Part shown: in pieces, positions 1 to 64,000 of the stretch
Position numbering within the stretch: position 1 is the first letter of the stretch
How the letters are laid out: every line of letters begins with the position of its first letter
Source: Hymenobacter oligotrophus
Lineage (GTDB): Bacteria; Bacteroidota; Bacteroidia; Cytophagales; Hymenobacteraceae
NCBI RefSeq assembly: GCF_003574965.1
Contig: NZ_CP032317.1
Location: 1,984,001 to 2,048,000 of the forward strand
Length of the DNA: 64,000 nt
Reading direction: 5' to 3'
Made by a program: the position numbers and the translations under genes
Notes under the pieces: generated by a model
The model's input: only the letters and a program-made list of their open reading frames with translations
Database searches by the model: none
Told to the model about the DNA's origin: nothing

Positions 1-317
1 AAGTAGTTGTCGAGGCCGTCGTGCTGGTAGTTGACGTCGTAGCGCCCCGGCCCGCCGGCCAGAAAGGTGTCGCGGTAAAACGCGAAAATGCCGGTTTCTA
101 TCGTGTTGGGGTACAGCGTCAGAAACGTTTCGGCCGGGCGCTCGGGCCGCTGCAGCATGCGCTGGGCGGCCGGGTTCAGGTATTCGTACGCCAGGTCGAC
201 AATGGTGGCCTGGTCGGCGGGGTCGTATACGGGCCGGAACACGATATAGCCCGACAGCGACACGTCGAGCACAACGGGCAGCAGTTCGGGCAGGGCAACA
301 GAAGCGGGCAAAGGCAT
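1..317 (-). CDS. PAS-domain sensor protein, N-terminal part (runs off the window)
   Basis: About 105 residues are readable from an ATG at 317-315 to the left edge without a stop. The protein opens with a hydrophobic beta strand (LPVVLDVSLSGYIVFRPV) and continues with the pattern TIVDLAYEYLNPAAQRML, typical of the PAS fold that starts many Hymenobacter sensor histidine kinases. A kinase domain would lie outside the window, so the output is not visible. A pair of 15-bp direct repeats lies about 60-90 bp upstream. Alternative: a PAS-only protein like the one at 33146-35158. Confidence 0.7.
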   Translation of the reverse strand, partial: MPLPASVALPELLPVVLDVSLSGYIVFRPVYDPADQATIVDLAYEYLNPAAQRMLQRPERPAETFLTLYPNTIETGIFAFYRDTFLAGGPGRYDVNYQHDGLDNY

Positions 318-375
318 GGTAGAGCTGGCAGCACAAGCGCTGAAGGCCCCGGCAATCCGGGGCGCGCTCTAGCAA

Positions 376-411
376 AGTAAGACAAAGTACACTCAGAGTA
401 AGACAAAGTAC
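376..411 (-). promoter_or_regulatory. tandem 15-bp direct repeats, possible promoter/operator
   Basis: The 15-mer agtaagacaaagtac occurs perfectly at 376-390 and 397-411, a 21-bp centre spacing (two helical turns). Read on the minus strand each copy contains TACTTTG, close to the Bacteroidota -7 element TAnnTTTG. The pair could be a promoter or operator for the PAS gene that starts at 317. No transcription start can be proven from sequence. Confidence 0.35.
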
Positions 412-452
412 CCTAAGAACAATGCAGCCATCAGCGCGGCAGCCGGCCCTAG

Positions 453-714
453 GTGCGCGTGGGTGCCAGCCTGCCGGCAGCCGAGCAAGACGGCACAGCG
501 TCTCTGCGCGTGCAGGATATTGACATTGGTATTCCGGAAGAGCTGCAGGAGCGGGTTTTTGATAAGTTTGGCGGCCCGGCCCGGGGTTGCCGGTATGGTC
601 AGCACCGGCCTAAGTTTGTTTGTCACGAAGCAGATCGAGCAACTGCACCAAGGCAAAATTCGCCCGAAAAGTATCGGGGGCGCTGGCACCTGCTTGGTGG
701 TAGGGCTGCCATAG
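453..714 (+). pseudogene. decayed C-terminal fragment of a sensor histidine kinase
   Basis: Two frames must be joined to recover a HATPase_c domain. The first frame reads a relic of the N/G1 box (DIDIGIPEELQERVFDKF). After a frameshift near 570-580 the other frame reads the G2 box region (STGLSLFVTKQIEQLHQGKI) and ends with the usual terminal Leu-Pro before a TAG at 712-714. The GLGL motif is degraded to GLSL. No dimerisation domain or sensory part remains upstream, and the intergenic space to the PAS gene holds nothing else recognisable. This is a non-functional remnant. Confidence 0.7.
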
Positions 715-817
715 GCCCTGGCCTGCTTGGCCCAGATCTCACCTAGGGAATGGTGAACAACCAACGCCAAAATTTCCCGAACTTTAAGTGCCTTTTCCCG
801 CCATTTGGCACTCTTCC

Positions 818-2008
818 ATGAAAAAAGCTTTATTCTCCTTGGCGCTGGCCATGCTGGTGCCGGTGTTGTCGCCCGGCTGGGGCTTTTTTGGTCACCGCAC
901 CATCACGCAGATAGCCGTGTACACGCTGCCCTCGAGCATGCAGGGCTTCTACTACCGCCACATGCCGCAGCTGGTGAAGCTGAGCACCGCCCCCGATGAG
1001 CGCCGCAACGACGACCCCACCGAGGCTACCAAACACTTCATCGACATGGACCACTTCGGCGACAACCCCTTTGGGATGATGCCGAAAGACTACGACAAGG
1101 CCGTAGCCAAGTACACCGCCGATACGCTGAAGAAATACGGTGTGGTGCCGTGGGTGGTGCTCGAAACCAAGGAAAAGCTCACCGAAGCCTTTAAGCAGCG
1201 CGATACCACCGCCATAATTGCCCTGTCGGCCGATTTGAACCACTACGTGGCCGATGCCTTTGTGCCGCTGCACACCACCGAGAACTACGACGGCCAGCTG
1301 ACCAAGCAACACGGCCTGCACTCGCTGTGGGAGTCGAAGCTGCCCGAAATGTTTATTGCCGATTACAAACTCGACTCGGAGAAAGCCGATTACCTAAAAG
1401 ACCCGAAGTCGGCCATCTGGAGAGTGGTGCAGGATTCGTACGGGTTCTTGGGTGCCACCTTCGACTACGAGATGGAGTTGAGCAAAAACTTCCCCACCGA
1501 GAAGAAGTATACCTACTCGCACAAATACGGAAAAACCCGCCGCTCCTACTCCGATGCGTTTGCCAAGGAGTACCACAAGAAAGTGGGCGGCATGGTGGCT
1601 TACCGCCTGAAAGGCGCACCCACCATGGTAGCCTCGATGTGGTACACGGCCTGGAAAGATGCCGGCAGCCCCGACCTAGGCGCCATGATGCGCCCCGGCA
1701 AGCTTAGCAAGGAAGAAAAGAAAGTGCTCGACGAGCAACTCGAAGCCTGGAAGGACAACCAACTGGTGCCCCTGAACATGCTGCTTTCGTTGCAGAAGGA
1801 GAAGTCGGAGGAAAAGCCCGACGTGGTGGGCTCGGCCGATGGCGCCGCCCCCGCGCCGGCCCCCGAAGCAGCAGCGCCCGCCGCTGCCCCCGCAGCTGCC
1901 CCCGAGGCCGACAAAGTAAAGACCAAGGAGAAGCGCGACAACGACAAGCAGAAAGAGAAAACCAAGGCCAAGAAGAAGGACGACAACAGCCCCTTCAACG
2001 ACAAGTGA
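818..2008 (+). CDS. secreted zinc-dependent phospholipase C / S1-P1 nuclease-like protein
   Basis: 396 residues. Of two in-frame starts, the ATG at 818 is chosen because it gives a clean signal peptide (residues 1-20) followed by Trp21, matching the N-terminal tryptophan that binds zinc in this fold. Further candidate zinc ligands are His26, Asp77/His79, His142, Asp146, His152 and His165/168, spaced as in the zinc PLC/S1-P1 superfamily. Residues from about 325 form a low-complexity tail, first Ala/Pro-rich, then Lys/Asp/Glu-rich, outside the catalytic domain. Likely exported hydrolase of phosphodiester substrates; nuclease versus lipase cannot be decided. A strong hairpin terminator follows at 2048-2082. 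Confidence 0.75.
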   Translation: MKKALFSLALAMLVPVLSPGWGFFGHRTITQIAVYTLPSSMQGFYYRHMPQLVKLSTAPDERRNDDPTEATKHFIDMDHFGDNPFGMMPKDYDKAVAKYTADTLKKYGVVPWVVLETKEKLTEAFKQRDTTAIIALSADLNHYVADAFVPLHTTENYDGQLTKQHGLHSLWESKLPEMFIADYKLDSEKADYLKDPKSAIWRVVQDSYGFLGATFDYEMELSKNFPTEKKYTYSHKYGKTRRSYSDAFAKEYHKKVGGMVAYRLKGAPTMVASMWYTAWKDAGSPDLGAMMRPGKLSKEEKKVLDEQLEAWKDNQLVPLNMLLSLQKEKSEEKPDVVGSADGAAPAPAPEAAAPAAAPAAAPEADKVKTKEKRDNDKQKEKTKAKKKDDNSPFNDK

Positions 2009-2047
2009 GCTGCTCAGCACCGGCCCGCTTACCCCGGCATTTCTTTC

Positions 2048-2082
2048 ACAAAAACGCCCCTGCCCCGCAGGGGCGTTTTTGT
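2048..2082 (+). terminator. rho-independent terminator
   Basis: 16-bp stem around gcccctgc / gcaggggc with a 3-base loop, A-rich 5' side and a T run on the 3' side. It ends the gene at 818-2008. Confidence 0.85.
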
Positions 2083-2176
2083 TTACTCAACCATAACTAC
2101 CTAGTAGCCTATTCGTTAACCATGCTTCGGCCTATCACTGGCGCCGCGTTATACCCTCACCCAATCCTGTAAAGCT

Positions 2177-3079
2177 ATGATTCACCGCATCGATCGGCTG
2201 GCGCTGGAGCTGCCCACCCCCAAAAACCCCTCGGCCAACGACGCCGCTGCCGTGCAGGAGCTGCTAGGTGGCAAGTTCGGGGAGATGTCGACCCTGATGA
2301 ACTACACCTTTCAGTCGTTCAATTTCAGGGGGCGCAAGCGGCTGCGGCCGTTTTACGAACTGGTAGCCAGCATTGCGGCCGAAGAGTACGGCCATATCGA
2401 AGCGGTGTCGTATGCCATTAACTTACTCCTGACCGGCACCACCAAGCGCGGCCACGACCCCGAACCCGGCCCGCTGCAAAACGCAGTGGACGCGCGCAAC
2501 TCCTACCACTTTATTGCCAGCGGCCAAGCCGCCTTGCCCGTCGACTCGATGGGCCTGCCCTGGACGGGCCAGAACGTGGTGAGCACCGGCAACCTGAAGA
2601 TGGACTTGCTGCACAACTTCTTCCTGGAATGCGGCGCCCGCGCCAACAAAATGCGCGTGTACGAGATGGTAACCGACCGCACCGCCCGCGAAATGGTGGG
2701 CTACCTGCTGGTGCGCGGCGGGGTGCATATTGTGGCTTACGCCCGGGCTCTGGAAGTACTCACCGGCGTGGCCGTAACCAAGCTGGTGCCCGTGCCCGAT
2801 TTAAGCAATAAAGCTTTTCCGGAAGCGCGTAAGCACGAGCAAAAAGGCCTGCACCTAAAGCTCTACACCTTTAGCCCCGAAGACTACCTGCAGGCCGGCC
2901 TCATCTGGAACGGCCCGCACCCCGAAGACGGCCAAGAGCTGCAGGTGGTGCAAGGCTCGCCCGAGGGTGCGCCTTACCCCGACCTCGAAGAGGAACCCCA
3001 GCTAAACGCACCGGGCGCGGAGGATTTCGACCCCGAAATGTTCAAGGACATAGCGAAAAAATTGGGCATCAAGCTCTGA
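2177..3079 (+). CDS. manganese catalase
   Basis: 300 residues, the usual length for the non-haem dimanganese catalase family, which disproportionates hydrogen peroxide. The four-helix-bundle ligand set is in place: Glu36, Glu70 and His73 (EEYGHIE), Glu151 (FFLECGARANK) and His184 (GGVHIVAYA). The N-terminal motif LMNYTFQSFNFRGRKRLRPF is diagnostic. No signal peptide, so it is cytoplasmic. It is a single-gene unit between the terminators at 2048 and 3104. The acidic C-terminal extension ends DPEMFKDIAKKLGIKL. Confidence 0.93.
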   Translation: MIHRIDRLALELPTPKNPSANDAAAVQELLGGKFGEMSTLMNYTFQSFNFRGRKRLRPFYELVASIAAEEYGHIEAVSYAINLLLTGTTKRGHDPEPGPLQNAVDARNSYHFIASGQAALPVDSMGLPWTGQNVVSTGNLKMDLLHNFFLECGARANKMRVYEMVTDRTAREMVGYLLVRGGVHIVAYARALEVLTGVAVTKLVPVPDLSNKAFPEARKHEQKGLHLKLYTFSPEDYLQAGLIWNGPHPEDGQELQVVQGSPEGAPYPDLEEEPQLNAPGAEDFDPEMFKDIAKKLGIKL

Positions 3080-3103
3080 GTTGCCGAAGCCGTGTATGTT
3101 TGT

Positions 3104-3136
3104 CCCCCGGACCTGCCCTAGGTTCGGGGGATTTTT
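3104..3136 (+). terminator. rho-independent terminator with CCTAGG in the loop
   Basis: 10-bp stem cccccggacc / ggttcggggg with one G-U pair, then a T run. The dispersed CCTAGG motif overlaps its loop and 3' arm. It ends just before the cyclophilin start at 3146. Confidence 0.7.
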
Positions 3137-3145
3137 CTTGCTGCC

Positions 3146-3916
3146 ATGACCACCGTTCTTGCCCGCCTCTGCCCCACCCTTGCCCAGGCTGCCCTAGGTG
3201 CCGCCGTGCTTTTGGTAGCTGCTTGCAACCAGCAGCAGCCCGCTCAGGAACAAGCCGCTGCCACCTCGGCCGATGGCTCGAACCGGCCCGGCCCGGACCT
3301 GACCAAGATCAACGACCAGAACGTGGTGGAAATCCTGACGAAGTACGGCCAGGAGCATCCGCAAACCGAGGTACTGATCAAAACGGACATGGGCCCGGTG
3401 AAGGTGCGCTTGTTTAAGGACACGCCGCTGCACCGCGCCAACTTTTTGCTGCTAGCCAACAAGGGCTACCTCGATCAGACGGTGTTCTACCGCATCGAGA
3501 AGGGCTTTGTGGTGCAGGGCGGCAATTCAGATAAGCGCACCATAAGCCTGGGCAAGTACCATCTGCCTCCCGAAATCAAGCCCGAGTACTTCCACCGCCG
3601 CGGCGCCGTGGGCATGGCCCGCTACGACGACGAGAAGAACCCCGGCCGCCTCTCTTCCTCGCACGACTTTTACTTCACGGTAGGCAAGCCCATGAAAGCT
3701 TTCCAGGCACAAGGCGTAGCCGGCCGCAAGCTCACGCCCGAGCAGGTAAAAGCGTACACCACCGAAGGCGGCGTACCCGCTCTCGATGGCCAATACACCG
3801 TGTTTGGCGAAGTAGTAGAAGGCATGGACGTGGTCGAGAAAATCAACCAAGTACCCGTTGATGCTTACAACTGGCCGCTCAAGGACGTAGGCATGAAGGT
3901 TGAAATCCTGAAATAG
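3146..3916 (+). CDS. lipoprotein peptidyl-prolyl cis-trans isomerase (cyclophilin type)
   Basis: 256 residues. Residues 1-26 form a lipoprotein signal with lipobox VAAC and lipidated Cys27, then a Gln/Ala-rich spacer. The cyclophilin domain spans about 75-255, with TDMGPVKVRLF, the core FYRIEKGFVVQGGN (catalytic Arg in FYRI) and later DFYFTVG. Expected to catalyse proline isomerisation during folding of envelope proteins while anchored to a membrane. A variant loop (RRGAVGMARYDDEKNP) replaces the strict bacterial form but keeps GAVGMAR. Convergent with the lipoprotein gene at 3932. Confidence 0.88.
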   Translation: MTTVLARLCPTLAQAALGAAVLLVAACNQQQPAQEQAAATSADGSNRPGPDLTKINDQNVVEILTKYGQEHPQTEVLIKTDMGPVKVRLFKDTPLHRANFLLLANKGYLDQTVFYRIEKGFVVQGGNSDKRTISLGKYHLPPEIKPEYFHRRGAVGMARYDDEKNPGRLSSSHDFYFTVGKPMKAFQAQGVAGRKLTPEQVKAYTTEGGVPALDGQYTVFGEVVEGMDVVEKINQVPVDAYNWPLKDVGMKVEILK

Positions 3917-3931
3917 CCGCTTAGCCTAAGT

Positions 3932-4372
3932 CTACTGGCCCCGCCGAATCTGCACCAGCTTGGAGTGTTGCGGATCGATGGGGTCTTCTTTTTGAAAATC
4001 AACCAACTCCTGGCGGGTGTAAGTGCGCACGGCTTGGGGCGCAAACACCTCCATGCCGCTTATATCGGCGGTGGCGCTGGCGGCCGGCTGCCGGGCCGGA
4101 TTGGTAAGAATACTGTCGCCGCTTACGCGAAAAATGCGGTAGAAGTAAAACCGTTCCTGCGCGCCACCTTTTGGGAAAAAGCGCACTACCAGCACGTCGC
4201 CAACTTGCGGGTTGCTGAGGTATTCGGCGGTGCGGTCGGTGGGGGTTGGCGCAGGCGCCGTGGCTGGTGTGGCCGGCGCCGTACTGGCGGCATCCGGCTT
4301 ACGCGCATCCTTGCGCTGGCAGGCACTCAGGAGCAACAACACACCTAGGGCGGCGGAAAGAAACTTGTTCAT
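3932..4372 (-). CDS. small lipoprotein of unknown function
   Basis: 146 residues. The ATG at 4372 is preferred over one seven codons upstream because it gives a standard lipoprotein signal (MNKFLSAALGVLLLLSAC, lipidated Cys18). A Thr/Pro/Ala linker follows, then a compact domain beginning YLSNPQVGDVLVVRF and containing FYFYRIFRVSGDSIL. No family recognised. It stands alone, tail-to-tail with the cyclophilin gene 15 bp away. Confidence 0.7.
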   Translation of the reverse strand: MNKFLSAALGVLLLLSACQRKDARKPDAASTAPATPATAPAPTPTDRTAEYLSNPQVGDVLVVRFFPKGGAQERFYFYRIFRVSGDSILTNPARQPAASATADISGMEVFAPQAVRTYTRQELVDFQKEDPIDPQHSKLVQIRRGQ

Positions 4373-4457
4373 GCAACGAGGGTTAGCAAACATGCGGCCG
4401 TAGGTACCTAGGGCAACCGATGGCTATACGGCGAGCCGCAAAGTTGCAGCAAAGAAA

Positions 4458-4490
4458 AAGGCGGCCCGCGCCAAATGCGCGGGCCGCCTT
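4458..4490 (-). terminator. rho-independent terminator for the M13 peptidase gene
   Basis: 14-bp GC-rich stem (aaggcggcccgcgc and its complement) with a 5-base loop. On the minus strand a T-rich tract follows, 20 bp past the peptidase stop. Confidence 0.85.
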
Positions 4491-4511
4491 ATCGGCTTGG
4501 AGCTAATTAGC

Positions 4512-6632
4512 TTACCAAATTTTGGCACGCTCGGTTTTGGCGCGCACCATTTTCGCATCCTCTTTGCAACCGAAGGCCTCAAAGAACTGCGGCATGTTCA
4601 TCAACGGGCCGTTGGTGCGGAACTGCGCCGGCGAGTGCGGGTCGGTGAGTACTTGCTGACGCAGAAACTCCGGACGCGCGTTGGTACGCCAGATTTGCGC
4701 CCAGGCGAGGAAGAAGCGCTGGTCGGGCGTGAGGCCGTCGTACTTAGGCACGTTGCCGTTGGGGTACTGCTTCTTCAGCTGCTTTTGCAGCGCCGAGTGG
4801 GCAATGCTCAGGCCTCCTAGGTCGGCGAGGTTTTCGCCCATGGTCAGCTTGCCGTTCACGTACACCGAGTCGAGCGGCTGGAAGGCCGAGTACTGCTTGC
4901 CTACTACGGCAGCGCGGGCCTCAAACTTCTCGGCGTCTTCCTTGGTCCACCAGTCCTTCAGGTTGCCTTCGGCATCGTACTGGCGGCCCTGGTCGTCGAA
5001 GCCGTGGGTGATTTCGTGGCCGATTACCGCGCCCATGCCGCCGTAGTTAACGGCGTCGTCAGCCTTCGGATCGAAGAACGGCGGCTGCATGATGCCGGCC
5101 GGGAACACAATCTCGTTCATCGACGGATTGTAGTAGGCGTTTACCGTGGGCGGCGTCATGCCCCACTCCTTGCGGTCGATGGGTTTGCCAAACTTGCTGG
5201 CCATGTCGCGGTAAGCCCACTCGCGCGAAGCCAGCACGTTTTTCAGGTACGACTCGCGCGAGATGTTCAGCGCCGAGTAGTCCTTCCACTGGTCGGGGTA
5301 GCCGATTTTCACCGTGAAGGCGTTGAGCTTCTTCATGGCTTCCTTCTTGGTGGCGTCGCTCATCCAGTCGTTGCGCTGAATGTGCTCACCCATGGCCTCC
5401 TTGATGTTGCTGACCATCTCCATGGCCTTAGCTTTTGCCTCGGGGGTGAAGGCCTTATCAACATACAGCTGGCCGAACGCCTCGCCCAGGGCACCATCCG
5501 TAGCGCGGATCATGCGCTTCCAGCGGGGCTGCTGCTTTTTAGCGCCCGTGAGTACCTGCTGGAAACGGAACGACTCGTCGTTGAACGCTTGCGGCAGCGC
5601 CGACGGCACCGACGACACCAGGTGCCAGCGCAGGTAGGTTTTCCAGTCGTTTAGCGGCTCGGCCTTCATGGCGTTGCTAGCTTCCTGGAAGAACGCCGGC
5701 TGACCCACAATCACTTCTTTGGCCGAACCTAGGCCCAGCTGCGGCAGCATGGCCGAAAGCCCTAGGTTGGGGAAGCGCTTGTTGGCTTCGGCCACCGTCA
5801 TTTTGTTGTAGTTGGCGTACGGGTCGCGCAAATCCACGCGGCTCTTCGAGGCCTTGGCCAGGCGCGTTTCGAGGCGCATTACCGTTTCGGCGTTTTTCTT
5901 GGCCGTGGCCTCGTTGTCGCCGAGCAGCTTAAAGGTGTTGGTCAGGTACGTCATGTACGCCGCCCGAATGCCCTTCGAGCGCGCATCCTCCTTCAGGTAG
6001 TAGTCGCGGTCGGGCAGGCTCAGGCCACCTTGGTACAGGTTTACGGCGTACTGCGAGCTGATTTTGTCGTCCTGCCCAACGTAGGTGTTGAACAGGGCGC
6101 CGGTTTGCAGCATTTGGGCGCGCACCAGCTGGCTTTGCAGGCTCTTCAGGTCCTTGGCAGCGCTGATGCGGGCCAGCTCGGGCTGCAGGTACTTGAGGCC
6201 AGCCGCTTCAATAGCAGCCGTGTCCATGGCCGAGGCGTAGTAGTCGCCTACCTTCTGGGCGTTGGTGCCTTTGGCGGCGTTTTTGTTGGCGGCGGCTTCG
6301 TCCAGAATTTGCCGCATCACGGCGTTGTTCTTGTCGGCCAGCTCGTTAAATGAGCCCCAGCGTACCTCGGCGGCCGGAATGGGGTTGTTTTTGTACCAGT
6401 TGCCCGAGGCGTACTGGTTGAAATCGTCGCACGGCGCTACCGACTTATCAAGGTTGGCCACGTTCAGGCCCACGCCAGCGGGGTACGATTCGGCAGCCGG
6501 GGCTGCGGTTGTGGTGCTTGCCGTCGTCTGCGTGGTGGTGGTGGTGGCGGTTTTGGAGCTCGATGCACAGCCCCACAGCGCTAAGGCGCCCCAGGCAGCC
6601 ACCACGATCGACACGCGGTTGCGGTTTTTCAT
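4512..6632 (-). CDS. M13-family (neprilysin/PepO-like) zinc metalloendopeptidase, lipoprotein
   Basis: 706 residues from the ATG at 6632, which opens a lipoprotein signal (MKNRNRVSIV..., lipobox LWGC, Cys22) followed by a Thr-rich linker. The open frame continues upstream to 7034, but that stretch runs through the divergent alkyltransferase-like gene. The M13 N-terminal lobe (CDDFNQYASGNWYKNNPIP) starts near residue 60. The zinc site HEITH is near residue 538 with the third ligand in ENLADLGG near 598, and the protein ends in the family's aromatic tail (KIW). It should cleave oligopeptides in the envelope. Confidence 0.92.
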   Translation of the reverse strand: MKNRNRVSIVVAAWGALALWGCASSSKTATTTTTQTTASTTTAAPAAESYPAGVGLNVANLDKSVAPCDDFNQYASGNWYKNNPIPAAEVRWGSFNELADKNNAVMRQILDEAAANKNAAKGTNAQKVGDYYASAMDTAAIEAAGLKYLQPELARISAAKDLKSLQSQLVRAQMLQTGALFNTYVGQDDKISSQYAVNLYQGGLSLPDRDYYLKEDARSKGIRAAYMTYLTNTFKLLGDNEATAKKNAETVMRLETRLAKASKSRVDLRDPYANYNKMTVAEANKRFPNLGLSAMLPQLGLGSAKEVIVGQPAFFQEASNAMKAEPLNDWKTYLRWHLVSSVPSALPQAFNDESFRFQQVLTGAKKQQPRWKRMIRATDGALGEAFGQLYVDKAFTPEAKAKAMEMVSNIKEAMGEHIQRNDWMSDATKKEAMKKLNAFTVKIGYPDQWKDYSALNISRESYLKNVLASREWAYRDMASKFGKPIDRKEWGMTPPTVNAYYNPSMNEIVFPAGIMQPPFFDPKADDAVNYGGMGAVIGHEITHGFDDQGRQYDAEGNLKDWWTKEDAEKFEARAAVVGKQYSAFQPLDSVYVNGKLTMGENLADLGGLSIAHSALQKQLKKQYPNGNVPKYDGLTPDQRFFLAWAQIWRTNARPEFLRQQVLTDPHSPAQFRTNGPLMNMPQFFEAFGCKEDAKMVRAKTERAKIW

Positions 6633-6773
6633 ACGAAACGATAGGTGAGGGTGAGATTTGGCTTGTAAGGTAAACAGATGGCTGCATTTATCCCGGCTCT
6701 GTTTCCGCCAACACCCCCGCTGCTCCTCGCCCCGATTCGGCCACGGCTTCCTAGGGCACGTATCTTCGGGCTG
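6633..6773. promoter_or_regulatory. divergent promoter region
   Basis: 141 bp between the divergent M13 peptidase and alkyltransferase-like genes must carry promoters in both directions. No convincing -33/-7 pair could be assigned by eye. Confidence 0.3.
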
Positions 6774-7130
6774 ATGAAGGAGCTCAACGAACGTTACCGC
6801 AATTTCTTTCAGGATGTGTACGAGGTAGTACGCCAAATCCCACCGGGGCGCGTTTCTACCTACGGCGCCATTGCACACTACCTGGGCAGCAAGCAGGGTG
6901 CCCGCACGGTAGGCTGGGCCATGCAAGCGGCGCACGCCCTGCGCGGCGATGATTACGTGCCCTGCCACCGCGTTATCAACCGCTTGGGCGTGCTCACGGG
7001 CAAGCAATTTTTCGGCTCGCCCACGGCCATGCAAGAGGCCTTGGAGGCTGAAGGCGTGCCCGTTGTCGAAGACAAAGTACCCGATTTTCCGCAGCGCTTC
7101 TGGGACCCCAGCACCGAGCTTCAGCCCTAG
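6774..7130 (+). CDS. MGMT-family alkyltransferase-like protein
   Basis: 118 residues from the ATG at 6774; upstream in-frame starts would add a non-conserved Pro-rich leader. It is the DNA-binding/active-site half of O6-alkylguanine-DNA alkyltransferase: VRQIPPGRVSTYGAIA is the helix-turn-helix lead and PCHRVI carries Cys64. The short length without the Ada N-terminal domain fits the alkyltransferase-like (ATL) group that flags alkyl lesions for excision repair. Most ATLs replace this Cys with Trp; here it is retained, so real transferase activity is possible. Confidence 0.85.
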   Translation: MKELNERYRNFFQDVYEVVRQIPPGRVSTYGAIAHYLGSKQGARTVGWAMQAAHALRGDDYVPCHRVINRLGVLTGKQFFGSPTAMQEALEAEGVPVVEDKVPDFPQRFWDPSTELQP

Positions 7131-7145
7131 GTGGCGCAGCCGCGC

Positions 7146-7685
7146 TTAGCGGCTGGCAGCCTGCGCGGTCTGCTCTTGGGCGCGCTGTTGCAGCAGGCGC
7201 ATGTAAAACTCGCCTTCCTTGGCCGAAACCGGCTTGAGCGTGGCGGCGTGCTTGCCGTAGCCGGGTACTAGCTCGTAGTAGTTTACGCGGCAGTGCTGTG
7301 GGTGCACGCTCACGCAGGCAGCGGCTCGCGCGGTGGGGCACAAACTCAGCTCGTTGCGGGTGCTGGGCCAGGGCACCAGCACGTAGCCTTTGTCGGCAAT
7401 GTTGCCCACAACATCACCGTTCACGCTCACTTCCACGTCGGGCTGCGTGCTCACCGGCCGATGAAACACCACCAGCCGGGTGCTGTCGGTGTGGGTGTGC
7501 GGCGAGGCGGCAGTTCTCTTGGGTTTGCCCACCCCGGCGGGGTTATCCGAAACGACCCGCCCGCGACTGGCAGGCCAGTCGGCATCTAGGGCGCAAGCGG
7601 CTTGTGCGGGCACTACGGCTAGCAGCTGCAAGCCAAGCGCACCCAACCATAAAGCGAAGCGCAGGCGGGCTATATAAAGCAACAT
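7146..7685 (-). CDS. exported protein of unknown function
   Basis: 179 residues with an N-terminal hydrophobic segment ending AVVPAQA, a likely signal peptide (about 1-29). The mature part has a beta-rich core (RLVVFHRPVSTQPDVEVSVNGDVVGN) resembling small DUF2846-like domains that bear a short-chain decoration site; this assignment is weak. Four cysteines in the mature region (for example LSLCPTARAAACVSV) could form disulfides. Convergent with the alkyltransferase-like gene. Confidence 0.6.
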   Translation of the reverse strand: MLLYIARLRFALWLGALGLQLLAVVPAQAACALDADWPASRGRVVSDNPAGVGKPKRTAASPHTHTDSTRLVVFHRPVSTQPDVEVSVNGDVVGNIADKGYVLVPWPSTRNELSLCPTARAAACVSVHPQHCRVNYYELVPGYGKHAATLKPVSAKEGEFYMRLLQQRAQEQTAQAASR

Positions 7686-7762
7686 ACTACAAAGGCAACT
7701 GTCTGCCCGTACAACGGCAATGTACTATTGTCCGCTTGGCAAGGCATTACGCAGCAAAGCTA

Positions 7763-8155
7763 CTACACGGCAACCGTTTGCGCCACTGCTCCTTTAATCA
7801 TGCGGCGCATTTCCTCGGGATTGGCGTTTTTCAGCAGGTAGCCATAAGCACCCTCGGCTTTCAGGCTGTCGATCAGTTCGGGCTCATCGTGCATTGAAAT
7901 AATGATAACCCGGATGCTGGGGTACTGCACGCGCAGCAAGCGGGTGGTTTGCAAGCCGTCGAGCACAGGCATTTGCAAATCCATCAACACCACGTCGGGG
8001 CGGTGGTCTAGGGCATCAATGCGCTCGAGCAATTCTTGCCCGTCGCCGGCTTCAAATAATACTTCTACCTCGTCGAACGCCGTGAGCAGCGCCCGTAAAC
8101 CTTTACGAAACAGGATGTGGTCGTCGGCAATAGCTATTCGGATAGAGGGGCTCAT
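7763..8155 (-). CDS. receiver-only response regulator (NarL-type receiver, no output domain)
   Basis: 130 residues. The complete receiver has acidic pair Asp11/Asp12, phosphoacceptor Asp59 (LMDLQMP), Ser87 and Lys109 (LLKNA). NarL/FixJ regulators normally continue with a LuxR-type helix-turn-helix to about 210 residues. Here the protein stops right after the last receiver helix (AVAQTVAV), and the next 77 bp contain no HTH in any frame. The ATG at 8155 overlaps the kinase stop by 4 bp (ATGA), so the two are translationally coupled. It may act as a phosphate sink or protein-protein switch, or be truncated. Confidence 0.8.
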   Translation of the reverse strand: MSPSIRIAIADDHILFRKGLRALLTAFDEVEVLFEAGDGQELLERIDALDHRPDVVLMDLQMPVLDGLQTTRLLRVQYPSIRVIIISMHDEPELIDSLKAEGAYGYLLKNANPEEMRRMIKGAVAQTVAV

Positions 8156-8982
8156 GAGGCTAGCGGTACGGATATAGGTGTGGCAGCGGGATTGGTAGTA
8201 GCAGCGGGCAGGTAAGCAGCCGGGAAAGAAATCCAAACGCGGGTTCCGGTTCCGGGGGCCGACTCGTGCCGCAATATACCCCGCAAAACGATAACGCGGC
8301 TACGTAAATTGGTTAAACCCAGGCCCGAACGACTGCCGGGAGCGGGCTGGACCTCGGTAGCAGCCAAGCTGAAACCAATACCGTTGTCGGCGTATTCGAT
8401 GCCCAGCCGATCGGGCCCGAATTGCAGGCGCACCACAATTTCGGTGGCCTGGGCGTGCTTAAGGCCGTTGCCGATGAGCTCCTGCACTACGCGGTACACG
8501 GCCAACTCGTGCTTGGCCGACATGCGCCGCGGTTCGCCTACTTGCTGCAGCACCACCCGGGGGCCACCCTCGGGAACCGCGCGGCAAAGGGTTTCGAGCG
8601 CAAACGACAGCCCGAATTTCTCGAGCACGGCTGGCAGCAGGTTGCGCGAAATGCGCCGCACTTCGGAAATGGCCTGATCGAGCATGGCCGACATTTCGCT
8701 GGTAGCCGCCGACTCGGGCATGGCACTTAGGTGCAGCTTCACGATGGACAGCATAGTGCCCACGGCGTCGTGCAAATCGGCTGCGATGCGCCGCCGCTCT
8801 TCTTCCTGCGCAAACAAGGCAGCCTCGAGGGCTTGCGATTGCGCCTGCTCCCGCTCGTGGCGCATCTCCTCTTGCTGCAGCAGCAGGCGGCGTTGGTAGC
8901 GCAACACAAAGCCCACAATGCCCACTGCCAGCACCAGCAGCACCGGCGTAACCAAGAGCACTGTTTTAAGCAAGGGACTCAT
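8152..8982 (-). CDS. NarX/LiaS-type sensor histidine kinase (HisKA_3)
   Basis: 276 residues. One transmembrane helix (about 7-28), a coiled coil (29-60), a HisKA_3 dimerisation domain with phospho-His71 (RRIAADLHDAVG), then HATPase_c with N box (ELIGNGLKHAQA), G1 (DNGIGFS, near 200) and G2 (GLGLTNLRSR). There is no periplasmic sensor domain, so it probably senses through the membrane or a partner. It phosphorylates the receiver encoded immediately downstream. The upstream 9000-9060 stretch is unusually AT-rich and is the likely promoter. Confidence 0.9.
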   Translation of the reverse strand: MSPLLKTVLLVTPVLLVLAVGIVGFVLRYQRRLLLQQEEMRHEREQAQSQALEAALFAQEEERRRIAADLHDAVGTMLSIVKLHLSAMPESAATSEMSAMLDQAISEVRRISRNLLPAVLEKFGLSFALETLCRAVPEGGPRVVLQQVGEPRRMSAKHELAVYRVVQELIGNGLKHAQATEIVVRLQFGPDRLGIEYADNGIGFSLAATEVQPAPGSRSGLGLTNLRSRVIVLRGILRHESAPGTGTRVWISFPAAYLPAATTNPAATPISVPLAS

Positions 8983-8999
8983 CGGACACTAAGCAGATA

Positions 9000-9060
9000 A
9001 AAGCACAGCCTAAACATATACAAAATATAATATAAACACTTATTAAGTCTACAAATGATG
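9000..9060 (-). promoter_or_regulatory. AT-rich upstream region of the two-component operon
   Basis: A roughly 60-bp AT-rich island in GC-rich DNA just upstream of the kinase start. On the minus strand it contains TATATTTTG, near the Bacteroidota TAnnTTTG -7 element but with one extra base in the spacer. Confidence 0.35.
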
Positions 9061-9191
9061 CCGCAACGAGCAACTGCCCAGCGTGTGGTTTGGCGGATTA
9101 AAATTACTAATATCCACTTGAACTCTTGCTGCCCAATGGCAGATTATTGGGCTGCCACTACCTTAAAATAAAGCAATTAGCCAACCGCGGC

Positions 9192-9884
9192 CTAGGTGCT
9201 TACCGCGCGGTGCGAAAGCGTTTTGGGCTGGGGGCGGCCGTCGCGCCACAAGGCAAGCGTCATCAGCACCAAGCCTATAAGGTAGGTGCCGTCGATGATC
9301 ATGCCCATCCAAAGATTGGCAAAGCCCTTTTCTTTTTTCATCAGGTAGCTGGTGACGGAGCCGGCGTAATAAATGGCCTGCGCCACGCTCACCACAAACA
9401 TAAAGTCGTACCAGGGGTTGAGGGCGCGCAACTGCAGCAGCCACTGCTCGAAGTAAAGCAGCACGAGGGCAAGCATAAGCATTACCTGCAAGGCGCGGGC
9501 GTATACATTGGGCCGATGAATGCCCGACCACCAGAAGGCGTCGGCTAGGCACACCAGCGTAAACACCACCCCCACCACCGGCAGCCAGCGCTTTACCCAA
9601 GGTTGGCGCAGCGCGTGGTAGTAGGCCCAGCCCAGCAGCCAGGTTTCGACGAGCACCGTGACGTGGAACAGGTACATGTTGGTGTGCAGCACCTTGCGGC
9701 TCCACATATCCACAAAGGCATCGGCGCTCCAGAACGCGAAGTACCCCACCACGATGCGGGCCGGTTTTGAAAGGCTACGCCAACGCCACAGTCCCAGCAC
9801 GGTGGGCACGAGCACGCCAAACATGGATGCACGGTTAAGGACCCTGCTCAGGACTTCGAGCCACTCGGGAATGGGCGTTGGCAT
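9192..9884 (-). CDS. seven-helix integral membrane protein of unknown function
   Basis: 230 residues with seven predicted transmembrane helices (about 18-33, 42-58, 68-90, 101-118, 131-150, 158-178, 190-212) and a short basic cytoplasmic tail. Aromatic-rich helices (for example FAFWSADAFVDMW) are notable. No transporter or enzyme motif recognised. The gene lies 16 bp downstream of the stop of the 9901-10212 gene on the same strand, so the two probably form an operon. Confidence 0.7.
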   Translation of the reverse strand: MPTPIPEWLEVLSRVLNRASMFGVLVPTVLGLWRWRSLSKPARIVVGYFAFWSADAFVDMWSRKVLHTNMYLFHVTVLVETWLLGWAYYHALRQPWVKRWLPVVGVVFTLVCLADAFWWSGIHRPNVYARALQVMLMLALVLLYFEQWLLQLRALNPWYDFMFVVSVAQAIYYAGSVTSYLMKKEKGFANLWMGMIIDGTYLIGLVLMTLALWRDGRPQPKTLSHRAVST

Positions 9885-9900
9885 AGCGTGGGGTAAACGG

Positions 9901-10212
9901 TTACTCGGCGCGGAACGGGCTGTTGTGGGCGCAGTAATCGGGGCACTCGAAGCCGCGGTTCAGCACCAATGAAGTTATGTCTTCGCCCTCGTTGTTGGCT
10001 GCCACGGCCACCAACGTGAGCTTATCGTCGGCTTTCAGCCCAAAGTAAAACCGGATGCCCTGCGCTCCGTCTTGCTCCAATAGCTTGAGTAGGTGCTCCT
10101 TCCCCAGGAACACCGCCTTGTTGGTGTTGATGTCGCGCTTCTGGTAACGCCCGGTTAAGGTTACGCCGTCTTCTTCAGAAATAAAGCTGCCTTCGTCGCC
10201 GGTAAATGTCAT
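9901..10212 (-). CDS. conserved hypothetical cytoplasmic protein
   Basis: 103 residues, no signal peptide or membrane segment. Strand-rich start (MTFTGDEGSFISEEDGVTLT) and a C-terminal ECPDYC motif with a later His, possibly metal binding. No family recognised. Likely first gene of a two-gene unit with the membrane protein at 9192. Upstream, 10213-10470 is non-coding and carries three CCTAGG motifs. Confidence 0.6.
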   Translation of the reverse strand: MTFTGDEGSFISEEDGVTLTGRYQKRDINTNKAVFLGKEHLLKLLEQDGAQGIRFYFGLKADDKLTLVAVAANNEGEDITSLVLNRGFECPDYCAHNSPFRAE

Positions 10213-10470
10213 TTGGGTAAAGGTTGTTGAGAGGTGGAATTAGGAGGAAGCAAGAAGCCCCTGATCGAGGCGCACAAATATATTGGTATTCAGATGTAAA
10301 CGGGTGCCCGCGTGGCGACGCAGCGGACGCCGGAAGACGTTGCAGGCAAGGCTTGTGGCAGGCCCCCGGCACCGGGATGCTTGCCCTAGGTGGTACTGGA
10401 GGCTGCTAGCTGGCTTGGCACCTAGGGCAAACGGCGGCAGCTACCGCCAGTGTACCTAGGCACGCGGTTC

Positions 10471-10728
10471 TTACAGCGCATCGTCGTCGGCAGCGCCGGC
10501 GGGTTCCTCGTCTTCGTCGTCGAGGGCGTCGAACACGCGGTCGAGGGAGGCCTCGGCGGTGCGCAGGCGCTGCTTGCAGAAGCGGATAAGCTCGGCGGCG
10601 CGCTGGGCGTTGGCCGTCAGGTCGTCGACATCCACATTTTCGGTTTCGAGGCGGCGAAGCAAGGTTTCGAGCTCGGCAATGGCGTCGCGGTAGGTACGGT
10701 CGGGCGAGGTAGCGTCGGGAGTGGGCAT
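10471..10728 (-). CDS. xseB: exodeoxyribonuclease VII small subunit
   Basis: 85 residues, the usual XseB size. The helical-hairpin core YRDAIAELETLLRRLETENV continues to ARAAELIRFCKQRL-like helices and an acidic tail (DALDDEDEE). It binds the C-terminal coiled coil of XseA; the complex degrades single-stranded DNA. It starts 1 bp after the xseA stop, so the pair is co-translated. Confidence 0.93.
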   Translation of the reverse strand: MPTPDATSPDRTYRDAIAELETLLRRLETENVDVDDLTANAQRAAELIRFCKQRLRTAEASLDRVFDALDDEDEEPAGAADDDAL

Positions 10729-10729
10729 A

Positions 10730-12232
10730 CTAAAAGGAAAGCGGATCGGGAGGGGCTGCCAAATCGACCACCTGCACCGGCAAGGGGCCTTCCGGCAATT
10801 GCAGCAGCAACAGCGTGCCGGCGGGCGTGGCGGGCGTAATGGGGTGCAGGCTATCGGCGCGCAGGTAGCCGCGCTGGCCTAGGTGCTGGGGGTCGAGGGA
10901 GGCGTGGCGGGTAACGGCCGCCGCCAAAGCCAAGGCGTGGCGCGCGGTGGCACGCACGGCGGCCACCTCCAGCTGGTAGCGCTGGCGCAGCAAAGCCTCG
11001 CGGCGGCGTTGGTGCAGCTGCCGGAAGCGGCGCAGCACCAGCCGCCCTAGGTGGCGCACGCGCCGGCGCTGGCGGTCGGCGGCTTGCAGGGCGGCGCGGC
11101 GCAAGTGCTGCTGCTGGCCGGTAAGCTGGCGGGCTTCGCGCAACAGGGCTTCGCGTGGGGTTTCGGTGGCGCGGCGCAAGCGTTGGCGCAGTGCGGTTTG
11201 CTCTTGCCCGATGCGCCCTTGGCTTAGCTGCACCACCTGCCGACCTAGGCGCTGCAGCGCCGTCCCGTACTGGCCAAGCTGCTGGGTACACAGCTCATGA
11301 ATGCGCACGCCGTAGCCGTTGAAAGCTGCCTCGAGGCGGGCCAGCCGCTCAACCAAAAAAATAGCGGCGGCGGTGGGCGTTTTCAGGGAGGTATGGGCCG
11401 TGAGGTCGCACACGGCCTCGTCGCGGTCGTGGCCAATGCCGGTGAGTACGGGCAGCGGAAACGCCCCGATGGCCGCCGCCAGGCCGTAGTCGTCGAAGCA
11501 CAGCAGATCGGTACGCGAGCCGCCCCCGCGGATGATGATTACCGCATCGAACTGGCTACGCTGCCGCTTGATTTGCTCCAGCGCGGCCAGGATGCTGGCC
11601 GGCGCCTCTTGCCCCTGCATGGCCGCCGGAAACAGGGCCACGCTAAAGGCGTACGGGGCTTCTTCGAGCTGCCGCACAAAGTCCTGCCAGCCCGCAGCCG
11701 TAGCCGACGAAATGACGGCCAAGCGCTGCGGAGCCAGCGCCAGCGAGAGGCGCTTGTTGCGCTGAAGAAGGTCGCGGGCTTCGAGCTTGGCAATGGTTTC
11801 GGCGCGCTGCCGGGCCAGGTCGCCTACGGTGTAGGAAGCATCGAGGGCGATGATGTCGAGGCTGAGGCCGTATTGCTCGTGAAAGCGCACTTGGCAGCGG
11901 GCCAGCACGCGCATGCCCGCGCGCAGTGGCTGCCCGGTTTGCTGCTCAAAATGCGGCCCCAGCGCCTCGTAGCGGTTGCGCCAGATGGTGGCCCGCACCT
12001 GCGTGCGCACCTCGGCCCCGCCCGCGCCGGTGGCGGGGTCGGTGAGGGTAAGGTAACAATGCCCGGCGCCAAAACGCGGCAGGGTAAGCTCGGCTATTTC
12101 AGCCGTAACCCAGTAGGCATCGTCGAACGCCAGGGCCAAAACATCGCGCACCCGGCGCAGCAGCTCGGCCAACGGCACGGGCGCCAGCGCAAGCTGCGGA
12201 GCAACGGTACGACGGGAATTACGAAGGGCCAT
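10730..12232 (-). CDS. xseA: exodeoxyribonuclease VII large subunit
   Basis: 500 residues. N-terminal OB-fold for DNA binding (about 15-125; WVTAEIAELTLPRFGAGHCY). The catalytic core contains IIIRGGGSRTDLLCFDD near 230-245 and GIGHDRDEAVCDLTAHTSLKTPTAAA near 260-285. A long Arg/Gln/Leu-rich coiled coil (about 300-430) docks XseB. The family N-terminus is normally less extended; the first 20 residues here are variable. Divergent from the DUF892 gene at 12414. Confidence 0.94.
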   Translation of the reverse strand: MALRNSRRTVAPQLALAPVPLAELLRRVRDVLALAFDDAYWVTAEIAELTLPRFGAGHCYLTLTDPATGAGGAEVRTQVRATIWRNRYEALGPHFEQQTGQPLRAGMRVLARCQVRFHEQYGLSLDIIALDASYTVGDLARQRAETIAKLEARDLLQRNKRLSLALAPQRLAVISSATAAGWQDFVRQLEEAPYAFSVALFPAAMQGQEAPASILAALEQIKRQRSQFDAVIIIRGGGSRTDLLCFDDYGLAAAIGAFPLPVLTGIGHDRDEAVCDLTAHTSLKTPTAAAIFLVERLARLEAAFNGYGVRIHELCTQQLGQYGTALQRLGRQVVQLSQGRIGQEQTALRQRLRRATETPREALLREARQLTGQQQHLRRAALQAADRQRRRVRHLGRLVLRRFRQLHQRRREALLRQRYQLEVAAVRATARHALALAAAVTRHASLDPQHLGQRGYLRADSLHPITPATPAGTLLLLQLPEGPLPVQVVDLAAPPDPLSF

Positions 12233-12413
12233 GCAACCTGCAAGGTACAGAAACCGCCCGGGCCAGCCACCATGGCTCCGCGCTTAATCGGCCAAAAGGC
12301 GGGCATTCTTCTCAACCCTGCTTTGCCTCGGTGCGTACATCATGCCCACTACGCTGTTAGTTAGTGCTTCGCCAGTAAGTACCTGTTCACCATCACCCAA
12401 ACACCTCATTATT

Positions 12414-12917
12414 ATGTCATTCTTTGAAGGTAAACTGAACTCGCTCGAAGACCTGTTCGCCGAGCAACTGAAAGACTTGTACAGCGCCGAAACGCAGCTG
12501 GTGAAAGCCCTGCCGATGATGGCCCAAGAAGCCAACGACCCGCGCCTGCGCCAGGCATTTGAAACTCACCTGCAGGAAACCCAAAACCAGGTAGCCCGCC
12601 TCGAGCAAATCGGCCGCGGCCTCAACCTCGACCTAGGCGGCCACACCTGCAAAGCCATGCAGGGCCTGGTAGCTGAAGGCAAGGAAACCCTGAGCGAAAA
12701 CGCTACCCACGAGGTAAAAGACGCCGCCCTAATTGCCGCTTCGCAGCGCATCGAGCACTACGAAATTTCGGGCTACGGCACCGCGCGCCACTTTGCTGAG
12801 CGCCTGGGCCACACCGAGGCGGCCTCGCTGCTCTCGCAAACCCTGCAAGAAGAACAACTCACTGACACCAAGCTGAATGATCTGGCCAAAGGCTATATCA
12901 ACCAGCGTGCTATGTAA
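12414..12917 (+). CDS. YciE/YciF-like ferroxidase-fold protein (DUF892)
   Basis: 167 residues from the ATG at 12414, chosen because MSFFEGKLNSLEDLFAEQLKDLYSAE is the canonical start of the family. It is a ferritin-like four-helix protein; acidic and His candidate di-metal ligands lie in DLYSAETQL, LQETQNQVARLEQI, RIEHYEISGYG and EEQLTDTKL. Linked to stress responses in other bacteria, with no proven enzyme activity. Single-gene unit ended by a hairpin at 12949. Confidence 0.88.
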   Translation: MSFFEGKLNSLEDLFAEQLKDLYSAETQLVKALPMMAQEANDPRLRQAFETHLQETQNQVARLEQIGRGLNLDLGGHTCKAMQGLVAEGKETLSENATHEVKDAALIAASQRIEHYEISGYGTARHFAERLGHTEAASLLSQTLQEEQLTDTKLNDLAKGYINQRAM

Positions 12918-12948
12918 GGAACGCGGGCAGCCGGCCCCGTTTTTTCAG

Positions 12949-12977
12949 AAAAAGCCTGCAACGCGCAGGCTTTTTTT
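12949..12977 (+). terminator. rho-independent terminator
   Basis: Stem aaaaagcctgc / gcaggcttttt with a 5-base loop and a 7-T run, directly after the DUF892 gene. Confidence 0.85.
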
Positions 12978-13110
12978 GTGTCCGTGGAAGCTGAGCAGAA
13001 GCAGCGCTGCCTCCACGCCCAAAACTTTCTGCCCGCCCTAGGTTGTTATAGGCGGCCTTGCCGGATGGGGCCCGCGCCCCGCACTTTTTGCGTTCTTACT
13101 TACCCCTCTC

Positions 13111-14286
13111 ATGCCACAAATTGAGCCGTTAACCGACTCCGCGAACGTGCATAACGAGTACGACCACGAACCCCGCCGCGGCGGGGCGTGGCGTTGGTGG
13201 CTGCTAGCCGCGGCCGTGGTGGCCGCACTGGCCTTTGTCAAGATCAAATTCTTCCCGTCGCCGACGGCCGACGGCGGCAAAGGCGGTGTGGGCAAAGGCG
13301 GCCCCGGCGCGACCGGCGCTGGCAAGGGCGGCGGACCGGGCGGCCGCGGCGCCGCCGTACCGGCGCAGGTGTACGTGGTGCAGCTTACGCGCCTAACTGA
13401 TGCCGTAGCGGCTACGGGCTCGGTGCTAGCCGACGAGCAGGTAACCATCCGGAGCGAAGTGAACGGCCGGATTACCAGCCTCAACTTCCGGGAGGGGCAG
13501 CCGGTGAGCAAGGGCCAGCTGCTGCTCACCATCAACGCCGACGAGATACAGGCCCAGCTGCAGAAGCTGCGCTACAACATCAAGCTGTTCAGCGACCAGG
13601 AAAAGCGCCAGCGCACCCTGCTCGAAAAAGAGTTTATCAGCCAGCAGGAATACGAGCAGGCCAACAACCAGCTGCTTACGGCCCGCGCCGATTTGCAGGC
13701 GCTGCAGGCCCAGCTGGCCAAGGCCTACGTGCGGGCCCCGTTCAGCGGCATTGCGGGGCTGCGCTCGGTGTCGCAGGGCGCTTACGTATCGCCCAACACG
13801 CCCATTACCACGGTTTCGCGCATTACGCCGGTTAAGGTTGATTTTGCCGTGCCGGGCCGCTACGCCAACGCCGTGAAAGCCGGCGACGTGGTGGAAGTGC
13901 TCGACGAGGCCAACGGCAAAAAATACCAGGCCAAGGTCTACGCCATCAACCCGCAGATCGACCCGGTTTCGCGGACGCTTTCGGTGCGGGCTACTTACCC
14001 CAACACCAAGCAGGAGCTACGCCCCGGCGCGTTTGTGCGCGTAAACCTGCAAATCGGGCAAGTAGAAGAAGCCATTCAGGTGCCCACCGAGGCCGTGTCG
14101 CCCGAGGCTAGTGGCTACCGCGTGTTTAAGGTGGTGGGCGGCAAGGCCCAGCCGCAGCCCGTGAAAATCGGCATCCGTTCCGAAAAGCTCATTCAGGTTA
14201 CCGAGGGCCTAGGTGCCGGCGACACCATTTTGCGCACCGGCATCCTGCAGGTGAAGCCCGGTGATAAGATTAAGGTACAGCAGTAA
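13111..14286 (+). CDS. RND efflux periplasmic adaptor (membrane fusion protein)
   Basis: 391 residues. Cytoplasmic N-terminus of about 28 residues, one transmembrane anchor (about 29-46), then an unusual Gly/Lys-rich flexible linker (about 55-85). The adaptor follows: barrel-sandwich lipoyl half-motifs (VTIRSEVNGRITSLNFREGQPVSKGQLL), an alpha-hairpin (about 150-200), the second lipoyl half (YVRAPFSGIAGLRSVSQGAYV) and beta-barrel and membrane-proximal domains to the end. It bridges the pump at 14418 and the channel near 17740. Confidence 0.92.
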   Translation: MPQIEPLTDSANVHNEYDHEPRRGGAWRWWLLAAAVVAALAFVKIKFFPSPTADGGKGGVGKGGPGATGAGKGGGPGGRGAAVPAQVYVVQLTRLTDAVAATGSVLADEQVTIRSEVNGRITSLNFREGQPVSKGQLLLTINADEIQAQLQKLRYNIKLFSDQEKRQRTLLEKEFISQQEYEQANNQLLTARADLQALQAQLAKAYVRAPFSGIAGLRSVSQGAYVSPNTPITTVSRITPVKVDFAVPGRYANAVKAGDVVEVLDEANGKKYQAKVYAINPQIDPVSRTLSVRATYPNTKQELRPGAFVRVNLQIGQVEEAIQVPTEAVSPEASGYRVFKVVGGKAQPQPVKIGIRSEKLIQVTEGLGAGDTILRTGILQVKPGDKIKVQQ

Positions 14287-14298
14287 TGTGCAGACGGT

Positions 14299-14399
14299 GT
14301 TTCTCGCTGAGGTTCGCAGAGGTGGGCGCGGAGGTGTGCTGAGTTGTTGATGCCTCCGCGAACCTCGGCGCCTTTCCTCTGCGAACCTCAGCGAGAAAC
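14299..14399. repeat. palindromic intergenic element inside the RND operon
   Basis: 24-bp perfect inverted arms (left 14299-14322, core tcgctgaggttcgcagagg; right 14376-14399) enclose a weaker inner dyad (gcggagg / cctccgc). The element fills almost the whole space between adaptor and pump genes. In RNA it would fold into a long hairpin and could lower pump expression or protect the adaptor mRNA. Confidence 0.8.
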
Positions 14400-14417
14400 C
14401 GACTAAGAAAGAATACC

Positions 14418-17400
14418 ATGAGTTTATCATCCACCAGTATTAGCCGGCCGGTACTCGCCATTGTGATGAGCTTGGTTATCGTGCTCTTCGGCGTTATCGG
14501 CTACCGTTACCTTTCGGTGCGCGAGTACCCTAGCGTCGATCCGCCGATCATCACGGTGTCGTCGAACTACACGGGTGCCTCGGCCGACGTAATTCAGTCG
14601 CAGGTAACGGAGCCGCTCGAGGAAGCCCTGAACGGCATTGCGGGCATCAAAAACCTGACCTCGACCTCGCGCGACGGCCGCTCGACCATTACCGTGGAGT
14701 TCGACCTGGAAACCGACTTGGAGGCCGCCGCCAACGACGTGCGCGACAAGGTATCGGGCGCCGCGGGCCGCCTGCCGCGCGACATGGACCCGGCTACCGT
14801 GAGCAAGGCCAACGCCGACTCGCAGCCGATTGTGATGACCTACCTCAGCTCGGATAGCCGCACGCTGCTCGAGCTAACCGACTACGCCAACAACACCCTG
14901 AAGGAACGCCTGCAGACAATTCCGGGTGTATCGGAGGTGCGCGTGTACGGCGAGCGGAAGTACTCCATGCGCCTGTGGCTCGACCCGGTGCGCCTGACCG
15001 CGCTGCGTGTGAGCCCCGTGGAGGTGCAGCAGGCCCTGGCCCGCGAAAACGTGGAGCTGCCCTCGGGCGCGGTGCAGGGCACTAACACTCAGCTCACGCT
15101 CCGTACCATGGGCCGCTTGTCGTCAGAGAAGGACTTTAACAACCTCATCCTGCGCCGCGATTCCACTTCGCTTATTCGCATGTCGGATGTGGGCTACGCC
15201 GAGCTGTACCCCGAAAACGACCAAACCATTTTCCGGGTGAACGGCGTGCCGATGGTGGGCATGGCCGTCATTCCGCAGCCCGGCTCCAACCAAATCGAAA
15301 TTGCCGACGAGTTCAACAAGCGCCTCGAGCAGTACCGCGGCGACTTGCCCAAGGACCTGAAGCTGAGCCCCGGCTTCGACAACTCCATCTTCATCCGCAA
15401 CTCGCTCAACGAGGTGAAGCACACCATCTTCGAGGCCTTTGTGCTCGTGGTGGTTATCATCTTCCTGTTTTTGCGCGACTGGCGCTCCACGCTGATTCCG
15501 GTGGTGGCCATTCCGGTGTCGTTGGTGGGTATCTTCTTCGTGATGTACTTGCTCAACTTCTCCATCAACGTGCTCACCATGCTGGGCATCGTACTGGCCA
15601 TTGGCCTGGTGGTCGACGACGCCATTGTGGTGCTCGAGAACATTTACGCCCGCATCGAGGCGGGCGAGTCGCCGATGGAAGCTGCCCAAAAAGGCTCGGC
15701 CGAAATCTTCTTCGCCATCGTCTCAACCACCGTTGTACTGGCGGCGGTGTTCTTGCCGGTGGTGTTCCTCGAGGGCATCACGGGCCGCTTGTTCCGCGAG
15801 TTCGGCATTGTGGTAGCGGGCTCGGTGCTGATATCGGCGTTTGTGTCGCTCACGCTCACGCCCATGATGTGCTCGCGTTTGCTGAAGCACCAGGAGCAGC
15901 ACAACTGGTTTTACCGCAAAACCGAGCCCTTTTTCGAGAAGCTTACCAACGGCTACCGCAGCAGCCTCGAGTCGTTTTTGGCGGAGCGCAAGTGGGCCTG
16001 GCTGGTGGTGCTGGCTACCCTAGGTGGCTCGTATTACTTTTTCCAAACGATACCCTCGGAGCTGGCGCCGGTAGAAGACCGCAGCCGCATCAACGTAAAC
16101 GCCACGGGCCCCGAGGGCGCCTCGTTTGAGTTTATGGACCAGTACATGACCAAGCTCACGAAGGTGGTGCTCGACTCGACGGGCCAGAACCTCAGCAGCG
16201 TGTTCACGGTAACCTCGCCGGGCTTTGGCGGCGGCGGCGGCACCAACTCGGGCATTGCTCGCGTGCTGCTGGTGGATGCCGACAAGCGCGAGCAAACCCA
16301 GCAGCAGCTCAACGACGCGTTGAGCGGCGGCGTGAAGCAACTCTCGGAAGCCCGCACCTCCGTATCGCAAGACCAAAGCATTGGCTCGGGTGGCGGCGGC
16401 GGCTTGCCGGTGCAGTTTGTGCTGCAAACCCAGGATTTTGACAAGCTGCGAACGGCCGTGCCTAAGTTCCTGGAAGCGGCTCGCCAAGACCCCACTTTCC
16501 AGTTCGTGGACGTGAACCTGAAGTTCAACAAGCCCGAACTACGCGTAATTATCGACCGCGAAAAGGCCCAAACCCTAGGTGTATCGGTGCAGGATATTTC
16601 GCAGGTGCTGCAGGCAGGCCTAAGCGGCCAGCGCTACGGCTATTTTATCCGGGAGGGCAAGCAGTACCAGATTATCGGGCAGGTAGCGCGCGAAAACCGC
16701 AATCAGCCGCTCGATGTGCGCCTGCTAACGGTGAAAAACCGCAGCGGCCAACTGGTGCAGCTCGACAACGTAATTCGGCTGGAAGAAAGCAGCACGCCGC
16801 CGCAGCTGTTTCGCTTCAACCGCTACAACTCGGCCACCGTGTCGGCCTCGTTGGCGAAGGGCAAAACCCTGGGCGACGGCATTGCCGCCATGCGCCGCAT
16901 TGCCCAAGAAAACCTCGACGACACGTTCTCGACGGAGCTTTCGGGTGCCTCGCGCGACTTCGAGGAAAGCTCCTCATCGCTGCTATTCGCCTTTGGCCTG
17001 GCGCTGCTGCTGATTTACCTCACGCTGGCAGCCCAGTTCGAGAGCTTCAAGGACCCCGCCATCATCATGGTAACGGTGCCGCTGGCCTTGGCCGGTGCCT
17101 TGCTCAGCCTGTGGTACTTCAACCAGTCGCTCAACATCTTCTCGCAAATCGGCGTGATTATGCTGATCGGCCTGGTTACCAAAAACGGCATCCTGATTGT
17201 GGAGTTTGCCAACCAGCGGGCCGAGCAGGGCGTGCATTACATGGAGGCACTGGTAGAGGCTTCGGCCACGCGCTTCCGCCCCATTCTGATGACCTCGCTG
17301 TGCGCCATCCTGGGCATCCTGCCGATTGCTTTGGCTACGGGCGCGGGCGCTCTGAGCCGCCGCGCCATGGGCATTGGCGTGGTGGGCGGCTTGCTGTTCT

Positions 17401-17516
17401 CCACCATCCTCACGCTGTACATCGTGCCGGTTATGTATTCGTATTTCGCCACGGCCAAAAACCGCAAGCACCGCGTGCAGCCCGCGGAAGAAGCCGAGGT
17501 GTCGGCGGTGGCGTAG
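14418..17516 (+). CDS. RND-family multidrug efflux permease (HAE-1 type)
   Basis: 1032 residues, full length for AcrB/MexB-type pumps. The first transmembrane helix starts at residue 10 (PVLAIVMSLVIVLFGVIGYR). The proton-relay aspartates are Asp400/Asp401 in IGLVVDDAIVVLENI, with the partner Lys near residue 921 in LVTKNGILIVEFANQ. Porter and docking domains lie between helices 1-2 and 7-8; a Gly-rich loop (FGGGGGTNSG) sits in the second porter half. Proton-driven export of drugs, detergents or metabolites; substrate unknown. Middle gene of a tripartite set. Confidence 0.95.
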   Translation: MSLSSTSISRPVLAIVMSLVIVLFGVIGYRYLSVREYPSVDPPIITVSSNYTGASADVIQSQVTEPLEEALNGIAGIKNLTSTSRDGRSTITVEFDLETDLEAAANDVRDKVSGAAGRLPRDMDPATVSKANADSQPIVMTYLSSDSRTLLELTDYANNTLKERLQTIPGVSEVRVYGERKYSMRLWLDPVRLTALRVSPVEVQQALARENVELPSGAVQGTNTQLTLRTMGRLSSEKDFNNLILRRDSTSLIRMSDVGYAELYPENDQTIFRVNGVPMVGMAVIPQPGSNQIEIADEFNKRLEQYRGDLPKDLKLSPGFDNSIFIRNSLNEVKHTIFEAFVLVVVIIFLFLRDWRSTLIPVVAIPVSLVGIFFVMYLLNFSINVLTMLGIVLAIGLVVDDAIVVLENIYARIEAGESPMEAAQKGSAEIFFAIVSTTVVLAAVFLPVVFLEGITGRLFREFGIVVAGSVLISAFVSLTLTPMMCSRLLKHQEQHNWFYRKTEPFFEKLTNGYRSSLESFLAERKWAWLVVLATLGGSYYFFQTIPSELAPVEDRSRINVNATGPEGASFEFMDQYMTKLTKVVLDSTGQNLSSVFTVTSPGFGGGGGTNSGIARVLLVDADKREQTQQQLNDALSGGVKQLSEARTSVSQDQSIGSGGGGGLPVQFVLQTQDFDKLRTAVPKFLEAARQDPTFQFVDVNLKFNKPELRVIIDREKAQTLGVSVQDISQVLQAGLSGQRYGYFIREGKQYQIIGQVARENRNQPLDVRLLTVKNRSGQLVQLDNVIRLEESSTPPQLFRFNRYNSATVSASLAKGKTLGDGIAAMRRIAQENLDDTFSTELSGASRDFEESSSSLLFAFGLALLLIYLTLAAQFESFKDPAIIMVTVPLALAGALLSLWYFNQSLNIFSQIGVIMLIGLVTKNGILIVEFANQRAEQGVHYMEALVEASATRFRPILMTSLCAILGILPIALATGAGALSRRAMGIGVVGGLLFSTILTLYIVPVMYSYFATAKNRKHRVQPAEEAEVSAVA

Positions 17517-17526
17517 CAACCTCAAG

Positions 17527-17570
17527 GGACCCCTGCGGGGCACGGCCCCCTCTCCAGAAGACAGGGGGAG
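17527..17570. repeat. degenerate gene-end palindrome
   Basis: Imperfect copy of the recurring word ccccctctcc...gagaggggg found also near 17644, 23012, 24215 and 24500. Here only ggccccctctccag...acagggggagcc is recognisable. Confidence 0.5.
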
Positions 17571-17584
17571 CCTGACGACCTAGG

Positions 17585-17769
17585 GCCCTTGTCATGTCGA
17601 GCGCAGCGAGACATCTGGGGTGCTGACGTTAGATACTAACCGCTCCCCTCTCTTGTGGAGAGGGGCTGGGGGTGAGGTTTCGATAAGGCCCTTCGCTTAG
17701 GCTCAGGATGACAAACGCTATCTAACGACCGTACGCCAGATGTCTCGCTTTGCTCGACATGACAAGGGC
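17585..17769. repeat. nested inverted-repeat element upstream of the channel gene
   Basis: 34-bp outer arms at 17585-17618 and 17736-17769 match with two mismatches (core gtcatgtcgagc...gagacatctgg); short inner arms cgttagata / tatctaacg extend the pairing. The centre holds a second palindrome (cccctctc...gagagggg, near 17644) and a third repeat word (ttcgcttaggctcaggatga) shared with the element at 53479. The right arm contains the ATG at 17740 that opens the longest channel reading frame. Confidence 0.8.
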
Positions 17770-19206
17770 GACCCCACCAAACCAACCTTCGTTCTGAATT
17801 TCTTGCCAGTGCTTCGTTTCCTCTCCCCCGCTGCTTTGTTGCTGCTGCCGGTGCTCGCGCTGGCCCAGCGGCCCGCCACACCAGCCCCCAACCCCGGCCC
17901 GCAAACCGCGCAGCCCCGCACGGTGGCGCCGGGCCCGGCGCTGTCGTTGCAGGAGGCCATCAGCATTGGGCTCGAAAACAACTACGGCATCCGGATTGCG
18001 CAGCGCGACGAGCAGATTGCGCGCAACAACGTAACGCGCGGCAACGCGGGGCAGCTGCCCACCGTCAACGGCAACTTCACGCGCAACTACACCATCAACA
18101 ACGTGCGGCAGGAGGCCTCCAACCGGCCCGAGCCCAGCGTGGCGCAAGGGGCCCGCTCCAACCAGCTGAACGGCAACGTGGCGCTAACCTGGACGGTGTT
18201 CGACGGCTTGGGCATGTTTATCGCCTACGACCGGTTGCGCACCCTGGAGGCGCAGCAGCAGCAGTTTACGCGCGCCACCGTGGAGCAAACCGTGGCCGAC
18301 ATCACCGATGCCTACTTTGCCGTGGTGCGCGAGTCGGGCAAGATTCGGGCGTTTGAGGAAGCCCTGAAAATCGGGCAGGCGCGCATTGATTTGACGCAGG
18401 CCCAGGTGAGCGTGGGCGTGGCGGCCAAGGTGGAGCTGCTTACGGCGCAGGTCGATTTCAACGCCGACCGCTCGGCTCTGATTCAGCAACAAGAGCTACT
18501 GGCCACGGCCAAGGTAAACCTGAACAACCTGCTGGCCCGCACCCCCACCACCGATTTCAGCCCCGCCGACTCGATTGTGGTGCGCAACACCTTGGTGCGC
18601 GAAGCCGTGCTGCAGGGCATTCAGGAGCGCAACACGCAGCTGCAGCAGGCCCGCCTAGGTGTGGATATTGCCAATTTCGACCGGCGGTTGGTTACGGCCT
18701 CGCGCTGGCCTCAGCTGAACGTAACGAGCGGCTACGGCCTGAACCGCAACGTAAACGGCGCGGCCTTTTTCGGCGGCAACCTCATTACCAACACGGGCCG
18801 CACGCAGGGCTTCAACTACGGCCTGGTGGCCTCGGTGCCTATTTTCGACGGCTTCAACCGCCGCCGCCTCGAGCAAAACGCCCGCGTGGCCATCGAGCAA
18901 AGCAAACTGCGCCTCGACCAAACCCAGCTGAACGTAGCCTCGGCGGCCGAGCAGGCTTACTTGCAGTACCAAAACCGCCTGCAGTTATTGCAGCTCGAGG
19001 AAGACAACATTCGGCTGGCCCGCCAAAACGTGGCCATTGCCCTGGAACGTTACCGCCTAGGTCTGCTAACGCCGCTAGCCCTGCGGGAGGCCCAGCGCAA
19101 CCAGCTGAACGCCGAGGCCCGCCTGCTCGACGCGCGCTTTGCGGCCAAGCAAGCCGAAACCGTGCTGCGCCAGCTCAGCGGCGAGCTGGTGCAGGAAGGA
19201 CGGTAA
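17740..19206 (+). CDS. TolC-family outer-membrane efflux channel
   Basis: 488 codons from the ATG at 17740, but that ATG lies in a repeat arm and gives a polar leader (MSRFARHDKGD) unlike a signal peptide. A GTG at 17812 would give a normal signal peptide (LRFLSPAALLLLPVLALAQ) and is the more likely start, making the protein 464 residues. Two outer-membrane-efflux repeats follow, with typical helix motifs (LSLQEAISIGLENNYGIRIA and the second-repeat NVAIALERYRLGLLTPLALREAQ). It completes the RND system with the adaptor and pump upstream. Confidence 0.88.
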   Translation: MSRFARHDKGDPTKPTFVLNFLPVLRFLSPAALLLLPVLALAQRPATPAPNPGPQTAQPRTVAPGPALSLQEAISIGLENNYGIRIAQRDEQIARNNVTRGNAGQLPTVNGNFTRNYTINNVRQEASNRPEPSVAQGARSNQLNGNVALTWTVFDGLGMFIAYDRLRTLEAQQQQFTRATVEQTVADITDAYFAVVRESGKIRAFEEALKIGQARIDLTQAQVSVGVAAKVELLTAQVDFNADRSALIQQQELLATAKVNLNNLLARTPTTDFSPADSIVVRNTLVREAVLQGIQERNTQLQQARLGVDIANFDRRLVTASRWPQLNVTSGYGLNRNVNGAAFFGGNLITNTGRTQGFNYGLVASVPIFDGFNRRRLEQNARVAIEQSKLRLDQTQLNVASAAEQAYLQYQNRLQLLQLEEDNIRLARQNVAIALERYRLGLLTPLALREAQRNQLNAEARLLDARFAAKQAETVLRQLSGELVQEGR

Positions 19207-19320
19207 GTTGGTTGGCTGATGGCTGTGGGTTATCGGCTGTTGTGCTTCCTGCGCCGGGAGGACAGACGAAACAACGTGGCGCAGGGCAAACAACGTCAGC
19301 AACGATTATCAACCACCCCC

Positions 19321-19364
19321 GCTTTGGCTAAAGCCAAAGCATCCCCTCCTCATCTGAGGAGGGG
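19321..19364. terminator. double hairpin between convergent genes
   Basis: Two adjacent hairpins, gctttggc/gccaaagc (19321-19340) and cccctcct/aggagggg (19343-19364), lie between the convergent channel and restriction-modification genes. They may end transcription from both sides; T runs are weak. Confidence 0.5.
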
Positions 19365-19377
19365 AGTTTGTGCTTCG

Positions 19378-19402
19378 CACCTGTTACCTGTTACCTGTTA
19401 CC
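19378..19402. repeat. three tandem 7-bp repeats
   Basis: The word ctgttac repeats three times in a row just before the convergent stop of the restriction-modification gene, and the last copy runs into that stop region. A small microsatellite, prone to slippage. Confidence 0.6.
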
Positions 19403-22400
19403 CGGCGTAGCTGCCTTCGGGGGTTTGGCGCAGCAGACCTAGGGCGGCGAGGGTATCGAGCAGGGGCTGCACTTTTTCGGGGCGGAGGCGGCGGAAGTGC
19501 TGGGCCACTTGCTGCGGCGTGAGCGGGGCTTCGGACTGCTGCACCACGGTGCGCACGGCTTGCATTTGCTGGGCCAAATCCTGCGGGAAGGTATCGGCAC
19601 CTGCGGCGGCCGTGGCCGGGGCGGCGGGGCTGGTTTTGGCGGCTTTGGCTTTGGCGGCTTTGCCGGTGGGCGCAGCGGCCGGGGCCTCGGCGGGGGCGGC
19701 GGGCAGCCCTAGGTGCGCTTGCACCTGCTCGGGGGCCTGGTAGGCGGGGCGCAGGTAGCGGATGTGGCCGGCCTGCTCTTCGCGGGCGCGCTGGTGGTTG
19801 AGGTGCACGAGGCGCTGCAGCAGCTCGGCTTCGGGCAGGTGGGCGGGCCAGCCGTAGGCCTCGGCCACGGCGGCATCGAGCTGCTGGTGCAGGCTCAGGA
19901 GCACGGAGGCGAGGCCTTGCTGGTTGGTTTGCTTATCCTTGGCCGTGAGCTCCTGGCCGGCGCGCAGCTTCTCCACCACGTTGTAGAGGTCGGTGAGGGT
20001 GAGCGTGGGGTGCAGGGCCTGCTGGCGCTTGCGGTGCGCGTCGAGGGTTTCGGCCAGCTCGCGGATGCGCGCCTGCTGCTCGGGCGTGGCGTCGGGAAAG
20101 GGAAATGGGTCGAAGCAGCGGGTTTTATCATACACTGGGTCGTTGCCTGCTCCTAATCTACCTCCCGTGGCTAAAGCCCATACTACATGTGCACGGCTTG
20201 AAAGAACCCCTAAGTGGTAAGCGTCATCGGATGAAAAAGTCACCACTTTATCATCAGGGGCTAACTCTTTATTAAAGAAGAGAAAGAAGCTATGCTTGGA
20301 AACTCGCGGAGTAACGATATATCGTGATAACCCTAACAATGAAGCGCGAAGCTTTGGGTTGGGCTCACCAAAAATCCACCAGTTTTCGCGTCTACCAGCC
20401 CGGTTATTCTGGTCGCGCTCAGGCTTGACGTGTTCGTACAAATGCTGATAAACTGACGGATACAGATTTAGCAGGTCGGAAGCCGACAAGCCATAAACGT
20501 CAATTACCATCACTCCTCTTGGTTTGTCCGTGATGTCTTTGCCGTTCCTGAATGGTCTTATGTATCGTTCCAGGTTTTCAACGATACCCAGCCCCAACTG
20601 CTCAGCTTTGGCTTCGGAAACCAAAAAACCACTTCCAAAAAGACAAAACCCTCTATTTGCAAAACCAGCATTGGCTTTCAGCTTGCTAACCGAATCCAAC
20701 TCCGCTCCTACAGTTAAATCAGCCAAAATCTTTCCCTCCTGCTCGTCGAACGCAACGTCAGAGGCTTCGTCGCCCTCAGCAACTGATTCGCTTCGCACTG
20801 TGAGCAATTGACCAGCAGCTTGGCCGTTTGCCCTAGGTTCGGCTACCGTCATGGCGATGCGCACGGCGGCACCGTCGCCGCTGTCAATCCAGGGGTGGTC
20901 GGGAATGGCGAAATCGAGCATGAGCGGTGCGTTGTCGCCATCGAGGAATGGCTGCAACACGCGGCGGTTGAAGGTTTGCTTGAGGCTGTTGGTGGTGATG
21001 AAGCCGAAGCGTTCGGTGTGGCCGTGCGCCGTTACCTGCCCGGCTTTGTGCCACCAGTACATTACCAAATCGGCCGAATCGGGCACCTGGCCTTTGTAGG
21101 CCTGCCGCAGGGCTTCGGCGTACCCATCACCTAGGGCTTCGCGCATGCGTGCCGGCCCCAAAAACGGCGGGTTACCCACGATGAAATCGGCTTGGGGCCA
21201 CTCGGCGGGGCGCGGGTTGGGGTAATCGAGCACGGGCACCTGGGCGGTTTCGTCGGGCACTTCGCGGCCGGTGGCGGGGTGCAGCTTGGTGGTGCGGCCG
21301 TCCCAGCGCGTTACGGGCAGGCCGTGGGCATCGAGGCGGGGCGTGGGCGCGTCGTGGGCCAGCACGGCGTCTTGCTGCCGGATGTTCTGGTAGTTGTCGA
21401 GCAGGGGCTCGCGCAATTGCGTGGGGCCGTGGGTGCGCAGGTGCCACTGCAGGTAGCCAATGCGCAGCACCACATCGGCAATGGCGGCGGCGCGGGGGTT
21501 CAGCTCGAGGCCCAGCAGCTGCTGCGGCGACACGGTGGTGGCGCCGGCCAAATCGAGCATCTGGGAGTGGCCGAAGCGGTTGATGGCGGCCAGCACCTCG
21601 CCCTCGAGGCGCTTGAGGTGCTCGAGCGTAACGTAGAGGAAGTTGCCGGAGCCGCAGGCGGGGTCGAGGATGCGCAGCGAGGTGAGGCGGTTGAGGAACT
21701 TGACGAGCTCCTGGCGGGCCTCGCGGTCGTTGCCTTCGTCGTGGCGGCGGGTAGCGGCGGCCTGGGCGGCGGCCCACTCGCGGCGCAGCGGCTCCAGCAC
21801 GGTGGGCAGCACCAGGCGCTCTACGTAGCGGCGCGGGGTGTAGTGGGCGCCCAGGCGGTGGCGCTCGTGGGGGTCGAGGGCGCGCTCGAGCAGGGTGCCG
21901 AAAATGGCGGGCTCTACCTCGCGCCAGTCGGCCTCGGCGGCTTGCAGCAGCAGCTCCATTTGGGCGCCGGTAAGCGGCAAGGCCGTGGCCTGGTGGAACA
22001 GCTGCCCGTTGAAGCGCGGCAGGCGCGTGTGCAGGGCGGGCGCAAAACCGCCTAGGTCCATGCTGTGCCAAAGGCTCTGGAGCACATCGGGCAGCAGGGG
22101 GCGCAGCTCCTCGTGCTGGTACTGGCGCAGCAGGCCGGTAAAGGCATCTTTGGGGATGAGCTGCACATCTTCGGCAAACATGGTGAAGAGGCAGCGCATG
22201 AGGAACTGCGCCACCACCTCGGAGGCGTGGCCGGCCTGCTCGAGCTGCTGGCTAAGGGCGGCGAGCTGGGCGGCAAGGGCGCGCGTAACGCGGGCGGCGC
22301 GGCGCGAGGGGTCGAGCTCCTGGGGCTGCGTAAACAGCAGGGCGAGGCGCTGGCGCACTTGCTCGTCGGCGAGGTCGGGCAGGCGCACGCGGTAAGCATT

Positions 22401-22958
22401 GGCCCCTAGGTGGCGCTGCTGCTCGCGGCGCTCGGGCAGGCCCGAGAGCAAATCGAGGAAGGGCGCGTAGGCATCGGTGGTGCCCGAGAAGTTGGCGTAC
22501 AGATCGAGGCAGTAGCCCACATCGACGACCACCACAAAGGGCGGGCGCGGCTCGGTTTGGGGCAGGGCGCGCACGTAGCCGAGGGCCTGGTGGCGGGCCT
22601 GCTGCATCATTTCATCCCACTTGCGGGTGCCGCGCAGGGCGTGGCCGCGGCGGCGGCGCTCGGGCGAGAGGCCTAGGTCTTGTCGCTCGCGCACGGCGGC
22701 GGGGTCCTGGGCATCGGTGCCTTGCTTGGTTTCGAGCACGAAGCAGCCGCGCTTGTACAGGTCAATGCGGCCGTGGGTACCGTCGGGGAAGGTTACGTCG
22801 CGCTCCAGCACGTAGGCATCGGAGTGGCGCTGGGCGGTGGTGGGCTGGGGCGGCTCTACGCCGAGCAGGCGGCAGAGGTCGTGGAGGAATAGGGCGTAGT
22901 TGGCGCGCTCGGCGCCGCCGGCGGCGGCCCAGCGGGCTTCAAACTCGGAGTAGGTCAC
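19398..22958 (-). CDS. MmeI-like single-chain restriction-modification enzyme (type IIG/IIL)
   Basis: 1186 residues. The N-terminal PD-(D/E)xK nuclease signature is visible near 75-100 (GRIDLYKRGCFVLETKQG, Asp then Glu-x-Lys). A helical linker leads to a gamma-class adenine methyltransferase with motif I LDPACGSGNFLY near 425 and motif IV NPPF near 590. Residues about 716-943 (20130-20810) form the target-recognition region and are much AT-richer than the rest. After it comes an Ala/Pro/Lys linker (about 1085-1125) and a C-terminal winged-helix-like segment (LTPQQVAQHFRRLRPEKV). Such proteins cut and methylate with one recognition domain. No separate methylase or nuclease is nearby. Confidence 0.85.
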   Translation of the reverse strand: MTYSEFEARWAAAGGAERANYALFLHDLCRLLGVEPPQPTTAQRHSDAYVLERDVTFPDGTHGRIDLYKRGCFVLETKQGTDAQDPAAVRERQDLGLSPERRRRGHALRGTRKWDEMMQQARHQALGYVRALPQTEPRPPFVVVVDVGYCLDLYANFSGTTDAYAPFLDLLSGLPERREQQRHLGANAYRVRLPDLADEQVRQRLALLFTQPQELDPSRRAARVTRALAAQLAALSQQLEQAGHASEVVAQFLMRCLFTMFAEDVQLIPKDAFTGLLRQYQHEELRPLLPDVLQSLWHSMDLGGFAPALHTRLPRFNGQLFHQATALPLTGAQMELLLQAAEADWREVEPAIFGTLLERALDPHERHRLGAHYTPRRYVERLVLPTVLEPLRREWAAAQAAATRRHDEGNDREARQELVKFLNRLTSLRILDPACGSGNFLYVTLEHLKRLEGEVLAAINRFGHSQMLDLAGATTVSPQQLLGLELNPRAAAIADVVLRIGYLQWHLRTHGPTQLREPLLDNYQNIRQQDAVLAHDAPTPRLDAHGLPVTRWDGRTTKLHPATGREVPDETAQVPVLDYPNPRPAEWPQADFIVGNPPFLGPARMREALGDGYAEALRQAYKGQVPDSADLVMYWWHKAGQVTAHGHTERFGFITTNSLKQTFNRRVLQPFLDGDNAPLMLDFAIPDHPWIDSGDGAAVRIAMTVAEPRANGQAAGQLLTVRSESVAEGDEASDVAFDEQEGKILADLTVGAELDSVSKLKANAGFANRGFCLFGSGFLVSEAKAEQLGLGIVENLERYIRPFRNGKDITDKPRGVMVIDVYGLSASDLLNLYPSVYQHLYEHVKPERDQNNRAGRRENWWIFGEPNPKLRASLLGLSRYIVTPRVSKHSFFLFFNKELAPDDKVVTFSSDDAYHLGVLSSRAHVVWALATGGRLGAGNDPVYDKTRCFDPFPFPDATPEQQARIRELAETLDAHRKRQQALHPTLTLTDLYNVVEKLRAGQELTAKDKQTNQQGLASVLLSLHQQLDAAVAEAYGWPAHLPEAELLQRLVHLNHQRAREEQAGHIRYLRPAYQAPEQVQAHLGLPAAPAEAPAAAPTGKAAKAKAAKTSPAAPATAAAGADTFPQDLAQQMQAVRTVVQQSEAPLTPQQVAQHFRRLRPEKVQPLLDTLAALGLLRQTPEGSYAG

Positions 22959-23007
22959 GGAGGATGGTGGGGTAACTTTTTGGCAAGATATAAAGGGGGC
23001 CTCACGG

Positions 23008-23050
23008 GGACCTCACCCCCCGGCCCCCTCTCCAAAAGAGAGGGGGAGCC
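23008..23050. repeat. gene-end palindrome (ccccctctcc/agaggggg family)
   Basis: Word cctcaccccccggccccctc followed by tccaaaagagagggggagcc; relatives lie near 17644, 24206 and 24500-24561. Intergenic, downstream of the hydrolase gene and upstream of the restriction-modification gene. Confidence 0.6.
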
Positions 23051-23068
23051 ATGGCGGCGCGGTGTAGC

Positions 23069-23179
23069 GCGCAGTAGCGCGGACTTTGTAGTCCGCGTCC
23101 TCGGATAGTAATTTCTGATCAGCCGAACGATTGATTTTACTATCTGCGGACGCGGACTACAAAGTCCGCGCTACTGCGC
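23069..23179. repeat. REP/BIME-like inverted repeat, copy 1
   Basis: Perfect 32-bp arms (23069-23100 and 23148-23179) built on tagcgcggactttgtagtcc; each arm has its own internal hairpin. The element ends 2 bp before the stop codon of the hydrolase at 23182. Same family as 24307-24415, 31051-31148 and 54422-54525. Confidence 0.85.
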
Positions 23180-23181
23180 AC

Positions 23182-24150
23182 CTAGGCTTTGCGGGGGAGC
23201 TTTTTCAGCCAGTTGGCAATGGCTTTGGCTACGGCCTGGGGCTCCTCCACAAAGGGCACGTGGCCGGTTTGCATCAGGGCCACTTGCTGGTTGGGGAAGC
23301 GGAACAGCTTGTAGTGCTCGGGGCCCACGCAGTTGTCGATTTTGCCGGTTACTACCAGCACCGGAGCCGTAATTTGCGGCGTAAGGGCCAAGAAGTTTTT
23401 GCGGTAATCGGGCAGACTGAAGCCGTAGGAGCCGAACTCGCCGGTGCCGGGGTTGCCTTTGTCGGCCTCGGTTACTTTCTGGTGGCCTTCGGGGGTTTTG
23501 TATTGCAGCTTCTGCCAGATTTCGGGCGTCATCTGGGGCATCAGCAGGCCAAAGCGCTCCTCCGCCGATTTGCTGGCATCTTGCAGCGGGGCTTTGGCCG
23601 CGGCGGGCAGGTAGGGCAAGGCGCCGGCCACGGTGTTTTTCATGGCCTCCTCGAGCGAGAGCGTGCAGTTAAGCAGCACCAGGCCTTGCACGCGCTGGGG
23701 GTAGCGGGCGGCGTACTCGGTGGCAATGGTACCGCCGAAGGAATGCGCCATCAGCAGCCACTGCTCCAGGCCCAGCTGCTGGCGCAGCTCTTCGAGGTCT
23801 TGCACCTGGCGCTCGAGCGAGTAGTTTTTGTTGGGGTCGTTGGGGGTGCGGCCGCTGCCCCGCTGGTCGTACCACACCATCTGCAGCTTGTCTTGCACCA
23901 GCGGGTCGATGAAGGTTTCGGGCATGCCGCTCCAGGCGCCGGGCCCGCCGTGGATAAACACGCACGGCCGGCCTTTGCCCGTGATTTTGGTAAAGAGCCG
24001 GATGCCGTCGGAGGTGGTGATGGTGGGCGTGCCGTTGGCAAGGGCAGGTTTGGGGCCGTCGGCGGCCAGGGCGGCGGGGGCCGCAGTGGTGAGCAGTAGC
24101 AGCAGCCACAGCGCCGCGCGGCGCAGCTGCCCTAGGTGTGCAGTAAGCAT
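23182..24150 (-). CDS. exported alpha/beta hydrolase (proline iminopeptidase-like)
   Basis: 322 residues from the ATG at 24150, which gives a signal peptide (MLTAHLGQLRRAALWLLLLL to about residue 29); an earlier start would run into repeat DNA. Oxyanion motif HGGPG (67-71), nucleophile Ser137 in AHSFGG, Asp272 in TGKIDN and His297 in TGHVPF complete the triad. YDQRGSGRT after the oxyanion loop is the proline iminopeptidase/epoxide hydrolase pattern. Probably acts outside the inner membrane; substrate unknown. Its 3' end abuts a palindromic element. Confidence 0.87.
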   Translation of the reverse strand: MLTAHLGQLRRAALWLLLLLTTAAPAALAADGPKPALANGTPTITTSDGIRLFTKITGKGRPCVFIHGGPGAWSGMPETFIDPLVQDKLQMVWYDQRGSGRTPNDPNKNYSLERQVQDLEELRQQLGLEQWLLMAHSFGGTIATEYAARYPQRVQGLVLLNCTLSLEEAMKNTVAGALPYLPAAAKAPLQDASKSAEERFGLLMPQMTPEIWQKLQYKTPEGHQKVTEADKGNPGTGEFGSYGFSLPDYRKNFLALTPQITAPVLVVTGKIDNCVGPEHYKLFRFPNQQVALMQTGHVPFVEEPQAVAKAIANWLKKLPRKA

Positions 24151-24205
24151 ACGTGTGGGAAGGGTGTTGAGAGAGCTGCAAAGGTATTGGTTGGGGTTGG
24201 GTGTG

Positions 24206-24561
24206 GCCTCACCCCCGGCCCCTCTCCTTAGAGAGGGGAGCCGCGGCGGCGCGGACGTCAGCAACGATTGCGGCGGCTGCGGCTGGCGCCTTCGCCGCCG
24301 CGCCGGTGTAGCGCGGAAATCCGTTCCGCGACGCGCCCGAAGGCGCGTATGTCGGTAATGCGCGGTTTCGGATACGCGCCTTGCAGCGCGTCGCGGAACG
24401 GATTTCCGCGCTACATTCCCCGGGTGCCGGATACGCAGCGGGGCCGCCGAACTTAGGTTCGGCGGCCCCGCAATCGTTGCTTACGTCCGCGCCGCCGTGG
24501 CTCCCCCTCTCTACGGGAAAATGCGCATCGAGCATTTCTTCGGGGGCCGGGGGGTGAGGCC
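24206..24561. repeat. large nested inverted repeat filling an intergenic region
   Basis: Three concentric arm pairs: outer 24206-24223/24543-24561 (ggcctcacccccggcccc), middle 24231-24273/24468-24511 (core gcggcgcggacgtcagcaac, a few mismatches), inner 24307-24336/24386-24415 (perfect 30 bp, core gcgcggaaatccgttccgcg). A separate hairpin (ggccgccgaac / gttcggcggcc) lies at 24442-24468. The whole 356 bp can fold back on itself. It occupies almost all of the space between the hydrolase and phospholipase genes; no coding potential was seen. Confidence 0.85.
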
Positions 24562-24573
24562 ACCGTAAGGCCG

Positions 24574-25827
24574 TTACTGCTTCCAGTTGCGCAATTGCTG
24601 CAGGGCTTCCTGGGTTTTGGCCTGGGTTTTCGCTTCGCGTTCTTCGGCGGAGCCGATGGGCTGCACGGGGTTGTCGAAGAAGCGGAGTACGTTTTGCTGC
24701 ACGGCGGGCGTAACGGCGGCGAAATTATCGCCGGCGAGGCGGCGCACCCACTCGCCGTAGGTTTCGTCGGTGAGGGTGTATTCGCCGGCGCGGGTAGGCT
24801 TGCCCGTGTCGAAATCGGTGTTGGCGAGGCGCTGCGGCGGGGTGGCCTGTTGCTGCTCGGCGGCGGCGCAATACTGCTGCAACACGGCCTGGAAGCTTTC
24901 GCGGAACAACTGCTGGGCTGCGGGCGTGGGCAGCGTAAAGGCAAACGGCTTAAGCGGCCCAATTTTGGGCATTACGTGCACCACCCCGCTCAGCAGGCGG
25001 GCCCCCAGGCCGGGGCGCTGGTAAGCCCCGCCAAACTCGCGGCGGTATTGCCGCTCGTTGTAGCGGTACACGTAGTCGCGGCGGCGGGCCTTGGGGCTGA
25101 GCTTCCGGATTTCGCGGCGCTGGCTGTACCAGGCGGCGCGCGTGGCGGTGGGTATCAGTTGGCTGACGCTGAACCGGTACGAGGCAATGCTCAGGTCGAC
25201 GTTGGCAATGGCCTGACCCAGCTTGAGGCCGTAAGTGGCCACAAAAGCGCGCTCCAGCACTTCTTTGCTTACCTTAAAGCCTATGGCTTGGTGATAATCG
25301 TCGGAGCGGTAGCGGCCGGCGGCCACCTGCACCACATCGAAGGCAAACTCGAGCTGGGTGTGCTGCTTGGGGGCCTCTTCGTAGGTAATGGCGGAGCCGT
25401 AGCGGGCGGCCAGCTCGGGGTACACGGAGGCCATGGCGCGATTGGTGCCCTCGGGGTGGCCGTGGATGTCGGATACGTAATGCGCCAGGGCACCTAGGGC
25501 AAAGGCGTACTCGTCGCGGGTGCGGGCCGAGTCGAGCAGGGCGCGCACAAAGTCGCCGCTGCGCACGTAGTGCGTGAGGTTGGTGAACAGCTTGGAGCCG
25601 AACGGGTAAAAACTCATGTCCTGGATGATGGCGCCGCCGTAGGCGTGGGCTTTGGCCTCGCGCAGCTCCTCGGGGATGCCTCCCGGAAAACGCCGCTCGA
25701 TGTTGGGTACCAGGCACCGCCTCCAGGTGGAGTCGATGTTGGCCATGTGGGTCAGCACCGAATACCCGTGGGCTGGCAGTGCGGCAAGCCAACCCAGGAG
25801 CACACAGGCCCCAAGCAATATGCGCAT
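24574..25827 (-). CDS. secreted zinc-dependent phospholipase C-like protein
   Basis: 417 residues with a signal peptide (MRILLGACVLLGWLAALPAHG, cleavage near 20). The zinc-dependent PLC domain follows: His27 in YSVLTHMANI, an acidic/His patch in GGAIIQDMSFYPFGS, and HYVRSGDF, then AHYVSDIHGHPEGTN, which carries the characteristic HxxxD and H ligands. The C-terminal half (about 220-417) is Arg- and Gln-rich and not recognised. Fold-related to the protein at 818-2008 but clearly a different subfamily. Likely exported lipid or phosphodiester hydrolase. Confidence 0.8.
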   Translation of the reverse strand: MRILLGACVLLGWLAALPAHGYSVLTHMANIDSTWRRCLVPNIERRFPGGIPEELREAKAHAYGGAIIQDMSFYPFGSKLFTNLTHYVRSGDFVRALLDSARTRDEYAFALGALAHYVSDIHGHPEGTNRAMASVYPELAARYGSAITYEEAPKQHTQLEFAFDVVQVAAGRYRSDDYHQAIGFKVSKEVLERAFVATYGLKLGQAIANVDLSIASYRFSVSQLIPTATRAAWYSQRREIRKLSPKARRRDYVYRYNERQYRREFGGAYQRPGLGARLLSGVVHVMPKIGPLKPFAFTLPTPAAQQLFRESFQAVLQQYCAAAEQQQATPPQRLANTDFDTGKPTRAGEYTLTDETYGEWVRRLAGDNFAAVTPAVQQNVLRFFDNPVQPIGSAEEREAKTQAKTQEALQQLRNWKQ

Positions 25828-26009
25828 AGGTGTGTGGCGCTGCGTGCGCCCTGCCGGGTACCCGGCGTGTCGGCAGCTCTGCTAATACGCGCCCCTGCCC
25901 TATAAGTTGGTGGCTCCGGGCGGCCCCTGCCCCGCCCCAACCTCCGCCCACCCGGGCGCGTAGGCAGTAGCTATTCTCCTTCCGATCAGTCCATTTCAAC
26001 CACCCCAAC

Positions 26010-26573
26010 ATGAGCAAGCATTTGCTAGCTGCCGCGTTGTTGGCCGGCTGCTTCGCCCTAGGAGCCCCCAACGCCGCCCATGCCCAAACCGGCGACGCCG
26101 TAACCACTACCGCCCGCGGCAACCTCGAGGGCATGGCCCGCCTATCGGAGCGCCACACCACCCTGCTGAAGGCGCTGCAAGCCTCGGGCCTAGCCGACAA
26201 AGCCCGCGGCGCCGAAAAGTACACCGTGTTTGCGCCCACCAACGCGGCCTTCGGCCAGCTGCCCGCGGGCCAGCTGGCCGAGCTGATGCGCCCGGCCGGC
26301 AAAGACCGCCTCGCGCAGCTGCTAGCCCACCACGTGGTGCCCGGCAGCTACCTGGCCGCCAACCTGCAGGATGGCATGCAGCTGACCACCGTGCTGGGCG
26401 AAACCCTAACCGTGCGTCGCTCCGCCGATACCATCACGATTACCGACGCCACCGGCCACTCGGCCACCATGCTCAACGACGACATTGTGGCCACCAACGG
26501 CATTGTGCACACCCTCGACGCGGTGCTGATGCCCGACAACCCGCTGCCGGCCGGCAAAACCACCCGCAAGTAG
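26010..26573 (+). CDS. secreted fasciclin-domain protein
   Basis: 187 residues. Signal peptide ending AAHA (about 1-25), then one complete fasciclin (FAS1) domain. H1 box: YTVFAPTNAAFGQLPAG. H2 box region: IVATNGIVHTLDAVLMP, with the central HHVVPGSYLAA. Single-domain FAS1 proteins are adhesion or matrix proteins of bacterial envelopes. Monocistronic; a hairpin without a T run follows at 26586-26624. Confidence 0.9.
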   Translation: MSKHLLAAALLAGCFALGAPNAAHAQTGDAVTTTARGNLEGMARLSERHTTLLKALQASGLADKARGAEKYTVFAPTNAAFGQLPAGQLAELMRPAGKDRLAQLLAHHVVPGSYLAANLQDGMQLTTVLGETLTVRRSADTITITDATGHSATMLNDDIVATNGIVHTLDAVLMPDNPLPAGKTTRK

Positions 26574-26585
26574 CCCGCGCCCCAG

Positions 26586-26624
26586 CAGCGGCCCGCCAGC
26601 TACCTGGCCCTAGGTGGTTGGCGG
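26586..26624. terminator. hairpin after the fasciclin gene
   Basis: Arms gcccgcca / tggcgggc with CCTAGG in the loop and a second CCTAGG a few bases on. No T run, so terminator function is uncertain. Confidence 0.4.
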
Positions 26625-26702
26625 GCTACGGGCCACCTAGGGCGGCAGTGCCTAAACTCAACCACCGGCTTGCCGTTAGCAGGGGCATACTTTCTTCCGC
26701 TT

Positions 26703-27413
26703 ATGTCGTCGTCTTCCTCCCCTTCGGCTGCTGCCGAGCCCAAATCTTCGCGCCTGCCGCTGTTCATTTCCGCGGGCATTATCGGTTCGCTGGTGGCGTG
26801 CTATTTTTTGTGGCCGGCTTTTCAGGAGCAGGTGCAGGCGGGCTGGGCGGCGTTGCGCAGCGGCGAGCAAGCGCAGGTAGCCAAGTGGGTGCAGCAGTTT
26901 GGCTACTGGGGTCCGGTGGTGCTGGTGCTGGCCATGATTGCGCAAATGTTTCTGGTGGTCATCAACAATGCGCTGCTGATACTGGTGGCCATACTGGCCT
27001 ACGGGCCGGTGTGGGGCGCGGCGCTGGCCTGGGCCGGCGTTATCGTAACCTCCAGCGTGGGCTACTGGATTGGCCGCGCCCTGGGCGAAACATTTGTTAC
27101 CAAGCTGCTCGGCCACAAAAACCAGCAAAAGGTAACCGAGTTTGTGGAGCAATACGGCTTGGGGGCCGTGGCGCTGGCCCGCCTCACGCCCATCATCTCC
27201 AACGATGCCATCAGCTTTGTTGGCGGCGTGGCGCGCATGGGCTACTTTAAGTTCATCGGGGTTACGGCGGTGGCCATACTGCCGCTGATTGCGCTGCTGG
27301 CCTACCTGGGCCAAGACAGCCAGCGCCTGAAAACCGGCTTGCTGTGGGTGTCGGGCGTGGGCCTGCTGCTATTTGGCGGGTACATTTGGTGGGATAAGCG
27401 CCGCCGCAAATAA
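26703..27413 (+). CDS. TVP38/TMEM64 (DedA-superfamily) membrane protein
   Basis: 236 residues from the ATG at 26703; an in-frame alternative 11 codons upstream adds no conserved residues. Ser-rich cytoplasmic start, a first helix (about 19-38), then the VTT/DedA core: LVVINNALLILVAILAYGPVWG, the conserved GYWIGRALGE and ARLTPIISNDAISFVGGV, and a last pair of helices before a basic tail (WWDKRRRK). The family is linked to lipid scrambling and membrane homeostasis. Confidence 0.88.
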   Translation: MSSSSSPSAAAEPKSSRLPLFISAGIIGSLVACYFLWPAFQEQVQAGWAALRSGEQAQVAKWVQQFGYWGPVVLVLAMIAQMFLVVINNALLILVAILAYGPVWGAALAWAGVIVTSSVGYWIGRALGETFVTKLLGHKNQQKVTEFVEQYGLGAVALARLTPIISNDAISFVGGVARMGYFKFIGVTAVAILPLIALLAYLGQDSQRLKTGLLWVSGVGLLLFGGYIWWDKRRRK

Positions 27414-27478
27414 CTGCCTGCCCCGGCATGGTTGCGGCAACGGGCCAAGCACCTAGGGTTCCCGAATCGAATTATAGC

Positions 27479-27520
27479 GCGCGGGCCCGCCGAACTCATG
27501 TTCGGCGGGCCCGCGCGTTT
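27479..27520. terminator. bidirectional hairpin terminator
   Basis: Perfect 17-bp arms (gcgcgggcccgccgaac and complement) with a 4-base loop, between the convergent TVP38 and HMA genes. A short T run lies on the plus side. Confidence 0.75.
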
Positions 27521-27541
27521 GCTAGCACTATGGCGCTGCCG

Positions 27542-27751
27542 CTACGCCTGCTGAATCTCGAAGCCGGCTTCCTGCACTGCTTCCACTACTTGCTGCGCGG
27601 TGGTGTTGGTGGTTTGCACCGTCAGGATTTTCTCGGGCACGTTGGTATCAACCTGCCAGTTGCCCTGGCCGGCTACTTGGTTGAGGGTAGGCGTAACGGC
27701 TTTGATGCAGCCGCCGCAGTTGATGTTGGTTTTGAAACGAAGGGTGCTCAT
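27542..27751 (-). CDS. heavy-metal-associated (HMA) domain copper chaperone-like protein
   Basis: 69 residues, a single ferredoxin-like HMA domain. Metal-binding cysteines are Cys12 and Cys15 in NINCGGCIKAV, where CopZ-type chaperones have MxCxxC. Typical end EAVQEAGFEIQ. Likely a cytoplasmic Cu(I) carrier for the P1B ATPase encoded at 28515-31043. Separated from the lipoprotein gene at 27965 by a terminator, so it probably has its own promoter. Confidence 0.88.
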   Translation of the reverse strand: MSTLRFKTNINCGGCIKAVTPTLNQVAGQGNWQVDTNVPEKILTVQTTNTTAQQVVEAVQEAGFEIQQA

Positions 27752-27909
27752 GGCAAGGATGCTTATGCTTTGGTGGGCGGCACTGGGCTGCCCGCACTTC
27801 TGTCAACCACAAAATTAGCCCCTGAGGGCTGGGCGGCCGGTACAGGATTAGGCGCTGGTGCTTACAACATTCAGGCGGCTTAGGCTTCTGCTTGGTTTGG
27901 TTAAACGAA

Positions 27910-27939
27910 AAAGCCCCGCGCTGGTGGGCGCGGGGCTTT
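27910..27939 (-). terminator. rho-independent terminator
   Basis: 12-bp stem aaagccccgcgc / gcgcggggcttt with a T-rich tract on the minus strand. It follows the metal-binding lipoprotein gene. Confidence 0.85.
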
Positions 27940-27964
27940 CGGCAGTTGAGCTTCGGCCTAGGTG

Positions 27965-28255
27965 CTAGCTTTGCTTTTCCAGATCCATGCCGCACTTGGG
28001 ACACTTGCCGGGCTGGTTGCTAACGCCGCCTTCGCACTTCATGGGGCACACGTAGCTGGTGGTTTGGCCGGTGTTGGTTTGGTCGCCGGTGCCGCCTTCC
28101 GTAGCGGGGCGGGCTACCTCGTCGGTGGGCTGCTGAATCTTGGCCGAGTCGGCGGTGGCAGCGGTGGGCGCGGCGGTATCTACTTCGTTGGTGGGCTTGC
28201 TGTTGCAGGCGGTGAGCAGGCTGGCGGCAAGCAGCAGCGAGAGAAGCTTTTTCAT
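27965..28255 (-). CDS. lipoprotein with a C-terminal heavy-metal-binding motif
   Basis: 96 residues. Lipoprotein signal MKKLLSLLLAASLLTAC (Cys17), a Thr/Ala-rich linker to about residue 65, then a compact Cys/Met motif YVCPMKCEGGVSNQPGKCPK ending KCGMDL. This is the heavy-metal-binding module that also precedes CusB-type adaptors and P1B ATPases. It probably holds copper in the periplasm. Divergent from the ATPase gene. Confidence 0.87.
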   Translation of the reverse strand: MKKLLSLLLAASLLTACNSKPTNEVDTAAPTAATADSAKIQQPTDEVARPATEGGTGDQTNTGQTTSYVCPMKCEGGVSNQPGKCPKCGMDLEKQS

Positions 28256-28514
28256 TGCTTATGAATTGAAACTGGAAGTTGCCAATGGGTAACGCTGAAG
28301 GCGACAAAGGTACAACTCCGCCACCGAGCTTTTTGCCCGAGCCGAATTGTGTAAACCCCGGAGTAGCATCCTGTACAAGCCCCTGAGCAGAAGAAAAATC
28401 CCGTACGACGCAGCGCACAATTCCGTACCGCTGCGGCCCTACGTGCTTCCGTTCTTTGCAGTGTCGGAAGGCCACTCGTTTTCCGCCGCTCATCCCCTGA
28501 ACTCCTTAACCGCC
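28256..28514. promoter_or_regulatory. divergent intergenic region of the copper cluster
   Basis: 259 bp between the divergent metal-binding lipoprotein and the copper ATPase. It must contain both promoters. No clear dyad for a CueR- or CsoR-type regulator was found by eye. Confidence 0.3.
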
Positions 28515-31043
28515 ATGACCATGCAACGCGACCCTGTATGCGGCATGAGCGTGGATGCCGCCAAGGCCACCCACCGCTCGCACCACGCCGGGCACGATTA
28601 TGTCTTTTGCTCGGCTTCCTGCCAAACGAAATTCGACGCCAACCCGGAGGCATACGTGCAGCCCGGGTTGGCCACGGCCGAAGCCGGCGCGGCCCGGCAC
28701 CTAGGGCACGCGCAGCGGCATCGCCCAAGCCCTGCGCCTGTTGCCGCGGTGGCAGCAGTAGCCAGCCAGCCAACCCGCACCGAAACCCTCGACATCGAGG
28801 GCATGACGTGCGCCTCGTGCGTGAACGTGGTGGAGCGGGCCCTTAACCGCGCGCCCGGCGTGCAGCGGGCCGTGGTAAACCTCGCCACCGAAAAAGCTAC
28901 CGTGGAGTACCACCCCGCGCAAACCGACCGGGCCGCGCTGGAGGCGGCGGTGGCAAACGTAGGCTTCGGCGTGGCGGCGCCGCCAGCCCCCACCACCTCG
29001 GCCGCCGAGCGCACCGAGGAGTTGGAGCGCCAAAAAGCCGCCGCTTTTGCCAAGCTGAAGCGCCGCTTTTGGGTGGCCGCGGCCCTCACGGCCGTTATTA
29101 TGCCCGCCTCCATGCTAATGCTGTGGCCGGCTTTGATGGCCCGCATCCCGATGCCGGTGCTTAACTATGCGCTGTTGCTGCTCACGGTGCCGGTGCTGCT
29201 GTATAGCGGCCGCGAGTTCTACACCTCGGCCTGGCACGCCTTTCGCCACCGCGCCGCCAACATGGATACCCTGATTGCCGTGGGCACCGGCGCGGCGTTC
29301 CTCTACAGCCTCGTAGCTACCGTGGCGCCGCAAGTATTTACCAGCCGCGGCATTATGCCCGAGGTGTACTACGATACCACGGCCACCATCATCACGCTTA
29401 TTTTGCTGGGCAAAGTGCTGGAGCTGCGCGCCAAAACCCAAACCTCGGCTGCTATCCGCAAGCTCATCGGCCTGCAAGTACGCACGGCCCGCGTGCTGCG
29501 CCCCGGTGGCCAAGCGGCCGACGTGCCCATTGAGCAGGTGCGCCTGAACGATGTTGTGCTGGTGCGCCCCGGCGAGAAAGTAGCCACCGACGGCGTAGTG
29601 CTCGAAGGCCGCTCGGCCGTGGATGAAGCCATGCTCACCGGCGAAAGCCTGCCCGTGGAGAAGCAGCCCGGCGACAACGTGTTCGGTGCCACGCTCAACA
29701 AAACCGGCTCGTTCCGCTTCCGGGTTACCAAGGTAGGGGCCGATACCATGCTGGCGCACATCATCCGGATGGTGGAAGATGCGCAAGGCTCCCGTGCTCC
29801 CATCCAGCGGCTGGCCGATAAAATCAGCGCCATTTTTGTGCCCACGGTGGTGGTAATTGCCCTCCTCACCTTTGTGCTGTGGTTCGACCTGGCCCCGGCG
29901 GAAGCGCGCTTGCCGCTGGCACTGGTAAACTTTGTAGCCGTGCTGATTATTGCCTGCCCCTGCGCCCTAGGTCTGGCTACGCCCACCGCCATTATGGTAG
30001 GCTCGGGCAAAGGCGCCGAGCACGGCGTGCTGGTGCGCAATGCCGAGGCCCTCGAGAAAGCGCACCATGTTACGGCCGTGCTGCTCGATAAAACCGGCAC
30101 CATTACCCGCGGCGAACCCAGCGTAACCGATTTTGTACCTACCCTTGGTGCTGCTACCGAACCCGTTCAGCTGCTAGCGTTGCTGGCTGCCGTGGAGCGG
30201 CAATCGGAGCACCCGTTGGCCGAAGCCGTGGTGCGCTACGCCGAGCAGCAGGGCACCGATAAGCTTACCGCCACCGATTTCCGGGCCTACGAAGGCCGCG
30301 GGGCTGGCGCCACTGTGGCGGGGAAACCGGTACTCATTGGCAACCGCCGCCTGATGGCCGAGCACCACGTTGCCCTTACGCCCGAGCAGGAGCAGCAAGC
30401 CGAACAGTTGCTCAACGAAGCCAAAACCGTGCTTTACGCTGCCCTAGGCGGGCAGCTGGCTGCCTTGGTAGCCGTGGCCGATACCGTGCGCGACTCATCG
30501 CGGGCGGCCATTCAGCACCTGCAGCGGTTGGGCATTGAGGTAGTGATGATGACCGGCGACAACCGCTACACCGCCGCCAAAGTGGCCGCGCAAGTAGGCA
30601 TTAAGCGCTACTTCGCCGAGGTGCTGCCGCAGGACAAAGCCAGCAAGGTGAAGGAGTTGCAAGCCGAAGGCCACACCGTAGCCATGGTAGGCGACGGTAT
30701 CAACGATGCCCCGGCGCTGGCCCAAGCCGATGTGGGCATGGCTATTGGCTCGGGCACCGATGTAGCCATGGAGGCCGCCAGCATCACGCTCATGCGCTCC
30801 GATTTGCAGGGTGTGGTTACGGCCATCAGCCTCTCGCGCCAAACCATCCGCGTCATCAAGCAAAACCTGTTCTTCGCCTTCGTGTACAACACCCTGGGTA
30901 TTCCGGTGGCGGCAGGCCTGCTCTACCCCTTCTTCGGTATTCTGCTTTCGCCCATGCTGGCGGCCGCGGCCATGGCCCTTAGCTCCGTTTCGGTGCTCAC
31001 CAACTCGCTGCGCCTGCGCGGTTTTAAGGCAGACCAATTGTAA
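28515..31043 (+). CDS. copA: Cu+-exporting P1B-type ATPase with YHS and HMA domains
   Basis: 842 residues from the ATG at 28515; the upstream open frame is poorly conserved. Order: YHS-type metal domain (7-48; DPVCGM and FCSASC), His-rich linker, HMA domain (about 88-155, Cys99/Cys102), then the P-type core. CPC transmembrane motif at 480-482, phosphorylated Asp525 in DKTGT, ATP-binding EHPLAEA, hinge [15 protein letters not shown]. Exports Cu(I) (or Ag(I)) from the cytoplasm. Flanked by the HMA chaperone, the metal-binding lipoprotein and a cupredoxin. A palindromic element begins at its stop codon. Confidence 0.93.
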
Positions 31044-31050
31044 CGCGCAG

Positions 31051-31148
31051 TAGCGCGGGCTTTAGCCCGCGTTTGCCAGAACGTAATCGTTGGCACGAAA
31101 CCGCGCAGAACCAATCGTTCAAGCATACGCGGGCTAAAGCCCGCGCTA
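31051..31148. repeat. REP/BIME-like inverted repeat, copy 3
   Basis: Perfect 22-bp arms (31051-31072 and 31127-31148), core tagcgcgggctttagcccgc, each arm self-complementary. Starts 8 bp after the ATPase stop and ends 21 bp before the cupredoxin start, so it separates two genes of the copper cluster. Confidence 0.85.
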
Positions 31149-31169
31149 CATTTACCTCTTCCCAGAATT

Positions 31170-31547
31170 ATGGACACCGCCGAACTCATCGTAACCACCG
31201 TTGGCTTAAGCTTAGCCGTACTGGTTATCTGGTACTTCTTCGTGGCTCCGCACCAAGTCGTTAGTGCGGTTTCATCGAGCACCGGCGTGCAGCAAATTGA
31301 TGTAACAGTGAAGGGCGGCTACTCGCCCGATGTTATTGAGGTAGAACAAGGCAAGCCGGTGCAGCTCCATTTCTACCGCGACGAAGACGCCAGCTGCTCT
31401 GAGGAAATCGTGTTTCCGGAGTTCAACATCCGGCGCGAGCTGCCTGCATTCCAAACCACGCTTATCGAGTTGCTGCCCCAGCAAGCAGGCCGCTTCAGCT
31501 TTACCTGCGGCATGGGCATGTTGCGCGGCAGCTTGGTGGTGAAGTAA
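31170..31547 (+). CDS. membrane-anchored cupredoxin-like protein
   Basis: 125 residues. N-terminal transmembrane anchor (about 5-25), then a plastocyanin-like beta sandwich: IDVTVKGGYSPDVIEVEQGKPVQLHFYR, DASCSEEIVFPEF and the C-terminal FTCGMGMLRG. Candidate copper ligands are Cys76, Cys113, Met115 and Met117; the family's usual HxxxM pattern is replaced by CGMGM. Likely binds copper on the periplasmic face beside the P1B ATPase. Confidence 0.85.
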   Translation: MDTAELIVTTVGLSLAVLVIWYFFVAPHQVVSAVSSSTGVQQIDVTVKGGYSPDVIEVEQGKPVQLHFYRDEDASCSEEIVFPEFNIRRELPAFQTTLIELLPQQAGRFSFTCGMGMLRGSLVVK

Positions 31548-31579
31548 CCGTTGGCAAGCCCAGCAGCAATCCATTCTTT

Positions 31580-31612
31580 AGCCCGGCCCACCTAGGTGCG
31601 GCCGGGCTTTTG
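31580..31612 (+). terminator. rho-independent terminator with CCTAGG loop
   Basis: Stem agcccggcc / ggccgggct around a loop that is itself the palindrome cacctaggtg, followed by a T run. Ends the copper cluster. Confidence 0.75.
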
Positions 31613-31734
31613 GTTGGTGCACTGTAAGTTACCGGTGGTCAAAAGGATTTGGAAATTGAGTTTTTGGCGGAGCCCGCACAGTTACCGGCTCTCAGCACCT
31701 GCTCAATCTCCGGGGCCCGCAACGGCACCTAGGG

Positions 31735-31968
31735 CGCGGGCTTGCCCTCAGTACGCCAACGTCTTAGCACGCGGGCCGAGCCGAACACCGAAACGCACGC
31801 CCCCAATTGGTGCAGCATGCGCAGGCCGCGCACAAAATGATGCACCACCCCAAACAAGAGCTTTAGCTCGCTGCGCCGCAACCTTTATCCTTCCAGAAAC
31901 TTACGTTCCTGTTTGCGGGCCAAGTGGGTTTCGTTGAGCGGCGGCGTTGATATATTGGCGTCGTCCAT
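31735..31968 (-). pseudogene. truncated LOG-family (TIGR00730-type) pseudogene
   Basis: From an ATG at 31968 the minus strand reads MDDANISTPPLNETHLARKQ, then a TAA stop near 31888, then in the same frame LKLLFGVVHHFVRGLRMLHQ and CVSVFGSAR, the N-terminal signature of LOG-like nucleotide phosphoribohydrolases in Bacteroidota. After GSAR the similarity ends and the rest of the roughly 230-residue Rossmann domain, including the PGGxGT motif, is missing. So the gene has an in-frame stop and a large 3' deletion. Confidence 0.65.
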
Positions 31969-32033
31969 AGTATGCAGTACGGCAAGCTCAGCCCCAGGCT
32001 ATGCCGCTTCCCGGTTGATAATTGAGCAGTTTC

Positions 32034-33020
32034 ATGCGAACGGTTGTATTCAGCACCAAGCCCTACGAGCAGCCCTACCTGGAGCAAGCCAACGCCGGCC
32101 GCCACGAGCTGGTGTTTGCGGAAGTCAGCCTCGGCAGCCGCACTGCCCACTTGGCCACCGGTGCCGAGGCCGTTTCTATCTTCACCAACGACGATGCCTC
32201 GGCCCCGGTGCTCGATGCCCTGTATGCTGCTGGGGTGCGTCACATTGCGGTGCGCGCCGCCGGCCACGACCAAGTAGCCCTGCCCCATGCCCGCCACCTA
32301 GGCATGCGCGTAGCCAACGTGCCGGAGTACTCGCCCTACTCCATTGCCGAGCACGCCGTGGCTTTAATGCTGGCCCTCAACCGCCACCTCCGCCAGGCCG
32401 ATTACAACCTGCGCAACTACGACTTTCGGCTCGACGGGCTGGTTGGTTTTGATATGCATGGCAAAACCGTGGGCATTGTGGGTTGCGGGCGCATCGGCGG
32501 CGTGCTGGCGCGTATTCTGCACGGCTTTGGCTGCCGATTGCTCGGCCACGACCCTGCCCCAAATTCCGCCCTAACCGAGCACTACGGCTTGTTGTATACC
32601 TCGCTCGAAGCGGTGTTTGCGCAATCCGACATCGTGAGCATCCACGCGCCGCTCAACGAGCATACCCACCACGTTATCGGCGCCGAGTTGCTGCAGCGGC
32701 TCAGGCCTGGCGCCATGCTCATCAACACCGGCCGCGGCGGCGTGCTCGATACCGAAGCTGCTATTGCGGCGCTCAAAAGCGGGCACTTGGGCGCCCTAGG
32801 CCTCGATGTATACGAGCGCGAGAAAGGCCTCTTCTTTTTCGATCATTCGCACGAGTCGCTGCTCGACGACACTTTCGCGCGCCTGCTGACTTTCAAGAAC
32901 GTGCTAATCACCGGCCACCAAGCCTTCCTGACGCACGAAGCCCTGCAGAACATTGCCGACGGCACCATAGAACACCTCACTTGTTGGGCCCGCCACGAAG
33001 CCTCGCCCCACGAGTTGTAG
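32034..33020 (+). CDS. D-2-hydroxyacid dehydrogenase (D-lactate dehydrogenase-like)
   Basis: 328 residues from the ATG at 32034. N-terminal catalytic domain starting MRTVVFSTKPYEQPYLEQAN, as in fermentative LdhA. NAD-binding motif VGIVGCGRIGG near 150, catalytic Arg region NTGRGGVLDTEA, the Glu in DVYEREKGLFF, and catalytic His in ITGHQAFLTHEAL. Reduces pyruvate to D-lactate if it is a true LdhA. Monocistronic, with a strong hairpin downstream. No signal peptide. Confidence 0.9.
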   Translation: MRTVVFSTKPYEQPYLEQANAGRHELVFAEVSLGSRTAHLATGAEAVSIFTNDDASAPVLDALYAAGVRHIAVRAAGHDQVALPHARHLGMRVANVPEYSPYSIAEHAVALMLALNRHLRQADYNLRNYDFRLDGLVGFDMHGKTVGIVGCGRIGGVLARILHGFGCRLLGHDPAPNSALTEHYGLLYTSLEAVFAQSDIVSIHAPLNEHTHHVIGAELLQRLRPGAMLINTGRGGVLDTEAAIAALKSGHLGALGLDVYEREKGLFFFDHSHESLLDDTFARLLTFKNVLITGHQAFLTHEALQNIADGTIEHLTCWARHEASPHEL

Positions 33021-33086
33021 GGTGCCTTAGCCTTGAGGCAAGCAGATCACCTAGGGGATTTCTACTGGCCGGCTCCTCCCCCAACG

Positions 33087-33123
33087 GCAAGGCCCCAACC
33101 GCCTAGGGCGGTTGGGGCCTTGC
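33087..33123. terminator. bidirectional hairpin terminator with CCTAGG at its apex
   Basis: Perfect 17-bp arms (gcaaggccccaaccgcc and complement) with a 3-base loop centred on CCTAGG. Lies between the convergent dehydrogenase and PAS genes. Confidence 0.8.
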
Positions 33124-33145
33124 AGCGGGCAGCAGCCAGTGGCAC

Positions 33146-35158
33146 CTAGGCCTGGCCCAACTGCTGTTTCAGGCTTTGCACTTCGCGCTCGAGCTCGAGC
33201 GTCCGGAAGGTTACTTTTAGCTCCAAATCGTTGTAGGCGCGCTCGAGGCGTTCCTGCATCTGGCGCATGTCGGTTACGTCGGTGTTTGTGCCGAGCCAGC
33301 GAACCACCTCGCCTTGCTCGTTGTGCACGGGTACGGCGCGCGTCAGAAACCAACGGTACTCGCCGTCGTGGCCGCGCAACGGAAACGACAGCTCCCAGGC
33401 CTTGCCGGCCGGCCAAGCATCGCGCACGAACGCCAGCACCCGTTCGATATGGCCGGGGTGATGTACTTTTTCCCAGCCCCAGCCGCGCATTTCTTCCAGC
33501 GTGGTGCCCGTAAACTCGTACCAGCGCTTGTTGTACCAGTAAATGTAGCCGTCGGGCTCGGCCATCCAGGCCAGTTGAGCTACGTTGTCGGCCAGGGTGC
33601 TGAACTCCTCCTCGCGGCGGCGCAGCTCGGCCGCGGCGCGGCGTTGCTCGCTCACGTCCTGCATGGCGCCAATCATGCGCACGGGCTTGCCCTCGTCGTT
33701 GTGGGCTACGCGGCCCCGGTCGATTACTTCGGCGTAGGTGCCATCGGCGCGGCGGAACCGGTAGCTGTCCTTCCAGGATTTGCCGCCTCCGTCGATTACC
33801 GCATGGATGCCGTTAGTCACGCGCTCCGCGTCGTCGGGGTGAATGTGGCTGTACCACCACTCGGCGGTTTCCTGTACCTCGTTGGGTTTGTGCTGAAACA
33901 CGCGCTCCAGGGCCTTGTTCCAGGTAATGGCGTTGGTTTCCAGGTTCCAGTCCCAGATAGCGTCGTTGGTAGCCAACGAGGCCATGGCGTACCGCTCGTC
34001 GCTCCAGCGCAACTGTTCCGAGGCCAGCTTTTGCTCGTGGATGTCGGTGCAGGTGCCAAACCACTTGGTAATCTGGCCGTCCTCGTCGCGCATGGGCAGG
34101 GCCCGGGCCAAAAACCAACGGTAGTCGCCTTGCTTTGACTTAAAGCGGTACTCTATTTCGTAAGGGGCGCCGGTTTCGAGCGAGTGCGTCCAGATGGTGC
34201 GGGCGCGCTGCTGGTCGTCGGGGTGGAGCAGGTTGTTCCACATTTCGGTGCCCTGGCTTTGCTCCACGGTATAACCCGTAAACTCAATCCAACGCTGGTT
34301 GAAATAAGTATGGTAGCCCTTTGGGTCGGTTACCCACACCATTTGCGGCATCAGCTCCGTTACGCGGCGCATTTCTTCCTGCTGCTGGGTAAGCTGCTGC
34401 TCGGCGCGGTAGCGGGCATCAATGTCGATGTTGGTGCTCACCCACTGCACCACGCGCCCGTCGCTATCAAGTTGCGGCTGCGTGCTGTTGAGGTACCAGT
34501 GGTACTGCCCGTCGTGGCGCCGCAGTCGGTACTCCGCCTGGTACGCGGTGGCGTGTTCGAGCGCGTGCTGCCAGCGCTCCGTCAGCGGCCTTAGGTCGTC
34601 GGGGTGCACTACGCCCGCCCAGCTCTCCTGCAATTGTGCTAGGGTGTAACCGGTAAACTTTAGCAGGCTGCTGTTGGCGTAGGTGGCCTCGCCGGCGGCG
34701 TTGGTCACCATCAGCAGCAGCGGGGCGTTTTCGGCCAGAAAGCTGTAGTTGCTTTCTGCTTGTTTTGACTCCGATACATCGGTGATGGTGCCGATAAAAC
34801 GCACGGCTTTGGTGCGTGCTGCATCGAAGAAGGCCCGGCCGGTAGCGCGCACCCAGCGCAGCTGCCCGCCGTCTTCGAACCCTACGGTGCGGTACTCCAC
34901 ATCGTACGAGCCAGCGCCTTTGGGGTCGAGGGCCTGCTGCACCACCGCATCGGTATGCGCGCGGTCGTCGGGGTGCAGGCCCTCCAAAAAGCGGGCGTAG
35001 TCGACCTCGGCGGTTGCCGGCAGGCCAAACAGCTCCTTGCAACGGTTCGACCATTGCAGCTCGCCCGTAATCGGGTTGAAATCCCAAGTGCCCACCCCGG
35101 CCGCTTCTACGGCGGTTTGCAGGCGTTCGTAATCGGTAACGGTTTCGGAATTCGGCAT
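33146..35158 (-). CDS. multi-PAS domain protein without a kinase domain
   Basis: 670 residues from the ATG at 35158. About five PAS/PAC units in tandem (roughly 10-135, 140-260, 265-385, 390-515, 520-640), seen from repeated GY/FTGxTLEE- and HPDD-type blocks and PAC endings such as WVSTNIDIDARYR, WFGTCTDIHEQK and WLGTNTDVTDMR. The protein ends in a 35-residue coiled coil (MQERLERAYNDLELKVTFRT...) that in relatives leads into a histidine kinase. Here a stop follows, and no HisKA or HATPase domain exists downstream. It could dimerise with and modulate other sensors. Confidence 0.85.
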   Translation of the reverse strand: MPNSETVTDYERLQTAVEAAGVGTWDFNPITGELQWSNRCKELFGLPATAEVDYARFLEGLHPDDRAHTDAVVQQALDPKGAGSYDVEYRTVGFEDGGQLRWVRATGRAFFDAARTKAVRFIGTITDVSESKQAESNYSFLAENAPLLLMVTNAAGEATYANSSLLKFTGYTLAQLQESWAGVVHPDDLRPLTERWQHALEHATAYQAEYRLRRHDGQYHWYLNSTQPQLDSDGRVVQWVSTNIDIDARYRAEQQLTQQQEEMRRVTELMPQMVWVTDPKGYHTYFNQRWIEFTGYTVEQSQGTEMWNNLLHPDDQQRARTIWTHSLETGAPYEIEYRFKSKQGDYRWFLARALPMRDEDGQITKWFGTCTDIHEQKLASEQLRWSDERYAMASLATNDAIWDWNLETNAITWNKALERVFQHKPNEVQETAEWWYSHIHPDDAERVTNGIHAVIDGGGKSWKDSYRFRRADGTYAEVIDRGRVAHNDEGKPVRMIGAMQDVSEQRRAAAELRRREEEFSTLADNVAQLAWMAEPDGYIYWYNKRWYEFTGTTLEEMRGWGWEKVHHPGHIERVLAFVRDAWPAGKAWELSFPLRGHDGEYRWFLTRAVPVHNEQGEVVRWLGTNTDVTDMRQMQERLERAYNDLELKVTFRTLELEREVQSLKQQLGQA

Positions 35159-35184
35159 TGCAATCAGCAACAAAGGCGGAGCGG

Positions 35185-35541
35185 TTACGGCTGGGTCAGC
35201 TGCATTTCCATCCCCGACAAAAAATACAGATTAAGTTGGCTCCGCTGCCCATCGGACGAGCGGCGCAAGCGGGTTATCAGGGCCCGGGTTTTTTCCTGGG
35301 CTACCTCAATTTCGAGGTAAGGCCGGTTCAGCATTTCGTCGCGCTGCACGCGCCAGTTGCCGGGCAACTGTTGCTGGCCCTCGAGGTGCAGCGTATTGGC
35401 CTGCAAATGCACATAAGTGGCCTGCGCCAGCGGGTTGCTGGGGTCGGTTCGGTTAAGCACCCTGTCCGAAACGCGCCACGCACCCGTCAGAAATTCATCT
35501 GGGAGTTGCTGCAGGTTTACGTCGAATAGCAGGTCGGACAT
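35185..35541 (-). CDS. hypothetical protein upstream of the PAS gene
   Basis: 118 residues, no signal peptide or membrane segment. Beta-rich, with a charged middle (LHLEGQQQLPGNWRVQRDEML) and basic patch (TRALITRLRRSSDGQRSQLN). Not recognised. It ends 26 bp before the PAS gene on the same strand, so the two are probably co-transcribed. Confidence 0.6.
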   Translation of the reverse strand: MSDLLFDVNLQQLPDEFLTGAWRVSDRVLNRTDPSNPLAQATYVHLQANTLHLEGQQQLPGNWRVQRDEMLNRPYLEIEVAQEKTRALITRLRRSSDGQRSQLNLYFLSGMEMQLTQP

Positions 35542-35706
35542 GCAAGGCTTAAAGAACCAATAACTCTACTGTAGCGCAAGGTAAGCAACGGAACCGGCCG
35601 GTGCCTTGGTCCCCACAAGCAATAGGCAACTGCTGCAAACAACAACCCCGCCGTATCAAACCGCTTGACAGCCGCCAAGTTTAACCACCCGGCGGCAAAA
35701 ACAAAA

Positions 35707-35740
35707 GTGCTGCCCCGCAGCCGGAACAGCACTTTTGCTT
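35707..35740 (-). terminator. terminator of tRNA-Ser(UGA)
   Basis: Stem aaaagtgctg / cagcactttt with a GC-rich loop and a T run on the minus strand, immediately past the tRNA 3' end. Confidence 0.8.
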
Positions 35741-35741
35741 G

Positions 35742-35826
35742 CAGAGGAGGAGGGATTCGAACCCCCGGAGGTGTTACCCTCAACGGTTTTCAAGACCGCC
35801 GCAATCGACCACTCTGCCACTCCTCT
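35742..35826 (-). tRNA. tRNA-Ser (anticodon UGA)
   Basis: 85 nt with a perfect 7-bp acceptor stem (AGAGGAG / CTCCTCT), discriminator G, anticodon loop read as CTTGAAA (UGA), a long variable arm as required for serine tRNAs, and T loop GTTCGAATC. CCA is not encoded. Decodes UCA and related codons. Confidence 0.95.
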
Positions 35827-35835
35827 GTGTGGCGC

Positions 35836-35879
35836 TAACGATAAAAAAAGGCTTTTCCAGCGCCGAAAAAGCCTTTTTG
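35836..35879 (-). terminator. hairpin between the two tRNA-Ser genes
   Basis: Stem aaaaaggctttt / gaaaagccttttt with a GC loop and T run on the minus strand, after tRNA-Ser(CGA). It suggests the two tRNAs can be transcribed separately. Confidence 0.7.
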
Positions 35880-35966
35880 CAGAGAGGGGGGGATTCGAAC
35901 CCCCGATACCGTTGCCGGTATAACGGATTTCGAATCCGTCGCATTCGACCACTCTGCCACCTCTCT
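35880..35966 (-). tRNA. tRNA-Ser (anticodon CGA)
   Basis: 87 nt, 7-bp acceptor stem (AGAGAGG / CCTCTCT), discriminator G, anticodon loop TTCGAAA (CGA), long variable arm and GTTCGAATC T loop; no encoded CCA. Decodes UCG. About 50 bp upstream of tRNA-Ser(UGA). Confidence 0.95.
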
Positions 35967-36097
35967 GTAGCCCAAATGAGTGGTTTGGGGACTGCAAAAC
36001 TAGTAGGCCGAGGTGCCTGATGCAAGTGCCGCCAGCAAAAAAATGTTTGACCTAGGGGTTTGGCCTTGCACGAGGCTGGCTTTCAGCCGCATAGTTT

Positions 36098-37066
36098 TCA
36101 GGCAGTGGCTTTGGCGGCTTGGCTGGCGCTGCGGGCCTTGCCCCGGCCCGTTACGGCATCTACGCTCACGTTCACCTCAAACCCCAGTATCAATGTCATG
36201 CACACAAAATCGAGCCACACCATAAAGCCCACAAGCGTGCCAATGGAGCCGTAGAAGTTGTTGTAGCTGTCGAAGATCTTGATGTACAGCACAAACAGAA
36301 ACGACACAAGCAAAATCAGCACCGTTGCGATAATGGCCCCCGCCGACAAAAACGGCCACCGGTGCTGCACGGCCGGCACGTAGTAGTAAATGAGGCAGGT
36401 AACGAACAGGAATAGCCCCACTACCGAGCCGTAGCGCAACAACGAAATAAGGAACTCGGTGAGGCGCTCGGGCACAATCTCGTAGTACACCAGTGCATCG
36501 ATGATGTAGGTGCCGAAGAAGATACCCGCCACGGCCACCAGCAGCGCCAGCGAAAGCACCACCGTGAGCACCGTGGCAATTACGCGCTTGCGCAAGTAGG
36601 TGCGCCGCTTAAAGATGCTGTGCTTTTTATCGAAGGCATCGAGCAGGGCCATGATGCCGTTGGAGCTGAGGACCAGCGCCGTGGCAAAACCAAACGACAG
36701 CAAGCCCCCGTGCGGGATGTACACAATGTCTTCGATGGTTTCGCGGGTGGCGGCGTACATCTCCTTGGGCATGATGTCGCCAAGAAACTGCAGGATATCG
36801 ATGCTCAGGCCCGGCACCTGAATGTACGGGATGAGCGTGAACAGGAAGATAATGGTAGGAAACACGGCCACCGTGAAGTTGAAGGCCATGTAGGCGCTGC
36901 GCTTGGTAATGGAATCGAAGCGCAGCTCGTCGAGCATGTGGTCGACCACGTCGTACATCGAAACGCCGTTGCGCAACCGAAACCCGGCCAACCACTGAAT
37001 AAAGCGGCGGTAGGTGCGGCGGCGGCGCAGGATCAGCGCCTTGCGGTATCGGTCGGGTAGCTCCAT
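36098..37066 (-). CDS. YihY/BrkB-family inner-membrane protein
   Basis: 322 residues with six predicted transmembrane helices. Family hallmarks: an amphipathic start, RSAYMAFNFTVAVFPTIIFLF, SSNGIMALLDAFDKKH, the central FGTYIIDAL and the closing YNNFYGSIGTLVGFMVWLDF. The family was once called ribonuclease BN; its current role is unclear (possibly transport or envelope lipid). C-terminal tail is Ala/Lys-rich. A dyad element (37071-37140) separates it from the thioesterase gene upstream on the same strand. Confidence 0.9.
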   Translation of the reverse strand: MELPDRYRKALILRRRRTYRRFIQWLAGFRLRNGVSMYDVVDHMLDELRFDSITKRSAYMAFNFTVAVFPTIIFLFTLIPYIQVPGLSIDILQFLGDIMPKEMYAATRETIEDIVYIPHGGLLSFGFATALVLSSNGIMALLDAFDKKHSIFKRRTYLRKRVIATVLTVVLSLALLVAVAGIFFGTYIIDALVYYEIVPERLTEFLISLLRYGSVVGLFLFVTCLIYYYVPAVQHRWPFLSAGAIIATVLILLVSFLFVLYIKIFDSYNNFYGSIGTLVGFMVWLDFVCMTLILGFEVNVSVDAVTGRGKARSASQAAKATA

Positions 37067-37070
37067 GAGC

Positions 37071-37140
37071 GAGTTGTCAGTTTTTAGTGGTCAGTTGTCA
37101 GTGACGTGTCAATCAACACCTGACTGACAACTGACAACTC
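37071..37140. repeat. imperfect inverted repeat (gagttgtcag word)
   Basis: Word gagttgtcag at the left end and ctgacaactc at the right end, with extra copies of cagttgtcag inside. AT-richer than its surroundings; between thioesterase and YihY genes. Confidence 0.6.
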
Positions 37141-37148
37141 CCCTACTG

Positions 37149-37559
37149 TCAACTAAAATACGGCCGAATGCTTTCGAGCACGTGCTGCGGTATGGCCGTG
37201 GGCCGGCCCGTGCTGCTGTTTACGAACACCATCAGCGTGGAGCCTTCGGTGAGCAGCTCGTCGGCTTCGTTGTATATCTCGTACTCGAACAGCACGCGCG
37301 AGCCTTCGGGCATTTGGCGCAGCAGCATGCGCACGCGGAGCAGGTCGTCGTAGCGGGCCGGGCGACGGTACTTCACGCGCAGCTCTCCTACCGGCATGCC
37401 CACGCCCTCGGCTTCCAACTCTTTGTAGCTAATCCCTAGGTACCGAAACGCCTCGGTGCGGGCCACCTCAAAGTACGCGGCAAAATTGCCGTGGTACACG
37501 TAGCCCATTTGGTCGGTTTCGGCGTACCGAACGCGGATATGAACGTCGGAAGAATACAT
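37149..37559 (-). CDS. 4-hydroxybenzoyl-CoA thioesterase-family acyl-CoA thioesterase (YbgC-like)
   Basis: 136 residues, a single hot-dog fold. Catalytic Asp16 in RYAETDQMGYVYHGNF, the 4HBT/YbgC signature, followed by YFEVARTEAFRYLG. Hydrolyses acyl-CoA thioesters; YbgC proteins associate with the Tol-Pal envelope system but no tol gene is here. Flanked on both sides by small dyad elements. Confidence 0.9.
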   Translation of the reverse strand: MYSSDVHIRVRYAETDQMGYVYHGNFAAYFEVARTEAFRYLGISYKELEAEGVGMPVGELRVKYRRPARYDDLLRVRMLLRQMPEGSRVLFEYEIYNEADELLTEGSTLMVFVNSSTGRPTAIPQHVLESIRPYFS

Positions 37560-37562
37560 GCG

Positions 37563-37632
37563 TTGGTTTTTGGTTGGTGGTTTTTGGTGGATTGTTCAAC
37601 TCGATCAGCCAAAAATCAGCCACCAAAAACCT
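37563..37632. repeat. imperfect inverted repeat (ggtttttggtgg word)
   Basis: Left side has ggttggtggtttttggtgg, right side ccaaaaatcagccaccaaaa; pairing is imperfect. It fills the gap between mltG and the thioesterase gene, much like 37071-37140 and 41167-41278. Confidence 0.55.
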
Positions 37633-37640
37633 AAAATCGG

Positions 37641-38714
37641 CTATTTCATAATGCCCGAACGCGTGAGGGCGGCTTGGTAGCGGCGGGCGTTCAGGATATG
37701 GTCGCGCTCGTTGGTGGCAAAGGCGTGGTAACCGCTGAAATCTTCTTTGGCGCAGAAATACAAGTAGTTGTGCTGCTCGGGGTTCAGCACCGCATCGATG
37801 CTGGCAATGCTGGGCAGGTTGATGGGGCCGGGCGGCAAACCGGCGTATTTGTACGTGTTGTAGGGCGAGTCTTTCTGCAGGTGCACGTTCAGCACGCGCC
37901 GGATGCCGAAGTCGCCGTTGGCGTACACCACGGTGGGGTCGGCTTGCAGCTTCATGCCGCGCTTCAGGCGGTTGAGGTACACGCCCGCCACGCGGGGGCG
38001 CTCGTCGGCGTGCTGCTGCTGCTCGGCCTCCACAATGCTGGCCAGGGTGCTTACCTCGGCGCGGCTCATACCCAGGGCCTTGGCTTTGGCGTCGCGGGCG
38101 GGCGTCCAAAACTTCTCGTACTCCTCTTTCAGGCGCTTCAGCACTTTGGCCGGCGGCGTGGTGTAGTACAGCTCGTAGGTGTTCGGGATGAACATTGTGA
38201 GCAAGGCCGTGGTGTCCCGGAACCCTAGGTCGCGGGCGTAGGCGTTGCTGCTGAGCAGCGAGTCGAACTGCTGCGGGCGCGAGGCAAAGCTTTCGCTGAG
38301 CTTGCGGGCCAAGTCGCGGCGCAGGCGAATGTTCTGGAACGTGAGCTTGAGCGGCGACTGTATGCCGCGGCGCAAATCGTTGATGAGTTGGCGGTTGGTG
38401 TAGCCGTCTTTCAGCTCGTAGCGGCCGGGCTTTACCAGCTGCTCGTACTTCATCAGGCGCGCCACGAAGTGCAACGACAGCTTATCGACGATAACGCCGC
38501 TTTGGTCGATGGTTTCGAGCACCGTTTTGGCGCTCTGGCCCGGCTTCACCACCACGTAAGTGGGCCGCCCCTTCGTCTCGACGTTGGGCGTGTAGAAAAT
38601 CTGGTAGAAGTAGTAAGAGAAGGTAATCAGCAAAATGCCGAATATGCCCAGCGGATAGGCAAAGCGGTTGCGGCGGCGGGTGGCGCGGGCGCGGTACTCG
38701 TCGGGAGTTGGCAT
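37641..38714 (-). CDS. mltG: endolytic murein transglycosylase MltG
   Basis: 357 residues from the ATG at 38714; the frame stays open further upstream but reads through the divergent gene region. Short cytoplasmic basic start, one transmembrane helix (about 20-41), a LysM-like N-terminal subdomain (TYVVVKPGQSAKTVLE) and the YceG catalytic domain with the Glu in STLASIVEAEQQQHADERP and AGVYLNRLKRGMKLQADPTV. Cleaves nascent glycan strands to terminate peptidoglycan elongation. Confidence 0.93.
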   Translation of the reverse strand: MPTPDEYRARATRRRNRFAYPLGIFGILLITFSYYFYQIFYTPNVETKGRPTYVVVKPGQSAKTVLETIDQSGVIVDKLSLHFVARLMKYEQLVKPGRYELKDGYTNRQLINDLRRGIQSPLKLTFQNIRLRRDLARKLSESFASRPQQFDSLLSSNAYARDLGFRDTTALLTMFIPNTYELYYTTPPAKVLKRLKEEYEKFWTPARDAKAKALGMSRAEVSTLASIVEAEQQQHADERPRVAGVYLNRLKRGMKLQADPTVVYANGDFGIRRVLNVHLQKDSPYNTYKYAGLPPGPINLPSIASIDAVLNPEQHNYLYFCAKEDFSGYHAFATNERDHILNARRYQAALTRSGIMK

Positions 38715-38855
38715 TGTAGGGCTAAGAGTAGCTAAAATAGAAGCCGTACGACGGCTGGGCGGGCCCGTGCGGCGCCGTGCCCAGCAACAATCATCAGCCA
38801 AAAGTAAGGGCGTTTGCCGTCGTTTTGTTGCACCGCCCCGGCAAAGCGTTTTCCG

Positions 38856-40445
38856 ATGCTGGTTTCGCTCCGGTACCTTTGCACCGCCTTTTGGCTTCGC
38901 CCCACCATCCACAGCCGGCTCGTCCGGCCCAACAAACCTAGCCCCCAAGCCGTGCCGCGCATCGTTCGTTCCGAAATTATCAACCCCAAGCTGCTCGCGC
39001 CCGAGCAGCGCGCTGCCCTCACCGCGGCGCTCTACGCCGTGCACTGCGAAATTTTCGACGGGGTGGAGCCCGCCGCTTTTGCCCGCTACGTGGTGGAGTC
39101 GCCGGCCGAGCTGACTTCCATTCAGGTGCACCGCAACGAGCACGACGCCATTGTGGGCTACTTTGCCTTGCACGTGTTCGAGCGCGAGTTTAACGGCGAG
39201 CCGGTGGCCATTTTTCGGGCCGAAGCCGGTTCGCTCCGCGCCTACCGGGGCCGCAACGTAAACGCGCCGCTTGGGCTGCAACTGGGCTTGCGCTACATGC
39301 TGCAACACCCCGGCCGGCGCGTTTACTACCTAGGCTCGTTGGTGCACCCCTCCAGCTACTCGGCGTTTTTGAAATTTTTTGGCGACGTGTGGCCGCGGGC
39401 TTCGGCCCCTACCCCGCCCGCACTGCTCAGCCTGATGGACGACCTCGCTACTTCCTTTGGGCTGGAGCGTGTAGTGCCCCACAACCCCTTGTTGCGCCAC
39501 GTGGGCTGGCGCACCCGCGAAACCGAGGCCGAGCGCGCCTACTGGGCCCAGTGCGACAAACCCGCGGGCCGCTTTTTTGTGGATGCCAACCCCGGTTACC
39601 AGCAAGGCCACGGCCTGGTAACTATGGTGCAGCTTTCGTTTGGCAGCCTGCTGCACATGGCCCGTACCCTAGGTCGGGCGCAGGTGCGCAAGCCTATGCA
39701 GCTGGCCTACCGGCTGATGCGCCAAACGCCGCTAGGCGCCCGGTTGGTACGGCCCCGCATAATGGCCTACCTGCGCGAGGCCCTGCTTTTTGCGCACCTG
39801 CCCGCCGCCACCTTGCAGACGCTGGCAGCCGCCGCTACGCTGAGCAAGCACGCGGCAGGCCGGCACTTGTTCCGGCACGGCGAGCCAGGCCACGACCTGC
39901 TGTTGCTGGTGCGCGGAGCCGCCTACGCCCTGGCAACCGAAGCCGATGGCACCGAGCGCATCATCGACCAGCTAAGTAGCGGCGCGGCTTTCGGCGAAAT
40001 GGCCGTGCTTACCGGGGAACACCGCACCGCTACCGTGCGCACGGCCAGCAGTTGCACCGTGCTGCGCATACCCAGGCGTGCCTTGCTACCGGTGCTGGCC
40101 GCCGATGCGCAATTGCACCGCAGCTTATGGCTGCACTTTGCCGCCCGGCGCCTCGACGAGCTGGTGCACCACCTCGGCAGCTACGAGCACCTAGGCCAGC
40201 CCGAACGCCGCCAATGGCTGGCGCAAGGCACCCTGCACGAGCTGCACCCCGCCGATGAGCTAACCCTGGAAGCCTCGCAGTGCCTGCTTACCCTTACGGG
40301 CGTGGTGGAGCTGGGCGAAGCAGCCGGCGTGCGCCTGGTGCAGGGCGCGGCTTGGCTCGAGCTAACCGCCGCGCTGCAGCTCACGGCCCGCAGCGCGGCT
40401 AAGGTGATGGTGCTGCCCGCCGTGGCCGCGTTGGCGCAGGCCTAG
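38856..40445 (+). CDS. putative acyltransferase (GNAT-like) fused to a cyclic-nucleotide-binding domain
   Basis: 529 residues from the ATG at 38856; the frame is open from a TTG at 38814, so the exact start is unsure. The N-terminal half (about 35-230) has a GNAT-like layout (VGYFALHVFERE, a beta strand then LRAYRGRNVNAPLGLQLGLR), a tentative assignment. A linker leads to a cNMP-binding domain (about 330-430) with a phosphate-binding cassette FGEMAVLTGEHRTATVRT near 379, retaining Gly-Glu and Arg. The last 90 residues are Leu/Ala-rich and unassigned. No membrane helix is certain. It suggests nucleotide-gated transfer activity. Confidence 0.6.
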   Translation: MLVSLRYLCTAFWLRPTIHSRLVRPNKPSPQAVPRIVRSEIINPKLLAPEQRAALTAALYAVHCEIFDGVEPAAFARYVVESPAELTSIQVHRNEHDAIVGYFALHVFEREFNGEPVAIFRAEAGSLRAYRGRNVNAPLGLQLGLRYMLQHPGRRVYYLGSLVHPSSYSAFLKFFGDVWPRASAPTPPALLSLMDDLATSFGLERVVPHNPLLRHVGWRTRETEAERAYWAQCDKPAGRFFVDANPGYQQGHGLVTMVQLSFGSLLHMARTLGRAQVRKPMQLAYRLMRQTPLGARLVRPRIMAYLREALLFAHLPAATLQTLAAAATLSKHAAGRHLFRHGEPGHDLLLLVRGAAYALATEADGTERIIDQLSSGAAFGEMAVLTGEHRTATVRTASSCTVLRIPRRALLPVLAADAQLHRSLWLHFAARRLDELVHHLGSYEHLGQPERRQWLAQGTLHELHPADELTLEASQCLLTLTGVVELGEAAGVRLVQGAAWLELTAALQLTARSAAKVMVLPAVAALAQA

Positions 40446-40532
40446 AAAAACACAACTCGCCTGGCCGCTTGCGCGTCATACGGGTATTGTGTAACTAAGC
40501 CGCCTTTCCCTCACTAACGCCCCCAACCTGCT

Positions 40533-41162
40533 ATGGCTGCTACCCTGCTGCGCATTCACCCCGACAACCCGCCCCTCAATAAAATTCAGCAAGCTGTACA
40601 GGTGCTACGCCAGGGCGGCATCATCATTTACCCCACCGATACGATTTACGGGCTTGGCTGCGACATCACCAACCAGCGGGCCGTGGAGAAGCTGTGCCGC
40701 ATTCGGGGCCTGAAGCCCGATAAAGCCAATCTGTCGTTTATCTGCTCCGATTTGTCGCACATCAGCGACTACGCCAACGGCATCACCACGCCCACTTACA
40801 AGCTGCTGAAAAAAGCGCTGCCCGGGCCATTCACATTTATCTTCGAGGCCAGCTCGAAAGCGCCTAAATACGGCGGCGTGAAGCGCAAAACCGTGGGCAT
40901 TCGGGTGCCCGACAATGCCATTGCCTTGGCTTTGGTGCGCGAGCTGGGCAACCCCATCGTGTCAACCTCCATTCACGACGACGATAGCATTATCGAATAC
41001 AGCACCGACCCCGAGCTGATTTTTGAGAAGTACCGCCCCCTGGTTGATTTGGTCATCGACGGCGGCTTTGGCAACAACGTGGCCAGCACCGTAGTCGATT
41101 GCACCACCGAGGACTACGAGGTAGTGCGCGCCGGCGCCGGCGACATCGAGCAGTATTTGTAG
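40533..41162 (+). CDS. Sua5/YciO/YrdC-family protein (YciO-like)
   Basis: 209 residues, one YrdC domain: IIIYPTDTIYGLGCDITNQR, then RIRGLKPDKANLSFICSDLS and VGIRVPDNAIALALVRELG, ending VVRAGAGDIEQYL. The SFICSDLSHIS and GGVKRKTVGIRVP blocks resemble YciO more than TsaC/Sua5, whose role is threonylcarbamoyl-AMP synthesis for tRNA t6A37. YciO shows little of that activity in E. coli, so tRNA modification is possible but not certain. Confidence 0.85.
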   Translation: MAATLLRIHPDNPPLNKIQQAVQVLRQGGIIIYPTDTIYGLGCDITNQRAVEKLCRIRGLKPDKANLSFICSDLSHISDYANGITTPTYKLLKKALPGPFTFIFEASSKAPKYGGVKRKTVGIRVPDNAIALALVRELGNPIVSTSIHDDDSIIEYSTDPELIFEKYRPLVDLVIDGGFGNNVASTVVDCTTEDYEVVRAGAGDIEQYL

Positions 41163-41166
41163 TCAA

Positions 41167-41278
41167 TGAGTTAGGGAGTTTTGAGTTTAAGAGTTGACGG
41201 AATTTGAGTTAGAAAGTGAAAAACGTATCAACTCTTCCCCTACCCAACTCTTAAACTCAACACTCGCCAACTCATTAA
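41167..41278. repeat. imperfect inverted repeat (aactcttaaactcaac word)
   Basis: Left gagttttgagtttaagagtt, right aactcttaaactcaacactc, plus flanking aatgagtta / aactcatta. AT-rich dyad between the convergent YciO-like and acyltransferase genes; may act as a bidirectional terminator. Confidence 0.65.
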
Positions 41279-42177
41279 CTTTTCTGGAGTTTCCAGCGGC
41301 GGTGCGACCACAGGTACTCCGATGGCCGCTCCATGATGTCGCGCTCGATGCGGCGGGCAAAGGCCTCGGTGATGGGGTGCTCGGCTAGGTTCAGCTCGGC
41401 CGAACCGTCGTAAATTTCCTCCAGCGTGATGGTGCAATAGCCGCGGCGCACTTTCCGGATGCTGGCGTAGAGCACGGGGCAGTTGTACTGCACGGCCAGG
41501 CGGTCGGAACCCGTGAAGAAGGCCGTGTCCTGGTTGAGCGTGCGCGTCCAGTAGGCATACTTGCTTTTGGGCGGGCATTGGTCGGAGAGCATGCACAACG
41601 AGCGCACCTGGCCGCGGTTGGCCTCCATGTCGCGCAAGGTTTCGCGCATCGGAATAAGGCCGGTACCCAGGCGGGTGCGCAGCCGGTACACGAAGTACTC
41701 GAAAAACGGGTTGCTTAGGGGTTTGTACACCCCATCGACCTTGCCGGGCCAGCGCTGTGCGCCGGTCGGGGCAATCCACTCCCAATTGCCGTGGTGCGAG
41801 CCCAGCGTCATGATGGTACGGCCCTTGGCAAAGTAGGCGTCGCCGAGCTCGGGGTTGGTTATCACCACGCGCCGGTTAAACTCAGCCGGGCTGATGGTAG
41901 CCATTTTCAGAATCTCGACGATGGTATCGGCAAAATGGCGGTAAAAGCCGTGGGCAGTGTCGCGCACCCACGCTTCGGGCTTGTCCGGAAACGAGTTGCG
42001 GATGTTGCCGAACACCACTTGGTGGCGGTAGCGCAGCACGTAGCGCATCAGCAGGTAAAAGCCATCGGCTACCAGGTACAGCACCGGCATCGGCAGGCTC
42101 GACAGACCTAGGAGCAGCCACTCGAGCGGGAGGTAATACCACGCAAAATCGCGGCGCGTGGGCTTCGGGTGATTCAT
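41275..42177 (-). CDS. lipid A biosynthesis (LpxL/HtrB-family) acyltransferase
   Basis: 300 residues. N-terminal membrane anchor (about 12-45), then the acyltransferase domain with the HxxxxE catalytic box at His128-Glu133 (GSHHGNWEW), a downstream SDQCPPKSKYAYW block and a YLWSHRRWK end. Adds secondary acyl chains to lipid A or a related glycolipid at the inner membrane. Its ATG overlaps the stop of the upstream exported-protein gene by 4 bp (ATGA), so they are coupled. Confidence 0.9.
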   Translation of the reverse strand: MNHPKPTRRDFAWYYLPLEWLLLGLSSLPMPVLYLVADGFYLLMRYVLRYRHQVVFGNIRNSFPDKPEAWVRDTAHGFYRHFADTIVEILKMATISPAEFNRRVVITNPELGDAYFAKGRTIMTLGSHHGNWEWIAPTGAQRWPGKVDGVYKPLSNPFFEYFVYRLRTRLGTGLIPMRETLRDMEANRGQVRSLCMLSDQCPPKSKYAYWTRTLNQDTAFFTGSDRLAVQYNCPVLYASIRKVRRGYCTITLEEIYDGSAELNLAEHPITEAFARRIERDIMERPSEYLWSHRRWKLQKS

Positions 42178-43058
42178 CGGGGCAAAGATGCACCGCCGGG
42201 CGCGTATTCGGCGCTGCTGCGGCGGAACTTTGCCGAGCGCGAAGCCAGCACTTTGTTGGCCGCGTTGCGCACTTCAACGGTTAGGGTGTACTCGCCGTCG
42301 GTGTTGATGCCCAACGCACTTAAACCACCTAGGGGCAGCTCGCCTGCTACGGCCGTTGGCCTGCCAGCCTTGGCCGTACCTAGGGGCGCATCGGCGTCGG
42401 CGGCAAACCCCTCGGCCGACTCCACGTGGTAGTGCAGCTTAAGCGCCTGGCCGGGCGTGGCATTGTAGAGCTCCAAGTAAAAATACAGCTGATCGGCGCC
42501 GCGGCCGTAGTTGCCAGCGGCAGCGCGCGTAAGCAGGTAGCCGCCGCGCGTAAAATTGGTTTGGGCCGTGGTTTGGCTGGCGGCTTTGCTCAAATACACG
42601 ATGTCGCTGAGCACCGGTGTGGCAGCTGGGTAATTGAGTGTTAATGGTTGCTCAACCACGGTGGGCGTGCCTTTGCGGTATTGGTCGCGCAGCTCGGCCC
42701 GGAGCGTGTACTGCCCGGCGGGCAACGTCAGGCGTTTCAAAAAGCTTTGCGGGTTTTTCAGGGCCGCCGTGGTGTCGCTGATTACGGGCGGTTTCAGCGT
42801 TACGGTTTCGGAGTGGGCGGGCTTGCCATCGGCGCGCAGCACCTGCAGCGTAACCACCGCCGCAGCCTGAAAGCTGCCCGGCGCGCGGCGCATGTATGTG
42901 AGGCCGTTGCCGGGCACGGTGGCATACACTTCCACCTCATAAGTATTGGCACCTAGGGTCTTAAACCGGGCCACATCGAGCAGCAGCGTGGGCGTGGCGG
43001 CGCGGGCAGCGGCGGTAAGTAGTACCAGCAAAAGCGGCAGCAGTAAGCGAAAACGCAT
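42174..43058 (-). CDS. exported protein of unknown function coupled to the lipid A acyltransferase
   Basis: 294 residues from the ATG at 43058, giving a signal peptide (MRFRLLLPLLLVLLTAAARA). The mature part is beta-rich with two immunoglobulin-like stretches (TPTLLLDVARFKTLGANTYE and VLSDIVYLSKAAS), reminiscent of the exported GWxTD-type proteins of Bacteroidota, but the GWxTD motif is absent. No family named. Translationally coupled to the downstream acyltransferase. Confidence 0.65.
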   Translation of the reverse strand: MRFRLLLPLLLVLLTAAARAATPTLLLDVARFKTLGANTYEVEVYATVPGNGLTYMRRAPGSFQAAAVVTLQVLRADGKPAHSETVTLKPPVISDTTAALKNPQSFLKRLTLPAGQYTLRAELRDQYRKGTPTVVEQPLTLNYPAATPVLSDIVYLSKAASQTTAQTNFTRGGYLLTRAAAGNYGRGADQLYFYLELYNATPGQALKLHYHVESAEGFAADADAPLGTAKAGRPTAVAGELPLGGLSALGINTDGEYTLTVEVRNAANKVLASRSAKFRRSSAEYAPGGASLPR

Positions 43059-43188
43059 GGGCAAAAAAGCATCAGAAATGAGTGGTACGCCGCTACAACG
43101 CAAAAAGCTGGCCGTAGTGCCCAACCGGGCCGCAACCTTCGGGTTGTACTTTCGCCCTTTCCCTAGGTAACGCCGCCCCTCCCCTGCC

Positions 43189-43848
43189 ATGCCAGCTGTT
43201 TTATTTGAGCTGCCCTACTGCCCGCCGGCCGCATTTTTTGCCGAGCTCCTCGCGGCCGATTCGCTGCTGCTCGAGCGGCACGAAAACTACCGCAAGCAAA
43301 CGTACCGCAACCGCTGCCTGATTGTTACGGCGCAAGGCGTGCAGCCGCTTACGGTGCCGGTAATCGACGGCAACCGCTCCGAAAAAGTCCGCATCGACGA
43401 GCTCGAAATAGATTACCGCCAGAATTGGATTCACCGCCACTGGCGCACCTTGCAAACGGCCTACGGCGGCAGCGCTTATTTTGAGTACTACGCCGACTAT
43501 TTGCACGACATTTACGTAGGTAAGCCCCAAAGGCTTTTTGATCTGAACCTAGCCGTGCTGCAGTTGCTGTTGCGGTGTCTGCGTCTGCCTCTTCCCGTTG
43601 AGTATACCGCCGAGTGGCAAGCCCGCTACCCGGCCGAACTTGTGCTCGATCGGCGGGATTGGCTGAGCCCGAAGCAACTACCTGACAGCCCGTCAGGCGC
43701 GGGGCTGCAGCGGGCTTACCGGCAGTGCTTTGGTGCGGAGTTTGTACCCGGCTTAAGTGTGCTGGACCTGCTGTTTGCCGTGGGTCCGGCGGCTGGTACC
43801 TACCTCGTGCCCGCCTCCTGGCCGGCGGCGAACCTTTGGCCCGAATAG
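43189..43848 (+). CDS. WbqC family protein (copy 1)
   Basis: 219 residues. WbqC-like pattern: start LFELPYCPPAAFFAELLAAD, the central RKQTYRNRCLIV with LTVPVIDGNRSEKV, the IHRHWRTLQTAYGGSAYFEY block and the C-terminal PGLSVLDLLFAVGP. The family sits in O-antigen and glycolipid clusters, function unproven. Ends 70 bp upstream of clpC. A second, divergent member lies at 48320-49018. Confidence 0.85.
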   Translation: MPAVLFELPYCPPAAFFAELLAADSLLLERHENYRKQTYRNRCLIVTAQGVQPLTVPVIDGNRSEKVRIDELEIDYRQNWIHRHWRTLQTAYGGSAYFEYYADYLHDIYVGKPQRLFDLNLAVLQLLLRCLRLPLPVEYTAEWQARYPAELVLDRRDWLSPKQLPDSPSGAGLQRAYRQCFGAEFVPGLSVLDLLFAVGPAAGTYLVPASWPAANLWPE

Positions 43849-43917
43849 CCGGTTTAAGTATTTGCATCCGGAGATACAAGCCTTGTACACGTCCGGATTC
43901 TTTCTCACCTTATCTGC

Positions 43918-46509
43918 ATGGAAGCGAAATTCTCAAATAGAGTCAAGGAGGTCATCTCCCTGAGTCGGGAAGAAGCCATCCGACTTGGCCACGACTATAT
44001 AGGCACCGAGCACCTTTTGCTGGGGATGATTCGGGAGGGCGAAGGCACTGCCATTGCGCTGTTGAAGAAGCTCGGCGTATCCGTAGAGGAGCTGAAATAC
44101 GCTCTCGAACAAGCTACACGTAACACTGCCACCCAAGGTATCAGTATAACGGGCAGCATCCCGCTGACGAAGCAGACGGAAAAGGTTCTGAAGATTACGT
44201 ATCTCGAAGCCAAAATCTTCAAGAGCGAAATTATTGGCACCGAGCACTTGCTGCTCTCGATTCTGCGCGATGAAGACAACATTTCTTCCCAAATCCTGAG
44301 CAAGTTTAACGTGAACTACGAAGCCGTACGCGACTCGCTGGATTACCACGGTAACACCAGCCACAACCCCACCTCGGGCCCTTCCGACACCGACGACGAC
44401 GACAACGACAAACTGTTTGGCTCGTCCAAATCGTCGGGCTCGGCCGCGGCCAAAAAGCCGGGTGAAAAGTCGCGCACGCCCGTGCTCGACAACTTCGGCC
44501 GCGACCTAACCAAGCTCGCCGAAGACGACAAACTCGACCCCATTGTGGGCCGCGAAAAAGAGATTGAGCGCGTAGCCCAAATCCTGTCGCGCCGCAAAAA
44601 GAACAACCCGATTCTCATCGGTGAGCCGGGTGTAGGTAAAACGGCAATTGCCGAAGGCCTCGCCCTGCGCATTGTGCAGAAGAAAGTTTCGCGCGTGCTC
44701 TTCAACAAGCGCGTCGTTACGCTCGACCTCGCCTCGCTGGTAGCTGGTACTAAGTACCGCGGCCAGTTTGAGGAGCGCATGAAGGCTGTGATGAACGAGC
44801 TGGAGAAGTCGCCCGACGTGATTCTGTTCATCGACGAGCTGCACACCATCGTGGGCGCCGGCGGTGCCTCAGGTTCGCTCGATGCTTCGAACATGTTCAA
44901 GCCGGCCTTGGCCCGCGGCGAAATCCAATGCATCGGTGCCACTACCCTCGACGAGTACCGCCAGTACATCGAGAAGGATGGTGCCTTGGCTCGTCGTTTC
45001 CAGATGGTGATGGTAGACCCGACCACGCCCGAGGAAACCATTGAGATTCTGCACAACATCAAGGACAAGTACCAGGACCACCACCACGTGGTGTACACCG
45101 ACAAAGCCATTGAGGCGTGCGTGAAGCTGTCGGACCGCTACATGTCGGACCGCTTCCTGCCCGATAAGGCCATCGACATCCTGGACGAGGCCGGTGCGCG
45201 CGTGCACATCAACAACATCGTGGTTCCCGAAGACATCCTGAAGCTCGAGGAAAGCATCGAGAACATCAAGGTGGAGAAGAACCGCGTGGTGAAGTCGCAG
45301 AAGTACGAAGAGGCTGCCCAGCTCCGCGACAAGGAGAAGAAGCTCATCGAACAGCTCGACACCGCCAAGCGCAACTGGGAAGAAGAAACCAAGAAGAAGC
45401 GCTACACCGTGAAGGAGGAAAACGTGGCCGAGGTAATCGCCATGATGACCGGCATTCCGGTGAGCCGCGTAGCCCAAAACGAAGGCGAGAAATTGCTGAA
45501 GATGGGCGAAGAGCTGAAGGGCAAAGTAATTGGCCAGGACAAAGCCATTGCCCAGCTCGTGAAAGCCATCCAGCGCACCCGCGTGGGCCTGAAAGACCCG
45601 AAGAAGCCCATCGGCTCGTTCGTGTTCCTAGGTCCGACCGGCGTCGGCAAGACGGAGCTGGCCAAGGTGTTGGCTACCTACCTCTTCGACAAGGAAGACG
45701 CGCTGGTGCGCATCGACATGTCGGAGTACATGGAGAAATTTAGCGTATCGCGCCTTGTGGGCGCGCCTCCCGGCTACGTGGGTTACGAAGAGGGCGGCCA
45801 GCTGACGGAGAAAATCCGCCGCAAGCCCTACTCGGTAATCCTGCTCGACGAGATTGAGAAGGCGCACCCCGATGTCTACAACCTGTTGCTGCAGGTGCTC
45901 GACGACGGTATCCTGACCGACGGCCTAGGTCGGAAGGTTGACTTCCGCAACACCATCATCATCATGACCTCGAACATCGGGGCACGTGATTTGGCTGACT
46001 TCGGTGTGGGCATCGGCTTCGGCACGAAGGCCCGCCAGGAAAACATGGACGAGCTGATGAAGGGCACTATCGCCAGCGCCCTACGCAAGACCTTCGCGCC
46101 GGAATTCCTGAACCGTTTGGACGACGTTATCGTGTTCAATGGTCTGCAGAAGGAAGACATCTTCAAGATCATCGACATCTCGCTTGCCAAACTGCGCCAG
46201 CGCGTACAGGCCCTGGGCTACCGCATCGAGCTGACCGAGGCTGCGAAGAACTTTGTGGCCGAGAAAGGCTACGATCCGAAGTACGGCGCACGTCCGCTGA
46301 ACCGGGCCATCCAGAAGTACATCGAAGACCCGATTGCCGAGGAAATACTGAAGGCCCAGCTCACGCAAGGCGACGTGATTAAAGCCGACCATGAGGAAGG
46401 CAAAGAGGAGCTCCTCTTCAGCTCGTACAAGAGCGACGAGGCCCCTAACCTCGCCAGCGACGAGCGCCCGGCCGAAACGCCGGAAGCCCCCGAAGGCAAA
46501 GCTGAATAA
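43918..46509 (+). CDS. clpC: ATP-dependent Clp protease ATPase subunit ClpC
   Basis: 863 residues. Two Clp-N repeats (about 1-150), an acidic linker ([15 protein letters not shown]), AAA+ 1 with Walker [10 protein letters not shown] near 236, a UVR coiled-coil middle domain (about 425-465; [18 protein letters not shown]), AAA+ 2 with Walker [10 protein letters not shown] near 573, and a C-terminal D2-small domain. The acidic tail ends [15 protein letters not shown]. It unfolds substrates for ClpP. A 131-bp stretch covering its last codons and terminator is repeated at 50314-50440. Confidence 0.96.
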
Positions 46510-46571
46510 GCTTACCTAGGAATGTAAACACAGAACGGCCGACTGCTTGCGCAGCCGGCCGTTCTGTTTTT
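46440..46571 (+). repeat. direct repeat, copy 1: clpC 3' end plus terminator
   Basis: Covers the last 23 codons of clpC, the stop, and the hairpin. The matching copy lies at 50314-50440. Together they bracket the glycan island. Copy 1 is the intact version (frame kept). Confidence 0.85.
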
Positions 46572-46572
46572 A
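46531..46572 (+). terminator. clpC terminator
   Basis: 16-bp stem cagaacggccgactgc / gcagccggccgttctg with one mismatch and a 4-base loop, then a T run. Confidence 0.85.
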
Positions 46573-46595
46573 TATCTTTCGTCTAATCGACCACT

Positions 46596-47546
46596 TTATG
46601 CTCTTGCCGTTTTACGGTAAAAAGTGCTCAGATTGCGCACCATTGTGGTGAAAAGAGCATGCCATACCGTACGGGAATTTTTAATAAGCCCACTGCTATA
46701 CCCCGACATTAATTTGAAGTATTGCGCAGCTTGAACAACGCTACCCTCTCTCAGCGCTGTCATCATCAATTCATAATAATGAAAGCCTATTATTTCGGCT
46801 ACCCGACACTGGTGTAATTTTGATAGTTCAGGTTTAAGCTTTGTAAAGAAGGTTATTCGCTGTTCCAAACGGGCGTACTTATCTAACCCTGAAAACGCTC
46901 CTTTTGCGTGGATGCGGTATACGCCCATATTATCCGGGTTGTAAACTGCTTTTCCGCCCTCTTTTAACAACAGGATAAACAAAGCCAAGTCCGGATAAGG
47001 CAATTCGTAGTACAGCTCCGGCATCACTCCGTTGAACACATTCCGGAACATCGTCGACAACGTGATGACAGGATGGCTGGGCTGTATGAAATCTTCTAGC
47101 GTGAGTACCCGCAATGGGTGTTTGGGCTGCGCTGCTAGATAAGTAGTGCCGTTTATTTCGTCGGAAACCTGCACCTGATGGTAGGCCAACATAAGTTCCG
47201 GATCTGCTTCCAAAGCATCCACTTGCTTTTGTAGTTTCAGCGGATCAGTCCAGTAATCATCGCCATCGAGCATCGCAACATATTTGCTTTGGCACAAGGC
47301 AAACGTAGGCCGCAGAATGGGCAACATACCCATATTGCGCTCAGGCAAATAAAGCGTTATTCGATCAGGGTAAAGAGCCTTGTATTCCTTTACGATGGCT
47401 CGCGTATTATCGGTTGAGCAGTCCTCCCCTATTACCAAGTGCACAGCAAAGCTCGTCTTCTGCATCAAAACTCCTTCTATAGCTTGCGCTATATACCGCT
47501 CGTGGTTGTAGGTAATCAACCACACACTCACCAGTGGTGTACTCAT
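46596..47546 (-). CDS. family 2 glycosyltransferase
   Basis: 316 residues. GT-A fold: VSVWLITYNHERYIAQAIEG at the N-terminus, IGEDCSTDNTRAIV, and the DGDDYW metal-binding DxD motif near residue 95 (LDGDDYWTDPLKL). No membrane helix is clear. Transfers a sugar from an NDP donor, probably to a surface glycan. Last gene of the island on the minus strand; base composition is visibly lower in GC than clpC. Confidence 0.9.
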   Translation of the reverse strand: MSTPLVSVWLITYNHERYIAQAIEGVLMQKTSFAVHLVIGEDCSTDNTRAIVKEYKALYPDRITLYLPERNMGMLPILRPTFALCQSKYVAMLDGDDYWTDPLKLQKQVDALEADPELMLAYHQVQVSDEINGTTYLAAQPKHPLRVLTLEDFIQPSHPVITLSTMFRNVFNGVMPELYYELPYPDLALFILLLKEGGKAVYNPDNMGVYRIHAKGAFSGLDKYARLEQRITFFTKLKPELSKLHQCRVAEIIGFHYYELMMTALREGSVVQAAQYFKLMSGYSSGLIKNSRTVWHALFTTMVRNLSTFYRKTARA

Positions 47547-47605
47547 AAGATTTGTAGCAGCGAAAAGGCCGGTTTACTGGCTTTCCACGGGCTTCGGTTT
47601 AGGAC

Positions 47606-48274
47606 TTACCACCGATTCGGCTCTCGAAAGAGGTAGGTAGTGTACTCATACAGGCCGTAATCGTGCCGCAAGACAAAATTTCGGGTTATTTCTTTCTTCA
47701 AGAACGTGGCCAACAAGTCCATAGGTACGTGAAATAGGTCGTCGCGCTCCCAATCCACTTGTTTGGTCATAACATTAAAAGCAACGCCCCGTGTTGCCTT
47801 GGGCCACAACGCGCGCAACATATCCTGGCAATATGCCCACATCTCCTCGAAGCTATTTGAGCATTTCTGCGTGAATATGCCGTTCAGAACAATATAGTCG
47901 AATGTTGGCAGCGCGTCCGACTCTTGTAATACATCAAGCTGCAAGAAGGTAGTAGCCGGGAATTTTTGCCGCGCAAGAGCTAAGTATCTCTCCGACAAGT
48001 CGAGGCCGGTGTACTCGATTCGGCTGGCGTATTGCCCTTGTTGCAGAAACTCGCAGAAATGAGCCGGACCGCAGCCAAAATCCAACAGCCGAACATGTTG
48101 GCCTGCCGGTACAGCAGCCAATAACCCGTCAAGCATGACCTGATAACGAAGTTGCGCGTCGTCGTAATTTGGCCAACCCACGCCTTTGTGGTTGTCGCCG
48201 TGCGCAGTCAAGTACGATTCGCAGTGCGCGACAATTATATGGTGCTGGGTATTGACAGAGGTTGATGGAGTCAT
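47606..48274 (-). CDS. class I SAM-dependent methyltransferase
   Basis: 222 residues. Rossmann motif I VRLLDFGCGPAHFCEFL near 62-78, motif II YTGLDLSERYLALARQKFP, motif IV DYIVLNGIFTQK. C-terminal half differs from common families, so the substrate (sugar or lipid-linked intermediate) is unknown. Located between the glycosyltransferase and WbqC genes of the island. Confidence 0.87.
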   Translation of the reverse strand: MTPSTSVNTQHHIIVAHCESYLTAHGDNHKGVGWPNYDDAQLRYQVMLDGLLAAVPAGQHVRLLDFGCGPAHFCEFLQQGQYASRIEYTGLDLSERYLALARQKFPATTFLQLDVLQESDALPTFDYIVLNGIFTQKCSNSFEEMWAYCQDMLRALWPKATRGVAFNVMTKQVDWERDDLFHVPMDLLATFLKKEITRNFVLRHDYGLYEYTTYLFREPNRW

Positions 48275-48319
48275 GGCTGCAGGTTTGGTTATTAGGCGAT
48301 AGAACGGGTGTAAAGTGCA

Positions 48320-49018
48320 TCAGCGCAAAGTGCCCTGGCCAAACATGGCCCTGGCTTGCTCGGGGGTGTTGTGCATCAGCAAATCGATTACGGACAAGCC
48401 AGGCACAAAAGCTGTTGTACCCTGGGGATAAGGCTGCAGGTTGGGTTGCAGAAACCGCAAGGCTATGCCGGCATTTGCAAAATCGGAAGATGCATAAAGC
48501 TCTACTCCCCCCGAAGCGTTCACGTATTCGGTAGCACCTAGGCGTTTGCAAAGTTCAATTATTCTGCCCTGGCCGCTTAGCTGATTGTTTTTATCGATGG
48601 CAGAACTGCGCAGCAATGGCACCGGCGCGGCCACGTAATCGTTAATCAGTTGAAGGCTACGGAGTACCAGCGTTGTTAAGTCGGTTTCGGACGAAAGCAG
48701 GATATGCTCAATCAGCGGAAAGAACCGTGCCAACCCGGGAGCCGTGCTGTATGCTTGTCGAATGGTTGTCAGCACTTTGCGTCGGCACTTTTGATCGGTG
48801 TGCAGGTGAGTATCCTTGATGAGCTTGTTCTGCGAGCCGCTGGCTATGGGTATGGTAAACAAGTGCTCCGCGCCATTCACCAGAATGCGGTTCCGGTTGA
48901 TCCAGCCTTTTTTGATGAATGCTACATCATCGAGCAGAACGAAAGCATCGGCGCAGTGCAGCAGTTGGAAGTACCCCACGTAGGGGAACAAGTAAGGCTG
49001 CATGATGGCTATGCGCAT
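48320..49018 (-). CDS. WbqC family protein (copy 2)
   Basis: 232 residues, closer to the canonical WbqC pattern than copy 1: MRIAIMQPYLFPYVGYFQLL, HCADAFVLLDDVAFIKKGWI, NRNRIL and LFTIPIASGSQNK, then PGLSVIDLLMHNTPEQARAM. Its start overlaps the aminotransferase stop by 10 bp, so the two are coupled; it is typical for WbqC genes to follow DegT aminotransferases in O-antigen loci. Confidence 0.9.
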   Translation of the reverse strand: MRIAIMQPYLFPYVGYFQLLHCADAFVLLDDVAFIKKGWINRNRILVNGAEHLFTIPIASGSQNKLIKDTHLHTDQKCRRKVLTTIRQAYSTAPGLARFFPLIEHILLSSETDLTTLVLRSLQLINDYVAAPVPLLRSSAIDKNNQLSGQGRIIELCKRLGATEYVNASGGVELYASSDFANAGIALRFLQPNLQPYPQGTTAFVPGLSVIDLLMHNTPEQARAMFGQGTLR

Positions 49019-50106
49019 ACCCCCTTTCGCTGGCAGACCTCGGTTATGATTTGGGCTATCTGCTCGACTTGGGCTTCGGCCAGTTCGTAGTACAAAGGCA
49101 GGCAGAGCACGCGCGACGCCACCGATGCGGCCACCGGGCAGGCAGCTGCGCCCTGCGTGTAAGGCAAGTTGGTTAGAGCCGGATAAAAATACCGGCGCGG
49201 ATATATGTCGTGGCTGTTCAGGGCAGCTACAGCTGTTAGCAACTGCTCCTCCGAGCGAAATAGCACCGGGTAATAGGAGTAGTTGGAGCTAGCCCCGGCC
49301 GGCAACATGGGCCGCTGCAGGTCTAAGGGTGTCAACAGCGCGTCGTAGAGGGCCGATAAGGCTTGGCGCCGCTGCATCAGTTGCGGTACGTACGGCAGTA
49401 CGCTCAGCCCCATGGCGGCATGCAGCTCCGAGTTCTTGGCATTGATGCCCAAGCCAATGAATTGGTTTGGGCCGTTATGGCCGAAGTTGCGCATGTAACT
49501 AAGCCTGTGCGCCAACTCATCATTGGTAGTTATCACAGCACCGCCTTCGCCGGTATGAAACAGCTTGGTAGCGTGAAAACTCAGAGTACTAACATCGCCG
49601 GAATTAAGGACCGACTGCCCTAGGTGGGACACCCCGAATGCGTGGGCGGCATCGTAGATAACGCGTAGGTTGTGGCGGCTGGCAATGCGGGCAATTGCCT
49701 CAACATCGCAAGGGGTGCCGAACACATGCGTTGCCAAAATGGCGCGGGTGTCGGGAGTAATTGCGGATTCAATCTGGGCTGGATCTAAGCACAATGTTTC
49801 GGGGCAAATATCCACGAACACTGGCCGGCAACCTTCCCAAACGATGCTGCTGGTGGTAGCAACGTATGAAAACGGAGTAGTGATGATATCCCCTTTCAAA
49901 GCCAAGGCTTTGATTGCCAGTTGTAAGGCCAAGGTACCGTTGCTGACAAAAAACAGGTGCTTTACGCCCAGCTCTTGCTTAAGCACTTCCTCAAGCCGTT
50001 CTACCAAAGGGCCTTCGTTCGTGAGCCAGCCTCGTTCCCAAATACCGTTCAGAAGCTTGTGGTACTCCTCCAGCGGCGGCAGAAACGTTTTAGTTACTGT
50101 AATCAT
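49009..50106 (-). CDS. DegT/DnrJ/EryC1/StrS-family sugar aminotransferase
   Basis: 365 residues. PLP fold-type I: SNGTLALQLAIKALALKGD, the internal aldimine Lys in FHATKLFHTGEGGAV near 182, and DAAHAFGVSHLG. Such enzymes aminate NDP-keto-sugars. First gene of the island operon by position. Upstream 50107-50310 is AT-rich non-coding DNA, then the decayed clpC copy. Confidence 0.92.
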   Translation of the reverse strand: MITVTKTFLPPLEEYHKLLNGIWERGWLTNEGPLVERLEEVLKQELGVKHLFFVSNGTLALQLAIKALALKGDIITTPFSYVATTSSIVWEGCRPVFVDICPETLCLDPAQIESAITPDTRAILATHVFGTPCDVEAIARIASRHNLRVIYDAAHAFGVSHLGQSVLNSGDVSTLSFHATKLFHTGEGGAVITTNDELAHRLSYMRNFGHNGPNQFIGLGINAKNSELHAAMGLSVLPYVPQLMQRRQALSALYDALLTPLDLQRPMLPAGASSNYSYYPVLFRSEEQLLTAVAALNSHDIYPRRYFYPALTNLPYTQGAAACPVAASVASRVLCLPLYYELAEAQVEQIAQIITEVCQRKGVCA

Positions 50107-50313
50107 TTAAGCTGGGCGCGTACGCTTCGTCGAGAAATTGAAAGATACAATTCCGGTACTGAAGTGAAACGACCTGAAATCAAACAAACAGCCAAATTTA
50201 TATACTTTCTGGCTTATGTTTTAATGACCCTGTACTGCTGCTCTCCTAGGTCGACACAGCAACGCTCAGCATTAGAAAAGCAAATTTCTAAATGGTTAAG
50301 AGCACCCAACCCA

Positions 50314-50440
50314 GCCCCTAACCTCGCCAGCGACGAGCGCCCGGCCGAAACGCCGGAAGCCCCCCGAAGGCAAAGCCGAGTAAGCTGACCTAGGGCTGCA
50401 AAACGGAACGGCCGGCTGCTTGCGCAGCCGGCCGTTTTTT
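50314..50440 (+). pseudogene. decayed duplicate of the clpC 3' end and terminator
   Basis: Aligns base for base with 46441-46571: the word cctaacctcgccagcgacga, then cgcccggccgaaacgccgga, the stop region and the hairpin. One extra C after aag (six C instead of five) shifts the frame, so the C-terminal GKAE is lost. The 5' junction is at about 50313, with no clpC sequence further upstream. Its hairpin (50407-50440, arms aacggccggctgc) can still terminate. This marks the far edge of the island. Confidence 0.85.
50407..50440 (+). terminator. duplicated clpC-type terminator
   Basis: 13-bp stem aacggccggctgc / gcagccggccgtt with loop ttgc and a T run; a sequence relative of the hairpin at 46531. 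Confidence 0.8.
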
Positions 50441-50647
50441 GTTCACTTGTTTGGGTATCAGCCCACACCACACTGCGTTGTGGCTAAATTCATTTGGTCA
50501 GAAGAACTACCATGATGCTGAATTGAGTGGATTAGTACATTAATCTCACAATTTCAGTCCCAGAAAAACAGGTTCGGCTTTTTTGTGCCCGCGGGTTACC
50601 TTTGACCTCCTTTCTTACTTGACTTTCTGCCTACCCTCTCCCACCAT

Positions 50648-52216
50648 ATGTCCGATCCGCACGCCGACCTCGCGCTGAGCAAACTCGAAATACTGGAAAA
50701 GAAGAACGCCGAAGCCCTGCTGGGTGGCGGCCAGGCTCGCATCGATGCCCAACACCAGAAGGGCAAGCTAACTGCCCGCGAGCGGCTCGACCTGCTCATG
50801 GACCCGGGCTCTTTCGAGGAAATCGGCAAGTTTGTGATGCACCGCTCCAAGGACTTTGGCCTTGATAAGGAGTATTACCTAGGCGACGGCGTGGTAACGG
50901 GCTACGGCACCGTAAACGGCCGTTTGGTGTACGTTTTCTCGCAGGACTTCACGGTATTGGGCGGTTCGCTCAGCGAAACCCACGCCGAGAAGATTGTGAA
51001 GATCATGGACCTGGCCATGAAAAACGGTGCGCCGGTTATCGGCCTGAACGACTCGGGCGGCGCGCGTATTCAGGAAGGTGTGGTAAGCCTAGGTGGCTAC
51101 GCCGACATCTTCTACAAGAACACGCTGGCCTCGGGCGTGGTACCGCAGATTTCGGCCATTATGGGCCCGTGCGCCGGCGGCGCGGTGTACTCGCCGGCCA
51201 TTACCGACTTTATCATGATGGTGGAAAACACGAGCTACATGTTCGTGACGGGCCCCAACGTGGTGAAAACGGTGACGCACGAAACCGTAACCAGCGAAGA
51301 GCTAGGCGGCGCTAGCACGCACAGCACCAAAAGCGGCGTTACGCACTTTACCGCCGCCAACGAGGTGGCCTGCATTCAGCAGATTAAGCAGTTGCTGAGC
51401 TACATGCCGCAGAACTGCGAGGACACCGCCCCGGTGTACCCCTACGAAGCGCAGGGCGAAGAGCTGCGCCCCGAGCTGGACGCCATTATTCCGGAAAACC
51501 CCAACCAGCCCTACGACATCCGCGAGGTAATTACCGGCATCATCGATGCGGATTCGTTTATGGAGGTGCACCAGAACTTTGCCGAGAACATTGTGGTGGG
51601 TTTTGCCCGCCTAGGTGGCCGCAGCATTGGCATTGTGGGCAACCAGCCGGCGGTGCTGGCCGGCGTGCTCGATATCAACGCTTCGACTAAGGCAGCGCGT
51701 TTCGTGCGTTTCTGCGACTCGTTCAACATTCCGCTGCTGGTGCTGGAGGACGTTCCGGGCTTCCTGCCCGGCACCGACCAAGAGTGGCGCGGCATCATCA
51801 CCAACGGCGCGAAGCTGCTTTACGCCTTCTGCGAAGCCACCGTGCCGCGCATCACGGTAATTACCCGCAAAGCCTACGGCGGGGCTTATGATGTGATGAA
51901 CTCAAAGCACATTGGCGCCGACATGAACTACGCTTGGCCCACGGCCGAAATTGCCGTAATGGGCGCCAAGGGCGCGGCCGAAATCATCTTCAAGCGCGAA
52001 ATCGCCCAGGCCGAAAACCCCGAGGCCAAGCTGCAGGAGAAGGTTGACGACTACCAGCGCAAGTTTGCTACGCCGTACCGCGCCGCGCACCGCGGCTTCG
52101 TCGACGAAGTAATTGTGCCTGCGCAGACGCGCCAAAAGCTGATTCGAGCTTTCAAAATGCTCGAAAACAAAGTGGATCAGCTGCCGCGCAAAAAGCACGG
52201 CAACATTCCGTTGTAA
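50648..52216 (+). CDS. acyl-CoA carboxylase beta (carboxyltransferase) subunit
   Basis: 522 residues, full length for PccB/MmdA-type subunits. N-terminal half carries [20 protein letters not shown] and [13 protein letters not shown]; the C-terminal half carries [38 protein letters not shown] and [10 protein letters not shown]-like [17 protein letters not shown]. It transfers carboxyl from biotin to propionyl-CoA or a related acyl-CoA. Alpha and biotin-carrier subunits are not in this window. Before the island inserted it was probably the neighbour of clpC. Confidence 0.93.
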
Positions 52217-52236
52217 TTGGTATACTTGAAGAGGAG

Positions 52237-52274
52237 GAAGCGGTGCTGTTCGGTAGAATAGCACCGCTTCTTTG
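52237..52274 (+). terminator. rho-independent terminator
   Basis: 11-bp stem gaagcggtgct / agcaccgcttc and a short T run after the carboxylase gene. Confidence 0.8.
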
Positions 52275-52404
52275 TCCTGACAGGCTTATTTTTATTTAAC
52301 TCGTTTAAGCGGCTGCTCTGCTCGCCCCGAAACCTCCCGCTGTCAGCAGCGTTTCATCACACCTGCCAACACTTCTTCATCTGCGTCCCCACACTCGTTC
52401 TTAT

Positions 52405-53475
52405 ATGCGCAAAGAAAGCTTCGACTTCCTTCAGCAATACCTCAACAACCCCTCCCCCACCGGCTTCGAGAAGGAAGGCCAGAAGCTGTGGCTGGAGTAC
52501 ATCAAGCCGTACATCGACGAATACTTTGTGGACACCTACGGCACGGTGGTGGGCGTGGTGAACCCCGAGGCCGAGTACAAAGTGGTAATCGAGGCCCACG
52601 CCGACGAAATCAGCTGGTTCGTGAATTACATCACGAAGGAAGGCTATATCTATTTGCGCCGCAACGGCGGTTCCGATGCCCTAATTGCTCCTTCCAAGCG
52701 CGTTATCATCCATACGGCCAAGGGTCCGGTACGGGCGGTGTTTGGCTGGCCGGCCATTCACGTGCGCAAAGTGGAGCAAGACAAAGCCCCGACCGTTGAA
52801 ACCATCTTCCTGGATTGCGGTGCTTCGTCGCGCGAGGAAGTGGAGGAAATGGGCGTGCACGTGGGCTCCGTGGTTACGTTTGAGGACGAGCTGATGGAGC
52901 TGAACAACAAGTACTTGGTGGGCCGTGCGCTCGACAACCGCATTGGCGGTTTCATGATTGCCGAAGTGGCGCGCCAACTGAAGGAAGAAGGCAAGAAGCT
53001 GCCTTTCGGCCTGTACATTGTGAATGCGGTGCAGGAAGAAATTGGCCTGCGCGGCGCCGAGATGATTGCCCACCGCATCAAGCCCGACGTGGCCATCATC
53101 ACCGACGTAACCCACGATACGCAGTCGCCGATGTACGAGAAGAAAACTTCGGGCGACATTCACTGCGGCAAAGGCCCGGTAATTACCTATGGGCCGGCCG
53201 TGCAGAATAACCTGCGCGATCTGATTATCCAGGCGGCGCAGCAAAAGGAAATTCCGTTTCAGCGCGCGGCGGCCACCCGCGCCACCGGCACCGACACCGA
53301 TGCTTTTGCTTACTCCAACGCCGGCGTGGCGTCGGCCCTGATTTCGCTGCCGCTGAAGTACATGCACACCACCGTGGAAACCGTGCACAACGACGACGTG
53401 CAAAACGTGATTAACCTCATTTACGAAACGCTGCTGCGCATCGAGGACAACCACGATTTCCGCTACTTTAAATAA
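52405..53475 (+). CDS. M42-family (glutamyl/endo-1,4-glucanase-type) aminopeptidase
   Basis: 356 residues. Metal ligands His65 and Asp67 (EAHADEISW), Asp in RALDNRIGG, the catalytic/bridging Glu pair in VQEEIGLRGAE, Asp in IITDVTHDT and His in YMHTTVETVH. These make a dinuclear, self-compartmentalising (dodecameric) peptidase in the cytoplasm. No signal peptide. Confidence 0.9.
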   Translation: MRKESFDFLQQYLNNPSPTGFEKEGQKLWLEYIKPYIDEYFVDTYGTVVGVVNPEAEYKVVIEAHADEISWFVNYITKEGYIYLRRNGGSDALIAPSKRVIIHTAKGPVRAVFGWPAIHVRKVEQDKAPTVETIFLDCGASSREEVEEMGVHVGSVVTFEDELMELNNKYLVGRALDNRIGGFMIAEVARQLKEEGKKLPFGLYIVNAVQEEIGLRGAEMIAHRIKPDVAIITDVTHDTQSPMYEKKTSGDIHCGKGPVITYGPAVQNNLRDLIIQAAQQKEIPFQRAAATRATGTDTDAFAYSNAGVASALISLPLKYMHTTVETVHNDDVQNVINLIYETLLRIEDNHDFRYFK

Positions 53476-53478
53476 GCC

Positions 53479-53590
53479 TTGCTCCTGTCATCCTGAGCTA
53501 AGCGTAGGACCTTGTTACGCCGGACGGTAACTACCTAATCCTAGGTCGTTCGGGCGTGATAAGGTCCTTCTTGCGTCAGGACGACAAGCA
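53479..53590. repeat. imperfect inverted repeat (tcctgagc...aggacctt family)
   Basis: Left side gtcatcctgagctaagcgta then ggacctt; right side aaggtccttcttgcgtcagg. Arms pair imperfectly. A CCTAGG lies in the middle. The left word, reversed, recurs inside the element at 17585-17769. Confidence 0.65.
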
Positions 53591-53611
53591 AATTACTTCC
53601 TTTGCCTGCTC

Positions 53612-54421
53612 ATGCATCCGCCGCTCATCCAAACCCCGCTCACCGTTACCGACCAGATGAACCGGCGCGTGGTGGTGCCTTACCCGCCGCAGCGCATCGT
53701 GTCGTTGGTGCCTTCGCAAACGGAGCTGCTGTTCGACCTAGGGCTGGGCGAGCGAGTGGTGGGGGTCACGAAGTTTTGCATTCACCCGCAGGAGGCGCGG
53801 CAGCAGGCCCAGGTAATTGGCGGCACCAAGAACTTCCACTTCGATAAAATAGCCGCGCTCAAGCCCGACCTCATCATCGGCAACAAGGAGGAGAACTACC
53901 AAGAGGGCATCGAACAGCTGGCGGCTGAGTACCCCGTGTGGATGAGCGACATCTTCACCCTAGGTGATTCGCTGCGGATGATGAGGCAGGTGGGGCTGAT
54001 TACTGGCACGCAAGCCCGCGCCGAACGCTTGGCCAGCGAAATTGCCAACAGCCTGCTGGCTTTGCCAAGTGCTGCCGAACCGCTTACGGCCGCTTACTTT
54101 ATTTGGCGCAAGCCCTACATGGCCGCCGCCGCGGGCACTTTCATCGACGATATGCTTCCCCGTGCGGGCTTCCGCAACGTGTTTGGGGCCCTAGGTCGTT
54201 ATCCCGAAATCAGCGCCGAGCAGCTGGCCGCGGCCGCGCCGCAAGTCATATTGCTGTCGTCGGAGCCGTATCCCTTTCAGGACAAGCACGTGGCGGAGTT
54301 CCAAGCTATTTGCCCCAGCGCCCAAGTGCTGGTAGTAGATGGCGAGTTGTTTAGCTGGTACGGCAGCCGGCTGCGGCACACCGCGGCGTATTTTCAGCAG
54401 TTACAAAGCGAAGTAGCATGA
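53612..54421 (+). CDS. BtuF-like (helical-backbone) metal/cobalamin receptor without a signal peptide
   Basis: 269 residues. Periplasmic binding-protein domain of the cobalamin/haem/siderophore class: PQRIVSLVPSQTELLFDLGL, VVGVTKFCIHP, GGTKNFHFDKIAALKPDLII and the second lobe PRAGFRNVFGALGRYPEISA. Unlike secreted BtuF, it starts MHPPLIQTPLTVTDQM with no hydrophobic signal, and no ABC transporter genes are adjacent. The start was checked: no in-frame upstream start adds a signal peptide. It may act in the cytoplasm, or be exported by another route. Confidence 0.85.
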   Translation: MHPPLIQTPLTVTDQMNRRVVVPYPPQRIVSLVPSQTELLFDLGLGERVVGVTKFCIHPQEARQQAQVIGGTKNFHFDKIAALKPDLIIGNKEENYQEGIEQLAAEYPVWMSDIFTLGDSLRMMRQVGLITGTQARAERLASEIANSLLALPSAAEPLTAAYFIWRKPYMAAAAGTFIDDMLPRAGFRNVFGALGRYPEISAEQLAAAAPQVILLSSEPYPFQDKHVAEFQAICPSAQVLVVDGELFSWYGSRLRHTAAYFQQLQSEVA

Positions 54422-54525
54422 TGTAGCGTGGGCTTCAGCCCGCGTTTTCAGGAACGAAATCGTTGCTGAGGTTAGACCGTTTATCAGCACCGTTTTTGTA
54501 AACGCGGCCTGAAGCCCGCGCTACA
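54422..54525. repeat. REP/BIME-like inverted repeat, copy 4
   Basis: Arms 54422-54447 and 54500-54525 (core tgtagcgtgggcttcagccc) match with two mismatches over 26 bp. It begins on the base after the BtuF-like stop and ends 5 bp before the aroA stop, so it exactly fills the space between two convergent genes. Confidence 0.85.
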
Positions 54526-54529
54526 GTGG

Positions 54530-55774
54530 CTACATCTTAAACCCGGCTTGGCGTAGCTCCTCCCAGAAGAACGGGTACGATTTGCGCACCACGGCCGGGG
54601 TTTCCACATCTATTTTGCCGCGCAGCGCCAACGGCGCGAAGGCCATGGCCATGCGGTGGTCGTGGTATGTGGCAACGGATTGGCCGTTTACGTGCAGCTG
54701 CGGCGCCGATACCCGAAACATGTCGCGCTCTTCGGCCGTGAGCGATGCGCCGAACTTACCGAGCTCGTTCTGCAGGGCCGCAATGCGGTCGGTTTCTTTG
54801 ATGCGCAAGCTTTCGAGGCCTACCATGTCAACGGTTACGCCGGTGGCAGCAGCCGTAACGGCAATGGTTTGGGCCAGGTCGGGGCAGTCGGTGAAGTTCA
54901 TGGCCACGTGGCCGGCGCGCTCCTTGGCCGGTGCCTGCCTAAGAATGACGCCATCGGCCACGAACTCGGTGTGCACGCCCAGCGGGTCCATCAGGTACAT
55001 AATGGCTTGGTCGCCTTGCCAGGATTGGCGGCGTAAACCGGGCAGGTGTATTTGCGACCCCGCCGGACCTAGGGCCACCATGGCGTACCAATAGCTGGCC
55101 GCCGACCAATCAGCCTCAATGGTATAATCGGCGGGTTTATAGGGCTTGGGGGCCACGCGCACGTCCCGGTCGCGCACCTCTACCTGCGCGCCAAAGTGGC
55201 GCATCAGGCTGGCCGTCATGGTGATGTAAGGGCGCGAACCAATGTGCCCCGTCAGCTGCAGGTTGAGGCCGCCCGGAATAAGCGGCCCTACCATCATGAG
55301 GGCCGAAATAAACTGGCTGCTGATGTCGCCGCGCACGGCTAGCGTAGTTGCCGCGCCGGGCTCGAAGCCGTTGAGCTGCAGCGGTGGGTAGCCTTCGCGC
55401 CCTAGGTACCCGATGTTGGCCCCAAGCTTGCGCAGGGCATCAACCAACACGCCAATGGGCCGCTCCAGCATGCGGGCGGTGCCGGTAAGCGTAGTACGAC
55501 GCCCCGTAACAGCCAGGTACGCGGTCAGGAAGCGCATCACCGTGCCGGCATCTTCGGCATCGAACACCTCGGCCTCGGGGTGCGCCAGCAGGCGGCGCAT
55601 CAGTTGGGTGTCGTTGGCTTCGGAAAGGTGCGTGAGGGTGCCGCCACCGGCCAAGGCTTGCAGGATAAGGGCGCGGTTGCTTTCGCTTTTGGAGGCGGGC
55701 AACATGGCCGTGCCGCGCAGCGGGCCACCGGGCCAGCGCAACGACAGCGTATCGGGAAAAGTTGGTTGGTGCAT
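54530..55774 (-). CDS. aroA: 3-phosphoshikimate 1-carboxyvinyltransferase (EPSP synthase)
   Basis: 414 residues, slightly short for the family. PASKSESNRALILQAL is the shikimate-phosphate motif, EDAGTVMRFLTAY matches the PEP-site region (where E. coli has the LGNAGTA motif), and the second half has GDISSQFISALMM, DWSAASYWYA and the C-terminal DHRMAMAFAPLAL. Sixth step of the shikimate pathway. On the same strand and 77 bp downstream of aroB; the third shikimate gene (58931-60013) lies further upstream on this strand. Confidence 0.95.
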   Translation of the reverse strand: MHQPTFPDTLSLRWPGGPLRGTAMLPASKSESNRALILQALAGGGTLTHLSEANDTQLMRRLLAHPEAEVFDAEDAGTVMRFLTAYLAVTGRRTTLTGTARMLERPIGVLVDALRKLGANIGYLGREGYPPLQLNGFEPGAATTLAVRGDISSQFISALMMVGPLIPGGLNLQLTGHIGSRPYITMTASLMRHFGAQVEVRDRDVRVAPKPYKPADYTIEADWSAASYWYAMVALGPAGSQIHLPGLRRQSWQGDQAIMYLMDPLGVHTEFVADGVILRQAPAKERAGHVAMNFTDCPDLAQTIAVTAAATGVTVDMVGLESLRIKETDRIAALQNELGKFGASLTAEERDMFRVSAPQLHVNGQSVATYHDHRMAMAFAPLALRGKIDVETPAVVRKSYPFFWEELRQAGFKM

Positions 55775-55851
55775 TAGCAGAGGAGCGCCCGAAGGTAGCG
55801 CCCTAGGTTAAACTTACAGGCTAGCCGCGCGGGAGGCGGCGGTGGGCCCGG

Positions 55852-56892
55852 TTACAGCCGGTGGTAGTAGCGCAGCGAATCGGCAATTTCGGCTACGCTC
55901 ACGGGCTGGTCGTACACGCCGCGGCCGATGCCCTCGAGCAACGTGCAGTTGATGGTGCTGCCCTGGTTTTTCTTGTCTTGCAGGGCCAGCTCGGCAATGG
56001 CTTGGGTTTCGAGCGTTACGAACTGCACTTTTTCGAATACCGAGAACAGGAACGTTCCGATCTGGTTTAGCTCGCGCTCCGATAGCAGGCCTTTTTGCAC
56101 CGACAGCCAGCTTTCGCAGATGATGCCCGCGGCTACCGCCTCGCCGTGCAAAATGCTGCGGCCGGCTTGGCTTAGCAAGTAGCTCTCGAGCGCGTGGCCC
56201 ACGGTGTGGCCGAAATTCAGGAGCTTGCGCGGGCCTTTCTCGGTGGGGTCTTGCGCCACAATGTGCTGCTTTATCCGCACCGATTCGCGCACCACGGGCG
56301 TCCAGTCTTCCACAAACAAGCCTTGGTGGCGCTGCTCAGCAAAGGCGTCGGCATCGGCAATCAGCCAGTGTTTTACCACCTCGGCGTAGCCGGCGCGCAG
56401 CTCGCGCGGGTCGAGGGTGCTTAGGAACGCGGTGTCGATGCACACGGCCTCGGGCAGCTGAAACACGCCCAGGTGGTTTTTGTAGCCCATAAAGTCGACG
56501 CCGGTTTTGCCGCCGATGGCCGCATCTACCTGCGCCAGCAACGTGGTAGGCACCACCGCGCAGCGCATGCCCCGCTTGTAAAGGGCCGCGCAAAAGCTGC
56601 CTAGGTCGGAGATGACGCCGCCGCCCAAGCACACCAGCACGCTATGCCGATCGAAGCGGTGTTCCGTCAGTTCGCTCCACACCCGCTCGCTGGTGGCCAG
56701 GGTTTTGTGCTCCTCGCCGGCGGGCACCTCAATCAGCAGGTGCGCTTCGGGCAAGTGGGGCTTGAGGGCGTGGTAACACAGGCGGGCGGTGTTGGTATCG
56801 GCCAGCACGGCCACGCGCGTGGTGCCGGGGCGGCTAAGCAGGGCCGCCAACGCCGGCAGCGCCTCGGGGCCGATGTGGATTGCGTCAGTCAT
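55852..56892 (-). CDS. aroB: 3-dehydroquinate synthase
   Basis: 346 residues. NAD-binding part (EVPAGEEHKTLATSERVWS and CLGGGVISDLGSF), then the metal and substrate site: AQVDAAIGGKTGVDFMGYKN, EVVKHWLIAD (Glu ligand), NFGHTVGHALES (His) and HGEAVAAGI (His). Converts DAHP to 3-dehydroquinate. Likely co-transcribed with aroA. Confidence 0.95.
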   Translation of the reverse strand: MTDAIHIGPEALPALAALLSRPGTTRVAVLADTNTARLCYHALKPHLPEAHLLIEVPAGEEHKTLATSERVWSELTEHRFDRHSVLVCLGGGVISDLGSFCAALYKRGMRCAVVPTTLLAQVDAAIGGKTGVDFMGYKNHLGVFQLPEAVCIDTAFLSTLDPRELRAGYAEVVKHWLIADADAFAEQRHQGLFVEDWTPVVRESVRIKQHIVAQDPTEKGPRKLLNFGHTVGHALESYLLSQAGRSILHGEAVAAGIICESWLSVQKGLLSERELNQIGTFLFSVFEKVQFVTLETQAIAELALQDKKNQGSTINCTLLEGIGRGVYDQPVSVAEIADSLRYYHRL

Positions 56893-57003
56893 GGGGCGTA
56901 AAGTTCAGGGTTCTGGCGTTAGTAGCCTACATTGGCGCCCAGCAAGGCCGCGAGCAGCAGGCCTGGGCTTTTCCGAAGTACCGCAAACCGCGCATCAGCA
57001 GCA

Positions 57004-57492
57004 GTGGAACAGAAAGCGCTTTTCGACGGCGAGATACGCCTGGCAAAGTTTTCGGGCAAAGGCGCCTGGACGTACGCTCCGCTGCCGCCCCTGCCAATAC
57101 CCGGCCGCAATGCATTTGGCCTGGCCAAGGTAACCGGCTCCATCGATGCGTATGAACTGCCGCTCAGCAACCTGATGCCAATGGGCAACGGCCGCAGCTT
57201 TTTGCCCGTGAAGGCGGAAGTTCGCAAAATCATCGGCAAGCAAGCCGGCGACACGGTGCGCCTGGTGCTCTACGCCGAGGCCCAGCCGCTGGCAGTGTCC
57301 GACGAGGATTTGCTGGCCTGCCTGGCCGATGCGCCTGCGGCCGAAGCAACGTATGCCCGCCTTAGCCCACCCGAACAAACCGCATGGCTGAACTGGGTGC
57401 GCGCCGCCCCCACCGACGACGCCAAGGTAGCCCGCATGGTTGCGGCGCTGGCGCGGCTGGAGGCCGGCGTGGCCTCGCCGCCAAGCAAATAA
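57004..57492 (+). CDS. DUF1905/YdeI-family (OmdA-like) protein
   Basis: 162 residues from a GTG at 57004 (VEQKALFDGEIRLAKFSGKG). The frame is open from a TTG at 56932, but those residues are not conserved. DUF1905 beta-barrel (about 5-90) with the typical GNGRSFLPVKAEVRKIIGKQ, then a YdeI-like helical segment (PPEQTAWLNWVRAA, VARMVAALARLEAG). Role unknown; linked to bacteriocin protection in some relatives. Divergent from aroB by about 110 bp. Confidence 0.75.
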   Translation: MEQKALFDGEIRLAKFSGKGAWTYAPLPPLPIPGRNAFGLAKVTGSIDAYELPLSNLMPMGNGRSFLPVKAEVRKIIGKQAGDTVRLVLYAEAQPLAVSDEDLLACLADAPAAEATYARLSPPEQTAWLNWVRAAPTDDAKVARMVAALARLEAGVASPPSK

Positions 57493-57562
57493 CCAGGCCT
57501 TGCTGCTGCGTGCAACCTTTCGCACCTAGGGCGGCATCATGTGGTAGCAAACCTACCGAACC

Positions 57563-57970
57563 ATGCCCATACGCACCTGTTTCTTCTGGCTGCTGAGCGC
57601 CGTGCTGCTGCTCGCCGGCTGCTCCACCGACCGCGATGTGGCCCCGCTCGATGCCCAATTGCAGGGCTCCTGGCGCTGGGTACAAACCACCGGCGGCATT
57701 GCGGGCGTGCGCCTTACGCCGGCCAACACGGGCTACCAAGAGGAAATCCGTTTCGAGTCGAACGGCAGCTTTTACCGCCTGCGCGACGGCAAGGTCATCG
57801 ATTCCGACACGTATTCGCTCTTTTTCACCTCCGCGCCTGCCGACAACCGCACGCCCAACCTCATTCGCTACGGCAAAAACTCGCTGGGGCAGTCGTTCGA
57901 GATTACCGAAAACCGCCTCACCCTCTACGACGAAGCCGCCGATGGCTACATCTCGCAGTATGAACGCTAA
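57563..57970 (+). CDS. lipocalin-like lipoprotein, first of three in tandem
   Basis: 135 residues. Lipobox LLAGC with Cys20. The mature part begins LQGSWRWVQTTGGIAGV, the start typical of lipocalin-like or META-like proteins of Bacteroidota, and ends ENRLTLYDEAADGYISQYER. Its last 11 bp overlap the next gene, so expression is coupled. Envelope-anchored, function unknown. Confidence 0.75.
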   Translation: MPIRTCFFWLLSAVLLLAGCSTDRDVAPLDAQLQGSWRWVQTTGGIAGVRLTPANTGYQEEIRFESNGSFYRLRDGKVIDSDTYSLFFTSAPADNRTPNLIRYGKNSLGQSFEITENRLTLYDEAADGYISQYER

Positions 57971-58412
57971 CCCCACCGCCTTGCCCAAGCTCGCCCACTC
58001 GCTGCTGCTTGCCTCGGGCCTGCTGGCCCTAGGTGCTTGCAACCATTTGCATTCCATCGACGCCGAAACCGCCCAACCCACCTCGCTGATTGGGCGGTGG
58101 CAGCCAGTCGGCGTGAAGGGCGGCATGGTGCCCAACCCCACGGTACCGCCCGAAGAACTGCGCATTGCCCCCGACAGCACCGTGCGCCTGTACCACGCCG
58201 ATGCGCTGAAGCAAGAGTTTCGCCTGCGGCCCACCACCGGCAACTTCTGCACCCAGCTCGAGCCCGTACAGCTGGTGCGCTTCGACGAAGGCACCAAAGC
58301 CGGCATTACTTACGCCTACCAGATCAAAGGCGACGAGCTGACGCTGGACGGCAACATTTGCCTGGACGGCGTGATCCGGCGCTACCGCTGGGTTTCAGCC
58401 AACGCCAACTAA
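57960..58412 (+). CDS. lipocalin-like lipoprotein, second of three
   Basis: 150 residues from the ATG at 57960. Lipobox LALGAC with Cys27. Mature start LIGRWQPVGVKGGMVPNPTV parallels the first and third members (LxGRW/LxGSW), ending CLDGVIRRYRWVSANAN. Two cysteines in the mature domain could form a disulfide. Tandem duplication with strong divergence is likely. Confidence 0.72.
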   Translation: MNANPTALPKLAHSLLLASGLLALGACNHLHSIDAETAQPTSLIGRWQPVGVKGGMVPNPTVPPEELRIAPDSTVRLYHADALKQEFRLRPTTGNFCTQLEPVQLVRFDEGTKAGITYAYQIKGDELTLDGNICLDGVIRRYRWVSANAN

Positions 58413-58419
58413 CTCCGAT

Positions 58420-58881
58420 ATGACGAAATCTGCCCTGCTTTTCTGCGATTTGCTGATTGCCGCTTTGTGCTTTGCGGCCTTGGGTTGCCAGCAGCAACCC
58501 GACGATGTGCAACCCACCGACACCGCCCTGCTCGGCCGCTGGGATGTTGTAGTGCCCAAGCACCAGCAACATTACCCCGTGCGGTTGCTGCCCAAGCGCA
58601 GCATGGAGTTTCTGGCCGATGGCCGCCTGCGCCTCTACCGCAACGACACGCTCACGCTCGAAGGCACCTACCAGCACCGCGGCTTTCCGAAAAACGTGCA
58701 AGCACCCGATGGCTTGCGCTACCTCTCGCTAAGCAACGGCCAAGGCAACAGCGGCATGACGTACGAATTGCAACAGGATACCCTGCGCTGGAGCACACCC
58801 ATGTACAAGGACGTAATGAATTGCTGGCCCATGCGCGAAACCTACGCCCGCGCCACGGCCACCGCGCCTCCCGGCAAATAA
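58420..58881 (+). CDS. lipocalin-like lipoprotein, third of three
   Basis: 153 residues. Lipobox LGC with Cys23, then TALLGRWDVVVPKHQQHYPV and a beta-rich domain ending WPMRETYARATATAPPGK. Follows the second member by 7 bp; the three form one operon closed by the long hairpin at 58895-58948. Confidence 0.72.
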   Translation: MTKSALLFCDLLIAALCFAALGCQQQPDDVQPTDTALLGRWDVVVPKHQQHYPVRLLPKRSMEFLADGRLRLYRNDTLTLEGTYQHRGFPKNVQAPDGLRYLSLSNGQGNSGMTYELQQDTLRWSTPMYKDVMNCWPMRETYARATATAPPGK

Positions 58882-58894
58882 TCGTACCAGGCGG

Positions 58895-58948
58895 CTGCAG
58901 CGGCCGGAGTAGCGCCCAGCAACTAGGGCGCTACTCCGGCCGCTGCAG
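58895..58948. terminator. very long hairpin overlapping the end of the DAHP synthase gene
   Basis: Perfect 23-bp arms (58895-58917 and 58926-58948, core ctgcagcggccggagtagcg) with an 8-base loop. The right arm contains the stop and last codons (Leu-Gln-Arg-Pro-Glu) of the convergent gene at 58931-60013. No T run, so it may work by stalling or mRNA protection rather than classic termination. Confidence 0.75.
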
Positions 58949-60013
58949 TATTTCGGTTTGCTTCCGGATGCTCTCGATGTGAATAAGCTTGTAGAGCTCG
59001 GCCACAAACTTGTCGTTCACGTTCAGGCGGGCAGCCCATTCGGGGCGGCTTTGGTAAATTTCGTTCCAGCGGTCGAGCTGCAGAATCTTGACGTTGTTCT
59101 GCTTTTTGTACTCGGCCAGTTCCTCCACCAAAGCCATGCGGCGCGCCAGGGCCTCGATAATTTCCTGGTCGGCCACGTCCATTTTATGGCGCAACTCCTC
59201 GGCCTTGTTCAGGTAGTCGAGGTTTTCGGTGGAGCGGTAACGGTGCTTTAGCTCGTGCAGCATTTCGGCCAGCCTGAAGGGCGTTACCTGCTGCTCGGCG
59301 TCGCTCCAGGCATTTTCGGGGTCGGGGTGCGTTTCCAGCATCAGGCCGTCGTAGTCCAGGTCGAGGGCCTTTTGCGCTACGGGGAGCAACAAATCGCGCC
59401 GGCCGCTGATGTGGCTGGGGTCGCAGATGAGCGGCAGCTCCGGAAAGCGCGTTTTCAGCTCAATTGGAATGGCCCAGGTAGGCGCGTTGCGGTATTTGCT
59501 GGGCGCGCCCGTGCTAAACCCGCGGTGAATGGCCGCTAAATCGCGCACGCCGGCGCGGTCGAGGCGCTCCAGGGCACCAGCCCACAAAGCCAGGTCGGGG
59601 TTCACGGGGTTCTTCACCATCACGGGCACGCCGGTGCCACCTAGGGCTTCGGCTAGCTCCTGCACGGCAAAGGGGTTTACGGTGGTGCGGGCCCCAATCC
59701 ATACCACATCCACGCCGTGCGCAAGGCATTCTTCCACGTGGCGCGGCGTGGCCACTTCCACGGTTACGGCCAGGCCGGCTTCCTGCTTCACGCGCTGCAA
59801 CCACTTTAGGCCCACCGCGCCAATGCCCTCGAACGAGCCAGGCCGGGTGCGCGGCTTCCAGATACCGGCCCTGAATAAATCGACGCCCAACCCCTGCAGG
59901 CCGCGGGCGGTGGCCATTACTTGCTCTTCGGTTTCGGCCGAGCAAGGGCCGGCCAGCAGCAGCGGCTGCCCTTTGCGGGCCAGCAACCGGGTAAAATACG
60001 TGTCGAGTTCCAT
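58931..60013 (-). CDS. bifunctional DAHP synthase / chorismate mutase
   Basis: 360 residues from the ATG at 60013. N-terminal KDO8P-like (type I-beta) DAHP synthase (about 1-265): LLAGPCSAETEEQVMATARG, FRAGIWKPRTRPGSFEGIG, the metal-binding CDPSHISGRRDLL and METHPDPENAWSDAEQQ. C-terminal AroQ-type chorismate mutase (about 275-360): DVADQEIIEALARRMALVEE and EYKKQNNVKILQLDRW. In relatives the mutase domain gives feedback control of the synthase by prephenate or chorismate. First and key regulated step of the pathway that aroB and aroA continue. Confidence 0.94.
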   Translation of the reverse strand: MELDTYFTRLLARKGQPLLLAGPCSAETEEQVMATARGLQGLGVDLFRAGIWKPRTRPGSFEGIGAVGLKWLQRVKQEAGLAVTVEVATPRHVEECLAHGVDVVWIGARTTVNPFAVQELAEALGGTGVPVMVKNPVNPDLALWAGALERLDRAGVRDLAAIHRGFSTGAPSKYRNAPTWAIPIELKTRFPELPLICDPSHISGRRDLLLPVAQKALDLDYDGLMLETHPDPENAWSDAEQQVTPFRLAEMLHELKHRYRSTENLDYLNKAEELRHKMDVADQEIIEALARRMALVEELAEYKKQNNVKILQLDRWNEIYQSRPEWAARLNVNDKFVAELYKLIHIESIRKQTEILQRPE

Positions 60014-60169
60014 GGCTGAGGGCGGCGTGCGGGCCGTGCTCCAGCTTGCCGGAACCGCCGTTGCCACCTAGGGGTTTTAAGCACGCCACCGGCATGCTGG
60101 CTTATGATAACAGCGCCGCCCAAAACGATGTTTCGTGGCTATCTTCGCAGCCCAAAGCTACCACCCCGC

Positions 60170-61369
60170 ATGCCCGAGCCCCAAACCCACCCAAGCGTTT
60201 CCTTCGATAATACCGCCGTAGCCTTCGCCTCCAAGTCGGATGGCGAGCTAAAGCAGATGTACGCCCTGTTTGCTGCCATGAACAACAAGGGCCTTGTCGA
60301 CCTAGGCGGCGGCATGATGAAGCGGGCCCTGAGCTGGGGCTTGCCGGGCAGCAAAACCATCATCAAGCACACCATCTTCAAGCAGTTTTGCGGCGGCGAA
60401 ACCATTGCTGAGTGCAAGCCGGTAATTGCCGAGCTGGGCAAGTTCAACATCGGCACCATCCTCGATTACTCCGTGGAGGGCGAAGGCAACGAGCACAGCT
60501 TCGACCACACCCGCGACGAGCTGCTGAAAACCATCGACCTGGCAGCCGGGCACCCGCACATTCCGTTTTCGGTGTTTAAGGTAACGGGCGTGGCCGATAG
60601 CGCGCTGCTCGAAAAGGTGCAAGCCAAGCAGCCGCTCACGCCTGCCGAGCAGCAGTCTTACGACCGCGCCATGCAGCGCATTGATGCCCTGTGCCGCCGC
60701 GCCCACGAGAAAACCGTGCGCATTTTCATCGACGCCGAGGAAAGCTGGTTTCAGGATACCATCGACGACATAGCCCGCGACATGATGCGCCGCTACAACC
60801 AGGAGCGCGCCATTGTGTGGAATACTTACCAGCTCTACCGCCACGACCGCCTCGACGCTCTGAAGGCCGACCACGACCACGCCGTGCGGGAGGGTTACTA
60901 CCTGGGCGCCAAGCTGGTACGCGGGGCCTACATGGAAAAGGAAGGCCGCGTGGCGCAGCAGCGCGGCTACCGCAACCCCATCAACCCGACCAAGCAAGCC
61001 ACCGACGAGCTGTACGACGAGACGCTGCGCTTTTCCATCGACCACATCGAGCGCATGGCCATTTGCGCTGGCACGCACAACGAGGCCTCCTCGCGCTTGC
61101 TCACCGAGCTATTGGCCGAAGCCGGCCTGGCCCCCAACGACGAGCGCGTGTGGTTTGCCCAGCTCTACGGCATGAGCGACAACCTGAGCTACAACCTCGC
61201 CCACGCCGGCTACAACACGGCCAAGTACGTGCCCTACGGCCCCGTAGAAGCCGTGATGCCCTACCTGCTGCGCCGCGCCGACGAAAACACCGCCATTGCC
61301 GGCCAAAGCAGCCGCGAGTTTCTGTTAATCAAGCGCGAAATGGAGCGCCGCCGAAACAAAGTGCGCTAG
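60170..61369 (+). CDS. proline dehydrogenase (monofunctional)
   Basis: 399 residues from the ATG at 60170. FAD-dependent TIM barrel: TILDYSVEGEGNEHSFDHTR, VFKVTGVADSALLEKVQAKQ, the catalytic block KLVRGAYMEKEGR, and the C-terminal GTHNEASSRLL and YGPVEAVMPYLLRRADENTA with the RRADEN signature. Oxidises proline to pyrroline-5-carboxylate at the membrane. The partner P5C dehydrogenase is not adjacent. Confidence 0.93.
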   Translation: MPEPQTHPSVSFDNTAVAFASKSDGELKQMYALFAAMNNKGLVDLGGGMMKRALSWGLPGSKTIIKHTIFKQFCGGETIAECKPVIAELGKFNIGTILDYSVEGEGNEHSFDHTRDELLKTIDLAAGHPHIPFSVFKVTGVADSALLEKVQAKQPLTPAEQQSYDRAMQRIDALCRRAHEKTVRIFIDAEESWFQDTIDDIARDMMRRYNQERAIVWNTYQLYRHDRLDALKADHDHAVREGYYLGAKLVRGAYMEKEGRVAQQRGYRNPINPTKQATDELYDETLRFSIDHIERMAICAGTHNEASSRLLTELLAEAGLAPNDERVWFAQLYGMSDNLSYNLAHAGYNTAKYVPYGPVEAVMPYLLRRADENTAIAGQSSREFLLIKREMERRRNKVR

Positions 61370-61395
61370 TAGTCAGCGGCATAGTTATTGGTAAA

Positions 61396-61437
61396 AGGCC
61401 CGTTGTCTTGGAAGTATCCAACGCAACGGGCTTTTTT
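61396..61437 (+). terminator. rho-independent terminator
   Basis: Stem gcccgttg / caacgggc with an extra inner hairpin (ttgga/tccaa) and a 6-T run, following proline dehydrogenase. Confidence 0.75.
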
Positions 61438-61479
61438 GGTATTTTCCCCTCGCCTTCTCTCCTACATCTTAGCAGCAAC

Positions 61480-61848
61480 ATGATTACACGCGTACGCCGC
61501 TTTCTTATCCAATACTCGCGCCACCAAACCGGTACGGCCAGCTACCTCACGGTAGTGCAGGAAGCGGAGCTAGGGCTGAACCTCGATATCTCGCACGAAA
61601 AAGCCCGCCTGAACGAAATCCTGGCCGAAATATCGGAAACCGAATACACCGCCGGCCGCCCCGTGCTGAGCTGCCTGGTAAAGGTGGAGGGCTCCAAAGG
61701 CCAGGGCGATAATTTTTACAAGCTGTGCGAGCGGCTGGGCATGGGGCCGTGGCGCGAGCTGAAGCAAAACCCCGATTTCCTGCAGGAATTGCGCACTACC
61801 TGCCGCGATTTTTGGCGCAACGACGACAATTTTGCTCAGTTCGGTTAG
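61480..61848 (+). CDS. hypothetical protein (122 residues)
   Basis: From the ATG at 61480. No signal peptide. The central region reads RLNEILAEISETEYTAGRPV then SCLVKVEGSKGQGDNFYKLC, with conserved-looking Trp and Cys residues near the end (WRELKQNPDFLQELRTTCRD). Not recognised; possibly a conserved domain of restricted distribution. Single-gene unit. Confidence 0.65.
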   Translation: MITRVRRFLIQYSRHQTGTASYLTVVQEAELGLNLDISHEKARLNEILAEISETEYTAGRPVLSCLVKVEGSKGQGDNFYKLCERLGMGPWRELKQNPDFLQELRTTCRDFWRNDDNFAQFG

Positions 61849-62016
61849 CCCTTTGGGGTGAGGCATTTGGATGCTCGACAGTTTTATTTGGATACCGTCG
61901 TGTAACCTCAAGTGGATAGGCCGCGTTAAGGAAGCCATCGAGTCTGTTATGTGGCTAACCGCAACAGGCCTTGGTGAATTTCCCTTCCTTTTTCACCCAA
62001 CCACAACCTCACCACA

Positions 62017-62988
62017 ATGAACACCGACAATAATTCGAACCTGGGCAACACGCCCGGCACCGGCTCTTCTACCAATCCTGCCAACCAAGGTACCGGCGCT
62101 GGCGCCGGCTACGGCAGCACTCAGCATTCGGGCAGCGGCTCGATGGGCTCTTCGGGCCTGAACTCTAGCAGCAACATCTCGAACGCCTCGAACACCGGCT
62201 CGGGCACCGACCAGAGCACCGGCGCCAACTACAACTCGGGCTCGTCGATGGGCAACAGCAACATGGGCTCGTCGTCGTCGTACAGCACTCCGCAAAACAG
62301 CGGCATTGACCCCGACCAGAAACACCACGATTACAGCGCCACCGAGAAAGGCGGCGCAATGGCTGGCGGCCTAGGTGCTGCCGTAGGTCGCGGCGTTGAT
62401 GCCGTGCAAAACACCGCCGGCGATGCTGCCCGTGCCGTAACCGGCAACGACAGCACCTACGGCTCGAGCAACCAGTCGGGCCGCATCCTGACCTCGACGT
62501 TCCGCGACCGTGAATCGGCTGAGCGTGCTTACAGCTCGCTTTCGTCGCGCGGTTACACCAAAGACGACGTGAACCTGATGATGTCGGACGAAACGCGCAA
62601 GACGCACTTCGGCGACCACACCCCCGACTCTGAGCTGGGCAACAAAGCCATGGAAGGCGCAGGCGTAGGTTCGGCCATCGGCGGTACTGCCGGTGCCGTA
62701 ATCGGCGCTATCGCAGCCATCGGTACTTCGGTAGCACTGCCGGGCTTGGGCCTGGTAATTGCCGGCCCGCTGGCCGCAGCACTGGCCGGCGCCGGCGCCG
62801 GTGGCCTCACGGGTGGCCTGGTAGGCGCCCTGGTAGGCTCGGGCATTCCGGAGGAGCGCGCTGCCGAGTACGAGCACGACATTAAGAACGGCGGCATCGT
62901 AATGGGTGTGCGTCCGCGCAACGACGAAGACGCCCGTCACTTCCAAGATGAGTTCCGCCGCCACAACGGCGACCGTATCTACTACTAG
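62017..62988 (+). CDS. glycine-zipper stress protein with disordered N-terminus
   Basis: 323 residues. Residues 1-100 are a Ser/Gly/Asn/Thr low-complexity stretch. Residues about 155-195 (LTSTFRDRESAERAYSSLSS then RGYTKDDVNLMMSDETR) match the general-stress 17M/YflT-type domain. Residues about 210-290 form a Gly/Ala zipper membrane hairpin (GAVIGAIAAIGTSVALPGLG). The C-terminus is YEHDIKNGGIVMGVRPRN. Probably a general-stress membrane-associated protein; monocistronic with a strong terminator. Confidence 0.75.
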   Translation: MNTDNNSNLGNTPGTGSSTNPANQGTGAGAGYGSTQHSGSGSMGSSGLNSSSNISNASNTGSGTDQSTGANYNSGSSMGNSNMGSSSSYSTPQNSGIDPDQKHHDYSATEKGGAMAGGLGAAVGRGVDAVQNTAGDAARAVTGNDSTYGSSNQSGRILTSTFRDRESAERAYSSLSSRGYTKDDVNLMMSDETRKTHFGDHTPDSELGNKAMEGAGVGSAIGGTAGAVIGAIAAIGTSVALPGLGLVIAGPLAAALAGAGAGGLTGGLVGALVGSGIPEERAAEYEHDIKNGGIVMGVRPRNDEDARHFQDEFRRHNGDRIYY

Positions 62989-63011
62989 TCGATAACTTAA
63001 GTCGGCTTGCC

Positions 63012-63045
63012 AAAAGACCCTCCCGCAACCGGGGGGGTCTTTTTT
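63012..63045 (+). terminator. rho-independent terminator
   Basis: Stem aaaagaccctcccg / gggggggtctttt with a short loop and T run after the stress protein gene. Confidence 0.85.
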
Positions 63046-63201
63046 GTTACTATGATAGCGGGCCACGCCCGGCACCTAGGGCCGTATTTGGCACTATTGT
63101 GTAGCTGGCCTCGTTAGCAATGCAGAATGGGCGCGGTTTTCGCCATACCATTCGGTGCGGCTTTACGTACATTTAAGACCACTTTTTTCGCGCTTTTGCC
63201 C

Positions 63202-64000
63202 ATGTCATTTCTTCGCCTGAAAATAGGCCTGTACGCCGCAGTGGTTGCTGCTGTGTTCGTGCTGGCTTCGTACAAGCTATACCGGGGCAACGACGCCCGC
63301 ATCCCGCAAAAAGAAGAAGTTCTGATTAAGGCGATGCTGCAGGGACTAAGCCAGGCCCACTACCAGCCCGAGCAAATCGACGACAATTTCTCGCGCCGCG
63401 TATTCGACCTGTACCTCAAGCGCATCGACTACTCCAAGAAGTTCTTGCTGCAGTCGGACGTAGCCCAGCTGCGTAAGTTCCAAACCGACATCGACGACCA
63501 GGTTAAGCGCGGCTCGCACGAGTTCCTCGACCTAGCTACCCGTTTGGTTGACCAGCGTACCAAAGAGGCCCAGGCGTTGTACCGCGAGCTGCTGAGCAAG
63601 CCCATGGACTTCGCAACGGAGGAATCCTTTCAGACGGACTTCGAGAAAGCGCAGTACCCGGCCGATAAAAATGCCCAGCGCGACGAGTGGCGCCGCTACC
63701 TGAAATACCTGACCATGACGCGTTTGGTAGAAATTCAGGACGAGCAAGCCAAGCGCGACCCCAAAAAAGCTACTGCCCCGGCCTTATCGGCCACGGAGAT
63801 GGAGGCCGAAGCCCGCAAGCGCGTGCTGAAGTACTTCGACGAGCAGTTTAACGACTTGATGCAGAACGACGACAACGACCGGTTGGCGTTGTGGGCCAAT
63901 ACCATTGCCAACACCTACGACCCGCACACCGAGTACTTTGCTCCGAAAGACAAGGAGTCGTTTGACATTGCCATGACGGGCCGTTTCGAAGGCATCGGCG
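63202..64000 (+). CDS. tail-specific (C-terminal processing) protease, N-terminal part
   Basis: Open from an ATG at 63202 to the right edge (266 residues seen). N-terminal transmembrane or signal segment (LKIGLYAAVVAAVFVLASY), then the tail-specific protease N-terminal domain: QGLSQAHYQPEQIDDNFSRR, VFDLYLKRIDYSKKFLLQSD and YDPHTEYFAPKDKESFDIAM, which leads into the PDZ domain. The PDZ and Ser-Lys catalytic domain lie beyond the window. Degrades misfolded envelope proteins by their C-termini. Confidence 0.92.
   Translation, partial: MSFLRLKIGLYAAVVAAVFVLASYKLYRGNDARIPQKEEVLIKAMLQGLSQAHYQPEQIDDNFSRRVFDLYLKRIDYSKKFLLQSDVAQLRKFQTDIDDQVKRGSHEFLDLATRLVDQRTKEAQALYRELLSKPMDFATEESFQTDFEKAQYPADKNAQRDEWRRYLKYLTMTRLVEIQDEQAKRDPKKATAPALSATEMEAEARKRVLKYFDEQFNDLMQNDDNDRLALWANTIANTYDPHTEYFAPKDKESFDIAMTGRFEGIG

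Follow-up and report, generated by a model that had tools for sequence, protein, structure and literature searches.

The chromosome of the studied genome (G000) carries a gross excess of a short, GC-rich and asymmetric word, ACCTAGGV, which is uniformly spread, shows suppressed loss of its copies and gives way to other words among relatives. We tentatively propose that ACCTAGGV is an element resembling the HIP1 words of cyanobacteria and the DNA uptake sequences (DUS) of other bacteria, kept by a putative process that recognises self DNA and has changed its specificity from one lineage to another.

An exact recount of the 64-kb window, the whole stretch of DNA analysed, gives 88 copies of CCTAGG, in agreement with a sequence-only reading of the same DNA, and 132 of CTAG. 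The asymmetric octamer, which that reading had put at about 50 copies, occurs 50 times in its two orientations (26 CCCTAGGT and 24 ACCTAGGG). The copies are listed below with the strand that reads ACCTAGGV; those with no A flank, or with A on both sides, are given as unsigned.

448..63080, unsigned, whole dispersed set, 88 CCTAGG
448..453, minus, ACCTAGGG copy
742..747, plus, ACCTAGGG copy
1675..1680, plus, ACCTAGGC copy
3117..3122, minus, ACCTAGGG copy
3193..3198, minus, ACCTAGGG copy
4344..4349, plus, ACCTAGGG copy
4407..4412, plus, ACCTAGGG copy
4816..4821, minus, ACCTAGGA copy
5728..5733, plus, ACCTAGGC copy
5761..5766, minus, ACCTAGGG copy
6750..6755, unsigned, TCCTAGGG copy
7126..7131, minus, ACCTAGGG copy
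9191..9196, minus, ACCTAGGC copy
10385..10390, minus, ACCTAGGG copy
10421..10426, plus, ACCTAGGG copy
10455..10460, plus, ACCTAGGC copy
10878..10883, minus, ACCTAGGC copy
11046..11051, minus, ACCTAGGG copy
11244..11249, plus, ACCTAGGC copy
12632..12637, plus, ACCTAGGC copy
13037..13042, minus, ACCTAGGG copy
14208..14213, minus, ACCTAGGC copy
16019..16024, minus, ACCTAGGG copy
16574..16579, minus, ACCTAGGG copy
17579..17584, plus, ACCTAGGG copy
18654..18659, minus, ACCTAGGC copy
19056..19061, minus, ACCTAGGC copy
19438..19443, plus, ACCTAGGG copy
19708..19713, minus, ACCTAGGG copy
20832..20837, minus, ACCTAGGG copy
21130..21135, plus, ACCTAGGG copy
22051..22056, minus, ACCTAGGC copy
22405..22410, minus, ACCTAGGG copy
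22672..22677, minus, ACCTAGGC copy
23181..23186, plus, ACCTAGGC copy
24131..24136, minus, ACCTAGGG copy
25493..25498, plus, ACCTAGGG copy
26057..26062, unsigned, CCCTAGGA copy
26609..26614, minus, ACCTAGGG copy
26636..26641, plus, ACCTAGGG copy
27452..27457, plus, ACCTAGGG copy
27957..27962, minus, ACCTAGGC copy
28700..28705, plus, ACCTAGGG copy
29966..29971, minus, ACCTAGGG copy
30443..30448, unsigned, CCCTAGGC copy
31591..31596, unsigned, ACCTAGGT copy, hairpin loop
31728..31733, plus, ACCTAGGG copy
32297..32302, plus, ACCTAGGC copy
32795..32800, unsigned, CCCTAGGC copy
33050..33055, plus, ACCTAGGG copy
33102..33107, unsigned, GCCTAGGG copy, hairpin with 15-bp stem
33145..33150, plus, ACCTAGGC copy
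36051..36056, plus, ACCTAGGG copy
37435..37440, minus, ACCTAGGG copy
38224..38229, minus, ACCTAGGG copy
39329..39334, plus, ACCTAGGC copy
39668..39673, minus, ACCTAGGG copy
40190..40195, plus, ACCTAGGC copy
42107..42112, plus, ACCTAGGA copy
42328..42333, plus, ACCTAGGG copy
42379..42384, plus, ACCTAGGG copy
42952..42957, plus, ACCTAGGG copy
43162..43167, minus, ACCTAGGG copy
45627..45632, minus, ACCTAGGA copy
45924..45929, minus, ACCTAGGC copy
46515..46520, plus, ACCTAGGA copy
48537..48542, plus, ACCTAGGC copy
49619..49624, minus, ACCTAGGG copy
50245..50250, minus, ACCTAGGA copy
50389..50394, plus, ACCTAGGG copy
50878..50883, plus, ACCTAGGC copy
51088..51093, minus, ACCTAGGC copy
51610..51615, minus, ACCTAGGC copy
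53540..53545, minus, ACCTAGGA copy
53737..53742, plus, ACCTAGGG copy
53959..53964, minus, ACCTAGGG copy
54190..54195, minus, ACCTAGGG copy
55068..55073, plus, ACCTAGGG copy
55401..55406, minus, ACCTAGGG copy
55802..55807, minus, ACCTAGGG copy
56600..56605, minus, ACCTAGGC copy
57525..57530, plus, ACCTAGGG copy
58028..58033, minus, ACCTAGGG copy
59640..59645, plus, ACCTAGGG copy
60067..60072, plus, ACCTAGGG copy
60301..60306, plus, ACCTAGGC copy
62370..62375, minus, ACCTAGGC copy
63075..63080, plus, ACCTAGGG copy

The excess is real and genome-wide. Across the chromosome (4,188,814 bp) CCTAGG occurs 5,678 times versus 67 for the reversed control, its density is 0.8-1.9 per kb in all 21 sampled regions, and ACCTAGG stands 15.6-fold above a second-order Markov model in 464 kb of G000. 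In 500 synonymous codon shuffles within genes (ORFs picked within the analysis), coding CCTAGG reached a mean of 6.2 and a maximum of 13, compared with 57 observed, and the coding octamer 0.48 and at most 3, compared with 30 in the window. Neither of the outcomes named as fatal by the sequence-only reading, a codon-preserving shuffle that reproduces the counts or an excess lacking from the rest of the genome, was found, because the excess survives the shuffle and extends over the chromosome. As that reading had stated, coding copies are read C-CTA-GGN (54 of 57 in the window), but this frame preference is itself largely forced, because one frame contains a TAG stop and another requires AGG. 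Non-coding copies are indeed denser (3.39 versus 1.04 per kb in the window), but the fold of CCTAGG over the null is similar (8.8x non-coding, 9.5x coding). Codon usage or chance, which the prevailing C-CTA-GGN frame might favor, is refuted by the shuffles, by the non-coding excess and by the absence of the word in five of the seven genus mates of G000, and its probability is negligible.

The repeated unit is ACCTAGGV, with a single A flanking the core, instead of the palindrome with free flanks that had been described: among 625 copies in G000, the symmetric ACCTAGGT accounts for 8 versus 134 expected, and the symmetric CCCTAGGG for 5 versus 46 expected. None of the single-mismatch neighbors of the word is depleted.

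Each of the 21 regions holds both orientations, and neither is consistently in excess when the regions are followed along the chromosome coordinate. An asymmetric word present in hundreds to thousands of copies with no chromosomal strand bias is a property of DUS. A recombination signal of the Chi type, or a mark that shows DNA as self to a helicase-nuclease or defence nuclease, would also be a short, asymmetric, over-represented and lineage-variable word. However, Chi is typically co-oriented with replication, and no replichore orientation trend is seen in the 21 regions (origin and terminus unmapped); the palindromic words of some relatives, the lineages with no comparable word in samples and the absence of the word in sister species also make such a signal quite improbable.

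Within genes, orientation is somewhat biased (235 antisense, 173 sense and 55 unoriented). Convergent, divergent and tandem gaps are similar in motif density, and stems of at least 8 surround the motif in 11 of 625 cases versus about 7.4 at random positions, so that location in terminator loops is not supported as a general rule. The stretches 33144-36050 and 46515-48537, singled out earlier as motif-poor, are each unremarkable, about 1.5 gaps of at least 2.9 kb being expected from 87 exponential gaps with a mean of 720 in the window. Low-GC3 genes are poorer in the motif (0.71 versus 1.15 per kb), and plasmid-size contigs are nearly devoid of it (1 copy in 43 kb). Spacing between copies is near-exponential and slightly even, with a variance/mean of 0.82 over 252 windows of 2 kb each. 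This evenness, together with the comparable enrichment over the null inside and outside genes, would suit a binding site of a lineage-limited chromosome-organising or segregation protein under weak direct selection, a role also raised in the sequence-only reading. We consider such a site unlikely, however: the copies form no position or orientation pattern along the chromosome, no candidate protein was found, selection on >5,000 sites at once requires a per-site benefit, and gain, loss and word change in several lineages are unusual for proteins of these kinds.

Comparison of aligned genomes shows that motif copies resist loss. In two genome comparisons, Leu CTA is kept in 50/71 and 57/68 cases in motif context versus 16/118 and 34/128 elsewhere, and ACCTAGG is intact at 67/101 and 79/111 sites versus 50% and 49% for all 7-mers. 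Motif CTA is retained no better than the common Leu codons (CTG, 81% and 72% outside motif context), and the unmatched conservation test is modest, with 231 of 1,135 other 7-mers better kept for G007 and 85 of 1,344 for G004. Single-step gains number 11, at four positions and from several precursor bases, with both transitions and transversions. The biased repair process suggested earlier, if taken as pure mutation bias or single-base (Vsr-like) repair, is therefore contradicted: the same Leu codon is lost more readily outside the motif, and gains arise from varied precursors. The comparable enrichment of coding and non-coding DNA would agree with it, and Vsr/Dcm very-short-patch repair can skew CTAG-type word counts. 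However, no single-mismatch neighbor is depleted, and the C5 methyltransferase that is the usual Vsr partner (PF00145) has no match in six of the eight ACCTAGG-high genomes, G000 and G004 among them, leaving this origin highly improbable.

Among eight genomes of the genus, G000 included, three hold >5,000 copies and five hold 35-93; at 45924..45929, ACCTAGG is also present in all five other high genomes aligned at this site and is missing in the five low mates. The comparison with related genera proposed in the sequence-only reading shows few high genomes in the family (8/204) and different words in others. GGGGCCCC is iterated in 6/204 family genomes, and ACCTAGGT, CCCTAGGG and CTAGGCCA are iterated in samples of relatives, words besides ACCTAGG and GGGGCCCC being detected in samples of 15-40 kb; some lineages have no comparable word in these samples. 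ACCTAGGT, CCCTAGGG and GGGGCCCC are palindromic, and GGGGCCCC has no core in common with ACCTAGG. In a tree of 20 genomes based on the single protein ClpB, three of the four dialects having at least two rows are supported clades (99/99, 97/94 and 98/95), and the ACCTAGGT trio shows no resolved grouping. Dialects are thus mostly congruent with phylogeny in this one-protein tree, as is the case for DUS. G000, G004 and G007 form one clade and have most aligned motif sites in common.

No driver gene was found. The methyltransferase searches covered PF00145, PF01555, PF02384, PF07669 and an MmeI-like protein, and none of these is common to all eight high genomes. In the HIP-type model of Elhai for cyanobacteria, a methyltransferase marks the word and mismatch repair keeps word-creating mutations. 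The short GC-rich words at about 0.5-2.5 per kb, with sporadic alternatives, do look like the HIPs described in PMC4390886, and family-level matches occur in seven of the eight high genomes for PF02384 (missing only in G004) and, above cut-off, in six for PF07669 (not G000 or G004). However, both families are also common in genomes without the word, PF00145 is matched in two and PF01555 in three of the eight, and the full MmeI-like gene is present in four. Moreover, G000, G004 and G007, being one clade with common motif sites, should have the same enzyme, but in these searches G004 matches only through a single PF01555 protein, and G000 has no member of that family. The role of methylation target is thus weakened, since each tested family is missing from at least one of the eight, although for PF02384 this hinges on G004 alone; methylation-linked repair appears a doubtful explanation.

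The window itself encodes a candidate of this kind:

19398-22958, MmeI-like type IIL restriction-modification gene, uninterrupted, with nuclease and methylase motifs

The sites recognised by MmeI enzymes are asymmetric, and the intact gene could in principle drive the word. It does not track the word across genomes, however: G000 and G007 share the word although their target-recognition domains are 52% identical (residues 1-560, 96%), there is no match in G004 or G036 and only weak 29-38% matches in G030, and G002 and G003 carry the full gene without the word. As a general driver this enzyme is refuted on protein comparisons, and its chance of being responsible is remote in the extreme.

The type IV pilus/secretion ATPase (PF00437) was found in 0/27 genomes, carriers or not, while positive controls matched in 14/14, 13 of them above cut-off. 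Within the protein families searched here (PF00437 and the methyltransferases), no receptor or competence gene could be linked to the trait.

The likeness to HIP1 drawn in the sequence-only reading is apt, the word being dispersed at about 1.4 per kb with no repeat unit and sporadically replaced in relatives. HIP1 (GCGATCGC) and its alternatives GGCGCC and rCCGGy are described in Elhai 2015 (PMC4390886), where cyanobacterial genomes with over-represented words are said to encode one or more methyltransferases capable of methylating these words, and some to carry HIP1 without a CGATCG enzyme. In contrast, none of the methyltransferase families searched here is shared by every carrier, and the word is asymmetric in G000, palindromes appearing in its relatives G030 (ACCTAGGT) and G072 (CCCTAGGG). 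In density (5,678 copies in 4.19 Mb) and in having dialects, the word is similar to the DUS reported for Neisseriaceae (PMC3630211); DUS of Neisseriaceae and Pasteurellaceae are likewise asymmetric, in thousands of copies, enriched in non-coding DNA and free of an orientation trend. They differ in that type IV pilus ATPase is lacking here, GGGGCCCC is unrelated in sequence, several dialects are palindromic whereas DUS are described as non-palindromic (PMC1939737), and a role of the present word in uptake is putative.

We tentatively infer a DUS-like drive as the maintaining process, with ACCTAGGV as a highly iterated recognition word. Point mutation would make copies at random, and a genome-wide process acting on both coding and non-coding DNA would then favor their retention, with an equilibrium effect of about ten- to twenty-five-fold. 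Cells would preferentially treat word-bearing DNA as their own, trading it with one another or drawing on it for repair via homologous recombination, and alleles with the word would therefore spread. The recogniser may have shifted in specificity in some lineages, giving the dialects, and most lineages may lack it or have it in inactive form. It would have no access to the classical type IV pilus route. The genome-wide excess over shuffle and Markov models, asymmetry, lack of strand trend, even density across gap types, near-exponential spacing, suppressed loss, single-step gains from several precursors, scarcity on plasmid-size contigs and in low-GC3 genes, DUS-like density and dialects that mostly follow clades support this process. 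The missing PF00437, the lack of a receptor or competence gene tied to the trait, palindromic words, unrelated GGGGCCCC core, modest unmatched test, good retention of common Leu codons and in-gene bias count against it.

What makes and keeps highly iterated bacterial words such as HIP1 is a long-standing open question. Because related species show either a massive excess or none, and not all iterate the same word, a comparison of the 204 genomes offers a way to look for the gene responsible. The word biases codon choice (CTA before GGN), and composition-based tools would be misled by it. It is possible, though short of probable, that Hymenobacteraceae have an undescribed system for recognising self DNA, one that relies neither on type IV pili nor on a shared methyltransferase, switches its word by lineage (ACCTAGGT-GGGGCCCC, ACCTAGGV), drives thousands of copies and marks kin DNA. 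We know of no sequence-based barrier to gene exchange in the phylum; such a barrier would exist if the word does mark DNA as self.

The sequence-only reading had counted by eye about 88 CCTAGG in the window, about 50 of them as the octamer CCCTAGGT/ACCTAGGG, and both numbers proved exact (88 and 50); CTAG occurs there 132 times. The excess also stands after codon shuffling. With coding regions in the window defined by our own ORF heuristic, without annotation, 57 coding CCTAGG were found, compared to a mean of 6.2 and a maximum of 13 in 500 within-gene synonymous shuffles, and the coding octamer count is 30, compared to a mean of 0.48 and a maximum of 3 in the same shuffles. Leu codons between xxC and GGx in the window are CTA in 61% of cases, versus 3-5% elsewhere. 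Over the whole genome (G000; 4,188,814 bases in 4 contigs, with the window at 1984001-2048000 of contig C1), CCTAGG is counted 5,678 times versus 67 for the backwards-read word. The first 20 kb of the second contig match plasmid records of which 24/25 are from Hymenobacter, so the host probably belongs to Hymenobacteraceae. In a sample of about 0.5 Mb of G000, CCTAGG exceeds a codon shuffle 9.5-fold in coding DNA (20 shuffles), and in non-coding DNA it exceeds a first-order Markov null 8.8-fold; the corresponding values for ACCTAGG are 17-fold and 25-fold. Since the fold over null is similar in coding and non-coding DNA, the greater non-coding density mostly reflects constraint and not preference.

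The anatomy of the word was analyzed in 464 kb of the G000 chromosome (20 x 20 kb plus the window), which contains 625 CCTAGG. The flanking pairs are A..G (300), A..C (217), A..A (45), C..C (26), G..C (18), A..T (8), C..G (5), G..A (4) and C..A (2). Independent flanks would give 134 A..T and 46 C..G pairs, and the deficit of these two pairs identifies the asymmetric ACCTAGGV as the unit. Beyond it there is little context, with one further base on each side (in the G form, C before and C after).

Within the genus (8 genomes), ACCTAGG counts on both strands are 5,341 in G000, 5,823 in G004 and 5,096 in G007; the five others have 76, 35, 70, 93 and 84. More than 5,000 copies are present in 8 of the 204 family genomes (these three and G030, G036, G088, G104 and G123), and the remaining 196 have at most 666; it should be mentioned that both-strand counting enters the symmetric ACCTAGGT on each strand. 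In 200 kb from the five low genus mates, the strand count of ACCTAGG is 1 with a Markov expectation of 10.6, and 40-kb samples of them show no comparable octamer of their own. Among 390 genomes sampled across the order, some of them family members used again, ACCTAGG never exceeds 864 outside the family. The two highest genomes there, G244 and G343, belong to another family of the order and have 864 and 736 on both strands in 3.4-4.0 Mb, possibly due to another related word. None of the 80 loci from a contig scan, which includes no genus mate by name, contains more than 6 CCTAGG. Three 40-kb Hymenobacter plasmid pieces contain 7, 1 and 4 CCTAGG and 0 GGGGCCCC, counts that cover the plasmid pieces alone and lead to no conclusion. 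Many members of the large sister genus nearly lack the reversed control GGATCCA (0-4 per strand), and others have 20 to about 110, a pattern for which restriction-site avoidance is a possible explanation.

Fate of the copies was followed in DNA aligned to the two other rich genus members (88% identical). ACCTAGG of G000 is intact at 67/101 sites in G007 and 79/111 in G004, compared to 50% and 49% for all 7-mers. As 231 of 1,135 other 7-mers in G007 and 85 of 1,344 in G004 are kept better, this unmatched conservation is modest when considered alone. No copy is intact in two low mates (0/46 in G005, 0/52 in G002). A codon test with matched contexts gives a sharper contrast. Within the motif, Leu CTA is retained in 50/71 cases (G007) and 57/68 cases (G004), versus 16/118 and 34/128 outside the motif, and the common Leu codon CTG outside motif context is kept in 917/1,132 and 906/1,267 cases. 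The rare codon within the motif is therefore kept about as well as the preferred one. Among 77 turnover cases in three-way alignments, 11 are single-step gains, at four positions and with transversions included, and none of the single-mismatch neighbours shows a depletion matching the motif excess in the 464 kb of G000. The retention and the varied gains together indicate that copies originate by ordinary mutation and are afterwards kept from being lost. Mere manufacture of the word would not yield such retention.

Different over-represented words, or dialects, were found in the large sister genus by sampling 15-40 kb from each of 52 of its 120 genomes (5 more clipped samples of <4 kb were dropped).

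Words over-represented in the sampled genomes
ACCTAGGT with ACCTAGCT/AGCTAGCT: strong word; G030, G036, G123
CCTAGG with loose flanks: strong word; G104, G088
CCCTAGGG: strong word; G072
CTAGGCCA: strong word; G041, G137, G043
GGGGCCCC: strong word; G095, G028, G035
CTACCC-type: weaker, less certain word; G019, G044, G075, G096, G106, G034, G053

The other 33 of the 52 samples show no word of such kind. G065 is a miss among them: its 20-kb sample has no strong word, yet the genome contains 3,248 GGGGCCCC, so single samples can miss a word. In pooled samples, with some small counts, six words are 5- to 35-fold over codon shuffle in coding DNA (20 shuffles) and 5- to 110-fold over null in non-coding DNA. 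The genome-wide distribution of GGGGCCCC is bimodal, with 2,173 in G028, 4,075 in G035, 3,248 in G065, 4,775 in G066, 3,985 in G095 and 1,301 in G111, and at most 139 sites in the other 198 of 204 family genomes. The control CCCCGGGG reaches 407-792 in these six genomes and at most 203 elsewhere, an excess that is partly overlap with GGGGCCCC (4/9 sites, four samples). The test of whether the genome sets of ACCTAGG and GGGGCCCC exclude each other is uninformative (P 0.78). GGGGCCCC and CCCTAGGG are A-form crystal sequences, and an A-DNA reading was considered as a possibility. A ClpB tree of 20 genomes places the three ACCTAGGS genomes in one clade (support 99/99) amid word-less genus mates, groups G104 with G088 (97/94) and these two with G072 (100/100), and pairs G041 with G137 (98/95); the ACCTAGGT trio has no supported grouping, nor do some other forks. 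Two further excesses, each in one 20-kb sample, may be local repeats: GTGGATAA at locus L191 of G096 (16 strand counts, 0.2 expected), an odd word additional to CTACCCC, and the strong over-representation of TATTACAA/CTATTACA at L284 of G067. The word of G000 is genome-wide, asymmetric and retained against loss, and sister lineages have related or different words.

Placement of the copies was examined in G000. Both orientations occur in every region of the 464 kb, and neither shows a steady trend from one end of the chromosome to the other (origin and terminus unmapped); a replichore signal was rejected on this basis. Within genes, 235 copies are antisense, 173 sense and 55 unoriented, a bias toward antisense. 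Distances between copies are near exponential (n = 604, cv 0.97), and counts per 2-kb window are slightly even (252 windows, variance/mean 0.82). A regulatory role was rejected because densities are alike, at 2.84 copies per kb in tandem, 2.56 in convergent and 2.59 in divergent gaps; of the copies in tandem gaps, 67 are closer to the end of the upstream gene and 45 closer to the next start. A terminator or inverted-pair role was also rejected, as close inverted pairs are not in excess and hairpins only slightly so, being barely commoner around the motif than at random positions. That a chromosomal binding protein maintains the word is considered unlikely. Three plasmid-size contigs of G000 contain 1 copy in 43 kb sampled versus about 58 at genome density, and genes with GC3 under 0.65 have 0.71 motifs per kb versus 1.15 at GC3 of at least 0.75. 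Two window regions were noted besides:

33146-35173 (-), repeated-PAS protein with five PAS_3 stretches, for which Pfam gives PAS families only
46596-50106 (-), lower-GC3 cluster with few motif copies (glycosyltransferase, methyltransferase, WbqC-like, DegT/DnrJ aminotransferase), probably acquired surface-sugar genes

Methylation-linked repair, by which the word would be maintained, was weighed in a search for a methyltransferase shared by the eight high genomes. Four Pfam families and an MmeI-like protein were considered, and a shared driver among these was rejected because none is common to all eight. PF00145 (C5 methyltransferase) is present in 83/204 genomes and, among the eight, in G007 and G030 only. 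PF01555 is found in G004, G007 and G088 and not in G000, G030, G036, G104 or G123 (23 genomes searched). PF02384 occurs in 7/8 (22/27 genomes overall), the exception being G004 alone, given as 99% complete, and the matches may not all be orthologues. PF07669 is above cut-off in 6/8, not in G000 or G004 (21/27 overall). The remaining candidate lies in the window:

19398-22958 (-), full-length MmeI-family enzyme of 1186 aa, type IIL restriction-modification, with nuclease and methylase motifs

It was promising for its asymmetric recognition. A full gene is present in G000, G007, G123 and G088, with no match in G004 and G036, only weak ones in G030 and a 64-residue fragment in G104, and the word-less G002 and G003 carry the gene. 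The target-recognition domains of G000 and G007 are 52% identical, compared to 96% for residues 1-560, although both genomes have the same word, and the enzyme was dropped as driver after this comparison. The sequences suggest that specificity domains are swapped; fragments and stopped copies are frequent in the 45 genomes searched. Maintenance through methylation-linked repair is judged improbable.

A type IV pilus route was rejected as well, with the type II/IV secretion-pilus ATPase PF00437 in 0/27 genomes and controls detected in 14/14. Among known kinds, ACCTAGGV works most like HIP1, the highly iterated palindrome of cyanobacteria, or DNA uptake sequences (DUS). However, palindromy defines the former and the G000 word is not palindromic, and the pilus machinery that defines the latter was not found here as tested. 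The word is therefore classed as HIP/DUS-like and a member of neither. In the literature covered, which includes few subscription papers or preprints, no paper has both CCTAGG and Hymenobacter, and titles and abstract starts do not describe the phenomenon in Bacteroidota. Natural transformation is reported for the Bacteroidota genus Riemerella (PMC7965970), GCCTAGGC is listed as under-represented in E. coli (PMC1939737), and passages of PMC5217627 have nothing relevant to such a word.

We infer a recogniser of changeable specificity behind these words. As to what maintains them, a drive from exchange of self-DNA is tentatively favoured over methylation-linked repair and a chromosomal binding protein.
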